DNA from: Limnanthes douglasii subsp. nivea
Lineage: Eukaryota; Streptophyta; Magnoliopsida; Brassicales; Limnanthaceae
DNA length: 64,000 nucleotides
Direction of reading: 5' to 3'
NCBI GenBank assembly: GCA_036936605.1
Contig: JAUPFV010000001.1
Location: 33,179,900-33,243,899, forward strand
The notes beneath the pieces were generated by a model. The model was not told where the DNA came from. It saw only the letters and a program-made list of their open reading frames with translations, and ran no database searches. The translations under genes and the position numbers were made by a program. Positions 1 through 64,000 of the stretch are shown piece by piece (within the stretch, counting starts at the first letter, position 1; each line of letters starts with the position of its first letter).

Positions 1-2870
1 TCCGACCTTCTACAATGCAATTTTTGGTAGGTCATGGTTATCAAGGATGCATACTATTTCATCAATGGTTCACCAATATTTGAAGTATGCAGTTGGGACT
101 TAATTATGAGTGGTTCGAAGTAGCCAAAAAATATCTAGAGTATTATGTTACAATTATTGCTCTAAATCTCTGGAAAATACGATAACCAAGAAAGTATAAC
201 AATTACTAGAGTCCTTTTTGGATCCAAACAAGATAGATGATCCAAATGAGACTCCTAGTGATATGATTGCAATAGAAGAAGTTGAAATACATACTCTGGC
301 AGAAGGGAATAAAGTTTGAATTGGAATCAAAATACCACTATAATTGAAAAATAAGTTGGTATCGTTCATATCTAAAAATTTACATGTATTTTTTTGGTGC
401 AATGAGGATGTGACTGGTGTGCTATTATATAGCATTTGCCACAAGCTATCTATTCATTCCGATGCAGGCCGATTAATGCAAAGAAGGATGGATATTTCTA
501 ACGAAAAATCCGATGCGATACTTCATGAAGTGGATAGGATAACCAAGGTAGGGAACAACTGTGAATCTCAGTATTCACTTTGGATTGCAAACCCGGTGCT
601 TATGCAACAGAAAAATGGTGAGTGATGAATGCACATTGATTTCATAGATCTTAACAAAGCTTTTCCTAAGGAATTTTTTCCAGTTCCCCGAATAGATCAG
701 TTGGTGGATTCAAAAATTTGGGTAATAAGTTAGTGTGTTTTATTTATGCATTTGTTGAGTATAATCAGATTCAGATGGATCAAAACTACTAAGATCATAC
801 CACATTTATCACAAATATGAGGCTTTATTATTATAAGGTAATGCCTTTTGGATTGAAAAATGTTATGGAGACTTACCAGTGATTGGTCAATAAAGCTTTT
901 GCCAGTCAGATAAAAAGAAATGTGTAAGTATAGATTGACGACATGATGGTGAAGATTCTAAAGAAGGAGGATTGTATACTTGATCTCCAAGAAGCATTTT
1001 CTAATTTGGAAGCTATTAATTTGAAATTAAATTATGAAAAATGTATTTTTAGGGTTCGATCCGGTAAAGTTTTGGGATATATCATCAGTGAGAAGGGGAT
1101 TCAGGACGACCCAGACCAATTGAATGCTTTGTTAACCATGGATCCACCTTGAAATACCAAAGAAATTTAAATATTGACCGATATATTAGTAGCTTTAAAT
1201 AGGGGTGTTACAAGGTTATGAGATAAATATGTGCTGTTTTTCGAAGTATTAAAAAATGCCAAAGATTTTAATTGGTCCCTAAATTGTGATAAAGATTTTG
1301 TTGAGATCAAGTGGCATTTGTCTTCACCAAAAGCCTTATTCAAACCCACAGTAGGGGAAATATTCATTTTTTTATTTAGCCGTATCGGATTATGCCGTAA
1401 GTGTTGTACTGATTTGTGAGATAGATAACTATGCTCGCCCTATTTACTACGTTAGTAAGAGTCTATTGGATACAGAGAAGAGGTACATAAAGTTGGAAAA
1501 GCTAACTCTAACCTTGGTAATTACAAATAAAAAATGAGGCCTTATTTTCAAGCATATTTTATTACTGCTCAAACCTCTTCTCCTGTAAAGAATGTGTTAC
1601 AAAATTCAGACATATCAGGTCAGATAAGTAAGTAGTCTGTTAAACTTGGAGATTATGATATTGATTTTGCTTATCGAACCGCAATCAAAGCTCATGATGT
1701 GACTGATTTCTTAGTTGAATTTCACTTAGAACGACATCGCTATGAATCTCGAGATGACAAGCCTGTGAAAGAATGGGTAGTTTGAACCGATGGTGGATCG
1801 TCTATGGTAAGATGTGGGGCTGGGATCTGTTTAGTTTTATCCCATGGAGATTTAATGCACCAATCCATAAGTTTTGTTTTTAAGACATCCAGAAATTAAT
1901 CAGAATACGAAGCAGTCATAGTAGGTTTAAGGCTAGCTCATATATGTGGTACTAAAAGAGTCTGATTGCTAAGAGACTCACAATTAGTCATGCATCAGGC
2001 ACAAGGATAATCTAAAGCCAACAAAGATCACTTGATAAAATACTTAAGGGTAGTAAGATAGGTTTCAACTGTTTTTAAATATGTTAAGTACAAACATGTT
2101 CCAATATCGGAAAATTTAATGGCTGATTCTTTGGCTATTAATGCGTATTTAGAATCATACCCTTGGATTCTCTTACAATAGCGCCCTTCCATATCAACAC
2201 CCCTTGAAATATAATTTTAAATTGAATAAAATTTCCAAATATCAGTTGTAACAGGCCAAGATTGGAGGTATGACATCCAAAATTTTATTAATGATGGGAT
2301 CATACCTAAAGACAAGAGAGTGGCCAAGATATTAAAATTCAAAGCACATGGTTTCTTAGTGTTGTCTGAATTACATGATGGGGAATGATCGGCTCACTGC
2401 AGATATAGAGCCCTAACCATAAGGGTATTACTAGCAGGTTATTACTGGCCATTTATTATGGCAGATTCTAAAGAGATGGTTAAAAGATGCGCCCCTTGTC
2501 AAAGATATAGAGATACAATCTATATACCACAAGTTCCAATGGAATTAGTTTGCGAAGCATATCTCTTTGATAGATGTGGGCTTGAATTGGTTGGACCGCT
2601 TCCAATGGCTTCAGAGGGATGTCAAACCATCATTTTGGAAATTGATTACTTATAAAAGTTGTACCACTCTCGTAACAACCTCTAAGACGATAATAAAATT
2701 TATCATCTCCAATATATGTTGTAGGTTTGGAATTCCAAGACATATAACCACATATGATGGTGATGAGCAAGTGGAAGTAGAAAATAAAACCATATTGATG
2801 GTGATGAGACAATATTTTGTATCGAATATGCGGATAAAAATAAATTTATTTGTAATTTAATTAGACTTTT
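1..2870 (+). pseudogene. Decayed Tat-lineage Ty3/gypsy pol (PR end, RT, RNase H, second RNase H, integrase)
   Basis: The window opens inside a gag-pol reading frame: the first 100 bases encode the end of a retroviral-type protease region (NAIFGRSWLSRMH). Reverse transcriptase follows at about 344-1150, with WCNEDVTG, SLWIANPVL and an IDDMMVK catalytic block near 937-950. RNase H lies at about 1400-1760. A second RNase H begins near 1783 with W-V-V-stop-T-D-G-G. Integrase runs from about 2380 (AHC-type zinc region, CAPCQRY at 2490) to about 2870 with GLELVGPLPMAS. The order RT, RNase H, extra RNase H, integrase is the established hallmark of the Tat lineage. The frame is broken by many stops and frameshifts and the catalytic core of integrase is cut short. 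The same domains recur in the elements at 34-44, 19-23 and 57-62 kb. No LTR of this copy was recognised. Confidence 0.85.
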
Positions 2871-3480
2871 ATTATTGTGTATTTATTATTTATATTTTGT
2901 AACGGATATAAATAAATAAATAGAAACGTTTATGTGATAAATTGAAATAAATATGATATATTAAAAGTCACGCATAACTCCTATAAATGGAAGCATGTAA
3001 AAGTATTGAATTTTATAATATAATACAATTACACACTTAAAAAAACTTAAATTATTCTCTTCTTTCAAAAATGACCAAAATATCCTTTATAAAATCTCTA
3101 TTTCAATCCAAACTTCCTTTTTTCTCTGTTCTCCACACAAAAATCTCTCAAAACCGGCAAAAAAATAAAATTCAAGATTTCTCAAATCCGAACTCACAAA
3201 CACGTTAAGTATGAATCCTATATTTATTGATGTACTTTTTATGTAATTTAGTTAGGTATTTTTAGTGATATTTAGAGTTATAGATTATGGCAAAAAAGTC
3301 TAATTCTCATCTAAATGTTGTTGTTTTTTTTGGAAAATAAGTTCTCGATATGTGTTAGTCTAATGATGCTCGACGTTTTGGTATATTGTTTGTTGAATTT
3401 GAAGGATTGGGGTTCTTGGAAGTTTGGAAGCTAGGGTTTATAAATTCAACTTGATGAATCATATTATTAACATGATCAAT
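2871..3480. other. AT-rich spacer, no gene recognised
   Basis: Very AT-rich, with no open frame of note. A TATA-like run (CCTATAAATGG, about 2982-2992) followed by pyrimidine-rich sequence could be a relic LTR promoter or 5' leader, but nothing supports a specific call. Confidence 0.4.
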
Positions 3481-3490
3481 GTTGAAATTG

Positions 3491-3980
3491 GGTTAAAAAC
3501 CATGACTGGTCACATGTATTTGGCACTTGTTGCATTCGTGCCACTAAGGTTTCTTCGTCCCCAAAACGGGTCATTTTTGTTTTAAAATATGGTATATATG
3601 GACACTGTCGCGTTCTAAATAACCATACGGAGACATATGGAACCCAAAGTTATAATGTTTTTGTTACAAATATGATCATTGAACATTTCACACTCAAAAT
3701 ACCCATTTTTGATGATTACCAGAGTGTAGATCAGCATTAGCGTGACTACAAATATGGTTATTGAACATTTTAAATTCAAAGATACAAATCAGTTTCAGGG
3801 ATATTTTGGGTGTGAAATGTCTAATAAATGTATTTGTAACAAAACATTTATAACTTTGGGTTCTAAATGTCTCTGTATGGTTAATTAACACGCGACAATA
3901 CTCGTTTTGGGGACGAAGGAACCTTAGTGGTAAGAATGCAACAAGTGCCGAAAACCAATGATCAGTCACGGTTTTTAGCC
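3491..3980. mobile_element. Mutator-type foldback MITE with ~200-bp terminal inverted repeats
   Basis: A 490-bp element bounded by a perfect 10-bp direct repeat GTTGAAATTG (3481-3490 and 3981-3990). Its two ends are inverted copies: left begins GGTTAAAAACCATGACTGG, right read in reverse begins GGCTAAAAACCGTGACTGA. The inverted similarity continues for roughly 200 bp per arm, through GGCACTTGTTGCATTC, TTCGTCCCCAAAACG, ACCATAC-GAGACAT and ACATTTCACAC. A 9-11 bp target duplication with long inverted repeats is typical of Mutator-superfamily derivatives. It has no coding capacity; open frames inside it only reflect the palindrome. Confidence 0.85.
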
Positions 3981-3990
3981 GTTGAAATTG

Positions 3991-4329
3991 CTATCCCAGC
4001 TCGCCTGAATCAAAGAGTAATACTGATTAGGTATATTAAATACGACAATATTCTTTAAAAATTTGTTTTTATAATTTTTATTTAGTTAGAGAGAGAAAAC
4101 TAGAGGAAGAAAAGAAAAAATTAATTTATTGGTTAGAAATTTGTTTTATATATAAAAGGTAAATTGGTCAAAGAGATTTTAATTTTATTTCGGGATCTTA
4201 TTATAGCCAAAAAAATCCCAATATAACCATGTGAATACGTTCTTTTAATAAATATTTTCAAATTCGAGCATTTAATTTATCGTTTACCACCATCATTAAT
4301 ATATTATATTACTAAAATAATGTTTAATT
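3991..4329. other. AT-rich spacer between MITE and LINE
   Basis: No gene or repeat recognised. It ends at the left copy of the LINE target duplication. Confidence 0.5.
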
Positions 4330-4608
4330 ATATTAAGCGTTTGCTTGGCCAACCAACAATGATTAAAATTTTTCACGTGTAACAAGCTATAATAATGACC
4401 CAATAGTAGGAAGCTCCAAGATCCTCGCCTTTAATCTGGTTGCCGGATTCTTTTCCGGTCTCCGGCCTCTGTTCTTCCTTCGTCTCTCTGCTTTGTTCTT
4501 CAGAGTTTGAATTTGTGGTTTCTCCTCGCGTTTGCTGGTGTGCGATTTCTGGCCTCTGTTTTCTGCCTTTAAAACAGAGTCTCGTCGGTTTGTTAGTCGC
4601 TGGTTTCC

Positions 4609-5637
4609 ATGTCTTTCAATGGTTTTACTGTTGAAGAGTTTCCTGCTCTTTCTCAAGATGCCAGTTAGGATCATGTTAAGGATTCTATTCTCAGTAATAT
4701 ACCTAAGCTAATCAGAGACAAGGATAACAAAGCTATTCTAAAGCTTGCCAGCAAGGAGGAGGTGTGGTCTGTTATCAAGGGAATGAGGAATGACAGTGCC
4801 CCTGGCACTGATGGATTTAATTGTTTCTTTCTCAAAACTTGTTGGGACATTATTTGCTTTGATGTTTGCAGGGCTATTAATTCTTATCTTCTGGGTAATA
4901 GTATTCCCAGTGGTGTTTTTGCCACTGGGATCTGCTTAGTCCCTAAAAGTCCTAATCCCATATCTTGGAATAGTTACATGCCTATTAGTCTGTGTACGAT
5001 TTTTAACAAACTTATTTCTGGTCTTATTAATCAGAGATTTGCTTGCTTTCTCCCTAATATTATCTCTAAAGGTCAAAGTGCCTTTGTTAAGGATAGGATT
5101 ATCCATGATAATATCCTAATTATTAAAGAAATGCTTCATAATATAAAGAGAATGCCTTCTAAAGGCAACATCATTCTTCAGTTAGATATGACAAAGGCAT
5201 TTGACAGAATGTCTCATGCCTTTGTCATTAACACTCTTAAGTGTTTTGGGTTCTCTAATGATATTCTGGCTCTTATTAATAATCTGATATCTAATGTTAT
5301 GGTTTCTGTTTTGATTAATGGTGACTGTATTGGCTACTTCCCTCAGAAGAATGGTTTAAGACAGGGTGACCCTCTGTCCCCCTGCCTTTTCATTCTTGCT
5401 GAGGAGGCTTTGCTTAGAGGGCTTTCTAATCTGTACCATAATAATAACAATTTAAGATACTATTTGAAATCTAGGTTTATCTTACCTTGCTTAGCTTTTG
5501 CAGATGACATTATCATTTTCTCCAACAGCTCTCCAACCTCCATTGACTGCATTCGTGACCTGTTAAACAAATATCAAAATGAATCAGGCCAGCTGATTAA
5601 TAAAGAGAAGACAAAGCTTATTACTTCATCTAATTGT
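4609..5637 (+). pseudogene. LINE ORF, first part: ORF1-like start fused to reverse transcriptase
   Basis: The start codon at 4609 gives MSFNGFTVEEFPALSQD. A TAG at 4666-4668 follows, and the same frame then runs uninterrupted to the insertion point. From about 4762 it is a non-LTR reverse transcriptase: APGTDGFNCFF, a GQSAFVKDR block (about 5070), QLDMTKAFDRM (about 5180), NGLRQGDPLSPCLF (about 5350) and the catalytic FADDIIIF (about 5497-5520). The usual apurinic endonuclease and most of ORF1 are absent, so an internal deletion joined the ORF1 start to ORF2 upstream of the RT. The frame stops at 5638-5640 only because the LTR array begins there; the remaining codons are at 8909 onward. Non-functional as it stands. 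Confidence 0.85.
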
Positions 5638-5973
5638 TGATATAGAGTGAAACGCAGTAGAAGCCATAAGAGGGATAAAACCCTAATTTTTTATTAATAA
5701 AAAACAATTCCCTCAACAATGAATATAAGATAGGTTTATATAGAGTTCAAGCAAAACCCTAAAACTAAAAATATGGAAATTACAAAAATAGCCTAAAGTA
5801 TTAAAATTGTGAAAAAAGAGTATAGATGAGCCCGAATGCCCAAAAAAGCCCATAGCTCACGAGCAAAGCTCGTGACTTGCGTTCGTGACGTCATTTCCTT
5901 CGAAACAAGGTGTTGTGGGTCAAAATCTGACACCGGAGCTCCAAACTGTCAATTCACCGGACTGTCTGCATCA
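5638..5973 (-). repeat. LTR copy 1 of the gag-only element
   Basis: 336 bp, plus-strand ends TGATATAG...CTGCATCA. On the minus strand it carries a TATA box of type CTATATAAACC. Confidence 0.9.
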
Positions 5974-6583
5974 TTCCCGCCGGGGAAGAGAAGATTCGTC
6001 CTCGAATCATAACCGGTCTCCCCATCAGAAGAGTCGTCTGCATAAGGAATCGCCGACGAAGATGCTGGAGTCGCTGGTAGAGTTCCCGCTCGAAGTTGTA
6101 AGGAAGAAAAGCCTTGCGGGTTTTTATTTTGAATTTCTCCCAGCTGCGGACTTTATCCTTGCCTTCACGCGCGCGGTTCTTCTTCACCTGCTGCCACCAA
6201 GCCTGTTCCCTACCGCGTAGGTGAATGGTGACTAATGCGACCCTTATCTCCTTAGGAACTTCCTTGAAGCCCAGGACTTTTTCAATCTGGGATAACCAAT
6301 CGATAAGTGCCTCTGCCTTAAGGCTGCCATCAAAGTCCGGGATGTCTGTCTTGAATCCAAGCTCCCAGCGGCGGGTGTGAGAAGTATTCTGGTCGATCCC
6401 CTCCCCAAAAGGGTTATCCATACCCTCAACCTCTGTGCCTTGTTGCCTGGCGTTCAGATCAGCCATCTGACGGGTAAGATCGGCTACCTGACGGCGTAGG
6501 TCAGCAACTTCACAATCATCTACATCACTTGTATCTCTAGTCACTCTAGCGCCACCGCGACCGCTGGTTCTTCCTCGTACCAT
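5954..6583 (-). CDS. Truncated gag of the gag-only LTR element, unit 1
   Basis: A 209-residue open frame starting MVRGRTSGRGGARV just downstream of the minus-strand primer-binding site and ending 20 bp inside the adjoining LTR. Residues about 20-55 form a short heptad-like stretch (VADLRRQVADLTRQMADL). Residues about 85-165 match the start of the plant retrotransposon gag domain, with IPDFDGSLKAEALIDWL, REQAWWQQVKKN and AFLPYNFERELYQRLQHLR. The zinc knuckle and all pol domains are missing. The protein could form virus-like-particle assemblies only with a partner's products; this is inference. Confidence 0.85.
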   Translation of the reverse strand: MVRGRTSGRGGARVTRDTSDVDDCEVADLRRQVADLTRQMADLNARQQGTEVEGMDNPFGEGIDQNTSHTRRWELGFKTDIPDFDGSLKAEALIDWLSQIEKVLGFKEVPKEIRVALVTIHLRGREQAWWQQVKKNRAREGKDKVRSWEKFKIKTRKAFLPYNFERELYQRLQHLRRRFLMQTTLLMGRPVMIRGRIFSSPAGMMQTVR

Positions 6584-6614
6584 CGCGCAGGACTTCCTGT
6601 GTCTAATACCACTA

Positions 6615-6950
6615 TGATATAGAGTGAAACGCAGTAGACGCCATAAGAGGGATAAAACCCTAATTTTTTATTAATAAAAAACAATTCCCTCAACAATGAA
6701 TAGAAGATAGGTTTATATAGAGTTCAAGCAAAACCCTAAAACTAAAAATATGAAAATTACAAAAATAGCCTAAAGTATTAAAATTGCGAAAAAAGAGGAT
6801 AGATGAGCCCGAATGCCCAAAAAAGCCCATAGGTCACGAGCAAAGCTCGTGAATTGCGTTCGTGACGTCGTTTCCTTCGAAACAAGGTGTTGTGGGTCAA
6901 AATCTGACACCGGAGCTCCAAACTGTCAATTCACCGGACTGTCTGCATCA
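6615..6950 (-). repeat. LTR copy 2 of the gag-only element
   Basis: 336 bp, nearly identical to copies 1, 3 and 4. The minus-strand TATA box CTATATAAACC is at about 6711-6721. Confidence 0.9.
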
Positions 6951-7560
6951 TTCCCGCCGGGGAAGAGAAGATTCGTCCTCTAGTCATAACCGGTCTCTCC
7001 ATCAGAAGAGTCGTCTGCATAAGGAATCGCTGACGAAGATGCTGGAGTCGCTGGTAGAGTTCCCGCTCGAAGTTGTAAGGAAGGAAATCCTTGCGGGTTT
7101 TTCTTTTGAATTTCTCCCAGGTGCGGACTTTATCCTTGCCTTCACGCGCGCGGTTCTTCTTCACCTGCTGCCACCAAGCTTGTTCCCTACCGCGTAGGTG
7201 AATGGTGACTAATGCGACCCTTATCTCCTTAGGAACTTCCTTGAAGCCCAGGACTTTTTCAATCTGGGATAACCAAACGATAAGTGCCTCTGCCTTAAGG
7301 CTGCCATCAAAGTCCGGGATGTCTATCTTGAATCCAAGCTCCCAGCGGCGGGTGTGAGAAGTATTCTGGTCGATCCCCTCCCCAAAAGGGTTATCCATAC
7401 CCTCAACCTCTGTGCCTTGTTGCCTGGCGTTCAGATCAGCCATCTGACGGGTAAGATCGGCTACCTAACGGCGTAGGTCAGCAACTTCACAATCATCTAC
7501 ATCAGATGTATCTCTAGTCACTCTAGCGCCACCGCGACCGCTGGTTCTTCCTCGTACCAT
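6931..7560 (-). pseudogene. Truncated gag, unit 2, with a nonsense mutation
   Basis: Same 209-codon frame as the two neighbouring units, but codon 32 (CAG, Gln, in the DLRRQVADL stretch) is TAG at about 7465-7467, a C-to-T change. An internal Met could restart translation at 7443, leaving 170 residues. A few other substitutions separate it from units 1 and 3 (for example IVWL for IDWL). Confidence 0.85.
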
Positions 7561-7591
7561 CGCGCAGGACTTCCTGTGTCTGATACCACTA

Positions 7592-7926
7592 TGATATAGA
7601 GTGAAATGCAGTAGACGCCATAAGAGGGATAAAACCCTAATTTTTTATTAATCAAAAACAATTCCCTCAACAATGAATAGAAGATAGGTTTATATAGAGT
7701 TCAAGCAAAACCCTAAAACTAAAAATATGAAAATTACAAAAATAGCCTAAAGTATTAAAATTGCGAAAAAAGAGGATAGATGAGCCCGAATGCCCAAAAA
7801 AGCCCATAGCTCACGAGCAAAGCTCGTGACTTGCGTTCGTGACGTCGTTTCCTTCGAAACAAGGTGTTGTGGGTCAAAACTGACACCGGAGCTCCAAACT
7901 GTCAATTCACCGGACTGTCTGCATCA
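7592..7926 (-). repeat. LTR copy 3 of the gag-only element
   Basis: 335 bp; a one-base deletion (near 7880) relative to the other copies. Confidence 0.9.
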
Positions 7927-8536
7927 TTCCCGCCGGGGAAGAGAAGATTCGTCCTCGAATCATAACCGGTCTCCCCATCAGAAGAGTCGTCTGCATAAGG
8001 AATCGCTGACGAAGATGCTGGAGTCGCTGGTAGAGTTCCCGCTCGAAGTTGTAAGGAAGGAAAGCCTTGCGGGTTTTTATTTTGAATTTCTCCCAGCTGC
8101 GGACTTTATCCTTGCCTTCACGCGCGCGGTTCTTCTTCACCTGCTGCCACCAAGCCTGTTCCCTACCGCGTAGGTGAATGGTGACTAATGCGACCCTTAT
8201 CTCCTTAGGAACTTCCTTGAAGCCCAGGACTTTTTCAATCTGGGATAACCAATCGATAAGTGCCTCTGCCTTAAGGCTGCCATCAAAGTCCGGGATGTCT
8301 ATCTTGAATCCAAGCTCCCAGCGGCGGGTGTGAGAAGTATTCTGGTCGATCCCCTCCCCAAAAGGGTTATCCATACCCTCAACCTCTGTGCCTTGTTGCC
8401 TGGCGTTCAGATCAGCCATCTGACGGGTAAGATCGGCTACCTGACGGCGTAGGTCAGCAACTTCACAATCATCTACATCACTTGTATCTCTAGTCACTCT
8501 AGCACCACCGCGACCGCTGGTTCTTCCTCGTACCAT
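7907..8536 (-). CDS. Truncated gag of the gag-only LTR element, unit 3
   Basis: A 209-residue open frame, nearly identical to unit 1. It is the unit next to the promoter-proximal LTR (8568-8903), so it is the one most likely to be transcribed from an LTR promoter. Gag-domain hallmarks are as in unit 1; there are no downstream pol domains. Confidence 0.85.
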   Translation of the reverse strand: MVRGRTSGRGGARVTRDTSDVDDCEVADLRRQVADLTRQMADLNARQQGTEVEGMDNPFGEGIDQNTSHTRRWELGFKIDIPDFDGSLKAEALIDWLSQIEKVLGFKEVPKEIRVALVTIHLRGREQAWWQQVKKNRAREGKDKVRSWEKFKIKTRKAFLPYNFERELYQRLQHLRQRFLMQTTLLMGRPVMIRGRIFSSPAGMMQTVR

Positions 8537-8554
8537 CGCGCATGACTTCCTGTG

Positions 8555-8565
8555 TCTGATACCAC
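8555..8565 (-). promoter_or_regulatory. Primer-binding site (initiator tRNA-Met type), unit 3
   Basis: Minus strand TGGTATCAGAC, three bases from the LTR edge. Equivalent sites lie at about 6601-6611 (TGGTATTAGAC) and 7578-7588. Confidence 0.8.
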
Positions 8566-8567
8566 TA

Positions 8568-8903
8568 TGATATAGAGTGAAACTCAGTAGACGCCATAAG
8601 AGGGATAAAACCCTAATTTTTTATTAATAAAAAACAATTCCCTCAACAATGAATAGAAGATAGGTTTATATAGAGTTCAAGCAAAACCCTAAAACTAAAA
8701 ATATAAAAATTACAAAAATAGCCTAAAGTATTAAAATTGCGAAAAAAGAGGATAGATGAGCCCGAATGCCCAAAAAATCCCATAGCTCACGAGCAAAGCT
8801 CGTGATTTGCGTTCGTGACGTCGTTTCCTTCGAAACAAGGTGCTGTGGGTCAAAATCTGACACCGGAGCTCCAAACTGTCAATTCACCGGACTGTCTGCA
8901 TCA
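8568..8903 (-). repeat. LTR copy 4 (promoter-proximal for the minus-strand element)
   Basis: 336 bp; its outer edge abuts the second ATTGT target duplication (8904-8908). Confidence 0.9.
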
Positions 8904-8908
8904 ATTGT

Positions 8909-10816
8909 TCTCTTACCAATTCTGCTAGGATCAAATCTTCTACTGGATTCAATGTTGAGCATGCTCCTTTTACATACTTGGGAATCACGATATCTGCAAA
9001 CAATAAAGAGAAGCATTATTTACCCCTTCTTAGTAAAATCTATAACAAAATTCATGTCTGGGATATGAAGAATCTTTTTAATTTGGGTAGGCTGTCCCTT
9101 ATAAAGAATGTTCTCTATCCCATTATTTACTTTTGGATGCATAATAGTTTGATCCCTAATGGCATTATCAATAAACTTGAGCTTTGTTTTAATAAGTTTC
9201 TTTGGAGAGCTAAGTATACAGATAATGCTATTCACTGGGCTTCCTGGAACAGTCTGTGTAAGCCCTTTGAAGAGGGTGGGCTAAATGTCAAGCTTCTGTC
9301 TGACATTCAACTCACCTTCTCCTTTAAACTATGGTTTCTTTTCAGAAAAAGAAACTCTCTTTGGGCAGACCTTACTCACTCAACCTATTGTAACTACACT
9401 CATCCTTTAAAGGCTGAGTGTAAAGCTACTGACTCGATCATTTGGAAAAGGCTAAGTTCTGTTAGGGATCAGGCAGATCAAAATGTCTTTTGGAGACTTG
9501 GTAGGGGGGATATTGACTTTTGGAGAGACTCTTGGCATGATATGCCTCCTATTGCTAATGACTATGTTTCTAACAGTTATCTCCTTCCTGTCAAAGTTAG
9601 CTCTTACTGGAGAGATGGTCAATGGGACATTCCTACTCTCACCTCCTTTCTTTCTAAAGACAGATTAATGAATATTGCTAAAGTTAATATCAATCATGAT
9701 AACGATGATGTAATTGAATGGAAATTTTCTAAAGGTAATTGTTTTAACACAAAGGATAATTGGAATAGTATCAGATCTATTCATTCAAAGCAATCTATTT
9801 TTAAGAAAATCTGGCACCACTTTATCCCTACTAAAATTTCTTTTCTAAGTTGGAAGCTCTTAAAAAACTTTGCTCCCATTTACAGTATTCTATCTAAAAG
9901 GCATTTAGTGGTGGTTTCTAAGTGTCAATTCTGCTGCAACTGTGAAGACAAAAACCATCTCTTCATCAGTTGCAGCTTTGCCTGGTCATTATGGAACTAT
10001 TTTGGTATTCTATTCAGAATTCCCGTGAGACGATTTATGTCTCTGAGTCATATTTTGCACAGTTGGTTCTGGTATTCTAAGTGTAACATTCACATCACTC
10101 ACATTGTTCCTCAAATAATTCTCTGGGTAATTTGGGCGAATAGAAATCATGCTAAGTTTCATAACTCCTATGATAGCTTCACTACAACTGTTAATCGAGT
10201 TAAAAGAGTAATCCTAGGCATTGATTCTAAGAATATACTAAGGGCTAAACATTGGTCTGGTGTTTCTAAAGCAGGGGCTGCTCTTGGTTGTCTCACTATA
10301 GGAAAGTCTAAAGCAATGTACCTGAAATGGTTTCCTCCGGTCGCTGGGAGACTCAAAGTCAACATTGACGGCGTGTGTAGTTTCACTGGAGAAGCCTCTG
10401 GTGGCTTGATTGTGAGAGATCATCTGGGGCATATTGTTACTGGAGCTGGCTTCGTTTTTGGAAAATTAAATCCCCTTCAGGCTGAGACCAAAGCATTGTT
10501 AGAAGCGCTTCTTCTGTGCAGGATTCATGGTTGGCAAGATGTGGACATCGAGTCTGATTGTCTCACTCTTGTCAACAACATGGCTTCTGGAAATGCCTTG
10601 AACAACCCCATGGCCTCTGTATGTCGGAGTCTCTTTCTCTCATCCATGAAGCTCCGCCACATTTCTAGAACCCAAAATGCTGCTGCTGATTGGATCGCGA
10701 AATGGGTTCTGCTCGAAAATTCAGCTCGCTATTTCTCTAATGTAGATACTCCTAACCCTCTACTTGCGATTATTACCCTCGAAAGTTTGGGTGTGGGGTA
10801 CATCGACCCTGGATAG
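8909..10816 (+). pseudogene. LINE ORF, second part: RT thumb/tail, zf-RVT-like region and RNase H
   Basis: Continues the LINE frame exactly after the second copy of the 5-bp target duplication. Features in order: the post-RT block APFTYLGITIS (about 8967-9000), GRLSLIKNVL, WNSLCKPFEEGGLN, and a zinc-binding RT-associated region CQFCCNCEDKNHLF (about 9925-9965). A plant-type RNase H (RVT_3 class) spans about 10320-10720, with LKVNIDGVCSF, GGLIVRDHLG, LQAETKALLEAL and the acidic IESDCLTLV. The frame is open for about 630 codons to the TAG at 10814-10816, so this half has decayed little. The RNase H places the element with plant L1-type LINEs that acquired a cellular-type RNase H. Confidence 0.9.
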
Positions 10817-11173
10817 GTGCTCGTACATGTTGAGATCAGTTCTTCATTGGAAGAGAAGCTCTGTTTTTGCTCGCTCCTGTGGGTTTTGGGTTATTTTGAA
10901 CCTTTTGGTGGTCAGTGTAGCAGTGGTTCTTTGAAGATTGAAGAAGAGGAGGATAGAAGAAAGTGCTGTTCGATTTAGGGTTTGTATTTGATTTGGGAAT
11001 TTTTTCTCTCTAGGTCAAATAGCTTTTTGGCCTCTGTTTTGGAATTGTCTTGAATTGGCCCTGATTCACTGTAAAACTTTCTATTTGGTAATATATCGAT
11101 GTTTGATAAAAAAAAAGAAAAAATATTAAGCGTTTGCTATATTTGTTAATATAATATTAGTATATTAAGATTA

Positions 11174-12430
11174 GAGAAAAGTACCGGTAAATACCTTCTC
11201 AACTATGGTATTACCCGGCGGTACCCGCTTTTTGGATAGTGTAATTTGGTACCTCAAACTGAAATTTGGACAAAAATACCCCCGACTAAAAAAAGGCGCG
11301 CGCTGGTAAAAAAAAAAAAAAAAACTGGTACAATTCTCAAGATGCGAATTGCTTGCAAATTCTCAGGATGCGAATTGCTTGCAAATTCTCAGGATGCGAA
11401 TTGCTTGCAATTTCTGAACGATTCTCATGATAAGATGCGAATTGCTTGCAATTTCTGAACGATTCTCATGATAAGATGCGAATTGCTTGCAACTCTTAAG
11501 ATTTCTGAACGATAAAAAAAAAAAAAACTGGTACAATTCTCAAGATGCGAATTGCTTGCAAATTCTCAGGATGCGAATTGCTTGCAATTTCTGAACGATT
11601 CTCATGATAAGATGCGAATTGCTTGCAATTTCTGAACGATTCTCATGATAAGATGTGAATTGCTTGCAATTTCTGAACGATTCTCATGATAAGATGCGAA
11701 TTGCTTGCAACTCTCAAGATTTCTGAACGATAAAAAAAAAAAAAAAAACTGGTACAATTCTCAAGATGCGAATTGCTTGCAAATTCTCAGGATGCGAATT
11801 GCTTGCAAATTCTGAATGATTCTCAAGATAAGATGCGAATTGCTTGCAATTTCTGAACGATTCTCATGATAAGATGCGAATTGCTTGCAATTTCTGAACG
11901 ATTCGCATGATAAGATGCGAATTGCTTGCAAATTTCTGAACGATTCTCATGATAAGATGCGAATTACTTGCAACTCTCAGGATTTCTGAACGATAAAAAA
12001 AAAAAAACTGGTATGAAAAAAAAAAAAAACTGGTATGAAAAAAAAAAGGTACAATTCTCAAGATGAGAATTGCTTGCAACTGGTGAAATTTTATTTTTAA
12101 AAAAAATCAAAAAATATCATAAATGGATCTAGTTTTGTTCATTTTTAAAAAACAAAAGTAATAGTACTTTCATTTATTTTTTTCGAGCTCCGGTTCGAAA
12201 GATACGGATCTTTTAAAAATAAAATTAAAGGAAAAGTAGGAAAGAGAAGGAAACAGAAATTTTGGTTACGTGGCTGTTCATGAATGGTGAGGGTAGTTAG
12301 GGTATTAAAATAAAGTTAGGTTGTAAGTGACAATATCGTAGTTGAGTTGGGTATTAAGTAACAATTGATCAAACCTTGAGTGGTAAATGACAATTGAATA
12401 GTTGAGTAGGTGCCTTTGGTATAATTTCCC
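11174..12430. mobile_element. Non-autonomous Mutator-like element carrying a GATGCGAA tandem array
   Basis: A 9-bp direct repeat TTAAGATTA (11165-11173 and 12431-12439) flanks 1257 bp. The ends are degenerate inverted repeats: left GAGAAAAGTACCGG...CTCAACTAT; right, reversed, GGGAAATTATACC...CTCAACTAT. Both reach the CTCAACTAT block at the same distance (about 33 bp). A 9-bp target duplication with weak terminal repeats fits a MULE. There is no coding sequence; the centre is a tandem array (separate entry) and the right part is AT-rich. Confidence 0.8.
11316..12080 (+). repeat. Tandem array of GATGCGAATTGCTTGCAA units with higher-order structure
   Basis: About 17 copies of the 18-bp core GATGCGAATTGCTTGCAA, all on the plus strand, separated by TTCTCAG or TTTCTGAACGATTCTCATGATAA so that spacing is 26 or 41 bp. 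The copies fall into three larger units, each opening with poly-A plus CTGGTACAATTCTCAA. Their first cores are at 11341, 11544 and 11765, giving periods of about 203 and 221 bp. Some copies carry point changes (GATGTGAATT near 11652, GATGAGAATT near 12064). Confidence 0.92.
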
Positions 12431-12439
12431 TTAAGATTA

Positions 12440-13140
12440 ATAAATATTAAATATTACATTAATTTTTAAATAAGATAACATCATTTATCAATAAATCAAT
12501 CTAATATTATATTATACTAATCAATATTAATATAATATACTAATTTTATTAATATTATTCAAAATAAGACGACAGCTGTAATTTAGTAATTGATTTGAAA
12601 TTTCAAAACAATACGTGAAAAGATGCTCCTTAAGCTCCCCATAGGCTATTTTGCCGTTCCTCGGTCTATTTTTGTTTACGTCTAAAAAAAACCCTAATTT
12701 TCGTCGACTAAGAATCTTTCTGACCGATCGCAGAAGATCAACCATAAAAAAAGAGGTATCAAGCCGAAACCGTGCATTGAAGCCCTAACATCTCACTGTT
12801 GCCATTCTCCTCGCATCGGCACCACTCTGTCTCCGTCCGCTGCTTTGTACTTTCCGTCGGCAAACACTGGATCTGGTACGAGATCGCACTGTCAAAATCA
12901 TCAACGCATCCTCTGTCCAAAGAACCATCGAAGTCACCGTCAAGAAACAAGACAGGGCCGCAAACCGAACTACCCACCCATAATGACGTAGGCTACCTAG
13001 GCGATACCAAGTACCTCCGAGCGCCGTCTGCATAGCACATGTTATGCATTGTTTAGGTCTGTGTACGTTGTTTGTTGTGCCTTTTTTGTGGGTACAATCA
13101 CTGTAATGGCATGTCATGGTGATTATCAATAATGTAAACT
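12440..13140. other. AT-rich spacer then an unidentified GC-richer segment
   Basis: 12440-12600 is AT-rich. 12650-13040 looks gene-like in composition (CCCTAATTTTCGTCG leader-like sequence, then a Ser/Pro/His-rich open stretch at 12799-13035 on the plus strand), but I recognise no domain in any frame. It could be a captured or decayed exon. Confidence 0.3.
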
Positions 13141-14102
13141 ATGTATCGGCATGCAATTTTTGAGATCGTCTGACCTAGACGCCCATAAGTGATTACAACT
13201 TGTGGTTTCCTTTTCATTTCCTCCTAAAGCTTCTCGGCAAGATCCTCGCAAATCTTCAAGCTAGTAGACCTGCTAGTTGCTTCCTTCGCGTTAGTTAGCC
13301 TCTGAGTAACTGCGTGTCACATGGAGATAACATATACAATGGTAAGAACACTACCGCTATGCAAACGCACATAACATTTCTACTAATGCACCAACGCGGC
13401 ACACCTGATGAGGACACAAGAAACAACAACAACAGTGGGCAGCAAAGCAACTACATAGACAATTTGACATGAAATGCCAGCAAGAACACTACGTTAAAAT
13501 ACATGGACACGTCCAGAACAAACACATTTTCTGACAGTGGAAGTCATGCACGGTTTGAATAGTATCTAATATTGAAACAAGTAGAGCTGTGACGTAACAA
13601 TAACACGTGAAAGCTACAACAACATAATCTGGAATTACAAACTACACTGCGCTCACAGCAGACACAAAACACAAATGTCACAAGGCTACCATACAAACCC
13701 GAGCTAGCGCCACAAACATCAGGAGATTCACCTTCGGATATGTCAGACTTCCCCTTCTTCATTCGATGATGGCATACCCAAGACCAGTTCTCACGCCAAC
13801 AGTTATGTTTATCGCAGGTTACCGAGCGTATGTGAGTTTTCGAAGATGTTAAGATTCGGAGACAAAACGGATTTGAAGATTTTTTTAGTTCTTATTCGTT
13901 TACTGACATGAGAACTAGGGAGCTTCAGATATGGAAATAGAGTTGTAAGGACCAAATTGTAAATAATGTAAATTTAAGGATTTAATTGTGATTGATGTAA
14001 GTTTTGTCTTTAATTTGTGACTGATGTAAGTTTTAGAGGATATTTGTAAGTATGTATAATTAGTAAGGACTAAACAGCAATTAGTCCACTTTTTGTAACA
14101 GA
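13141..14102. other. Unassigned region with a short minus-strand ORF
   Basis: A minus-strand open frame at 13544-13762 (72 codons, Cys-rich, starting MKKGKSDISEGE) sits next to a Trp/Cys/His-rich stretch at about 13770-13830, but I recognise no family. 13949-14095 has GGACCAAATTGTAA...TTAGTCC character seen at ends of plant DNA transposons. No confident gene. Confidence 0.3.
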
Positions 14103-14339
14103 TTTGAGTATCTTAGCTCCGCCATATTGTACTTGTGTTTTCTCTCTCTAAAAGCTCTCTAGCTTTTTCTCTCCATAGAATACACTCTTGACAATTAAGC
14201 AAGACAAAACAATAACTCACTAGTATGCAGCTGAATTATCTCTTTACTCCACACACTAAACACAAAACACCACAACACTTTTAAAACACTTTACCGAATT
14301 ATCCTCACACCAAAATAAACCACACCAGCATTATGGTCC

Positions 14340-14431
14340 AGTATATCTATAAATAATACAAATATCCTCTCTAACTATAAAATTTATTGATTGTAATATT
14401 AAGGTTATTACCTTAAGTTCCCGATAATTCA
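14340..14431 (-). repeat. Tat-2 left (3') LTR remnant
   Basis: Resembles 26390-26487: ATAATACAAAT, TTATTGAT, CTTAATGTTATT-like and GATAATTCA blocks in the same order. The rest of this LTR is too diverged to delimit. Confidence 0.6.
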
Positions 14432-14909
14432 TAAATCTTTGAAGCCATGTCAAATGAAAACTGCAAATTGCCATAGTCTAGGTTGTGTCGAATATCATCC
14501 ACTCAATATTGAACCAACATGACTTATTTCCACGCTTAATTTCTTTGAACGAAACTGTCTTTAAACTTGCCTTGATTTAAAACTTCTTAATATTACACTT
14601 GAAGTTTCCTCGAATGTTTATGCATTATTCTCCATTTTACATCAAAACAATTTATTTCTCTGCTTATATTATTCGAACACAACCTTCTTTACGTTTACCT
14701 CGAATGTACACGTGCTTTTCAATCATTTCTCTACTAACAACTAGAAACATATGGAATACTCTAGTGCGCATGCGGAATGCCGTTAGATCTGAAAATATAC
14801 AGATGTCACCCTACTTGGTAGTAGGCAACCGTTTGACGGTTCCTCTTCCATCCAATAGCTGTCATCATTTCTTTATCTTTTTTGCCTGTTTTCTCCCTCA
14901 TTATTCTTC

Positions 14910-14917
14910 TATAAATA
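14910..14917 (+). promoter_or_regulatory. TATA box upstream of the Tat-2 antisense ORF
   Basis: TATAAATA on the plus strand, about 600 bp before the antisense coding segments. The Tat-1 antisense gene has the same octamer upstream. Confidence 0.45.
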
Positions 14918-15528
14918 TTCCCCCATTAGCTATTTTTGCCTCACATACAAGTTCTAGTGAGAGAAATAGTGAATCACCTGAAAAACTTTTCTTTCCCGCT
15001 ACATTCACTAGAAAATTTAACTTTCCCGATTTACTTTCGTCTTTCTATAGATTAATTTGAAGATTCTTCTTTGTTTTAGTTTAAGAAAAAATATCCCTCT
15101 ACTAAAAAACCCATTTTTGGTATATACATATATATGTGTATCAATGAAAAAGCTGCTGATCGTACAACATGAGTAATAAAAAACTCTATAAAATTTCAAC
15201 TCAAACCATAATATACGGTGATTTCATCCATGACCAGAATTCTTATGGGTTCCATAATCCACGCAACCCAGTTCTTGACAGTTACTCACTAACATTTCCT
15301 TAACACTCCCCACTTCAAATTTATTCACAAGCACTCTCTGGCAACGTATCCACTATTCCTCGAACAAATCGCAAAGATATGCAAATAAAATATTTTTAGA
15401 CATCATCAGAAACATCTTCTATAGTTAATACTAAACCTCATCGAATTTCTTGTAATGCGACCTCTCGAATTCAATCAAAGCCTCACTCCTACCAGACTCA
15501 ACTTCGTAAAAGAAGCCCATTTGTAGAC

Positions 15529-18017
15529 ATGGAAGAATTCAAAGACAACAATACTCCTCCCCCGAATAAGACAGCCTATAATCTACAAGATAGTACTAGT
15601 GACAAATATCCACCTCAATTGCGAGACGAAGCATCTGAAGAAGAAGTTGAATCAGATTCAATGACAGAAACAGATTCCAATGTTGAAATTACAGAAGTGG
15701 CGCAGGGTTTAGAATTCGAAGAAAATTCTTTATAGAAAATAACTACGGAGAAGTGCAAGGAAAAAGAAAGAGCCAATTGAACTACCCAATGACATTGCTG
15801 CAACTCTAAGCGTAAACCTGAAGTCGGTCCTCCCCGAATATATCATTGCGTTGAAAAACATGCCATATGAATATTACAGTTAAGCTCATGCAGAGCAATT
15901 AAGAAGACAATGGGGTTGGCCAAATAATGCTTTGCTTTGTTTACCACAAAACGGAGAGACCCACTTCCTTGTGGAGTAAATGAGCTTGTGGTCTACCCTG
16001 AGATCATCAATTGGGGACTTTGATTCCTATTAGCCCCAATAATAGTGCGAAACTTCAAACTTCTTGATACGTGCCCAACATAAGCAAGCCCGAATTTATG
16101 ATCAAGCCTCTTATCTGTCATCATGGCTTCCAGATTAGGCAAAATTCCTCTAACTATCAAAGACTCCATTGCAATGACCGGTCTTTAATAAATCTAGTAC
16201 TACCCTTCTACTATCTCACCCACGGAAAGATGATTTCAAGATAATTGAAGATCTCCTCACGGCTAACAATTTATGGAAACAAAGATTCTTCTTTATTTCT
16301 AAAGCCTCGGAAAATGGCAAAGAAATTTCGAAAGAGAATCCGTCAAAACTCAACCTTGTGTGGAGAAGTACTAGTAAGTTAAACAATCTATTTTACTTTT
16401 TGTATCTTATATTGTAACTCGTTTTCTTTTTTATGTATTGTTATTGCATATATAAATTTTGAGGCGGTACGAAGCTCGTAAGAAGACAACCAAATAATTT
16501 TTTACCCAACTATCTAACTGGCAGAAAATACATGGCGCAACAAGTTCCATAATACCTTCATATCCATAAGTTTTGTTAACAACCACTTATGGATGATCTC
16601 CCCAGATGTTATCGTTTCAGATGAAGAGCTAATGGAGCCCCCAAATACAGATCACGATGTAAAAAACTATTAGCATATGATGCGAAAGTCATACTTACGG
16701 TTCGAAATTGATCTCAAAGCCACTTACCCTCAAAGAAAAAAGGAAACAAAATTGAAGCTCTTCGAAAAATCTAAAGCCACAGAGAAGACGAAGATAAACC
16801 AAAATAAAAGTAAGCAAAACAAAACTTCCAACCATTGAAGAAGGAGTCTAGGCTCAATCTTCTCCGAAGATAAAATATTATTATCGCTCCAAAAAATAAG
16901 AAAGGCTCCTCGAAAAATTCTCCAAAAAATACAAAGAAAAGCGTCGAAGTACCTCCCTCAAAATCAAATGCAAATGTCGAGGATACAAAAGAAATATTGA
17001 TGACCGATCACCAGAGAAATGATAAATATATCAACAACGAGAGTATTTGTGAAGATGAAATTCAAGACCTTTACAAGGATATGAACCCTGAAGTTCAACG
17101 AATTCAAGAACAACTTGAAAAAAATTCTCATTAAGTTAACGCAGCTCTTTTGCCTGAAATTGTGAGTTTGAATCTTCCACCAGGTTTATCCTCATTTGCT
17201 CTTATGACTTATAAAAATCCTCGTACTCATCCTTTCCCTCTTACTATACATATTGAAAATATTTATAAAGAAGTATCAAATGTACTTCAACCATTCTCAA
17301 ACCTCGAAGAAATAACAAAACATTTATGCACAAAATTTATGTCTAGTCGAAATAAAGTATAAGTTATGCCTAAAGATATGATCCGGTGCAGAAAAAAAAA
17401 AGAGAGAAATAGATGAGAGAAAGTTGTTGCTGACATATCCTTTATCAATTCCAAGTTTTCCATGCTGATAGGTCAGAGTTCATAGAAGAAGTCGTTCATC
17501 TCAAACTTCATTTGAGAGCTGTTTATGAAAAATAAAAAAGGGAGATGAAATCTTCCCATCATAGTGAGCTAGAGAAACTTAAATCAAAATATGAAAAAGA
17601 AATAAGTGAATAATAATAAAAAATACTACTCTCTGCAAGAGTCACTTAATAAAAGTGAAGAAGAGAAGAAAAAGATGGCTGATGCATTGACACCAGTCAA
17701 AACAAAATTAGAGGAAGAAAAAAGTCTCGTTTTAATAGATACCAAGACCAAATGTGGGCTAGACAACCTTGCTCTTATAAAAAAATATTGAGGAGCAAAA
17801 ACCAATCACTTTGCTTCGCGAATTCCATGAAACATTTCTAAAAGAACATTTGTAAGGATTTTGGAAACTAATTCTCTTAGAAAATTGTCCAAGTGAAGCA
17901 TTTAAACTTGTACCCAATGAATCCTCTAAAGAAACTGATTCAGAGGAAGATGAAGATACATCTGATCACGAAACAAAGTCATCCGAAGGAAGCTCAGGCC
18001 ACTATTTATATTGTTAA
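15529..18017 (+). pseudogene. Antisense ORF of Tat-2 (gypsy-type 'transposase_28'-like family), decayed
   Basis: Lies on the strand opposite to gag-pol, between the 3' LTR and the integrase end, as in the Tat element at 41-44 kb. Segments: an acidic, Ser-rich start (15529-15735), a decayed middle (15840-16370) containing DDFKIIEDLL and LWKQRFFFIS (the counterpart of WKIVNDFLEGDKGWKHRFVFL in Tat-1), a Lys-rich linker, and a coiled-coil-like region (17530-17790, EEEKKKMADAL). It ends in an acidic tail (SEEDEDTSDHETKSSE, about 17939-18000). Many stops. Its role in Tat elements is unknown; the acidic and coiled-coil features suggest a nuclear or structural protein (inference). Confidence 0.65.
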
Positions 18018-18199
18018 ATCACCAGCTCCCATTAGTGATCTATATTTTGTAAGTTCTTAACCGCTTGGTATTGAGCTTATATTTTGTAAGGGTAAAAAAT
18101 GCTTTTCAATTTAACCGAGAAGAAATGCCTTATTTATCTTTCATATACTTGACTTCTTTAACACTTCGAATCCTATTATTACTTAAAAAAATTACATTT

Positions 18200-18700
18200 A
18201 AATAATGTTAGCACCACAAATATTATTATATCTTTAAATCAATGCTTTAAATGAATGTATAACTCTTCGTATCCAAACATCACTTGGAAAAGTGCTCTAA
18301 ACGGATATGTAGTACCTTGTATAAAAATAGTGCGTTCAAAGAATGTTAGTACCTCATATATAGTTATCTTTTCGAATAGTGCTTTTAAATGAACGTATAG
18401 CACTTCAAATATAAACAATGTGTTTAAAGAACGTTAACACCTCAAATGTGGTTATCTTTTCAAACAATGCTCTTAAGTGAACGTATAAGACTTCAAATTT
18501 AAACAGTGTGTTTAAAAAACGTTAGAACCTCAAATTTGGTTATCTTTTCGAATAGTCATCTTAAATGAAAGTATAACACTTCGAAGATAAACAATGCGTT
18601 TAAATAACGTTAGCACCTCAAATGTGGTTATCGTTTCGAACAGTGCTCTTAAATGAACATATAACACTTCGAATTTAAACAGTTATTTAAATTAACTTTG
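18200..18700. repeat. 88-bp tandem repeat in the Tat-2 3' region
   Basis: The block CACCTCAAATGTGGTTATC recurs with an exact 88-bp period at 18353 (variant), 18441, 18529 and 18617, joined by CTCTTAAATGAACGTATA and ACACTTCGAA blocks; one more degenerate unit precedes. Tandem repeats between the antisense ORF and the pol end are known in Ogre/Tat 3' untranslated regions. Confidence 0.9.
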
Positions 18701-18919
18701 GTTAACCCCTTCAAAGATGATAAGTCTTTTCCTAGTTACCAAAATAATTTAAGTAGTTATATCTAAAACAAGCATTGACCAAAAAATAATTTTATTAATA
18801 TCTGCGAATGCAAACGTGACACCTCATTAAAACTTTCATGGGCAAACATGATAGGAAATAGTATCCCATTTATCTAAAAAAATATAAAATCATATAAAAC
18901 ATTTGACAAAAGAAAAAAT

Positions 18920-21900
18920 TACTCCCAAACAGTTTCAAGTGTTCTATATTCCAAGGATATTACGAAGTCTATCATGTATATGTACCCGTATTTACTCGCT
19001 CTACTACTATATAGGGACCTTTCCAACGTGGAGCCATATTTCCAAGCCGTTTGTCCTTTGAATGTATAAATACTTTCCTCAAAACTTTATCACCCACCTT
19101 AAAATTCTTCTATTTTACCTTTGAATTATAACGGCTCCTCATCAAATTTTGATAATCAACCGAATTCAAATGCGCTCTAACTCTCGTGTCTTCGATCAAC
19201 TCAAGGTTTGTTCTTCTTACCTTTTTATTTGAACCCTCGGAATAACGGAGTATTCTATAAGAAGGTAAAGTAGATTCTGCATGGTGTATATCATCTATAA
19301 TATATACCAAGGCAAAAGAAGTTTCTTGAGTAGCATCTCTAGGAGTCGTTTAATAAGCCCATAACACATCTTGCAAATAATTAGGCCATTTCCCCGCAAC
19401 ACCTGTTAGATTTTTCTTTAAGCCTTCCAAAATAGATCTATTAGTTACTTCCACTAGACCATTTTCTTGAGGATGAAAATGTGTAAAAACATGTTGTGTA
19501 ATACTCCTCGAATTAAAAAAAGAAGTCATTTCTTTGTTGTTAAATTAAGGAACGTTATGTGTGGTAATTGTCCGAAGAACTCCAAACCAAAAGTAAATAT
19601 TATTATCAATCAATTTAATAACATCATTGGCTTCGTACCGGATAATGGTTCAGCTTTAACCCACGTCAAAAAATAATCCACCCTCGCAATAATCATTTGA
19701 CGCACTCCAAAAGCCATAGGTAGTGCCCCCCTACTAAATCTATTTCCCATCTATAAAAAAAGAAATAGCTTCAAATATATAAGTAAGTGGTACTGCCGCT
19801 TTGTGAATGGAATTGGCAAAACATTGACAAGTATTACAGCGTTGTACTAAAATTTTAGCATCACTCATAATAGATTACCAACGGTAGGCTGCCAACAAAA
19901 CCATCTGTGTCAAAGAGTTGAACCCAAAATGAGATGAACCCTCACCATCACGTAACTCAGATAAAATCTCTTGAGATTCTTTTTTCCCCAAATAATGGTC
20001 TACTTAAAGACTTCTTGTATAACAATCCATCCTTCACAACATAAGCATGAGCTTTTTATATTAACCTTTGATCTAACTTTACATCTTGAGGTAACATACC
20101 TCTAAGTAAAAAATCGAGGATATCGGATCGCCAATCACCCCGAATCGTCTATGGAGTAACAAAAACTTCATCAACATATTTACATTGTTATGATCGTGTC
20201 AAAATCGAAGGGATTTCCTGTAATAATATCCATGAATACTCTTCTGTGTAAGCAATAGTTGCTAAATAATCATAAATTGAATTATCTCCTCGATTGATAT
20301 GCTCAACAATCACTTTATCAAATAAAATATTTAAGCTTAAAAGCTCACAAATATACAAAACTAACTGATCTTTCTTAGCCTTAGATATCTCTGTTATATG
20401 ATTTGCCACTAATTGCGAATCTCTCTCCAAATAAATTCTTTTCGCTTCGCAAATACTAGCAAGTCTTAATCTGTCCAATGCATCCTTATATTCAGTCTCG
20501 TTATCTGACGCATGAAACCCTAATCGAATGGCCTGGTACATAGCTTCTCTAGAGGGAGCAATAAACTGAGCCCCCGCACTCGATCCTAATATGTTAGAAC
20601 CACCATCAGTTCGAACCACCCATGCTGAAACTTATGGAAGTGATTCGGAGACAAGCCTCTCATTTGATCTACCTAAATGAAATTCGACCAAAAAATCCGC
20701 TAAAGCTCGAGCCTTAATTTCTATTCGAGGATAAAAATTTATGTGGTCATTCGATCAATAATATCTGGTTATTGTAACACATTCTTTAGTGGAAAAAGTT
20801 TGAACAACAATTATGTGAGCTTGAAAATAAGGGCGCATTTTTCAAGCAACCACCACTAAAGGCAAAACCATTTTTAAGCCACATATATCTTTTCTCCTAT
20901 GCCAACAAACTCTTGCAAACATGATAAACTAGCTTCAAAGCTCCCCATTTCTTCTCGTATCAAAGCAACGCTAACAACAAAATCATATAATTCCATATAC
21001 AAAAACAATTCTTCTTCAATTCGAGACTTAGACAATATTTCAGGTGATATACCCTATAAATTCACTGATGATATACCCTATAAACTTTCATAACCTTACG
21101 CCAACATTATATTTTTCATGATGTAAATTCAGTCGAATAACCCTCAAATTCAAAAACGGCTCCTCTAAATCTTTCAAGTGTTCACCCTCTGTTGGATTTT
21201 TAACAAGCATATCATAAATGTAAGCTTCCATGTTTCTCCCAATCTGAGAAACAAGAGTCTTATTCACCAGTCTTTGATATGTCGCCCCTACATTCTTTAG
21301 ACTAAACGAAATAACTCTATAACAATGTAATCCTCGATTAGTTATAAATATAATACTCTCCTGATCTTTTGGATCCATCTAAATCTGGTTATACCCTACA
21401 AATGCATCCATAAAAGAAATAATTTTATTTCATAAAGTGGAAAAATCAACAAATCTATTCGAGAAACAAGAAAATGATGTTTAGGACATACACAATTCAA
21501 ATTTGTAAAGTCAACACACATTCTCCATTTCTCATTTTTTTTCCAACACCGGGTTAGTAGTCCAAACTGGGTATTCCACCTCACTAATATGTTCAACCTT
21601 AGATAATCGATCCACTTCTGCCACAATAGCTTTAGATTTTTAAACATAGAAATCTCACATCTTCTGAATAATATGCATGACCTTTGGATTTAAAGCTAAG
21701 CTATGGCATATTAATTATGGTGGAACTCCCACTACATCCTCTGTTTTCCAAGTAAAAACATTCAAATTATCAAATAGAAACTGCAACAACTGAAAACGCA
21801 AAGTGGGTGATAATAATGTCCTTATTTGTAAAATTGTCCCATTTGTAAACGTATACTCTGCGATATCCTTGCCTACTGCCAAAGGACCCGGGGTTTCCCT

Positions 21901-22600
21901 CGGATCATCCAGGCCATCCTCATTCGAGGTGAACACCCATGTTTGATATTCCGCCATCTGATAATTGGAATTAGATCTTCTAGAATGAAGGGATGTTGCA
22001 TAACATCCTCTGGCTACCTACTGATCGCTTTGAACTACCCTAATATGGTCCCCAATAACATATTTCACATGCTGATGAACAATGGAGACTATAGCATAAA
22101 TTTTTGATAGCCAAGATCTCCCAAAGATAACATGGAGATAGTTAGACATTTACCATCATAAACAAAACTTGGACCTCTTTGTAAAAGGGTCGTTTCCCAA
22201 ACATACATCTCATTTGAATTCTCCAATCACCTGAGCTTTCACTTTTGCAAACATAATTATGGTGCGAACACATCGAATAATCTTAGGTGGATTATACATC
22301 CTATCATACGTATATTTAAACAAAATGTTTGCTGAACTTCCTGTATATATTAAGATATGTCAAATTTCAACCTTAGTAACATTTTCCCCTATAACCACTG
22401 CATCTTCGTGAGGTCCTGCTATCCCCCAAAGATCATCATCATCAAACAAGATAAACAGTGTTTTTACATTTTTCATACAAATGGGTGGATATATTACCCT
22501 CTATTTGGGTAGCCAAACTCATTACCTATCTCTTTCTGGAGCTATTAGTGTTACCAGTCATGGTATCTCCTCCAAAAATTGCTAAAGACTCAAACTATTC
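18920..22600 (-). pseudogene. Tat-2 protease-RT-RNase H-extra RNase H-integrase, decayed
   Basis: Read from high to low coordinates. Protease at about 22330-22370 retains TGSSANILF but the catalytic Asp is Tyr (YTGSS). RT covers about 21090-21960: WKTEDVVGVPP, RMCVDFTNLN, and EAYIYDMLVK where the YxDD box has lost its first Asp. RNase H covers about 20640-21090. The extra RNase H (20188-20619) has RTDGGS, ETEYKDAL and ERDSQL. Integrase covers about 19110-20170 with its C-terminal part (RTNLELIEDTRVRAHLNS) at 19110-19310 and a decayed GPY/F end near 18950-19100. Numerous stops and frameshifts. Similar throughout to the pol genes at 37-40 and 57-60 kb. Confidence 0.8.
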
Positions 22601-23831
22601 ACACAAACTTTGAACCCGTCCTTGAACCAGTGGTTCATCCATAGCTAACAAGTTAATCGATCCGGGTCCGCATATAAATACTATATTGTTGCATCAAACT
22701 TGTCACATTTAGAGTCCAAAATCATTAATGAACTTAATGCTTCGAATTTGGATTAACAATCTCTTGTGGTGTCGTGCTTGGATTTTTTAACCACTACTTT
22801 GGCCTATGACAAAAGTTGTTAACTTGCCATTCTCTATCAAAATGTGTATCTTTTTATTTAATGCTATATAATTTGCAGTATCATGTCCAATGTCATTGTG
22901 ATACTTGCAATATCTATTATTGCACCATTCCCTTGGCCTATTTATTGAAGCTGGCTTTTTAAAATTTACTTGACTCTTAGATTTCTCATAGATAGTCGCT
23001 ACATTATCAGTTAGCTCCACAAAATATTATGGTATTATCCACTGATTTGGTCTTGGCCAATGAGGTTGATAGTTATACCCATGAGCTGGAGCCCCTCATA
23101 TTCGAGGAAGTAAATTAGTATTAGTCCTCGGATGAGGTGGTTCTTGAGAATTGAAAGTGTGTATTTGGTTCCCTTGACCAGTAAATGCATGTATAGAAGT
23201 TCATGGAGTAGAAATTGAACTAACTCGAACCCTGGTAGACTATTTAACTTTAATTTTCTCTTCAACTTGAGCCATACAAACTCTAAATATCAAAGCTCTT
23301 CTTCTAGTTGTCTCTTAGGCCAAATCCCCCATAATTAAGCCTTGTCTAAAAGCTGTCATAGAGGAAAGTTCTTCACAATCCTCTAACTTTATTTTTGTTA
23401 ATACAAATCACATGGTGTTATATTTTAACGTTTCCCCCACAACTTGTTTTCATTGTATAATTGTGTCACAATTGGCTCATATTTCCTTGCTTCCTAAAAC
23501 AATATCTTTGAAATGGAGTATAAAAATTATAAAAATGGTAATAGATCCCCTCAAAATCCTATTATACCACTTCAAACCAGTACCCTTAAAAGTTTGAGAA
23601 AAAGCTCCACAAACCAGCCTATCATTATCCTCGAAATTCATCATATAATTCTTGAATTGTTAAATGTGGTCATTAGGATCTTGTGTTTGATCAAACTTTT
23701 ATACCTTTGAAATATCAAAACGCTTCCTAAGCGGTATAGATCTGATATCAGAAGATAACGGAGAATTCATCCAGTCTACTCATTACATATATTGATAGTA
23801 TCCCTTAGTTCCCATTATTGCATACAGATTT

Positions 23832-24060
23832 TGTAGGGAATATTGGGTAAGTATATTCCGCTTTTGTATATAAGTAAGAATACTCCGATCTCCACAATAG
23901 TGTGATATTGTCCGCTTTAGGCCCACTGGCCCGCACGGCTTTGCTTTTGGTCCACTTCCAAAAGGCCTCACACTAATGGAGATGTATTCTTAACTTATAT
24001 ACTGATCTTTCTTCCCATATTTAACCGATGTGGGATGTGGGATTTTGGTCGCACCTAACA
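23832..24060 (-). repeat. TRIM-like LTR a (subfamily 1)
   Basis: 229 bp, starts TGTAGGGAATATTGGG and ends GTCGCACCTAACA. Contains GATATTGTCCGC and CGATGTGGGATGTGGG blocks common to this LTR type. Confidence 0.85.
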
Positions 24061-24417
24061 ATCCTCCTCTCGAACAAAGTACCACTCTAGCCTCCTCTCA
24101 ATTGACTTCCATCCGCCTACTCTAGTCAGGTGAAGAGAAACCTGAACTCTAGAGCTTTATAGGGCGGATCTATCTGCTCTGTGCCGCTCCTTGATCAAGC
24201 CACCTGCTTGATGAGCCATCTGGCACTCCCTATTTAGATGAATCTGCGCCGCTCCATGATCAAGCCACCTGCTTGATGAGCCATGGCGCTCCATCTATCC
24301 AGCAGATCATTCACCTTAAGTATGGCTCTCGGCTTCTGGTATGATGTTCGCAGAATTTCACCCACATCACAACCCACCACATCGCGTTCCGTCTGGGCCT
24401 GGTGCTCTGATACCATT

Positions 24418-24588
24418 TGTAGGGAATATTGGGTCAGTATATTCCGCTTTTGTATATAAGTAAGAATACTCCGATCTCCACAATAGTATGATATTGTCCG
24501 CTTTAGGCCCACTGGCCCGCACGGCTTTGCTTTTGGTCCACTTCCAAAAGGCCTCACACTAATGGAGATGTATTCTTAACTTATATAC
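24418..24588 (-). repeat. TRIM-like LTR b, truncated (subfamily 1)
   Basis: Matches LTR a nearly base for base, then stops at CTTATATAC where inverted sequence begins. Confidence 0.85.
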
Positions 24589-25264
24589 GGAGGTGGAATA
24601 TGCAAACTGGACCCCCATATTCCCAACATGTGGTATCAGAGCTCCAGGCCCAGGCAGTACGCGATGTGGTGGGTGATGTGGGTGAAATTCTCATTAGTCG
24701 AACATGATGAATTAGTAGCCCTGCTCAAGACCTTTGTTTGGAGTGCCCGTGGCTTATCAAGCAGTGTGGCTTGATTTGAGGCTCATCAAGCATTGTGGCT
24801 TGATTGGAGAGATCCTCGTTTGGAGTGCCCGTTGCTCATCAAGCAGTGTGGCTTGATTGGAGTGTATCAAGACGGTGGTACTTGTTTGGAGTGGTGCTAA
24901 GGAGCAAGGCAGGATGGTCGAGATCAGATAGATCCGTTGTAAAGGCTCTAGAGATCAGGCAGCCCCAACCTGATTAGAGTGAGCGGATGGATGTCAATTG
25001 AGAGGAGGCTAAAGTGGTACTTTGTTCGAGAGGAGGATTTGTTAGGGTAGCCCCACATCTTGTTTTCATTGTATACACACTGCTTGATAAGCCACGGGCA
25101 CTCCAAACAAGGGTCTTGAGCAGGGCTACTAATTCATCATGTTCGACTAATGAGAATTTCACCCACATCACCCACCACATCGCGTACTGCCTGGGCCTGG
25201 AGCTTTGATACCACATGTTGGGAATATGGGGGTCCAGTTTGCATATTCCACCTCCGTATATAAG
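24580..25264. repeat. Large inverted repeat (189-bp arms, ~307-bp loop) inside the TRIM-like element
   Basis: Arm 1 24580-24768, arm 2 25076-25264, reverse complements with a few mismatches. Each arm contains the first part of a subfamily-2 LTR plus the primer site and 5' internal sequence. The left junction is at the 9-mer CTTATATAC, the reverse complement of GTATATAAG found near the LTR start. Confidence 0.9.
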
Positions 25265-25452
25265 TAAGAACACAACCGATCTCAACACTAGTATGATATT
25301 GTCCGCTTTGACACCCGAAGGCCCTCACGGATTTGCATTTGGTCCACTACCAAAAAGCCTCACCCTAATGGATATGTATTCTTAACTTATATACTGATCT
25401 TTCTTCCCATGTTTAACCGATGTGGGATGTGGGATTTTGGTCGCACCTAACA
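25216..25452 (-). repeat. TRIM-like LTR d (subfamily 2)
   Basis: 237 bp, starts TGTTGGGAATATGGGGG. It shares the 3' half with LTR a but differs strongly in the first 60 bp. The primer site variant GGTATCAAAGC (minus strand) is adjacent at 25202-25213. Confidence 0.85.
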
Positions 25453-26158
25453 GATTTTGATCTCTTATGTTAACGTATTAATTGGTCGTATTTCCCTCAT
25501 AAAATAAATCGTCCATTATATGTCGAGGTTTACTTCTTTGTTTGATTTATATTTCTTACTTGACTTTCGATGCCAACCTCCTCCCCCCTTCAAAAATTTT
25601 TGATGCCTTCTTTGTATCAACAAATGACCCTCAGAATTTGAGCTAGAGAATTCACTATCACTAAATGAAATATATCGTTGTTTATCCTTTTTTATCTTTC
25701 CGCGAAGAACAATGTTTCATGTCTAATTGAAAATGTGTTTTTTATGATCTCTTCGAATCCGATGAACTGTATATGATTCGTTAGATTGATTTCCCCCCTC
25801 ATCTTTTTCCTTAACTAGACGCACTTCAGATTTCAATCTACCAGATCGAATTTGATGTTCTCTCTATGCATACTAATTATGTAAAGCAATTATAATTTAT
25901 AACAGTTGATTCATTCGATTTTCAATCTTAGATTGATTACAATGCTCGAGAAATTTATTATTACCTCGACTTTCTTCCCTGACACTTACTTCCTTGTGTA
26001 AATATGACTTAATAGCTTCAATTGCTTCACGAACCGCTGGATCAACTCTTGTCTTCTCTGGTTCCATTATAAGCAACATTATTAACTATGAATTTTATCT
26101 TTTCAGATTTTAGATTTGTTATCTAGGTACCTTAAATCTCTCCCATTTTGATCGCCAA

Positions 26159-26487
26159 CATTAAGTGTAAGAGATATCTTGATGAATAAAATGAATTGAA
26201 TCTGTGTTTGTGGAAAAGAAGATGGAAGTATTGGGAGAAAATTAAAGTTTGAAAATTCTAAGAGAGAAACAGTTTAACAGTACTAAAGTAATAAAATTCG
26301 AACCATTTGTTCAATGTCCTATGCGCTATTTATAAGCATACGAGAAGACTTCAACTGAAGTAGTTACATAAAAGGACAAATTGCATTGTGGTCCTTTATA
26401 TTTACAAATAATACAAATCTTCTCTTATAACTTTACAAGTTATTGATAGTAACCTTAATGTTATTATCTCAAGTCCGTGATAATTCA
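26159..26487 (-). repeat. Tat-2 right (5') LTR with TATA box
   Basis: About 329 bp, close to the 328-bp LTR of the intact-structure Tat element at 34353. The minus-strand TATA box GCTTATAAATAGC lies near 26323-26340. The inner edge is set by a primer-binding-site-like TTGGCGATC...TGGGAG at 26140-26158. The outer edge is inferred from where similarity to the left LTR ends. Confidence 0.6.
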
Positions 26488-27350
26488 TGTCCTTAATGTT
26501 GGTTCAAGTGGATTCAGGATCCAGAAAAACAACAAGGTGAGAATAATGTTCCACCAGTAGTAACCACCAAAATAATTCACTCTTAAACTGTTTACGTACA
26601 AGACTTGAGATGTTATCATGTAAATCATAAACAAAAATCCTAACATACTATTAATACTACTTTCAAACTATAACAACACTTATTGCATATAAAAAACATA
26701 AAATACAAATTACTTGGCGGTAATTTTATGAGTTACTGTGAATTTAGCATCTCCGTACCATAATCCGGAATGAACTTTTTTTTCCGGAGAGAACCCACAA
26801 CCGCTACTCAACGAGTGCTCACATAATAAACCATCAGTCTGACGCAATAGCCTCCAAACCAAAACCAGAAGGTAAACTACACAAAGTGACATACTCAAAC
26901 CAAAGAAGCGTTTGTAAAAGGCATCAAACACTTGAACTTTTACTCACGAGCTTATTTGTTGCACCAACTCGGCTGCCCCTTTTGGAGGCCATCCGAGACG
27001 AACTGATCTACCAACCCATGAAATCTAATCCATTATATTGGTATTCGTAATATAGTAACAAACTCAAAAAAGATCTGAAGTACTCTGTCCATTTGGTATT
27101 GGTAATATAGTAACAAACTCAAAAAAGATCTGAAGTACTCTGTCCATTTAGATATGTCTAATTATAAGTAAATGAAATATCCGGTTTAGCTAAAATAAAA
27201 CAAATTAATCAAAGGCCAAAGCTATTTCTCCCATGAAAATTATTATTTCCTCCATAATTTGAAAAAACCTCCATGTTGATATTTCCTCCATAAAGGAAGT
27301 TACAAATTTTTCATTTTACCCATTTTTTCTTCACAAAACCATTACCCTAA
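26488..27350. other. Spacer between Tat-2 and the host-like island
   Basis: Contains a minus-strand open stretch (26710-26931, with a hydrophobic run VVYLLVLVWRLL) and a possible upstream exon near 26945-27010 (GWPPKGAAELVQQ). I recognise no family, and no complete gene can be built. Confidence 0.3.
27040..27149. repeat. Tandem duplication of 55 bp
   Basis: Two adjacent near-identical 55-bp copies (GGTAT-T-GTAATATAGTAAC...CTCTGTCCATTT), with one base difference visible. Confidence 0.9.
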
Positions 27351-27374
27351 CATACCATTACCCATTCAGTACAA

Positions 27375-27580
27375 AAAACCCATTATTCACAAAACCAGTA
27401 CCTTACAAAACAGATTCGAAGAGAGAGAAGCCTTGGAGAAGAAAACCCATTCTTCACAAAACAGTACTCTACAATAACAGAATCGAATAGAGAGAGAAGC
27501 CTTGGAGAAGAAAACCCATTCTTCACAAATCCAGTACCTTACAAAACAGATTCGAAAAGAGAGAAGCCTTGGAGAAGGTA
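27375..27580 (+). repeat. Three tandem copies of a ~68-bp unit before the BUB1/MAD3-like fragment
   Basis: The block AGAGAGAAGCCTTGGAGAAG recurs at spacings of 69 and 67 bp (positions about 27424, 27493, 27560), each preceded by AAAACCCATTCTTCACAAA. The third copy ends in GGTATGA, a plausible splice donor, so the repeats may lie in a 5' leader. Confidence 0.8.
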
Positions 27581-27710
27581 TGATTTCTTCATTTTCTTTG
27601 CTTTTTCATTTTTCGATTAGGGTTTCCATTTGTGTCTGTTGTTTCGACTTGGGTTCGCCTTGGGATAAATCACTGTTTAATAATTTTTTTATGCATTGAG
27701 CATGTGATTC

Positions 27711-27903
27711 CGAGTGGGCATCTCAGAATCACATGATTTTTTTAACCGAGCAACAACTGATTCCGAGTGACCCTCTCGGAATCAGTTGCACATTTTTTTT
27801 TTGAAAAATTGCAACTGATTCCGAGTTGCCTTCTCGGAATCAGCTGTTGCTTGGTTCCAACTTGTTTGCAACTGATTCCGAGAGGGCCATTCGGAATCAA
27901 GTG
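27711..27903. repeat. Array of four related short hairpins (CAACTGATTCCGAG ... CTCGGAATCAGTTG)
   Basis: Four palindromes of about 35 bp or less: 27711-27735 (CATGTGATTCCGAG, diverged), 27754-27788, 27812-27846 and 27869-27903. Spacing is 43, 58 and 57 bp. The stem arm CAACTGATTCCGAG is conserved while the 5-7 base loops differ. Confidence 0.9.
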
Positions 27904-28430
27904 CAAAACCCCAGTATACATACATCTATGGATGGATCCATTTCGTGTATACACTCACTGGTCTCGAATTCGCAGGAAGATTAAGCAGGAACTCGACAAT
28001 TGGCACTCGGGTAAAAGCTCCGATGCAGATCTAAACAAACTGGTTATCAACTGTACCTCAACTTTCAAGAACAATTCGCAGTACTAAAATGACATCAGAT
28101 TCCTCAAGATTTGGTTCCTATACGTAATTCTCTATCCTAATCTTACTCACTCGTGCAAATCGAATCGGAAATCTAGTGTTTCCGGTTGCAATTTATGAAT
28201 GATGTTTATGATATGCTTTCGTCTTTAGTTCTTATCAATCTGTACTTGTTGGTGTTTTGAAGAGGGAGAGAGTTCATAGGTTTACTAATATGCTTCGAGC
28301 TACTGGACGTTCAACCCTTGTTTAATTTCGTTTTTTCAGATCGATGGTGCGGAAGATTACGAAAGCATTTTCAGAGAAATGGAGGAGATGAAAATTTGCA
28401 TAGACCATTCATGCCTCGATGAATGGTATG
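27904..28430 (+). pseudogene. BUB1/MAD3 (BUBR1-like) N-terminal domain fragment
   Basis: Two exon-like segments match the Mad3/BUB1 homology region I of spindle-checkpoint proteins. The first (about 27930-28122) reads DPFRVYTHWSRIRRKIKQ, then NTCTSTFKNNSQY-type sequence, a TAA at 28084-28086, and NDIRFLKIWFLY before a donor GTAATT. The second, after TTTTTTCAG at about 28332-28340, reads IDGAEDYESIFREMEEMKIC and ends near a GTATGTT donor at about 28426. In checkpoint proteins this region is a TPR-like fold binding kinetochore and APC/C partners. No further exons (kinase or GLEBS motif) appear before the convergent XBAT35 gene. The in-frame stop and truncation indicate a gene fragment. The family match is by eye. 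Confidence 0.6.
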
Positions 28431-28440
28431 TTTTAGTTCT

Positions 28441-28729
28441 TGAAGTTAAAGGGAGTTGCTATTAGCATACAAGGATATACTATTCACTAGTTTTAGAGAT
28501 TTCAAATTATAAAGGAAATAATAATTTTCATAGAAGAAATAGCTTTGACTTTAATCAAATACAAAAATGTAGATTAAAACTAGTTCCGCATCAGGTAATA
28601 AACCGAGTTCAGAATCACATAGGCGTAATACTAAGCTTTGTCCAAGTTATAACCAAATTTGCTACCTCGAACTGCTCCCATGCCACATAAGACGACTATA
28701 ATACATCTGGATTCCAGGTCAATCCGTGT
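28441..28729. other. Intergenic region between convergent host-like genes
   Basis: AT-rich; probably contains the 3' untranslated region of the XBAT35-like gene (minus strand). Nothing else recognised. Confidence 0.4.
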
Positions 28730-31541
28730 CTAAACACGGTACAACTTGACCACATGGTCAATTTTGGCACGACAAACGGGGCAACCCCATTTTTTGGCTT
28801 GGATCTTGTTCAAACAAGATATGCATCCTGCGACATGTCCGCAAGGAACACAAGCCGCTTCAGGTGAACAGTCGAAACATATCACACATGGTGAGTACTT
28901 GATTGGACTTATATCTACGGCCAAATCGTCTGACCTGAAATCTAGGATGCTATTACCCTCTAATTGAGATGAATCCTCAGTAGTGCTAGCTGCATGTGTC
29001 GTGTGATTTGGTTTCAGTCGTTGTAGAGCAGAGGCCGAGGCGGATACTGTAGGTTTTCCACTATGACTTGATCCGTTTTCTATTTCGATCCGAGTTCTTG
29101 ATCGAACGGAGCTAGCTTCACGTGTCATCCATTTTATTGGCTGACCCTGATGTAAACTACTTGGTGCACCCCATTTGTCTTCTTTCCTTTCGATTACGGG
29201 ATTAGGTGACGATGGACCAATAGTGCTTGAATAAATAGTCTGGTCATCCACAATTACCAAAGAAGCCGAAGTTTGATCTCTTGACCGGTAAGGTAGAATG
29301 CTATTGTTCTGCAATGGGTTACCGCTAGAACTAGCTTTTTGTGTTGGCAATTTTGGAAGACTTTCTTTTGGTGTCGAGCGAATCGAGGCCGATGGCTTAC
29401 TTACAATAGGATTTGAACTGGTTGAAGCACTTGCGTCGTTGTTGGAATAGCCATTAAAATTGGACATCACTGGATTTGAAGATTGAAGTGAGGCTTTGAT
29501 TGCCATTGCTAATTCTACATCTTCGGGTTCCGGTGGTGCAGATATTTGAGGATCATGGGGACATATAGGATTTGTTGAAAAAAGACGAGCACTCTGTCAT
29601 TTCAAACGACTTGAATTAACAAGGCACGTTAAAGCATAAATATGATTCATGGAATCTTCAATCTAGAAACTTCATGAGGAAACATTTGGTTGTAGTCAAA
29701 TTGTATTGCTCATCTTTCTAAGGAAGTCGCACTTTGCGAGGAGCAAGACCATATTAAGTCATAGGTGAAAGACAAGATGCTTATATATATACTAACCAAA
29801 AGAGTTGTTTCATTTTAAACTAGAATGCATAAGTGCTTCAAAACTTCAGCACAGCAACAAAGAACTTTATCTACCTCTTGAATTCCAACGAATGCAGTGC
29901 AAAACAGCTGAACCTGTTGTCTGTCACCTTCCACTGCAGGACTAAGTTCGATGTGTCTTTCTGAGAGATGGAAGAAAAATATCAGCACGGATAAATAGAT
30001 AGAAGCACGTCACAGTTTTCTGGCAAAATAAAAACTAAAAAACACTAGACGCTTTGTAGCAATGAAATTGCGAAAGTCATTGTGTTGCCTAAATACAATA
30101 CAGTTGTATATCGAATGCTTACTTAGTTCCATATCGCTCTGCTTTTCGCTTACCCGCACTATGACAAAAAAGAGAGGAAATAAATTAAATTGCGGAACTA
30201 GAACTTGTATGTCAACTTCAAACCATAGTATTGAAATTCAACAAAGTGTAGTAGTTTTAAGAACTTACTTGTGCCGATAATAATAGCTGCCAAAGAACCG
30301 GATTCGTTATGCTTTTGTTCTATATTGACTTTGCATGGTGTGATTACCCAGTAAGGCCGTGAATCCTGGACTTCATAAACAATAACATAAGAACATTTAC
30401 AAAACCAGGAATAACAAATTGGAGCACAACAATAAACTTGAAAGCACGAAAATTAGTTAACATAAAAATATCATTCTATCTTTCGAATTAGCAAGCTCAC
30501 ATAACGAACCTGCAAACCGTGATATATGGCCAGCTCTAACTGGAAAGAGTCTGAAGGATTACGGGAAGTACTTGGCAAAACAACAACCCATCTGAAGAAA
30601 GTTCATACCCAACAATTACAATCATAAAGCCATGGATTGTTTGAAGGGACTATAACTAATTGCATATGAACAGACTGAAAAATTTCAATACATGAACCCG
30701 GTTTACTTAATACTCACCTTTTCTGTTCACGCATCAGCATCCAACCAGAGAATAAGGAAAGATGGCTCTACAGAATCATGAATAATTGATGACTCAGGAA
30801 TCTTTATTGCTTTACACAGAAATTACTAAGTTTCCACACAAAGTTAAGTATACCTCAATTGTACGGACAACATCACACTTGCCTTTTTCCCTAGCAAGTT
30901 CAATCGGAGTTTGACGATCATCATTCATTAGTAATGGATCGGCTGTAGAGTCAAGCTTTCAGATGCTGAAGATTAAGTATCCAAAGTGAATCACAGTAGT
31001 AGACTCTACAACTTACCACCATTTGAAAGAAGTAGTTTAACAGTTTTTTCAAGGCCTTCTCTGGCTGCATGATGTAAAGGAGTCCCTGCCTGATGACCTG
31101 ATACCGCAAAGTAAATAAGAGATGACAGCAACCAATCCAATATATATAAATATACACATACTTGTATCCCAAGGTAACAAATATATGAGAAAGAAAGATG
31201 GCACCTCGGCGATAGGCATTCACATTAGCCCCAAGTTCTATCAGCGTCCGCGTTGATCTGTAGAGCCAAGCTTTCGTGCACGTCGCAATTAGCGGTGTTA
31301 AGCCTTTCTTATCGACCCACTTCTCCATTTGAAAGAAGTAAACATAACCAGGACAGAAAAAGAGTGTAAACAGCTCTAAATAAAAAAATATGTAAGAAAC
31401 GTCGAAAAGCTTCATTTGTTTTCTTGGTAATGAATGTACCTCAAGATCTGCACCGGCTGCGAAAAGCTCTCTGGTCCCATCAACATCACAATATTTTGCT
31501 TTCTTGTACAGCATCTCATCCTTGGATGGTGTTTGGCCCAT
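28730..31541 (-). CDS. XBAT35: XBAT35/XBAT34-like ankyrin-repeat RING-type E3 ubiquitin ligase (about ten exons)
   Basis: Probable E3 ubiquitin ligase. Start MGQTPSKDEMLYKKA at 31541. Exons inferred from splice sites: 31440-31541, 31205-31319, 31017-31097, 30854-30942, 30718-30767, 30510-30591, 30269-30365, a doubtful small exon near 30123-30163, 29875-29960 and 28730-29593, about 535 codons. Exons 2-4 encode ankyrin repeats (GLTPLIATCTK, TLIELGANVNAY, AGTPLHHAAREGLEKTVKLL, DDRQTPIELAREKG). Exon 10 begins with PPEPEDVELAMAIKASLQ, typical of this subfamily. The C terminus is a C3HC4 RING: CVICFDCSPEAACVPCGHVAGC...CPVCRAK. Frames join cleanly with no stop, so the gene looks functional. Arabidopsis XBAT35 has splice isoforms with different localisation and acts in ethylene-related growth. 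The XBAT34/35 choice is by resemblance only. Confidence 0.85.
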
Positions 31542-32397
31542 GTTAGAAATGTAACAGCCCCCGAGAAGGAAAAAAAAAGTTATGTTTTGCAAAGAGCAGG
31601 ATTATAGTTATGACTATGAAAGATGAGTTTTAATTCAGTCCTACTCCCATTAATTAGTTAACTAATGTTTATGTTTGTCTGAAAATGTCATTACTACGTG
31701 AGAGACACAATCCAAGACATGAACACGTTTAGTTTTGCACAGTGGGATGCTTGACTTGCTCCATATGTCGGCCCGGTCATTAACGAAATGGGATTTGGTA
31801 AAAGGAAAAACGATTTTGCCTATGTGGACTTGTGGAGTGGTAGACTGGTAGTACACGAAAAATCGGAAGTATATTGCTATTTTTTTAACACTTCTATTCC
31901 TAATATAAAAACTAATTTGTACACTGAAATATTCCAAATCTCCGGAATTAATAGCATTTTCTTTTTTGTGATCCAAATCGTATCTGAATTTTATAGGTTT
32001 AATAGTTATAAAATGAATATCTTTTATAAACCGATGCCTTAAGATTAAATTTAGCATTTTTAGAATAGATTTAAGGTCAAGGATAGTGTAGTAGACGAAT
32101 TTAAGAGTTATAGAACAAACAAAAAGATAAAATATTCGGCTATTGAATCCATAAAAAAGTAACAGTAAAACCCTTTCTCAATTTTGAAACTCGGGAGAGG
32201 CCGGCGAAGAACAACTAATATGTCTAAAAAAAAAATATTTTTTAGTATTATTATTTTGTTCATGCGACAGTGGTAAACGCTTTTTCCGGCGATCTCTTTT
32301 TTTTTTAATCTATTATTATTATTTTGTGTTTTGTTGTTTCTTTAATATATCTGTAACTTCTTGGGAGAAAACATCATGTTTTTTGGGTTTTAAATTT
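31542..32397. other. Upstream region of the XBAT35-like gene
   Basis: Probable 5' leader and promoter of the minus-strand XBAT35-like gene, then AT-rich spacer up to the MULE. Open frames here (31662-32057) have no recognisable content. No clear TATA box was assigned. Confidence 0.4.
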
Positions 32398-32927
32398 GGG
32401 TTAAGTACCATTTAGTACTCAATACTCAAAGTAATTTCCACTTAAGACCCATATTTTGATATATCTCTAAGAAATGTCCGTTTTTGTGAAATATTTATTA
32501 TCTAAAACCCATTAATACCTTTTATACCCCTATTTAGTTATATAAAAGCTTTCACATTCGTATTTGACTTTTTTTTCTCTTTAAACTTTTATATGTGACT
32601 TTAACAGTGCACTACTATCGTAGGTAATTCTCCATTTTTAATCGATTTTTTGTTTTTTTGTTGATTTTGATTGTGTTTAGGTTAATTTCGCAGTTAGTTT
32701 TGTTGTTATAGGTTAGGATTTCGAGTTTTTTTGAAATTTTGTATCGCGTAACTGTTTAGGTTTTTCGATCTGTTTCTTTTTTTGTGCTTTTAGTATTCAT
32801 TTGTATTTTACGTTGTTAATGCAGTATATTGGTGGTATTAGCATTAGTTTTCGTTTATTTTCAGTTAGTGATTCAGTTTTTATAAGTTTCAGTCTGCACG
32901 TAACTGTTTTCTGTTTCTACGAAGCAG

Positions 32928-33145
32928 ATGCGCAACAAGTATTAAAAGCCTAGTTATAGTTGCAAAACGTGTATGTTTTTCTGGTTTTGTTGATGAAATA
33001 TATATTTTTTGTAGATGCGAAACGTTACCATTTTTGTTCTATGAAGATGCGAAACGTCAATGTTCTTGATATAGATGATGCGAAACATGTTTTATAGATA
33101 GATGCAAAACTCTTATATTGTTTGCTAATAATAGATGCGAAACCT
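32928..33145 (+). repeat. AGATGCGAAAC motif cluster 1
   Basis: About six plus-strand copies or near copies (AGATGCGCAAC, AGATGCGAAAC, AGATGCAAAAC) spaced about 30-85 bp, upstream of the transposase coding region. Confidence 0.85.
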
Positions 33146-33160
33146 TTGTCTAATGCAGGT

Positions 33161-34258
33161 ACGCGATGTCTAGTCGTAGGGATCTGCATTTTTAAACTAA
33201 ATGGGGAGCTTGCAATTTGTGACCTTGGTTTGTTTTCTGAGTTTGAAAATATTGTTAAATTTGTTTTAAGTAGATATGATACGTTGGTTCGGGGTAAATT
33301 TAAATTAAGATACTCTTGTGGTGATCTAGAAAATGTTATCTTAGGTTGTGATGGTGATTTAATTGCGTTGGTATCATTTGTTGATAGTTTGGGTATTTCA
33401 AGTGTTACTATTAAAGTTGAAGGCGATGTTGTTGTTGGTGATAATATTATAGAAACTGCTAAAATTATAGTTGAAGTTGTAACTGAAGATTTTGTTTGTG
33501 GAGAAACTGGTGAAACTTCTGATGTTAATGGTATTAGTCACAAGCATAAAGCACTTGCTACTGTTGGTTGGGTTAATGAAATTAGTGGTGTTGGGAAGGT
33601 GTTTCAAGATGGATCAGTAGGTTTAATATTAGCAGTTAGTCGGTTGGCTTTACAAAAAGGTTTTTCTTTTAAATATTTGCATAACAATAAACAAAGAGTA
33701 ACTCTTTATTGCATGAAAAATATTCAAAGGGTTGTCCTTGGAGACTTTATGCTAAGCAAGACACGTCTACTGGTCTTTTTGTTATTAAGAAGTATGTTGA
33801 AACTCATACATATGGGATTGGTTTTAACAAAGAAAATAGAAGGCATTTGTCATCTGATTTGATTGGGAATGAAATACGTGATTGTGTGAGGAGAAGAGTT
33901 GATGTTACAGCTACAAGCGTGAAATCATTTTTTAAAAATGATTACGGTTTAGATATTTCTTAACATGTTTCATGGCTTGCTCTAGAAATATCTAGGAGGG
34001 CTGTATATGGAGATAGAACAACTTCTTATAAACTTCTTAAAAATTATTTTAAAACATTGAAGGTTCTTGATAGCAGCACTGATTACATATTAGAGTATTC
34101 ATTGGAAACCAATGTGTTCAAACAATGTTTTGTAGCATTCGGGTCTTGCCTCTATGGTTTCAATTCACGTCCTCAAGTTTTATTTGTTGATGGTACTTTT
34201 TTAACAGGAAAATATAACGGAGTTTTGTTATCTGCTATAGCCAAAGATGGTAACAATG
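33161..34258 (+). pseudogene. MURA-like MULE transposase, N-terminal part
   Basis: Begins after a TGCAG acceptor-like site at about 33160; the true start codon is unclear. Residues encoded at about 33190-33400 resemble the N-terminal domain of MULE proteins (FKLNGELAICDLGLFSEFE). At about 33700-33820 lies the zinc-type DNA-binding block: YCM, a frameshift, then CPWRLYAKQD and FVIKKYVETHTYG (usual HTC is HTY). TAA at 33961-33963 interrupts; the frame resumes with LEISRRAVYGDRTTSYKLL. The first catalytic Asp lies in VLFVDGTFLTGKYNG (about 34180-34220), followed by LLSAIAKDGNN. The exon probably ends at 34258, where the donor reads ATAAGT in place of GTAAGT. The catalytic domain continues at 44924. 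Confidence 0.85.
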
Positions 34259-34352
34259 ATAAGTTTTAATTATATTTGAATAGATGTTATCTTTTAAATA
34301 TATAACAAATAGATAGATGCGAAACCTTCTGAATAAATAACGTGATAGATGC

Positions 34353-34680
34353 TGATGAGGGCGGAATTTACCAATATAAGTCATAAGGGTTTAATTGCAA
34401 TAAACGGTATTTGGTGTAGTTATCAAGGTGTTAAAAATCCCTCGAGGACCAATGTGTAAACGTGAAATTAATTAAGGGGCCTTATTAAATATATAATAAC
34501 GGCCCACTAAGAACTTAAACGGGTCCACCTTATTCTAGTGTAAAAGGTGACCCACTTGCCTGGTAAAAGGGTATTGAATATTATTTTATGACAATCCCCT
34601 TTCTCTCTCTATACTTTCTCTCTCTAGTCACATCTGGTTCAAGATCCAAAATATTCTCCCTAACAATTATTGACTCATCA
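34353..34680 (+). repeat. Tat-1 5' LTR
   Basis: 328 bp, TGATGAG...CTCATCA; contains CTAGTGTAAAAGG, the counterpart of a TATA-like CTAGTATAAAAGG in the 3' LTR. Confidence 0.95.
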
Positions 34681-34700
34681 TTGGCACCGTCTGTGGGAAC
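34681..34700 (+). promoter_or_regulatory. Primer-binding site of Tat-1
   Basis: TTGGCACCG-TCTGTGGGAAC abuts the 5' LTR. Similar-length sites follow the LTRs of the other two Tat copies. The tRNA was not identified. Confidence 0.7.
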
Positions 34701-34730
34701 GAGTGATACCGAAAATGAATCTTTTGCTCT

Positions 34731-36143
34731 TTGAAAATCACATTTTGCGGGATGAACATCGAAGCTGCGATAGAGAGGGTCGGTAGAGAAGTCGTCCGAG
34801 CCGTCTCAGGGTTGGAAGGCGAAGAAGCCCATGGTCGGGAACGACACGATTGGGGTCGGGACAAGCGGTCGACCATAATAATGACCCGAAAACAACTCCT
34901 TGATGATATTGCCAGGCTAAAAGAAGAGAGAGAGCGGGCATTGGACGAGAAAAGGGCCCGGGAAGGAAAGGGCAAGGAACCCCTCTTGGAAGATCGGGAG
35001 GTAGCCGACCATGATGTTGGCCCACGAATCGAAGCACGACCCGTTAGGTATTACCGAGACTCTCACCCCGATGACGAGCGAACCGCTAGGACTCGGCGGT
35101 ACCCGGAGAATCATCATGACACAACACTAGACTACCCCTCAGATGATTCGTCGGGCAGAGAGTATCTGCGTCGGGAAAGGGTCCAACGTACACAAAAGAA
35201 TCGTTCCCGACGCCTCCGAGGAATTCGGGCAGGCCCGCCAAAATATAAAAAGGGTAGCACCGACAAGCAGACCCCGGTATCCTTTGAGAAAGAAGAAATG
35301 CAAGCCGCCAGCCGCGAAGAGCGGGAAGCTTTGCCACCATTTCCATGGCAACCATCGAATAGTCAGAACCACGGTTACCGAACCAGTAGCCAGTTTATCA
35401 GCCCGGGAGTTGGCGAACTATATGGAGTTCGAACAGAAGGCCTCGGGGGAGGAGCGTTTGAGTTCGGGGTTAATTGGAGGGCATCCCCACTATCCGATGA
35501 GATATTAGCGGGACAACTCCCGAAGCGTTTCGACATTTCTAAACTAGAAAAATATGACGGAAAAATGGACCCGGATAATCACTTGGAGGCTTTCAAAAAC
35601 TTCATGTTAAGTTTCGACAACGATGACAAGCTCCTGTGTAGAGCTTTTTCCATGACCTTCAAGGACCGAGCATCTAAGTGGTACAACCGCTTACCGCAGG
35701 GTTGCATTCGGAACTTCGGGACGTTCTGGACGATGTTTAGGCAGCACTTTGTGGGAAGTAAGAGCTTCCGGGCCAACGGAGACACTATCATGAATTGCAG
35801 GCAGAAACTGGGGGAAAGCCTCAGAGAATATACTAGGCGATTCATCGACGCAAAGACCGACCTAGATCACTGCGAAGAGAACGTGGCCCTAACAACGTTT
35901 CGCTTGGGTCTGCTCCCGGGGCCAATGAAGCAAGCAGTGACAAAGAAACAAGCATTCACGTTTTCCGCACTTCTAGCACAGATAGAAAAGCAGATATTAA
36001 TCGAGGAGACAGAAGCGTCTGAGTTGGCAGCGCAGATTCAGCAAAGTGCCCAAGCGTTGGTAGTAATAAGGCAGGGCACCCGGTCGGATTACGCCAGGGC
36101 AGCCCAACCGGTCAGCACGATACACCCGAACCCCCCTGTGTGA
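34731..36143 (+). pseudogene. Tat-1 gag, N-terminal and capsid part
   Basis: An open frame of 470 codons starting at 34731 (a second Met at 34752 begins MNIEAAIERVGREVV). The N-terminal third is charged, Arg/Glu-rich and probably coiled coil (IARLKEERERALDEKRARE). The retrotransposon gag domain spans residues about 270-440: FDISKLEKYDGKMDPDNHL, ASKWYNRLPQG, FVGSKSFRANGDT, LREYTRRFIDAK. A TGA at 36141-36143 (a probable CGA-to-TGA change) ends the frame, but the same frame continues with the zinc knuckle and protease. It would form the particle capsid in an active element. Confidence 0.85.
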
Positions 36144-36206
36144 GCCAAGCCTTCAGCCCCAGCCGTTCAGAGACCGAAGCAAGCTAGTCAGACGACTTCA
36201 CAACCC

Positions 36207-37301
36207 ATGTCCAACAAATGGACACGACCTGCATACTTCGCGGACCTTACGGAGTGTGTAGCATCGATCTACGAAAAGACCAAGAAGAGCGGGATGTACC
36301 GAAGACCTTTCCCGATCCCAACACCTCGGGAGCAAAGGAATAACCGCTATTGCCGCTATCACGAGGACGTTGGGCACGATACAAAGGACTGCATTGCCTT
36401 GAAGAAAGAAATACAGATGCTCATAGAACACGGAAACCTTTTGGAGTATGTAAAGAAGGCGCAGCAGGGTACGGCCTCGAAAGAAGTCGCGATTGTACCA
36501 AAACCGGAAACCACCATGGCGATCTCAGAGGTAACCGACCAGTTCGATGTTTCCATTGAATACCTTGACCCCGAAGCAAACCGCAACATTATCGGGATCA
36601 TTGAGGAGGAAGCTGAGGAGAGCATCGGTAGTGTGCGAGGCCTTTGTGAATTTTTCGAATCCTTAACAATCTTTGGGGGAGATTCTATGGCAGGAGTTAC
36701 ACACTCATCCAGGAAAAGGCACATCGTCAACCTAACCACTCAGTTGGAGACTAGAACTTGCTTCCAAACCAGAAGCGTCCCTTCTCCGATTCTGCACTTC
36801 GACGACGACGACATGAGGGACATAGCCGGCCCTCATGAGGATGCCATTGTAATCGGGGCAGCCATTGCGGGAGAAGAGGTTCGGCGCATCTTGGTGGATA
36901 CCGGGAGTTCAGCCAATATCATCTTCGCGTCTACTTTTGCCAAGTTTAGAACACCGCCGGTGATTGCGCGGTCCGACCGAACCATTGTCAGGTTTACAGG
37001 ATCAGCAGCCGACGTTATAGGAGAGTTTGAGGGCGTAGTCCAGTTAGGCCGCGACCCTTTCGAGAAAGAGGTCACGGTTTTATTTGTGGTAGTGAACGCA
37101 CCGGCCTCCCACAACGCCATTTTTGGCCGGTCATGGATATCACGCATGCATGCGGTAACTTCTACAATCCATCAATGTTTAAAGTACGTGGTCGGAAATA
37201 ACGTAGGCGTGGTCCGGAGCAGCCAGAAAGCAGCACGAGAATGTTACCGAGCGGCGTTGGCACCTAAGAAAGACCAAGAGATGGTTCAAGCTCAAGAATA
37301 G
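36207..37301 (+). pseudogene. Tat-1 gag zinc knuckle and aspartic protease
   Basis: Same frame as the gag upstream. Zinc-knuckle-like NRYCRYHEDVGHDTKDC lies at about 36343-36393. The aspartic protease has ILVDTGSSANIIF (about 36890-36930) with its catalytic DTGSS intact, and NAIFGRSWISRMHAV (about 37110-37155). The frame ends at TAG 37299-37301, after which the same frame goes on into RT. In an active element this would be the central part of one gag-pol polyprotein. Confidence 0.85.
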
Positions 37302-37364
37302 CAATTAAGGGGGCTCCCCCCGGGATCGTTACCCGTCGATGATCCCCGGGAAGCTCCAAGCCTT

Positions 37365-40300
37365 TTGACAACAGACGAGGAATGCGAACAGTACCAATTC
37401 GCTGCGGGAAAATCTCTGCGGATCGGGGTATGCCTCTTGCCAACCCTAAGGGAGCAACTATTGATCCTCCTGCGGGAAAACCTAGACTTGTTCGCATGGT
37501 GCTCAGGAGATGTCACTGGGGTACCGAAATCTATCGCAGTTCACAAGCTAACCATCAACAGAATCGTCAGAACGATTTCCCAAAAGCGTCGGGCTTTTTC
37601 CCCAGAAAAGGCAAATGTGATCCTACGAGAAGTTGAGAGAATGACCAGCATCGGTCATGTCAAGGAGGCGAGATACTCGTTATGGATTTCTAATCCCGTT
37701 CTGGTCAAAAAGAAAAACGGGAAATGGAGAATGTGTGTGGATTTTACCGACCTTAACCGGGCATGCCCGAAGGATCCATTCCCAATGCCGAGAATCGACC
37801 AGTTGGTAGATTCGACTTCGGGTAACAAATTGCTGTCGTTTATATGCCGGTTACAATCAGATCAAATTACACTCTGCGGACCAGGAAAATACCACGTTCA
37901 TCGCAGGCCGGGGACTATATTACTACAAGGTGATGCCCTTCCGGCTAAAAAATACTAGCGCGATGTACCAAAGACTAGTTAACAGAACATTCGCGGGTAG
38001 ATCGGGAGGAATATGGAGGTGTACATCGATGATATGTTGGTCAAAAGCAGCACAGATATAGCCCACCTTGCTGACCTCAGGGAAACCTTTGATAACTTAC
38101 GAGGGATAAATCTCAAACTTAACCCGGAAAAATGCTCTTTTGGGGTCCGGTCAGGAAAGTTCTTAGGATTCTTCGTCAGTGAGAAAGGGATTGAAGCAGA
38201 TCCTATCCAGCTTCGAGCTCTAACCGATATGACTCCGCCCCGAAGCATCAAGGAAGTCCAGATCCTAACTGGGCGTCTGGCCGCCCTAAATCGATTCATT
38301 TCTCGCTCATCTGATAAGTGCGCACCGTTTTTTCAAGTCTTACGACAAGCGAAAATTTTTGCATGGACCCCCGAATGTAATGAGGCATTCTTGGGGATCA
38401 AACGATACCTATCGTCCCCGAACCTCCTAACGAAGCCTACCGCGGGCGAGATACTCTTCCTTTACATCGCACGGACTTCGCAGTCAGTGCAGCTCTGATC
38501 AGCGAATCAGGACCGGCTCCTACAACGGTCTACTTTGTGAGCAAAAGCTTGCTGAATGCGGAAACTCGGTATTTAAAGTTAGAAAAAATGGCACTTGCCC
38601 TGGTGACAGCAGCGCAGAAGATGCGTCCGTACTTTCAAGCCCACCCTATCATCGTCCGAACATCATTTCCACTCAAATACGTTTTCCAGCGACCAGATAT
38701 GTCCGGGAGAATATCCAAATGGTCGGTAGAGCTAGGGGACTTCGACATCGACTTTGAACCACGAACGGCTATCAAAGGCCAGGTCTTGGCTGATTTTTTA
38801 GTAGAGTTCCATTCCGAACGACCCGAGCAGGAGTTATCTCCCCGAGAAACCACGCTAGGCGAATGGGTTGTCCGAACCGATGGGGGGCGAACGTCAGTGG
38901 CTGTGGAGCAGGAATACAAATCGTAACCCCTTCGGGCATTAGCATGCTCCAAGCCGTCCGATTTGGTTTCCATACTTCAAACAACGAAGCAGAATATGAG
39001 GCTGCTCTGGCAGGATTGCGGTTGGCACATGTGTGCGGGGCGAAGCGGGTGCGCCTCATAAGCGATTCCCAACTTGTAATAACCCAAGCTTCAGGGAGTA
39101 CAGAGGCTCGGAAAGAACATCTGGTACAATACCTAGCAGCACTCAGGGTTCTAGCTGCTTCATTTGACAAGATCACCTATGAACATGTCCCGAGAAGTGA
39201 AAACACGGCTGCGGATTCTTTGGCAGCGATTTCCTGCTCTAGCAACTACCCTTGGGTGACAGAACAAGAAAGTCCCTCTATTATCAAACGCCATGAGTTG
39301 GACAACCAACCTGAAATCGCATGCCAGATCTCTTCGATAGCAACCTCGGATTGGCGGCGGGACATTATCGCCTTTCTAGCTGAGGGTCGGCTCCCCGATG
39401 ACAACGCTTCAGCACGTAAAGTACGCAACAAGGCTCGGGGGTACATCCTTTTAGGGGATGTACTATACAAGAAATCCTTTAGCCGACCCCTGCTTCGATG
39501 CTTAAGGGTCCATGAATCTCAAGTAATTGTGTCCGAACTACATGATGGTGAGGGCGCAGCGCACTGCGGATACAAGGCTTTAATTAGGAGAATTCTCCTC
39601 GCAGGATTCTATTGGCCGACGATAACGGCAGATGCACGACTCATAGTTAAAACCTGCGATACGTGTCAACGGTTCGGAAACGCAATAAACGTCCCTGCGT
39701 CTCCCCTAGAATCCATATCCGAAGGGATGCCATTTGACCGATGGGGAATCGACCTCGTCGGACCATTACCAATGGCGTCGGGAGGAAGACAGACGATCGT
39801 CGTAGCAGTGGATTATTTCTCCAAATGGGTCGAAGCCGAACCTCTATCCGCCACCAAAACCAAAGATATCATCAAATTCAGCTGGGCTAACATATGTTGT
39901 CAGTTCGGGGTACCACAGAGGCTAACTATAGATAATGGGCCGCAGTTTGACAGCGTAGAAATGAAAGAATTCTGCACCACTCATAAGATCCGACAATGCT
40001 TCTCTACTCTTTTCCATCCTCAAGCGAACGGGCAGGTCGAAGTAACCAACCGAACCATTTTGGATGGCCTCAGAAAGAACCTCGAGGGAAAGGCCGGAAA
40101 ATGGCCTAATACCTGCAAGAAGTACTATGGGATTACCGAACCACACCCCGGACAGCTACTCAAGAGTCACCTTACGCTTTAGTATACGGTATGGACGCGG
40201 TTACCCCTGCGGAATTCATTTTTCCATCTTTCAGGGTCGGTACTTATGAGGAGGAAACAAACGACGACAGCCGACGACTTGAGCTCGACCTCATAGAAGA

Positions 40301-40586
40301 GAAGCGCAATCGCGCTCAATTGAACTCTTTGCACTATCAGACCCTGATGAGAAGTCGATATGCTTCCAAAGTCCGCCGCCGGGAGTTTAAGGTCGGAGAC
40401 AAGGTTTTGCGGCGCGTCTTTCTTCACACAAAAGATAAAAGCCTCGGCAAGCTCGCCCCGAATTGGGAAGGACCCTATGAAATTGTCGAAAAAATCAAGA
40501 ACGGGACATACCGCCTGCAGAATAGGCTCGGACATCTTTTGAGGCTACCGTGGAATATTGAACACTTAAAATTGTATTTAGAATAG
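37365..40586 (+). pseudogene. Tat-1 RT, RNase H, extra RNase H and integrase
   Basis: RT begins WCSGDVTGVPK (about 37497) and runs through KWRMCVDFTDLNRACPKD. A deletion/frameshift near 37845 and another near 38010 precede the intact catalytic EVYIDDMLVKSS (38016-38050). RNase H lies at about 38330-38800, with frameshifts near 38480. The extra RNase H starts VVRTDGG (38867), shifts frame near 38890, then runs NNEAEYEAALAGLRLAH, LISDSQLVITQ and HVPRSENTAADSLAAI. Integrase (39520-40586) has a zinc region (AHCGYKAL...CDTCQRF), catalytic DRWGIDLVGPLP, TIDNGPQFDS and HPQANGQVEVTNR, another frameshift near 40110-40190, and the GPY/F-type end NWEGPYEIVEK. Catalytic residues are kept but the frame is broken at least four times. 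Confidence 0.88.
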
Positions 40587-41225
40587 TGGTGAATTTGTAT
40601 CCAAATTATATTTCACGTTGTTTCCAATTGTAACGGTCGGGGATGCACTCTTTCCTACCTCGGTGGCGCGAGAAGGTTTTAATGAGGCATCGAAAAAACC
40701 CGACCACCCGATTACGTTAATCAAAAATTTCTTTTGCCTTCCAAATATTGAAGTGTTACGACCTTGGACAGCTGACGAGCTGGACATCGTCCGTTCCTAT
40801 TAATATCAATGGATCTACATATATAGTTTTCCCGATCCTCGAACAGAACCTTAATGGGTTTTTCGGTTTTTACTGATCTACATATATACTTTAACGGACC
40901 CTCAAGGAAATGTTTCAATATTACTTTAATCTTCAGAGCCTAGGTTTTTTTCAAAGTTCCCGAACTGTTTCACAACTTACGATTCCCGATCCTATCAGAC
41001 CTTTTCAACATTACGTTCGAACTTCGACTCTTTCGGGTTTTACACAGGTAACAATGTCTGAGAGGATATAACCAGAAAACTTGATATATTAATAAGGGAC
41101 CCCGTAGCCCCCAAAAACAGAGTTAAAGATGTTCATCAGAAATAACGACAGAGGGGCCCGCGGCCCCCAAAGAGTTACAAAAATAAGTAAACAAAAACAA
41201 AAAAAAAACAAGCACAACTCCCGGA
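40587..41225. other. Non-coding region between Tat-1 integrase and antisense ORF
   Basis: No open frame with recognisable content. Contains repeated TTTCGGTTTTTAC / GATCTACATATATA words typical of a Tat 3' untranslated stretch. Confidence 0.5.
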
Positions 41226-43803
41226 TCACTCGTCCTCGTCCTCATTCTCTTCATCCTCCTCAGCATCGTCGGATTCTTCCTCTCCACACTCGACCCCCTC
41301 GGGCCGGTCCTTCTCTGGCACGTCTAACCATATCGACCCGAGGTGAAGGTCTGGGAAGCGGTTGTGGAACGACAGCACGTACGCGGCTTTGGCATCGGCA
41401 ATTTCCTTCTCCGACCACTTCCTACACCGATTGGTGAAGGCGACGTTCGAAGATTTTAACTTTTGGACCTCTATAGCCAAAGCAGCGGCGCGGTCTTCCG
41501 CGGCTTTCTTTGCCACCTCCGCGGCCCTCATCGCCTCCTCCACAGCTGTCTTCGCCTTTGTCGCGACACGTTCGGCTTCAGCAATCCGACCCTCCGCCAA
41601 CGCCTGAGCCGCCTTGGAAGTTTCCACCTCCGAAGTCAGACTAACGATCTTTGCCTCCGCTGAGACTAACTGCTGACTTAGCTCGTTCGCCCGACGCTCT
41701 TTCATGGCCGCCGGTACAAGCAAGTTATACAAAGACAAAGCTAGACCGTCCGATCCCCACAGCGGGAACGTGTGCGGACTACCGAGCATCGACAACACAG
41801 GGAACTTCGTACCACTCGACGAGGCTGCAGTTGGGTTCGACGCCTGGGGGGGCTCGCCGTCATCCGAAATTTCCACAACGTCCGCCGTTGGAATACTTTG
41901 GGCACTACCGACCTGATCAGGCAGCTTCGGTCCTACAGTGCCAACCCCCGCGCCGACAACTGGTTTGCTCTCTTTCCTCGAATGCTTGGATTTCTTCACC
42001 TTAGTCCCCTCCGCATAAGCACGACCTTTCCTCTTTTGCACTGGAGCCCGGTCCTGGTTCGCCTCCGTTCCTTCAGGTCACCAACCCCCTCAGCTCCGGT
42101 TTCCTTCTCTCCCCCCTCGTCATCTGACTTCGGGCGCTTGCTAGGCGCCTTGTTGCGTTTGGGTAGATACAATATTGACCCAGGAGTGCCGTAACTAGCA
42201 ATCACGTCCTCCAAGTTCGGGGGCTGTCGCAGCTGCTCGATGGTGAGAACCTCGGATGAGCAACGCCAGAGGTTACTCATAAATAAGTTCGTATCTATGA
42301 AGGTGCTATGCATAGCCCGACCCCAGTGCGTCCGGGCGTAGCTTTTCAGCACCTCGAAAGTGGCCTCGGCAGCTTTCGAGTAGTCATTCTTCAGCCCTTG
42401 TAACCAGTCCTTCGACACTGCACAAAGGGTCGGTAAATATATATATATATATATAACAGAGTGGTATCATCATGGACCCAGGTCCGCAGCAACTGCCTCT
42501 TATTCTCCGAATTGTAGGGAAGACCGTTCTCCCAGCACCCGCTCAGAAATACGAACCGATGCTTCCAGCCTTTGTCCCCCTCCAAGAAATCATTAACAAT
42601 CTTCCATTTGTTGGGAAGAGTAGAAGAACGGGGATTTGGAGCCTTGGACATACCCGACATAGCAATATATTCTTCCATCGGCATAACCCGACCTGAAAGA
42701 CGAGAAGCCATGATATAAGACATTAGAGTATACCAGGCGTTCAGCGTCAGCTGCGACAGGCAGATTTGGAGGGTGCGGAAGTAAAGCGCAATCTCGGGGT
42801 CTAAAGGGAAGCGCAGCCTCCAGTTGAACAGCTCGGTAAACACCACAATCTCCCTAGATCGGACATGAACGGGGGTCTCCCCGGGAAGCGGGAACCGAAC
42901 ATTGACACATTCGGGAATTCCCCAGCGGATCAGCAGATCTTTATAATCAGACTCAGGGAAGTAGAGGTACTTCCCCTCGTAAAGAGAAACGACGTCTTTC
43001 GTCCAAAGCCAGCTGAAATACTTAGTAGTGATGGCAGCCTCAACTTCTTCGGGCAAGGGATCGTCAGGAGGGTTAGCTACGTTGCCAGCAGCAGCAACAC
43101 AGACCTCCGCATGCGCAACGTCTGCTTCTGATTCTCCCACTTCAGGGTCTGGAGCCTGATCAGAACTTCGGGCAGTAGCGGCATCAGGGTCTGATGATCG
43201 GACCCGAGAGGTGGAGGCCTCGGTTATATCACCCGAAAAAGCCCGATGAGCCGCTTCCACTTCCTCGGGCGTCAGCTGGCGTTTGGGCAAAACTAAAAAA
43301 GTGACCGCAGTGTTAATACCGGTCCGATACCCTCGAATCGAGGGCGTAAGTTGAACCATTTCAGGATCGTTACCTCCTACGGAAGACGTAGAAGGACCAT
43401 CTTCTCCCATGATCAAGAACTTGGATTTTCGAGCGCGTCGGGGCATGAACATAGGAGGAGGAGCGTGTGAGTTGACGGGCAATAGGGTCGGATCGTTCGA
43501 CCCGACTACAGGGGAATGAGAAGAGCTACCACTGGAAGAAAGGGCAACGGTTTCTGGAGAAAGACTAGCCTCTGGAGATGGAGAAACAGGAGGGTCGGGT
43601 AGGAGGAAGGATTCTGCAGGGATCGGGGTGGCTAAGACAGGGTCGTGAGGAAGCGGAGCGGGAATAAAAGGTTTGGAGTTAGATCCCCAGATCAGACCAG
43701 CACGTCGGTATTCCTCTGCTCGATCTCCGATGCTAGACCACTCTTCAAAACTCCACTCAGGTTTTTTCTTTTTTGGTGTTTGCTTCGGGTATCTGGGTTT
43801 CAT
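41226..43803 (-). pseudogene. Tat-1 antisense ORF (gypsy-type 'transposase_28'-like protein)
   Basis: Minus strand, opposite to gag-pol. Start MKPRYPKQTPKKKK at 43803. A Pro/Ser-rich region is followed by a conserved core (about 42480-43060): FSWLWTKDVVSLYEGKYLYF, FTELFNWRLRFPLDPEIALY, LTLNAWYTLMSYIMASRLS, KWKIVNDFLEGDKGWKHRF. An intron with a TA run probably separates 42440-42470 from the next exon, which starts after TTTGTGCAG (about 42419-42427). A frameshift near 42000-42040 leads to an Ala/Glu-rich coiled coil (EAERVATKAKTAVEEAMRAA) and an acidic tail ending EDEENEDEDE. Antisense ORFs of this type are known in plant Tat elements; their function is not known. It looks nearly intact apart from the frameshift. 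Confidence 0.8.
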
Positions 43804-43916
43804 AAAACAAACATTCCAGGACAAAAAAGGGTCTGATGAGCTCTCTCTCTCTAGAAATGATCTGACAGCACTTCCTCTCTCTATAATGCCTCTGAGAGAA
43901 ACCAAGGATTGTTGAG

Positions 43917-43924
43917 TATTTATA
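43917..43924 (-). promoter_or_regulatory. TATA box of the Tat-1 antisense gene
   Basis: Minus strand CCTATAAATACTC, about 115 bp upstream of the start codon at 43803: a normal promoter spacing. Confidence 0.6.
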
Positions 43925-44393
43925 GGAAAGGTTGAAAGATCGGAGAATATCAATCGACAAAAGCACAGCGGGAAGACGAAGAGTCTCTCTAAGAGCCTAG
44001 TCTGGAAAAGACGTGTCCCATGAGCTGATGACACGTGTTGACCACCGTCTGGCAAAGGGTTTACCTAAGCCCTCCCTTATGAACCCACTGGTGATATGGG
44101 CCGTCACAACCGCGTTCGATAAGAAAAACCAGCCCATCACAGGGGCCCGGGCTGAAAACTCGAAAAAAAAACGCGGGAATCAACCCGGATTGGAGCTTCG
44201 AACGTCGGGAAAGAAAGTCCAGCAGAGCCCGAATTTCGAATGAAGGTCAGATCGTTACGAACATTGTCGGTTAGTGACCGACGCAAGAGGAAAAAGAACA
44301 GATTCGCTCAAGGCAATTAGCCCGAAGAACATGGGAGATCGGACAACAGGTGCAAACTCGGCAGTGAGTCTCCGCTCCTGATACTCCCGAAGA

Positions 44394-44405
44394 CTGGGGG
44401 GCTAC
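44394..44405 (+). promoter_or_regulatory. Polypurine tract of Tat-1
   Basis: The TGGGGGGCTAC run directly before the 3' LTR, the expected place for plus-strand priming. Confidence 0.6.
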
Positions 44406-44733
44406 TGATGAGGGCGGAATTTACCAATATAAGTCATAAGGGTTTAATTGCAATAAACGGTATTTGGTGTGGTTATCAAGGTGTTAAAAGTCCCTCGAGG
44501 ACCAATGTGTAAACGTGAAATTAATTAAGGGGCCTTATTAAATATGTAATAACGGCCCACTAAGAACTTAAACGGGTCCACCTTATTCTAGTATAAAAGG
44601 TGACCCACTTGCCTGGTAAAAGGGTATTGAATATTATTTTATGACAATCCCCTTTCTCTCTCTATACTTTCTCTCTCTAGTCACATCTGGTTCAAGATCC
44701 AAAATATTCTCCCTAACAATTATTGACTCATCA
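44406..44733 (+). repeat. Tat-1 3' LTR
   Basis: 328 bp; differs from the 5' LTR at four positions that I could see, all transitions. Confidence 0.95.
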
Positions 44734-44843
44734 GATGCGACATGCGTAATGAATGATTAATTTGCTAGATGCAAAACCCATTATGATAACATGATAGATG
44801 CAAAACATATATAGTATATTATTATTGAGATAGATACGAAACC
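44734..44843 (+). repeat. AGATGCGAAAC motif cluster 2 (transposase intron, right of Tat-1)
   Basis: Copies AGATGCGACAT (split by Tat-1), AGATGCAAAAC twice, AGATACGAAAC; one more copy lies left of Tat-1 at about 34316. Confidence 0.85.
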
Positions 44844-44923
44844 TATATATTAGTAAGTGGTAGTTGGGAAACCTCTTATAATGAGTCATTTATACTATTT
44901 TTTGTCTAATATATTGGTTGCAG

Positions 44924-45961
44924 GTATTTTCCCTGTTGCTTTTAGTATTGTTTTGTCTGAAGATACTAAGAATTGGATATGGTTTTTGGAGATGTTGAAA
45001 CCTTATCTTTTGGATCGCGAAATGACATTTATTAGTGATCGTCATCTAGGTATTGTTACCGTTGTATCAGCTATATTTCCAAATTGCCATCATGGATACT
45101 GTCTTTATTATCTTATGAATAATTTGAGGCATTGTTTAAAGGCTACACCGACGATATTTAAGGAGAATATGGTAAAACTGTTTAAAAGATATGCATATGC
45201 TTCTAATCAAAATTTGTTTAATCAATATATGGATGAATTACTTAAGCAGGGAGGTGAGAAGATTCAAAGTTTTTTAAAAAATTTATCTTCTGAGAAATAT
45301 GCTTGTGCTTTTTTCAAAGGCAAGAGGTATGGTTCCATGACATCTACTCCAGCTGAATCTTTTAAGAACCAAGTAAAATAATTTTATGGTTTGCCTATAC
45401 TGGAGTTAATTGATAGGATTAGAGTTTTAGAAATGAGTCAAATTTCGAGACGTTTTGGTGATGCTGAACGTTGGACTAGTATTTTGTGTCCTGAATTTGA
45501 TGAAAATTTTAAAGCTAATGTTGAAGAAGGTCGTCCATGGATAGTTCATTCGTCTACTCCTCTTTTGCATGAAGTGTTTTGTGATCATGTTATGGTTATT
45601 GATCTTAGTGTACGTCACTTTTCTTGTGGTTTGTGGCAACATGAGTGTTTCCCTTGTTCTTATGCTGTAGCTGCTATATTTTATATAGATGCAGATCCTA
45701 TGGAATATGTTGAGCCATGCTATTTTTTTAAGCTGTTATAAGGCAACATATTCATATGGTATAGCTGCATTTACTACTTTTGGTCAAGGATCCACTTCAA
45801 CAACTTCTCCAGATCTACTTCCTCCAGTTTTAAAAAGGAGAGCTGGATGACCTAAGAAGAAAAAAATTCCATCTAAAGGAGAATTAAGTATTCGTAAGAT
45901 AACGTGTTCTTGCTGTCATAAATCTGGTCATAACAGACGCACATGTGTAGACATTTTGTAA
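44924..45961 (+). pseudogene. MURA-like MULE transposase, C-terminal part
   Basis: Starts after acceptor TTGCAG (44923) with IFPVAFSIVLSEDTKNWIW, the continuation of the DDE domain split from 34258. The second catalytic Asp is in TFISDRHLGI (about 45027-45055) and the Glu in TSTPAESFKN (about 45343-45370). A SWIM-type zinc region (HFSCGLWQHECFPCSYAV, about 45617-45670) has His changed to Tyr. After a frameshift near 45740 come a basic segment (RRAG-stop-PKKKKIPS) and a CCHC knuckle (CSCCHKSGHNRRTC, about 45908-45950), ending TAA at 45959-45961. Stops at 45379 and about 45849 (CGA to TGA) disable it. All canonical MULE domains are still recognisable. Confidence 0.88.
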
Positions 45962-46044
45962 GATGAATCAATTTTTTTAATACTTTTAGTTTTATTTGAG
46001 ATGTGTTTATCATAATAACAGTAGATTGGGAACATTTAAATGGA

Positions 46045-46300
46045 TGATAGATGCGAAACGTTTTGTTATATGGAAACGCTAGATGCGAAACGTTTTGTTA
46101 TATAGACAAGCTAGATGCAAAATATGTAATAACCAACATGATGGGTTGTGATAGACGCGACACACGATTTACAAGATTTACTGAAGTCGATGTTAAACGA
46201 TTGATAAATTCGAAACAGCTTACACACAAATACACTAATTTAATAGTTGCGGAACCTTGGATAATTAAATATATTTTGTAATGATAGTTGCAAAACGTTG
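46045..46300 (+). repeat. AGATGCGAAAC motif cluster 3
   Basis: About six copies downstream of the transposase stop: AGATGCGAAACGTTTTG twice, then AGATGCAAAAT, AGACGCGACAC, GTTGCGGAACC, AGTTGCAAAAC. Confidence 0.85.
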
Positions 46301-46624
46301 TATTTAAGTATATATTTTTTTGCAGATGGTAATCCAGCTCATAAAATGCGTTTTGATCTAAGTGTTAAAATATGAATGCAAAAAAATAAATAAAAGGATC
46401 TAGTTCATTATGAAAGAGGTGGAATACTTGTTAAGATTAGTAAAACGAAATACAAAGTTAAAGAAATTTAAAAACAGAGTTTCCATCTTCAAACTCTGTC
46501 TAACCAGACCCTTAGTCTTCTAGTTTGGTTTGGGTCATCAAAAAACAAAAAAGATTAACTTCTTCCTACCCATCGTTAAAAAAAGGCAGTCCTACCTATA
46601 GTTAAAAAAAAAACAGACCCTTCA

Positions 46625-46995
46625 CCTAACCATCAGTCAGAGTCATATGCGTTTTCTTCAGAGTCACCTTCCTCTGAATCTTCATCATTTTCTTTATCTT
46701 CTTCTTCTTTGTCTTCATCTTCAGTATCGTAATCGTCTTCCATCTGGTCCATTTTCCTCTCTTTTTTAGGAGGACAGAAATAGGATCCTCATCATCTTCT
46801 AAATAAACATCTTTGGTATAAGCATCTTCATAAAAAGAACCAAAACTTTCACCAGAATTGTCGTCTGAAAGCTCGTCTGTCGTTGTATGTTTCCACTATT
46901 CCCTGGCCTCGTCTCGGTAACGAGTGGGAGAACTGATATCACTATAACAGGGACCATCGTCTGAAGAATAGTTAAAATATAGAATTTTTTCAAAC
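46625..46995 (-). pseudogene. Short acidic ORF inside the MULE
   Basis: The minus strand encodes a strongly acidic product: SSDDGPCYSDISSPTRYRDE and DNSGESFGSFYEDAYTKD (about 46980-46800), a basic PPKKERK link after a frameshift near 46785, then MDQMEDDYDTEDEDKEEEDK ending at TGA near 46636. It has an in-frame stop and the frameshift. I recognise no family. Position between transposase and Ulp1-like gene suggests a third element-encoded protein, comparable only in placement to accessory ORFs of other MULEs. Confidence 0.5.
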
Positions 46996-47409
46996 CAAGT
47001 TTTTAAGAAGTGAAAAGTTTTAGTAGATTTTTAGTGAGAATGAAGGGAGTTTTTTGTGTGTTGAGAACTGTGAAGAGTTAAGAGGTATTTTATAGAGGTA
47101 GCTAAAGTGTTATAAGAAGGTGAAATGTTTAAAGATTAAGCATAAATAAGTTATTGTTGCGCCTTTTGATATTATTTAGATTTGCAATTAATGTAACGTA
47201 ATAATTGGAATCTATTACTTGTCAAGTCTAGAAAGTAAAGATCAAATCATTGTAAAGCCAATAGTTTGATTTTTGAATTTTGAAACAGTTTAGCGAAAGA
47301 AAAAACAATAGAAAATTATACCATAAACAATAAAGAAAAAACAATAGAAAAATTATACCATAAACAATAGATAAATAATTTAGTAGAAATCACTCATTAG
47401 AAGAGAAAA

Positions 47410-48285
47410 ACATGATGCGAAACCTTGTGTAAAAGTGAAACGAGAGATGCGAAACGGATTATTTACCTTTCTATTTGTAGATGCGAAATGGAATTTAAAA
47501 CATAATGGGAATATGATTTGATAGATGCGGGACTGTGAATTTAAATTTTTGATAGGTTAATTTTTTATGAATGTGAAAAGACTACAAACTTTGACCAAAG
47601 TAATATCTTTTGGTTGATATTTGTGAGCTTTTTTTTAATTAATGCAGTGTAATGATTAGTATTTTAGACTTGTCAAATCATGTAAGACAACATCAAATCA
47701 AAGTAAAGTTACTAGTTTTATTTTTTATTTTTGATCCTATATATGTGTGAGACTGGTTGAGCTTAAAAACTACAAAAACATTTTTACTTCTGCAAGTGGT
47801 AATTTGGATGAAAAATAATTAGTCCAGAAGGTAGGAAATAGTATTTAAGAGAAAACTAAATAGTAGATGCGGAACATGCATTAGGATATAGAAGATAGAT
47901 GCGAAACCTTATGTAAAAAATATAGAAAATGTGCGAAACGTATGATTGGAATTTCTGTAGTAGATGCAGTGTAATGATGAGTATCTTAGATTTATCAAAT
48001 CATGTAAGAAATTATCAAATCAAACTATAGCTACTAGTTTGTTTTTTGACTTTTTTATTTATATGTGTGAGATTGGTTGAGTTTATTAATTACAAACACA
48101 GATTTTACTTTCTGTAACTGATAATTGGATTTAGAGCAGAAGATAGGAAAAAGTTTTCAAGAAAAAAAATAAAGTGATAGATGCGAAACATGAATTAGAA
48201 TACAAACGATAGATGCGGAACACGTTTATAGTTCGAGATAGATGCGATACACATGTTATTACAAGTTAGATAGATGCGAAACCAT
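47410..48285 (+). repeat. AGATGCGAAAC motif cluster 4
   Basis: About eleven copies or near copies (around 47413, 47446, 47479, 47523, 47872, 47896, 47932, 48179, 48211, 48239, 48272), all plus strand, between the acidic ORF and the Ulp1-like gene. A 200-bp stretch around 47640-47760 is repeated in diverged form around 47965-48120. Confidence 0.85.
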
Positions 48286-48636
48286 AGATGTTAGACAGTT
48301 TACATGTAAAAAAATATTACAAATATCACAAAAAGTAAAACATATATTAGTAATCATCGTCCCAATATTTGTTAGTGTTCATGTCATTAAGAAACATGTA
48401 GAATATTTATGCTCTTCTTAATGGTGCAATTTCAGAAGTTTTGTGATGGTTAAGTTTCTCATGCAAAATATAATCTCTGAAGTAATCACGGACCATTACT
48501 CCGCAATCAAGTGATCCAGATATTTGTTTAGTAATCTCTATTGGACAAACTATCTTTATTGGTTCTTCTGATTATAAAATGTTTTTGTTTTGAAGGTATG
48601 CAATCTGTAAATTAATAAACATACAAATAAATCAGA

Positions 48637-48637
<1 letters not shown>

Positions 48638-48680
<43 letters not shown>
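48638..48680. repeat. (TA)n microsatellite
   Basis: About 21 AT repeats within an intron of the Ulp1-like gene. Confidence 0.95.
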
Positions 48681-48682
<2 letters not shown>

Positions 48683-49449
48683 TATGAAATTATTATAAAA
48701 GAGAGACACTTACTAATCTTTCTGCAGTTTTTCTTGTTGGATCTGGACGTTTTGGTATTGGGTTAATGTTCAACATCTATTACCAATAATGTCCAATGGT
48801 TAACATTCCCAGGTCTAGCTTCTGTTAGAAGCGGAACGAAGATTAAAACTTCTGTGATGTCTCGTAGCTTATCGTCAACATATAATGTTACATCCATATT
48901 TCGGTTCAGCGGATGCTAAATTGGAGGAGTAATAATTAGAAACATTTATGTTTATAAATAAAAAAATGTCGTAAAAGTATTTTATTGTTACCAATACGCT
49001 TCCAGATAAGTATTTGAAAGTTGTGTTCTTTAAGGTTGATATATATATATAACCATCAATTATCTGTTTTGTCAAAAGTGGAAACCAATAGTTTGTTAAC
49101 ATATGATTGATGAAGAAATTGAAACAAAGTAAATTTGAATTCAACTTTTACCGTAGAGTCGATTTCAGCTTGGTACTAACAAAAATATTTGAGCTTGGTA
49201 CATCTGGACATGACGATCCTGTTGGATCATGATTGTTTTCTCCTTTTTCAATCAGCTCTAATTTGTAGTATTCTTTTATGTCAATAGCAGTTGTAATTTT
49301 GTTTGTAAATGGCCACTCTTTTCTAGTAATTTCCATGTTTCGTTGTATAATATTGACTTGATGTTGAGTAGGATTTACAATTAGTTCAAATGAAGGACCT
49401 TCATCCAAATCTCTCTGCACAAATGGGAAATAACTGAAACTGTTAGAGG

Positions 49450-50185
49450 AAATAGATGCGAAACTTTCAGAAATATAAAGGATTGGAAAGAAGGGGAACT
49501 AAGCTAGATACGAAACATTCAGAAAATAGAAACAGTAGATGCGAAACATTCAGGAAATAGAAACGATAGATGCGAAACGCTTAGTAAATAAGAAATAAGA
49601 GAAACATTGCTAGATGCGAAACGTACAGTAATATAATAAAGGGGAAATAAGGGAAAGCAAGCTAGATGCGAAACGTTCAGAAATAGAAATGATAGATGCG
49701 AAACAGTAGTAAATGAGAAATAAGGAAAACAATGGTAGATGCAAAACGTACAGTAATATCATAGAAGGGAAATAAGGGAAAGCCAAGCTAGATGCGAAAC
49801 TTTCAAAAATAAATTGATAGATGCGAAAAATTTAGAAATATAATAGAGAGGAAATTAGCTTAAGCCAAGGTAGATGCGAAACGTACAGTAAATGAGAAAG
49901 TATAAAAATATGCTAGATGCGAAACGTACAGTAAATGAGAAAGTAGGAAAATTTGCTAGATGCGAAATAATTAAGTATGACATGTGTGAATGTTTCACTT
50001 ACTTTTTTCTTTTGTATGTCATTTTCAATTCTTATAATTTATTTCTCAATTGCTGGGTCTAAGTCACTGAGTTGTGGCGTTTAGTTTTCTGGGACTTCTG
50101 ATGCGTTTTCCTTAACAAAACAGAAAACTGTACATTAGATGTGAAACAGGAGTAACAGTAATACACAAGTATGATAGATGCGAGA
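49450..50185 (+). repeat. AGATGCGAAAC motif cluster 5
   Basis: About fifteen plus-strand copies at roughly 30-50 bp spacing, most followed by GTACAGTAA or TTCAGAAAT blocks, inside an intron of the Ulp1-like gene. Confidence 0.9.
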
Positions 50186-51484
50186 CTTGTATCTTTAAAT
50201 ACAAAACCAACTTTCATTTAAACACCAAAGGCAGATAAACATATAAATACAGATAATATTACAGAATTTAAGCCAAACAAGAAGATAATACAAAAGTTTT
50301 TTCAAAATATGTTTTGTTAATTTTAGGTTATCTGTATCACCTCTTTGTCCACAACATCTTCCTTTGTCACTTTAGATTCTTCAAGAACATCCTTTTCCAC
50401 TCCAGATGCTTCAGCAACACTCTTGTCCTTTTTAAATACTACAACTACTGTGCTTGACGTTTCAGATATTTCAACAATTGATTCTTTAGCAGTAGGAACA
50501 ACAGCATTAGTATTTCTATCTTGTTCTTCCATAACAATATTGAGATTTTGATCTTCTGTAACGTTAACAAGAATGGAGGGATCATCTTCAGCAACAACAA
50601 CTTCAGGTACTTCAACAATAGCAATTTCAGATACTTCAACAACTTCAGGTACTTTAGCAACTTCATTAGTAATTTCAACTGCGGGATTGTCTTTCTTTTC
50701 AAACCCAAAATTACTAATAATAATGGCATCAACTTGCTTTTCCATTCCAACTTCAAAAGGAGTAGAATTCTCCTTTTCTATAGCAACAATATCTTCAGAA
50801 TTAACAATATCAACATTAATAGGGGACTCACTATTAACAGTGGTATGAACTTGGTTTTCCACCTCAACATGTCTGTTTGTAATAACAAAAACATCCTTAG
50901 ATGTAGTAGCAACAACATGAAATTCAACATCAGCAACATGGTCATTTTCATCAGTAACAACAACTTCATGATTCTGTTTTTGCAAATCATCTTCACTTTT
51001 TTCTTATTGTGGAGGTTGAAGCTTGTCTTCCACAACAATATTTGGTGTTTATTTTATTTTATTTGGTGATTGGTGGGCTTGATCATTTAATCTCTTTCTT
51101 ATTGAATAAGTTGAACCAAAAGTTTTTGGTTGCTGTTCAGTTGTTTCCATGTTTAGCTTCAACATAGGCAGTTTAAGTGTGTTTTGTATTTCAACCTCAT
51201 TGTCTATCTCTGCATCCGCTTTCATTTGTGTAATGATCTTCTCATTTTCTTCGAGTTTCTTTTCAGTTCATCAATTTGTTGTTGAAATTATCGTCATTCC
51301 ATCTCACTTTTTTCTCCTTTTTCAAATGTTGTTAAGTCGAAGCTCTGGCTAGAGACTGGGTCAGTGTGAGGTTTGTCTGCGTCTAATGGTGGTGTTGTTG
51401 TTAGGGATGTGGGTGGGTGTGGGGTTGTGGTTGGCGCTGGGGCTGGGGCTATTGTGTTAACTTGCTGTAAAATAATAAGCAATG

Positions 51485-51835
51485 TAAAGATGGATGCAAA
51501 ACATTTGACATCTGAAGATAAATAATAGATGCGGAATCTTAACATTCATAAACCGAGATGTGAAATGTTGAAGTTAAATAATTGATAGATGCGAAATGTC
51601 AATAAATGATAGATGTGGAACTAAAAAGAAATGTTAGATGCGGAACGTGTACATACAGATAGATGGGAACGTGTACATAAAGATAGATGCAAAATATGAA
51701 ACAAAATAATAGATGTAGAACTTTTAACAAAATGATAGATGAGAAACGTTAATTACAAGTAGGTGTGAAACTTTCAGTTATAATGATGCTAGATGCGCAC
51801 CTATCTGTAATGATGATACTAGATGCGGAATTTAT
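51485..51835 (+). repeat. AGATGCGAAAC motif cluster 6
   Basis: About thirteen diverged copies (AGATGCGGAAC, AGATGTGGAAC, AGATGAGAAAC, AGATGCAAAAT) about 25-35 bp apart, in an intron of the Ulp1-like gene. Confidence 0.85.
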
Positions 51836-52919
51836 AGCAAATATGATAAAATAGTATATTTTTTACCTTTTCTCTTGCTTGTAATTTCTTCAACCTTCTG
51901 TTTTCTGTTTTGAGATGGTACAATCTGTCTGAAATGTTTATTTTAGAACTCTTTTGTATTGTTTTTTCAGGTTTCTTCAGATTCCTAAGAATTTGTGATG
52001 TTGTATTCACCTTTCTTGCAATTGGGGCACCAACTGTATCCACTGGTAAAGTTTTCTCTTTCAGGTTCTGTACTGGTTCTTGGAACTTTTTGGCGTGGTT
52101 GAACTATGTATTGGTCAAGTGTTTTTTCGCTATCAGTAAAATCTGTTGCAACTTGTTCTTGTAGAGTATCCCAATGCAAACCATCTTCATCTTCGTTGAG
52201 GTTTACTTGTTCTATTGGTGGAACAACATTATTTTCTTGAGGAGCATCAATATTTTCTTCATCTATTTGGAATTCTCCTCCAAATTCTTTTTCTTCTTCT
52301 GTCAGCTTCAATCGCTCTTCAAGAATCTATAAAATTGTTAAAATGTTAGAGTAAACAGATATATATGTAAAATTTGAAACAGATTAAAAAACATATCGTA
52401 AGTATACCTGTTCATTTGTTACGTTATTTATGGCTTCAACCAAATTTAAATCTATTTTGCGTTCAATACCCAACCATTTGAAGCATCTAGGTAACCTGTC
52501 TTCAATTTCAATATCTTGACATAAAGTTGTGTGTTCCATGATGAATGGCTACATATTAACAATAATTTAGATATCATTTTTTGAGTAAATATTTAATATG
52601 AAATGGAATGAAGAAAAATACTAACCAGTAAAAGGGCAACACATCCAACTACTTTTCCAGGTTTAATTTCATGACAAGCTATTATAGAATTCATCAACTT
52701 TTCTCGGATTGCTTCAGCCCAATTGTAGTTGTTTATGTTATCTAGGTGTTCTACATAATAGACCACCGTTGAAGCTAGTACATATCCAGATGTAGAGAAA
52801 AACAAGGTAGAACACTAGCAATATAAAGAGTATGACAACATATTCTATTGCCTCTTGTCCAGATGTTTTTACTGCTATCTTTATTGCATCCTACAAACAA
52901 GCAAAACCATTTCCTAAAT

Positions 52920-53205
52920 TTGATAGATGCGAAACTTTAGTAATTATATTTAGATAGATGTGAAACCTATGTAAACGGTAATAATAGATGCGAAACGGGT
53001 ACTAATTTTACTAGATGCAGAACGAGTTTAATTTGGAACAGGCCTAATGTGATAAATGCGAAAACGGATTTAATCATAGTAGATGCAGAACGTTGTTCAA
53101 TATGAAAGAGGCCTAACGTGATAGATGCGATACCTAGTTTAATATGAAACTGTTTAAAGAGATAAATGCGTAACCTTATGAGCAGAAGTAGTAGATGAGA
53201 AACAA
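52920..53205 (+). repeat. AGATGCGAAAC motif cluster 7
   Basis: About nine copies (AGATGCGAAAC, AGATGCAGAAC, AAATGCGAAAA, AGATGCGATAC) in an intron of the Ulp1-like gene. Confidence 0.85.
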
Positions 53206-53754
53206 CTTATGCAAGTATTAAAACAGTCAGAAAATGTGAGAAAGATGGAATTTGCGAACCTTTATAAATTTGTTAGTAATCGGTCTTGCTCTACTTCCAT
53301 CAACTTTTCTTGATGTCTTCTCAAGAAAATACTTCTTTATTATCCTTGATTTTTCTTCATCTTCTAATCCTGAAAATTTAATTTCAAAACTTTTTGCTTG
53401 AAGTGGCATATATTCATTGCCATGTTTTAAACCAAAAAATGATCTTTATATCATGGTTTGTAAGCTGTAAAAACTTTCCCCCAATTTAAATGCTTCTTAT
53501 TCATCATCATATGTCATCGCAATCTGTTCAATTACATCCCAGTGTTTTTTGTATGCAGTCTTCTTTGTCCGAAGATCATAGGTTGTTTTTAAAAGTGAGT
53601 AAAATGGTGTCTTCTTTGCTTCTTCTATATGTTCTTGCCTCACCTTTGTCTCTTCCATTTGTTTTAACAGTGCAAAGAGGCCGGATGTGTAGAAACATAT
53701 TTTTGGTGCCATTTTCACCTGTAAAAGCAATAAAAGAGAAAATTATATTAGATT

Positions 53755-54325
53755 TGATAGATGTGAAATGTACAGAGATATATAATTTAAGGAATCTGGT
53801 TTGATGCGAAACCTATACAGATCAATAATATAAAATTTTTGCTAGATGCGAAACTCTACATAAAATCTGCAAATAAGAGAAAGATGATAGTTGCGAAACC
53901 TGTGGAAATATCAATGCACATAAAAGATTGGTAGATGCGAAACACACGGACATCTATAACTAGAAGACTCTAGTAGATGCGAAACACAATGAAATCTATA
54001 ACCAGTAGACTCTAGTAGATGCGAAACCTATATAAAAAACCTGCAATTACCTAAATTCTATTTGCGAAACCTATACAACATCAGTAACATTTAGTAATGC
54101 TTTCTGTAACTGAAATTACATTTGATTAAGCAGTTTCCACAATGGATAGTTGCGAAACCTGTGGAAATATCTATGCACATAAAAGATTAGTAGATGCGAA
54201 ACACAAGGACATTTATAACTAGAAGACTCTAGTAGATGCAAAACATAATGAAATCTATAACCAGTAGACTCTAGTAGATGCGAAACCTATATAAAAGACA
54301 TGCAATTACCTAAATTCTATCTGCG
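53755..54325 (+). repeat. AGATGCGAAAC motif cluster 8 (first intron)
   Basis: About thirteen copies, several within a 259-bp tandem duplication, in the first intron of the Ulp1-like gene. Confidence 0.9.
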
Positions 54326-54404
54326 AAACCTATACAACAACAGTAACATTTAGTAATGTTTTATGTAATTGAAATTACATTTTAATTAAATAGTTTCTAC
54401 AACG
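53886..54404 (+). repeat. 259-bp tandem duplication carrying motif copies
   Basis: 53886-54144 and 54145-54404 are adjacent near-identical copies, each starting GATAGTTGCGAAACCTGTGG and holding five motif copies. Confidence 0.9.
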
Positions 54405-54405
54405 T

Positions 54406-54433
54406 CTCGTATCTCGCTTTAGCGAGACACGAG
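54406..54433. repeat. Short hairpin CTCGTATCTCGC-TTTA-GCGAGACACGAG
   Basis: A 12-bp stem with one mismatch and a TTTA loop, directly after the 259-bp duplication. Confidence 0.85.
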
Positions 54434-54981
54434 TAAGCATTGTTCGTCAGTGGAAAACAGACTCGAAACAATGTGTTCGAACCCTAGAATTTTCTGTAAT
54501 CGTAATTGTAAACTAACTGGATAATTGAAATCGTAAAACAGCTTTAAACTTACTGGTTCACCGTTGTTTGTCTTCATTGATACTCTGATACTCTAACTGA
54601 AGTCTTGATCGGATTTGATCACGTTATCGGAGTCGAACAGTTCAGTCAATTCGTTGATCAATTTGTTTGAAACGATCGTAGTAGTTACCGCTGTTGTTTC
54701 TCCGGAGTAGGTAGCGTGTTGATTCGCTGGAGTTGAACGGAGTTAAATGATCGTTGGGAGAGGGAGAGGAGAGATGCTCTCTATTGAATTGAAATTTTTC
54801 TCATTTTATTAATTTTTTTTAGAAAACCCGAAAAATATTTCAATAAGAAATTATTTACAAGACTTTAGAGATATATCCGGAATCCAAACACTATTTTCTA
54901 AAATAATGAAGAAGATGAATAAAGGTGCAGTTGATTACAAATGTATTTTTATAAACTCAATTTCAATTAAAAAAATTAATT

Positions 54982-54983
<2 letters not shown>

Positions 54984-55040
<57 letters not shown>
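54984..55040. repeat. (TA)n microsatellite at the MULE/Tat-3 junction
   Basis: About 28 TA repeats between the estimated MULE edge and the start of recognisable Tat-3 sequence. Confidence 0.95.
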
Positions 55041-55042
<2 letters not shown>

Positions 55043-55084
55043 GATTAATTTTATATATTTAACATTGTTTTATTGTTTTATAGT

Positions 55085-56264
55085 TGTCAATGATGTCAAA
55101 TCCATTAGTCCATGTGGTATACCCTCCTTGGCTGTATAATGGCATCGAGACTGTCCGACATTCCTCTCCCCATGGAGAAATTCGCCGTTGTGGCCAGCTT
55201 GTGCAAAAACCATCACATCCCATTTTATCACTACAATATGGGAGACAACTTCAAAGTGGTGGATGACTTGTTGGATTCATAGAAGAATTGGAAAACTCAG
55301 TTCCTATTCATCAGTGAGATATGAGAGAATGAGGGAAAGATCAAGGCTAAAGTTAACCCTAGCATGCTCACCAGCAGGTAAAAGAGCACAAGTAAGTATT
55401 CAGTTTTGTTTTTCATTTTCTCTTTCTTATTTTCACAAACATTCCACTCCTGAATCACCCATTTTCCCTTCTCAGTATTTCCGAAGGAGTTCACCGACTA
55501 TTTGGAGGAGGGGTAGACCACATGTGCCAAGCTAAACGCCTGGACTGCTGAACGTTGGGGGAACGCCTTCCACAACTAGTTATTACTTTTGGCAACTTGG
55601 TGAGATCTCACTTATGGAATACTACGGGCCGGAGAGATCTCACCTGGGAGGAATTGATTATACCACCTCCCCCAGCTGTTTTACTTAAGATAATAGAGGA
55701 AAAAGTTGAAAAACTGGCCTTGCCCTCCAGAGCTAAAGCCCCTAGCAAAATGAAAGGAAAGGGAAAGAAAAAGAAGGTTGCAGCAGAGGCAGTTCGGGGT
55801 GCTACAGAAGAGACTGGTCTGGACAATCAAGGAGGGTAGAACCAAGGAGGGATTGATGCTACTTTGCTCAAGGTAGTTGAGGATGAGACTATTTAGAAGG
55901 CGGGTGAATCTCAAAATCCACCAAGGCCGCCTAAAAAGGATCGAAAGAGGGGAGCAAGCAGCGATGATAGGACTGCTAAGAAGAAAAAGGTCACCTTGGG
56001 GGAAGAAGTAATCATTTGCCCTTTAGAGCCTCTACCTCCACATACTCAATTGATCCCACCTTAGCAGAGCAGATTCTCACCGATCTACAATCCGGGGAAG
56101 GTACCGGAGGGGATATTGATGGAGTAGACATCAGTGGCCTCCAAAACATTGGTCTCTATTTCAACGATTTTGAGAAAGATGACTTTGCTGGCCCTTACCT
56201 TCCTCCAAGCTCTTCCAATATGGTGACTTACAATGGCAAGTCCTTTACTGCTGGCAAGTGCTGA
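55085..56264 (+). pseudogene. Antisense ORF of Tat-3, truncated
   Basis: Homologous by eye to the Tat-1 antisense ORF. SMWYTLLGCIMASRLSDIPL at 55105-55165 parallels NAWYTLMSYIMASRLSGRV. FKVVDDLL, then stop, then NWKTQFLFISEIWEN (about 55250-55325) parallels the WKIVNDFL...WKHRFVFL block. A probable intron (GTAAGTATT donor near 55393) leads to 55480-55840, with LVRSHLWNTTGRRDLTWEEL and a Lys-rich stretch (KMKGKGKKKK). A last segment (56016-56264) is acidic. The N-terminal half is absent. Stops and frameshifts are present. Confidence 0.7.
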
Positions 56265-56863
56265 ACTCACAGGTCCTAAGAAAAAAGATGATGCAGGAAC
56301 ATCCGAAGGGAAGAAGCCCTGAGGTTTTAACTATCTTTTCTTACTTTTTTTTCTTAATCTTGTGAAATACTAAAGTCCTTGGATGGCCAAGAAATTTTTG
56401 TAACCATGTCTGGTTTGAGTCCCATTAAGCCTTTCTTTAAACTTAAAGTCCTTGGATGGCCAACGCATATTTTATGTTCTAATATCATCATCCGGTTTTT
56501 AGTTGGACAGGATTGCCTTGCTCAATTTTTGTTATGTTTCATACTTGCTTAAATTTAATGGTCAATGTTTAAAGAGCCCTTATTTATTTTACAAGTATTT
56601 AAGATGAGAATGTTTAAAATCTCCGATGACATGTGTTTAATGGTCATCATTCAACCAAATTAATCCGATCTGCCAAAGATCCTTAGTAATTTGAAGACTT
56701 TAAAGAAATTGTAATCAAACCACTTCGAATATTTTAAGAAGGCATCAAATTTTATTGAAAAAACCAGACACCTCATTAAAACCTCCCCGCGCCACCAGGG
56801 TAGGAAAGAGTATGCCCCCTAATATTTACATGGACTTTAAGCAAGTAAATATTTATACAACTT

Positions 56864-59800
56864 TCATTCCAGATATAACCGGAGGTGTTCAATATTCCAA
56901 GGGTGCTTTAAGATTCTTCCATCTTTGTCTTGAAGCTTGTATGTCCCAGGCTTGAGTTTTTCGGAGACCTCATAAGGCCCTTCCCAGTTTGGAGCTAGCT
57001 TGCCGAACTGCTTCTCCTTAGTTTGCAAGAAAACCTTTCTCAATAATTTATCCCCTGACCGAAAATCCCTTTTTTTGATTCCAGAAGCAAATCTGCTCCT
57101 CATCAAGCCTTGGTAATGGGTGGTTCTAAGATGAGCCTTAACTCTTTTCTCTTCTATCAAGTCTAACTGACTTCTGATTGCCACTTCATTAGCCTGTTCA
57201 GAACAATTATGGACTCTGTATGATGGAAGAGTTGCCTCTATAGGAGAAATTACATCCATCCCATATGCCAAGGAAAAAAGAAATTCTTGTTTAGCAGCTC
57301 CAGGAGTAGTCTGGTATGCCTATAACAATTCTTATAAATAACTTGGCCACTTTCCTGCAGTCCCTTCTAAATTCTTTTTTAAACAAGACAGGATGGTCCT
57401 GTTTGCCATTTCAACTTGACCATTTTCTTGTGGGTGGAAAGGAGAAGAAAAACAATGCTGAATTCCCCGAGAGGCACATAAATTCTCCATATCCTTGTTA
57501 TCGAATTGTGGCCCATTATATGTGGTTATCTTTTGTGGAACCCCAAATCTGCAACAAATGTTAGATAAGATAAATTTTATAACATCTTATGAAGTAGTTC
57601 CTGCCAGTGGGGCCGCTTCTATCCATTTTGAGAAATAATCAATGGCTACAATAATAGTCTTGCACCCTCCGGACGCCATTGGTAGAGGCCCAACTAAATC
57701 CAGTCCCCAACGAGCACAAGGCAGTGGCTCAGAGATCGATTCCATAGGGACAGTTGGGATATGAATTTCATTACCATATCTTTGGCATGGGTCACATTTC
57801 TTCACCAACTCCTTGGCATCTGTCATTATGGATGGCCAATAGTATCCGACCAATAAATCCCTCCGGGTTAAAGCTCTATAGCCACAGTGTGCTGGTCCTT
57901 CTTCATCATGCAGCTCAGATAGCACAATTTGGGACTCTTCAACCCCCAAACAATGCAGGAGAGGTCTACTAAACGACTTTTTTTATAAAGGATATCCCTT
58001 ATAATTAACAAACCACGAGCCCTATGTTTCATTTTCCTTGCCACATCTTTCTCCGGAGGCAAAATGCCATCAGAGATGTATTGAAGAAGGGGATATCTCC
58101 AGTTTTTGGGTTGAACCACTTGTATACTTAAACTTTCCTCCTCTTCCTTGCTCTGATTGGGTTGTATGGATGGACATTCTTGCACATGAATCCATGGGTA
58201 GGACTCAGAGTATGCTATGGTTGCCAAAGACTCAGAGCATCCTCATATTCGGACTCATTGTTAGAAGCCCTAAAAGCAAAACATATAGCTTGGTATAACT
58301 TATCGCCATATTGAGAGGTTAAACATTTCCCAGCATCACAAACCATGGTACTTGATCCACCCTCTGTCCGGACAACCCACACTTTCTTAGTTTTCTCATC
58401 AGTAGCTTGCTTACTACTTTTGTCCGAATGGAACTATACCATGAAATCGGCAACAGATTGAGCTTTGATTGCAGTTCCTGGGGCAAAATCAATATCATAA
58501 TCACCCAATTCTACTGACCATTTGGTCATCCTGCTTGATATGTCTGCCTTCAGAAGAACATTTTTCAAAGGAAAAGACGTCCAAACGATAATAGAATGAG
58601 ACTAAAAATACGACCTCATTTTTCTGGCAGCAATCACCAAGGCTGGTGCCAATTTTTCAACCTTTAGGTACCTCTTTTCAGCATCTATCAGACTCTTGCT
58701 GATGTAGTACACCGGACAATGATAATTGTCCACTTCTCTTACCAGCACTGCACTTATAGCACATTCAGACACAACTAAGTATATGTACAGTGTCTCTCCG
58801 TCAACAGGTTTGAAAAGGGTTTTGTGGAAAGATAAATGTTTTTTTATTTCATTAAACGCCTGGTCGCACTGTGGAGACCAGCTAAATTCCTTAGCACCCT
58901 TTAAATTCTGAAAAAACGGGACATTCATGTCCGAAGACCTTGAAATAAAACGATTTAATGCAGCCAACCTCCCTGTCAACCTTTGTACTTCTTTAATATT
59001 TCGAGGAGGATCCATTTTTAACAAGGCATCAAGCTGGTCCGGATCAGGCTGTATCCCTTTCTCACTTATCACATACCCCAAAAAATTTCCGGATTGCACC
59101 CCAAACACATATTTTTCTGGATTCAATTTTAAATTAACCTTTGCCAAGTTGGAAAAAGTTTCTTGAAGATCATCTAGGTGCAACTCTTCTTCCAAGATTT
59201 TTACCATCATTTCATAAATATATACTTCCATATTTCTCACAGTCTGATCAGCAAATACTTTGTTCACCAACGTCTGATAGGTAGCCCCATCATTTTTCAA
59301 CCCAAAAGGCATCAACTTGTAACAATGGAGGCCCCTATCTGTAACAAAAGTAGTGTGTTCCCGGTCCTTCGGATCCACCTATATCTGGTTATAACCGGAG
59401 AAGGCATCCATGAAGGACAATAACTTGTTCCCAGATGTGGAGTCTACCAACTGATCTATCAGAGGGACTGGATATAGATCTTTTGGGTAAGCTCTGTTGA
59501 GGTCAGTAAAATCGATACACATACGCCATTTCCCATTCTTTTTCTTTACTAACACTAGGTTAGCTTTCCATAAATGATATTGAGACTCCTTTATGTGTCC
59601 CATCTTGGTAAGTTGGTCAATCTCTTGAACTATGACATCAACTTTCTCCTTAGAAAAAGCTCTCCTTATTTTCACAACAGGCGCAACATTTCTTTGGATA
59701 GATATCTGGTATGATATAACATTCACATGCACTCCGGTCACATCAGCGTTGCACCAAGCAGAAACATGTTGGTGGTCTGTAAAAAAGGACAACAATTTTT

Positions 59801-59948
59801 TCTTCAATTCTGGTGCCATCTTGGAGCCAAATTTAACACTCTTTCCTTCAACCAAAGAGTGGGTTTCAACTTCTTCAATTGGTATTAAAACACCAGGGGT
59901 CTTTCTAGGGTCCTCAACTTCACCCTCACCCTCAGAGGGCCCCAACAA
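56864..59948 (-). pseudogene. Tat-3 RT, RNase H, extra RNase H and integrase
   Basis: Read downward from 59948. RT (59379-59948) has WCNADVTGVHVN, KWRMCIDFTDLNRAYPKD and QLVDSTSGNKLLSFMDAFSG, then a stop, and continues 58602-59378 with HCYKLMPFGLKN and EVYIYEMMVKI, where the YxDD catalytic pair is replaced by YE. RNase H is at 58602-58900. The extra RNase H is decayed at 58230-58600. Integrase spans 57587-58010 (AHCGYRALTRRDL, CDPCQRY, RWGLDLVGPLPMAS, IDYFSKWIEAA) with its catalytic remainder in 57320-57560. The C-terminal part, 56864-57271, is open and ends with the GPY/F-type NWEGPYEVSEK. Non-functional. Confidence 0.85.
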
Positions 59949-59951
59949 CTA

Positions 59952-60509
59952 CTAATCTTCATTTATCCGAACTTCCCCCAGAGTTTTAGGGGCAAGTGCA
60001 GTTGCATAACATGCTCTTGCTATTTTTTGGCTACTCCGGACAACTCCCACTTGTCCTTGAACTGCATACTTTAAATATTGGTGAACTGTTGAAGCTATAA
60101 CATGCATCCTGGAGAGCCAAGATCTCCCAAATATCGCATTATAACATGTGGGGAAATCTACCACAACGAAAAGTACATTGACCATCTTCTTGAAAGGGCC
60201 TTTGCCCAACAATACCTCCTCCTCAAATTCTCCGATCACATCCGCAAAGCTCGCTGTGAAGCACACAATGGATTTGTTCGAACGCTGAATCACTGCTGGA
60301 TTCTTCATCTGTTTATAGGAACTTAAAAAGAGAATATTGGCTGAGCTGACAGTGTCAATCAAAATTCGTCTGATGTCATTGCCCCCAATCGATGCCCCTA
60401 TCACAACAGCATCCTCAAGAGGCCCAGTTGTGTCCCTTAGATCATCTTCATCAAAAGAAATGAAGGGAAAAATAATTTGGGACTGATAGGAAGACATGCC
60501 TCCCTCCAA
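59952..60509 (-). pseudogene. Tat-3 aspartic protease region
   Basis: A 185-codon open frame with FDEDDLRDTTGPLEDAVVIG, ILIDTVSSANILFLSS (the DTGSS active-site box has Val for Gly) and NAIFGRSWLSRMHVI. Lies between gag and RT in the same order as in Tat-1. Confidence 0.8.
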
Positions 60510-60593
60510 CTGAGTAGCTAGAGTGTGAACATGCCTCTATCTTGAAGAAGGAGTTGGCGCTGTCATAGTGTCTCCTCCGAATATAGGAAGTGA

Positions 60594-62283
60594 CTAAAAA
60601 AATCTTATGAGTCCATACACTGTTTTGGTATGTTCTGTTATAACCCCCACTTTATTCCGGGTTGGATTGGGATCCAAATACTCTGATTCGACATCAAATC
60701 TTTCAATAATTGTCATGGCCCCATCTAGAGCAGATGTCCCTGCATTGTTCGTTGGGCCAGTCCGGTGAGCATTGTCAGACCTATTTCCACCTCTCCTCTT
60801 GACATAAGCTCCCAGCTTCCCCCTTTCAATCAGATTCTGCACCTCTTGTTTCAAATCGATTCAATCCTCGGTGTTATGGCCAATATCATGATGATATTGG
60901 CAAAAAAATGTATTACGACTTTTCCTAGGAGATTGAAGCGCTGCTGACTTCCTGAAATGTACCTCATCTTTTGTTTTGTCATAGATAGTTGCCATATTTT
61001 CTTTCAACTCAGCAAACCACTCCGGTTGGACCCAAGGTCCTCGTTTATGTATGGATTGCTGGCTCTGAGCTGGAGCTAGGCCCCTGTCCGGCTTCTTTGG
61101 CCTTGTATCCGCACTGGTTCTGGTTTGGTGCAGCTGGGGCAGAGCTCACTTTCCTGTTCACCCTAGTCTTCTTTGTTTCATCTATATTAATTTTCTTACC
61201 CACCTGGTTTAGCAAACCACCCCAAGTCATGGCCTTTTTCCTGGTTACCGAATCAGCCAGATTCTCAGGGTTTAATCCTTGTCTCAAAGAAGATATTGCT
61301 ACCTGCTCAAAGCAATCAACTAACCCATTCTGTGTGTTTACGAACCGGCTTATATAGTCTTTCAAAGATTCGTTAGGCTCTTGGGCACAATGGATGATAG
61401 TATCTCCATTGACTTTCACCTCCTTACTCCCCACAAACTGCCTTCAGAAGGCCACCCAAAACGTGTAAAAGTTTCTGATACAACCCTGTGGTAAGCTGTT
61501 GTACCATTTCAAAGCACTTCTCGTAAAAGATTGAGAGAAGGCTCTACAAAGAATTTTTTAATCATCATCAAAATTCATCATAATTTTTTTAAACTGCTCC
61601 AGATCGTTGTCCGGATCTTTGCTCCCATCATAATTCTCCATTTTAGTACTGTCAAACCTCTTAGGAAGGTTTCCGGACAGTATTTTGGATGACAATGGGT
61701 ATTGCCTCCAATTTCGGCCACGACTAAAACATTTGTCTTCATTAGGTGTTGCAAAAATACATGGCTCATCATGGAAAGCAAAAGGATCCATCAGCAGCCA
61801 ATCCACATGCCTATGACTATGGTTGTGGCTGTGAGACGACCCTTTTCCCAGATGCCTCTTTAATCTCCCATGCCTATCCCTCTTTCTTGAATATTTTTTA
61901 ACCAACTTTTATTTCTTCTTGGACCTCCCTGCATCACTGGTGATTGACAAGGATTCCTCAAGCCCATCCTACTTCAAGGAGCTACTAGAGGACTCAGATT
62001 CCGAGCTCTCCACCGGCTTGGACCGGTGAGATTTCTTGGAACTAACATAGGTCTTTTTTGTAATCAAGTGAGTCTTTGCTGATAGGTCATTCTCCCTTGG
62101 GTGGTCAGTATGGTGAATGACTGACACTTTCGACTTTTCCTTTAAACCTAAATCTGCCTTTTTAGTGGCCCTCAATGCTTCTATCTCAGCTTTCAGCATG
62201 TCTCGTTCTTCGATCGTGTACTCATCGTTCTCTCCCACTACCTCTATCAAAGGTGGTGGCACTACTTTCTCGTCCGAATTCAT
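60594..62283 (-). pseudogene. Tat-3 gag
   Basis: Start MNSDEKVVPPPLIEVVGEND at 62283, shortly after the primer site. The N-terminal part is charged (ERDMLKAEIEALRATKKADL). The capsid domain spans about 61045-61910 with FDSTKMENYDGSKDPDNDL, VNGDTIIHCAQ and LKDYISRFVNTQ. The zinc-knuckle region (about 60850-60905) reads FFCQYHHDIGHNTED with the last Cys position lost to a stop. Several frameshifts and stops divide the frame. Confidence 0.8.
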
Positions 62284-62355
62284 CCGAACTGGTTTTTCTT
62301 GCTAGTTTATAATGCTAGATTCAGGCACCTTCTCCTCCCACTGTGGTCTCTAATT

Positions 62356-62733
62356 TGGTGTGGTTTATTTTAAACTGAGAGTAATTTTTTCAAGTGTTTT
62401 GGAGAGTTTCAAGGGTATTAAATGTATGGGTGTTTTGTAGTGAGAGATTTAAGCTGTCTAGTTGTATTAAATATTCATTACCCTTATTAATGAAGGTAGT
62501 TGGGTATTTATACCCTTAATTATGGACCCATGGGATTTCGGGTCAAGTTATGAAACCGGATCCAATTTAAGGACTCGTTTACTCAATAAGTTGATCAAAA
62601 CCTAGCTTAGTCAAAAGGTGTTTAGTATTTTAATACTTTTGTTCTGTCCAGATAGTTCAGTGAGCACTTGTTGTCCGAATTACCCTTGTCCGGTTTTATC
62701 AGTGAGTAGTGGTGAACAAATCCGGACTCATCA
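62356..62733 (-). repeat. Tat-3 right (5') LTR with TATA box
   Basis: About 378 bp. Minus-strand start TGATGAGTCCGG, end ACCACACCA. TATA box GTATAAATAC at 62504-62513 (minus strand). The partner LTR is missing, so edges rest on the primer site and similarity to the Tat-1 LTR start. Confidence 0.7.
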
Positions 62734-64000
62734 ACTCATACTTATGAATCTTTTATTTTAGATCGATTCAGCTCTCCAAAATTTAATCCCCAAACCAAAC
62801 CCATAGAAGCACCCCTTTTTTTACTTTCATACTCCTAGTTTTTCTTGGCTTACTCATTATTGTAAAATAAAAAACTCATCCTACTAGAGATCCAAATCAT
62901 TCGGAGGATACCAATTGAAGTTTTGCGGCAATATCAAGTTTTATGCCAAACCAGCTTACGTGACATATACAAAATTTTTCTTCTTAGATTTCGAGAATGA
63001 AGATAATGAAGAAGGGATAGAGAAATCTATTCTGAGAAAATGAATGAAGGGGACTAGCTCGAGACGAACACCAAACATGTGGGGACGAATAGTGATTTTA
63101 GCCATGAATGAAACTAACATGTATATTTTACTATTACTTTTGTGTTCATGCTTGCATTATTCATCTCCATTATTATACAAACTTTAATTCAATCAATTTT
63201 AAGTCTCACTAGTTCTTTGACTAAGCTTATCGATCCAAATTTATCGAAATTTGTGAGAATTCGAGTTTTTATTCCCAATAAAATCTGAACAATTCAAAAC
63301 TCCAAAAACCAAATATTGAACGTCATCGAAAGCATTGATATATCAGTTGATGAGGATATTAAGATGAAGCATCCACCAAATAAACAACAGAATTCCCATA
63401 CATTTGAGGCTCCATACGTCGAAGAGGACCTTGTAATACCTCCAACTGAGATTGAATGTTTAGCTTTGTAGTTGAGAAATGAACAAGAAAAATAATTTTT
63501 GCATTTTCATGACATACAACTAAGGCAAGCTTCCAAACACAAATTTTTCATCCAAATAGATGACGCAACAAATGAGAAATAAGGAGATAACGCTACCTTG
63601 ATAATGCTGCAAAACATAATAAAAAAAGAAGCTCAGGAAAACAAAAAGAACTATAAGGGATCACCAAAAGGAGATAAATAAAACTTCGATCAAAGATATA
63701 ATAATAGAAAATAAAGGTGACGAAGACATTGCAGGGATAGGAGAAGGAGTGGGACTCCAATGTTTAACTATGACATAAATGAGATGCGTATATAATAGCA
63801 TATAGCAGAAAAATAAAAAGCTATATTCTAACAAATCAGGAATGTGGGGACAATACCAACTGCGAGAACAATGCCCAAATAAGTCCCTCTCTCACGAGGA
63901 TTTGTGCCTCTACCAGGTATCTTCCATATTGTTTGCTATATACCGGCCAATTATCTGAGCTAAGGTGATACACTAGGTATGCCCCTCCAAAAAGGAGTCC
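62734..64000. other. Unassigned right end of the window
   Basis: AT-rich, no long open frame. 63320-63760 has Lys/Glu/Asn-rich coding-like stretches broken by stops (IKMKHPPNKQQNSHTFEAP), perhaps a decayed gag or accessory ORF. No family could be recognised. Confidence 0.3.

Follow-up and report, generated by a model that had tools for sequence, protein, structure and literature searches.

The window, a stretch of 64,000 nucleotides from Limnanthes douglasii subsp. nivea, contains a defective MULE copy whose non-coding DNA is filled with a short motif found almost exclusively on one strand. By analogy of its parts, this element has the anatomy known from VANDAL/VANC, a sequence-specific anti-silencing system in Arabidopsis. 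We consider it probable that an autonomous-type MULE of this kind uses its non-coding DNA as a landing platform for an element-encoded DNA-binding protein that would act against silencing in trans. Judging from sequence, the most likely candidate for the binding protein is the product of a gene lying antisense to the transposase. By the same analogy, we infer that the motif is bound and that methylation is lost here. The motif, TAGATGCGAAAC, and the altered word of a relative, AGATGCGAATT, are new to us; the kind of system is already known.

The motif and its distribution in the window

Motif copies inside the MULE were counted in the interval 32398-54940, with the nested LTR retrotransposon left out. 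The sequence AGATGCGAAAC occurs there 27 times on the plus strand as an exact match, 54 times when one mismatch is allowed, and 81 times when two are allowed; the corresponding minus-strand counts are 0, 0, and 1. The initial annotation had described about 75 copies or near copies, all on the plus strand, of which the strand bias stands and the count becomes 81. Across the whole window, 102 matches (≤2 mismatches, both strands) compare with 15.6 ± 4.0, and at most 28, in 100 dinucleotide shuffles. Equal density elsewhere or on both strands had been named as evidence against the VANDAL-like reading, and neither was found: no copies with ≤1 mismatch occur elsewhere in the window or in the DNA flanking two related elements, EB and ED. 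At two mismatches, the DNA outside the element has 14 plus-strand and 5 minus-strand matches, and 11 of those 14 belong to an array of AGATGCGAATT at 11.3-12.0 kb. The core TAGATGCGAAAC is 12 bp long, with sharp edges and a CpG inside. As a check for CpG decay, positions 6-7 of the 81 copies were read: they are CG in 60, CA in 12, TG in 6, and something else in 3, and the excess relative to the remaining positions is slight.

The claim that the motifs skip the exons of both genes holds. Annotated or probable exons, with limits set partly by eye, make up 48% of the element (5,805 of 12,164 bp), and they contain none of the 27 exact copies, none of the 54 with ≤1 mismatch, and one of the 81 with ≤2 mismatches (binomial P = 2e-8, 6e-16, and 1e-21, respectively). 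There are ten clusters of at least three copies plus some small ones, rather than the eight first reported, and the spacing within clusters, given earlier as mostly 25-50 bp, is 24-55 bp with a single outlier of 88. The location of the arrays in introns and flanks might also fit the binding of a host factor or a role at the RNA level, such as splicing, polyadenylation, or supply of siRNA. However, the motif keeps to a single DNA strand despite the opposing genes. Because the two genes are opposed and the motif is one-stranded, the RNA of one gene has the motif and that of the other its complement. We regard this explanation as very unlikely.

Features of the window (positions count from its first nucleotide)
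Feature	Positions	Strand	Remarks
Non-autonomous MULE, 1,257 bp	11174-12430	+	TSD TTAAGATTA at 11165-11173 and 12431-12439
MULE copy, defective	32398-54755	+	left end GGGTTAAGTACC common to relatives; right end lost
Motif cluster, 7 copies	32926-33143	+	just 5' of transposase start
Transposase exon 1	33167-34266	+	stop and frameshift; ORF reading
Transposase intron	34267-44923	+	motifs at 34315 and 44733-44872; interrupted by nested retrotransposon
Nested LTR retrotransposon	34352-44733	+	LTRs 34352-34680 and 44405-44733; TSD GATGC
Transposase exon 2	44924-45958	+	in-frame stops; SWIM-like stretch, CCHC knuckle (both by eye)
Motif cluster, 7 copies	46049-46296	+	3' of transposase
Small acidic ORF	46633-46970	-	no assigned role; ORF reading
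Three motif clusters	47413-48282	+	47413-47533, 47865-47939, 48179-48282; small ORF to antisense gene
Antisense gene, defective	48407-53712	-	read as one gene by eye
Antisense gene, Ulp1/C48-like end	49414-48407	-	
Motif cluster, 13 copies	49454-49968	+	large antisense-gene intron
Antisense gene, middle exons	52326-50002	-	
Motif pair (two copies)	50137-50186	+	intron
Motif cluster, 11 copies	51492-51831	+	intron
Antisense gene, plant-mobile-domain-like N-terminus	53712-52408	-	
Motif cluster, 9 copies	52925-53203	+	intron
Motif cluster, 13 copies	53759-54329	+	upstream of antisense gene; includes 259-bp tandem duplication

The left boundary of the MULE copy matches the left end of its relatives. 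On the right, homology stops at about 54755 (against EB) or at 54731 (against ED), short of the limit of 54940 proposed before, and in both relatives the right end lies about 200 bp farther on. Both genes of the window copy carry stops or frameshifts. When read through and spliced, the transposase matches the MULE transposase domain PF10551 above its cut-off (5.5e-16) and DBD_Tnp_Mut below its own (0.00033). Relatives have the same transposase intron, which is also motif-bearing. The retrotransposon in the window copy inserted inside a motif copy; its LTRs measure 329 bp and differ at 4 positions, a gag domain was detected, and it is presumably of Gypsy type.

Preferred spacings in the window are close to 31-32, 42-43, and 52-53 bp, and phase agreement at 10.5 bp is seen in its clusters (n = 10, mean 0.52, P = 5e-5). 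After deduplication of spacers, P ranges from 0.25 to 2e-5 with the cut-off chosen. EC, a relative, runs out of phase (-0.29). In another 15 loci (L040 and 14 array-only ones), units of 26 bp are favored, accounting for 53 of 143 spacings, and the phase measure is -0.16. We do not put helical phasing forward as a general feature. Helical periodicity has reportedly been seen for VANC motifs.

The motif across the genome and among relatives

In the 1.78-Gb host genome, exact motif pairs number 4,307, compared with 0 for a reversed control, and transposase matches number at least 150. All eight transposase-bearing loci fetched through the motif carry it on the transposase-sense strand, with 171 of 171 copies at ≤1 mismatch so oriented; at two mismatches, 252 copies are sense and 12 antisense, the latter at about chance level. 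The same orientation holds for the seven loci picked by transposase rank only (57 of 57 copies). Family members without the motif but with all ORFs had been proposed as counter-evidence, and none of these seven lacks it. The most distant relative sampled, L059, has few good copies (1 at ≤1 mismatch, 5 at two). Matches to coding sequence in ten loci contain 0 of 196 copies at ≤1 mismatch and 7 of 318 at two. Viral and prokaryote collections gave 2 and 19 loci with exact motif pairs, and motif counts were made on all 21 of these loci, which were judged to be chance hits and not relatives; in L001, the sole one of the 21 read for ORFs, the pairs lie inside pentapeptide-repeat-like ORFs.

The arrays also occur on loci without a transposase. 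Agreement between motif orientation and transposase strand in 15 of 15 transposase-bearing loci might suggest that the arrays are sites of the transposase itself, or of a transposase-linked activator like TnpA of En/Spm, and that they function in transposition or promoter control. A second point in its favor is that array-only loci retain their arrays, and 12 of the 14 share the 5' end region as well. TnpA sites, however, are subterminal and occur in both orientations, whereas copies of the present motif occupy about 10 kb of the element, in intergenic stretches and deep inside introns, rather than the ends, and in EB the arrays are far from either end. This alternative seems unlikely.

Element ends could be fixed exactly in several cases. 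EB spans 12,481 bp between copies of the TSD AAATTTTTT and carries 51 sense and 0 antisense motif copies, with 0 in its flanks; ED spans 7,299 bp (TSD TTAAATTTT) and carries 21 sense copies, 0 antisense, and 0 in its flanks. These two and the small window element have exact 9-bp TSDs, as do two of ten array-only loci examined, L035 and L045, and a third (L024) has one of 8 bp. No TSD was found in the other seven, whose ends were partly guessed, or in the window copy, which has lost its right end and yielded no terminal repeats; with the right end first proposed, its terminal repeats were not above shuffles. The first and last 40 bp at exact ends were compared against 1000 shuffles, of which 733 did as well for EB, 257 for L035, 6 for ED, and 0 for both L045 and the small element. 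Inverted repeats are thus weak in some copies (ED, L045, and the small element) and absent above chance in EB.

The small non-autonomous element contains 17 copies (≤1 mismatch) of the shifted motif AGATGCGAATT, all on the plus strand, and the stretch beside this array is homologous to all 14 array-only loci. The motif differs between homologous elements in this one example. The AGATGCGAATT array may mark a lineage with a different specificity, or one moving toward it.

Neutral minisatellite growth, in which tandem slippage is tolerated only outside exons, could account for clusters that are partly tandem, as many are, and for the 26-bp unit dominant in array-only loci. Of 139 pairs of nearby spacers, 21% score above the 95th percentile of shuffles, where 5% is expected, and closely related copies show similar divergence in motif and spacer. 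Most spacer pairs are nevertheless dissimilar, with a flank identity of 0.36 compared with 0.33 from composition, while motif identity is 0.83 (a value raised by match selection). In 344 register-fixed comparisons between copies, the motif diverges less than its flanks (0.087 versus 0.142), being less diverged in 201, more in 88, and tied in 55, and one consensus is common to all 24 stretches tabulated. Neutral growth is disfavoured on this evidence, and we give it hardly any weight.

The antisense gene and a proposed mechanism

The antisense gene lies opposite to the transposase in all six transposase-bearing loci where part of it was seen. The minus-strand Ulp1-like gene of the initial annotation gains support from this position and from the relative EC, where C48 is matched at 2.1e-6 (28.2 bits; cut-off 20.7). 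EB and EF give 0.021 and 0.024, so that one of the three relatives scanned passes, and the window copy gives no C48 match. The PMD matches of the window copy (0.0029) and of ED (1e-4) are both below the Pfam cut-off. If the ORF at 50.3-51.0 kb was the one meant, the acidic ORF that had been listed separately is probably, by eye, a middle exon of this same gene. Every antisense-gene translation examined contains stops, and no intact protein is found among these. Searches of the damaged window copy and its relatives for DUF1985 and DUF287, the Arabidopsis VANC domains, gave no match up to E=1 or E=10. Among 5.8 billion protein sequences, a collection in which plant proteins seem scarce, the antisense product has no match and the transposase has one. 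There was no credible match among solved structures and none in NCBIfam, and a single-sequence fold of exon E1 was unusable (pLDDT 40.5).

The VANDAL-like reading thus agrees with a one-stranded, non-coding, family-wide motif that is also on transposase-less loci and better conserved than its flanks, and with an antisense Ulp1-type gene; the Arabidopsis VANC domains are the part not found. Also weighing against it are the PMD matches below the cut-off, the C48 match that passes in a single relative, the stops in the antisense translations, the greater length and CpG of the motif compared with those of VANC21 and VANC6, and the few good copies in L059. In the mechanism we propose, the dead window copy would represent an autonomous-type MULE with dense arrays in its non-coding DNA. 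The antisense product, with its plant-mobile-domain-like N-terminus and Ulp1-type end, would bind these arrays sequence-specifically and might count motif density. Once bound, it could remove or block silencing marks (DNA methylation) on cognate copies in trans. The motif is kept across divergent copies and transposase-less loci while spacers turn over. A more specific version is tentative and, on balance, doubtful: a VANC-type system with a PMD and Ulp1 protease fusion in place of DUF1985 and DUF287 would read the 12-bp central-CpG motif, with binding that might be methylation-sensitive in its own right, and be changing specificity, as AGATGCGAAAC and AGATGCGAATT arrays in homologous non-autonomous elements of one genome might suggest.

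In Arabidopsis, sequence-specific anti-silencing by transposons has been established by experiment. With motif pairs in the thousands, 150 or more matches to the transposase, and two variants of the motif, this genome could offer a second setting for the coevolution of anti-silencing proteins and their sites. Pairs of motif and protein might also become a means of removing DNA methylation at chosen sites.

Comparison with known systems

MULE-Solanaceae_1 and other MULE groups carry an antisense PMD gene, according to a table in PMC6446971. In features, they resemble the present element in their 9-bp TSD, lack of TIR, SWIM-type transposase, and antisense PMD; the available portion of that paper does not mention motif arrays, which the element here bears. 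Ulp1-carrying VANC genes (KAONASHI/KIU) of non-TIR MULEs are reported to act on motif-bearing relatives and to be conserved in eudicots (PMC13317346 and PMC2528002). These MULEs share with ours an Ulp1-type domain opposite to the transposase and weak or absent TIRs; they differ in host, motif, and sequence, and in our family the C48 cut-off is reached by one relative and not by the window copy.

In Arabidopsis, VANC21 and VANC6 remove silencing of VANDAL21 and VANDAL6 through target motifs that read YAGTATTAY or AGTTGTCC/AGTTGTAC, and VANC proteins carry DUF1985 and/or DUF287 (Hosaka 2017, PMC5735166). Unlike those motifs, TAGATGCGAAAC is longer (12 bp) and contains a CpG, and unlike those proteins, the present candidate, known from its sequence, has PMD-like and C48 regions, with DUF1985 and DUF287 not detected. 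Like VANDAL21 and VANDAL6 (PMC5735166), the element is a MULE with degenerate TIRs and an extra gene besides the transposase. It likewise has a short, dense, same-orientation motif in intronic, intergenic, and terminal non-coding DNA, with tandem-repeat turnover and a motif that differs between related families.

Motif arrays in the non-coding DNA of a defective MULE

The 12-letter motif AGATGCGAAAC has 102 matches in the window at up to two mismatches, compared with 15.6 ± 4.0 (largest 28) in 100 dinucleotide shuffles. Between 32398 and 54940, with the nested retrotransposon excluded, the plus strand of the large MULE carries 81 copies at up to two mismatches, 54 at up to one and 27 exact, and the minus strand carries 1, 0 and 0, respectively. 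The initial annotation had proposed that the copies keep to one strand and skip exons, and both observations hold: a single copy of the 81 is exonic, although exons (their limits placed partly by eye) make up 48% of the element's bases. Motifs occupy long introns, gene flanks and intergenic space, and are missing from two introns of 77 and 81 bp and from two intervals (162 and 236 bp) close to the Ulp1-like end of the antisense gene.

The same word emerges when no motif is preset. Apart from (AT)n, the commonest 9-mers in the non-coding DNA are fragments of the AGATGCGAAAC word; one of them, GATGCGAAA, occurs 34 times in that of the large element (0.05 expected), and its reverse complement is absent there. 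Some words at lower ranks of the 40-entry list overlap the motif or sit in its flanks. The motif core is TAGATGCGAAAC, and information drops from 1.30 bits at the final motif base to 0.06 at the following base; choosing copies by match raises the information of motif columns, and comparisons between copies are independent of such selection.

Both the transposase and the antisense gene are defective in the window copy. The transposase intron contains motifs and is also the site of insertion of a young LTR retrotransposon, whose 5-bp duplication, GATGC, indicates that it landed within a motif copy. The antisense gene shows a weak N-terminal likeness to the plant mobile domain (PMD; 0.0029, below cut-off), and its end reads like an Ulp1 protease, for which a Pfam scan of the window copy returned no match. 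Better domain evidence comes from relatives, designated EA to EG, for which five of nine antisense-gene translations were scanned, some trimmed by eye: Peptidase_C48 reaches 2.1e-6 in EC (28.2 bits, cut-off 20.7), 0.021 in EB and 0.024 in EF, and PMD reaches 1e-4 in ED without passing its cut-off and was not found in the EG translation. Elsewhere in the window, pieces at 4669-10816 with reverse transcriptase, RVT_3 and zf-RVT domains, and a gag-like ORF on the opposite strand, probably represent a non-LTR retrotransposon.

Features of the window, with strand and supporting evidence
Feature	Position	Strand	Evidence
Transposase exons	33167-34266, 44924-45958	+	PF10551, 5.5e-16
Nested LTR retrotransposon	34352-44733		gag domain; LTRs differ at 4/329 positions, all transitions
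Antisense multi-exon gene, read as a single gene	start 53712, end near 48407	-	exons read by eye
Small non-autonomous MULE, 1,257 bp	11174-12430		exact 9-bp TSD TTAAGATTA; weak terminal repeats

Relatives of the element across the genome

In the host genome (1.78 Gb, 633 contigs), which the gene families suggest to be that of a plant, exact motif pairs 10-40 bp apart number 2,316 forward and 1,991 reverse, and the same search with a reversed control pattern found none. Exact pairs are also present in two viral contigs, L001 and L002; those of L001 lie within pentapeptide-repeat-like ORFs, so the DNA word encodes a protein repeat there. Twenty 10-kb stretches on contig C1 were drawn from the 100 places at the head of the list, including two picked as neighbors of others, and eight contain the transposase. 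In all eight, motifs at up to one mismatch follow the transposase strand (171 sense versus 0 antisense); at two mismatches the counts are 252 and 12, and the rate seen in shuffles of the window would by itself produce about 10 antisense matches. Among ten loci matching window proteins, none of 196 copies at up to one mismatch falls inside coding matches, and at two mismatches 7 of 318 do, both strands counted.

Because these loci had been found through the motif, a second sample was selected by transposase, blind to the motif. It comprised seven 2.5-kb stretches, distributed between the second and the last entry of a ranked list of 150 scored out of 14,963 candidates (64-92% identity, the window itself aside). 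Sense motifs occupy the transposase intron in all seven and the downstream DNA in six, with totals over the entire stretches of 57 sense versus 0 antisense at up to one mismatch and 81 versus 0 at two, and the most distant locus, L059, has few (one at up to one mismatch, five at two). Several of the matches listed have stop-free transposase exons open over 367 residues. At C223:17244561-17257833, seven transposase matches on one strand, spaced by ~2.1 kb, apparently reflect tandem amplification of a transposase-bearing unit.

Two relatives are bounded at both ends, each without part of the transposase. EB (12,481 bp, flanking duplication AAATTTTTT) has 51 sense and 0 antisense motifs at up to one mismatch and none in 2.5 kb of flanks; ED (7,299 bp, duplication TTAAATTTT) has 21 and 0, and none in 12.7 kb of flanks. 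Terminal inverted repeats are weak, those of EB being not above shuffles and those of ED detectable (6 of 1000 shuffles equally good over the first 40 bp).

Fourteen fetched loci have arrays and no transposase match, five of them just 3 kb long and one, L043, with an antisense-gene match 3 kb distant. Twelve of these array-only loci have the 5' terminal region in common with the large elements, and four have the 3' end in common with them on the same strand; among ten examined, L035 and L045 have exact 9-bp duplications. The small MULE of the window has 17 copies of AGATGCGAATT at up to one mismatch, all on the plus strand and arrayed in 26/41-bp units, and no AGATGCGAAAC at up to one mismatch. 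All 50 occurrences of the 8-mer GATGCGAA within the window are on the plus strand: 34 in the large element, 15 in the small one and 1 elsewhere. Adjoining the small element's array is a ~140-bp module (12083-12249) containing GGTTCGAA, which we take to resemble a tRNA B box. Homologues (69-86% identity) lie beside or within the arrays of all 14 array-only loci, with at least two copies in 13; among nine transposase- or gene-bearing pieces, EE alone carries the module. Thus, the small element appears to be a motif-shifted relative of the array-only loci, and related elements end the motif in either AAAC or AATT.

Conservation of the motif above its flanks

Alignment of the window copy and its relatives puts motif divergence, across every ordered pair, at 0.099; the corresponding figures are 0.199 for spacers, 0.154 for the remaining non-coding DNA and 0.129 for exons. 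Pairs involving EC, EF or EG show motif divergence of 0.09-0.21 (mostly 0.10-0.13, with the maximum in the EC-ED pair) versus 0.23-0.36 in spacers. In the closest copies (window, EA and EB) the two are alike, at about 0.06-0.10 each, which is what dead copies decaying neutrally should show. Since array registers may mislead alignments, the comparison was repeated on ungapped 36-bp stretches, which gave 0.087 in motifs versus 0.142 in flanks; the motif was the lower in 201 of 344 comparisons, the higher in 88 and equal in 55, these being non-independent because copies are shared among them. The consensus TAGATGCGAAAC recurs in all 24 stretches tabulated, namely nine pieces of eight elements with transposase or antisense-gene matches, the 14 array-only loci and one further locus, L040.

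A proposed role and known anti-silencing systems

Judging from anatomy that matches VANC-type systems, the most likely working is that the antisense gene product, or another factor encoded by intact copies, would bind the motif arrays. The bound product might then keep cognate copies free of silencing marks, with loss of methylation.

In Arabidopsis, VANC21 is shown to bind YAGTATTAY arrays that are dense, of single orientation and placed in the non-coding DNA of introns, intergenic regions and termini, and the element is demethylated; the VANC6 motifs are given as AGTTGTCC/AGTTGTAC (Hosaka 2017, PMC5735166). RNA-directed DNA methylation is described as hitting the same non-coding regions (Sasaki 2023). 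Furthermore, a 2026 review (PMC13317346), crediting Sasaki 2022, states that some VANC genes have an Ulp1 domain and act on motif-bearing relatives, and that those carrying Ulp1 are conserved in eudicots. KI-MULEs are reported to have a ULP domain opposite to mudrA and to be without TIRs (PMC2528002), and antisense PMD genes are tabulated for several plant MULE groups (PMC6446971). Two motif words occur, one or the other, in 22 papers of the literature searched, and none of the 15 listed has a transposon-related title. The kind of system is already known, and the anatomy of the large element agrees with it except for DUF1985 and DUF287; the absence of these domains, together with the motif shift, could raise its novelty.
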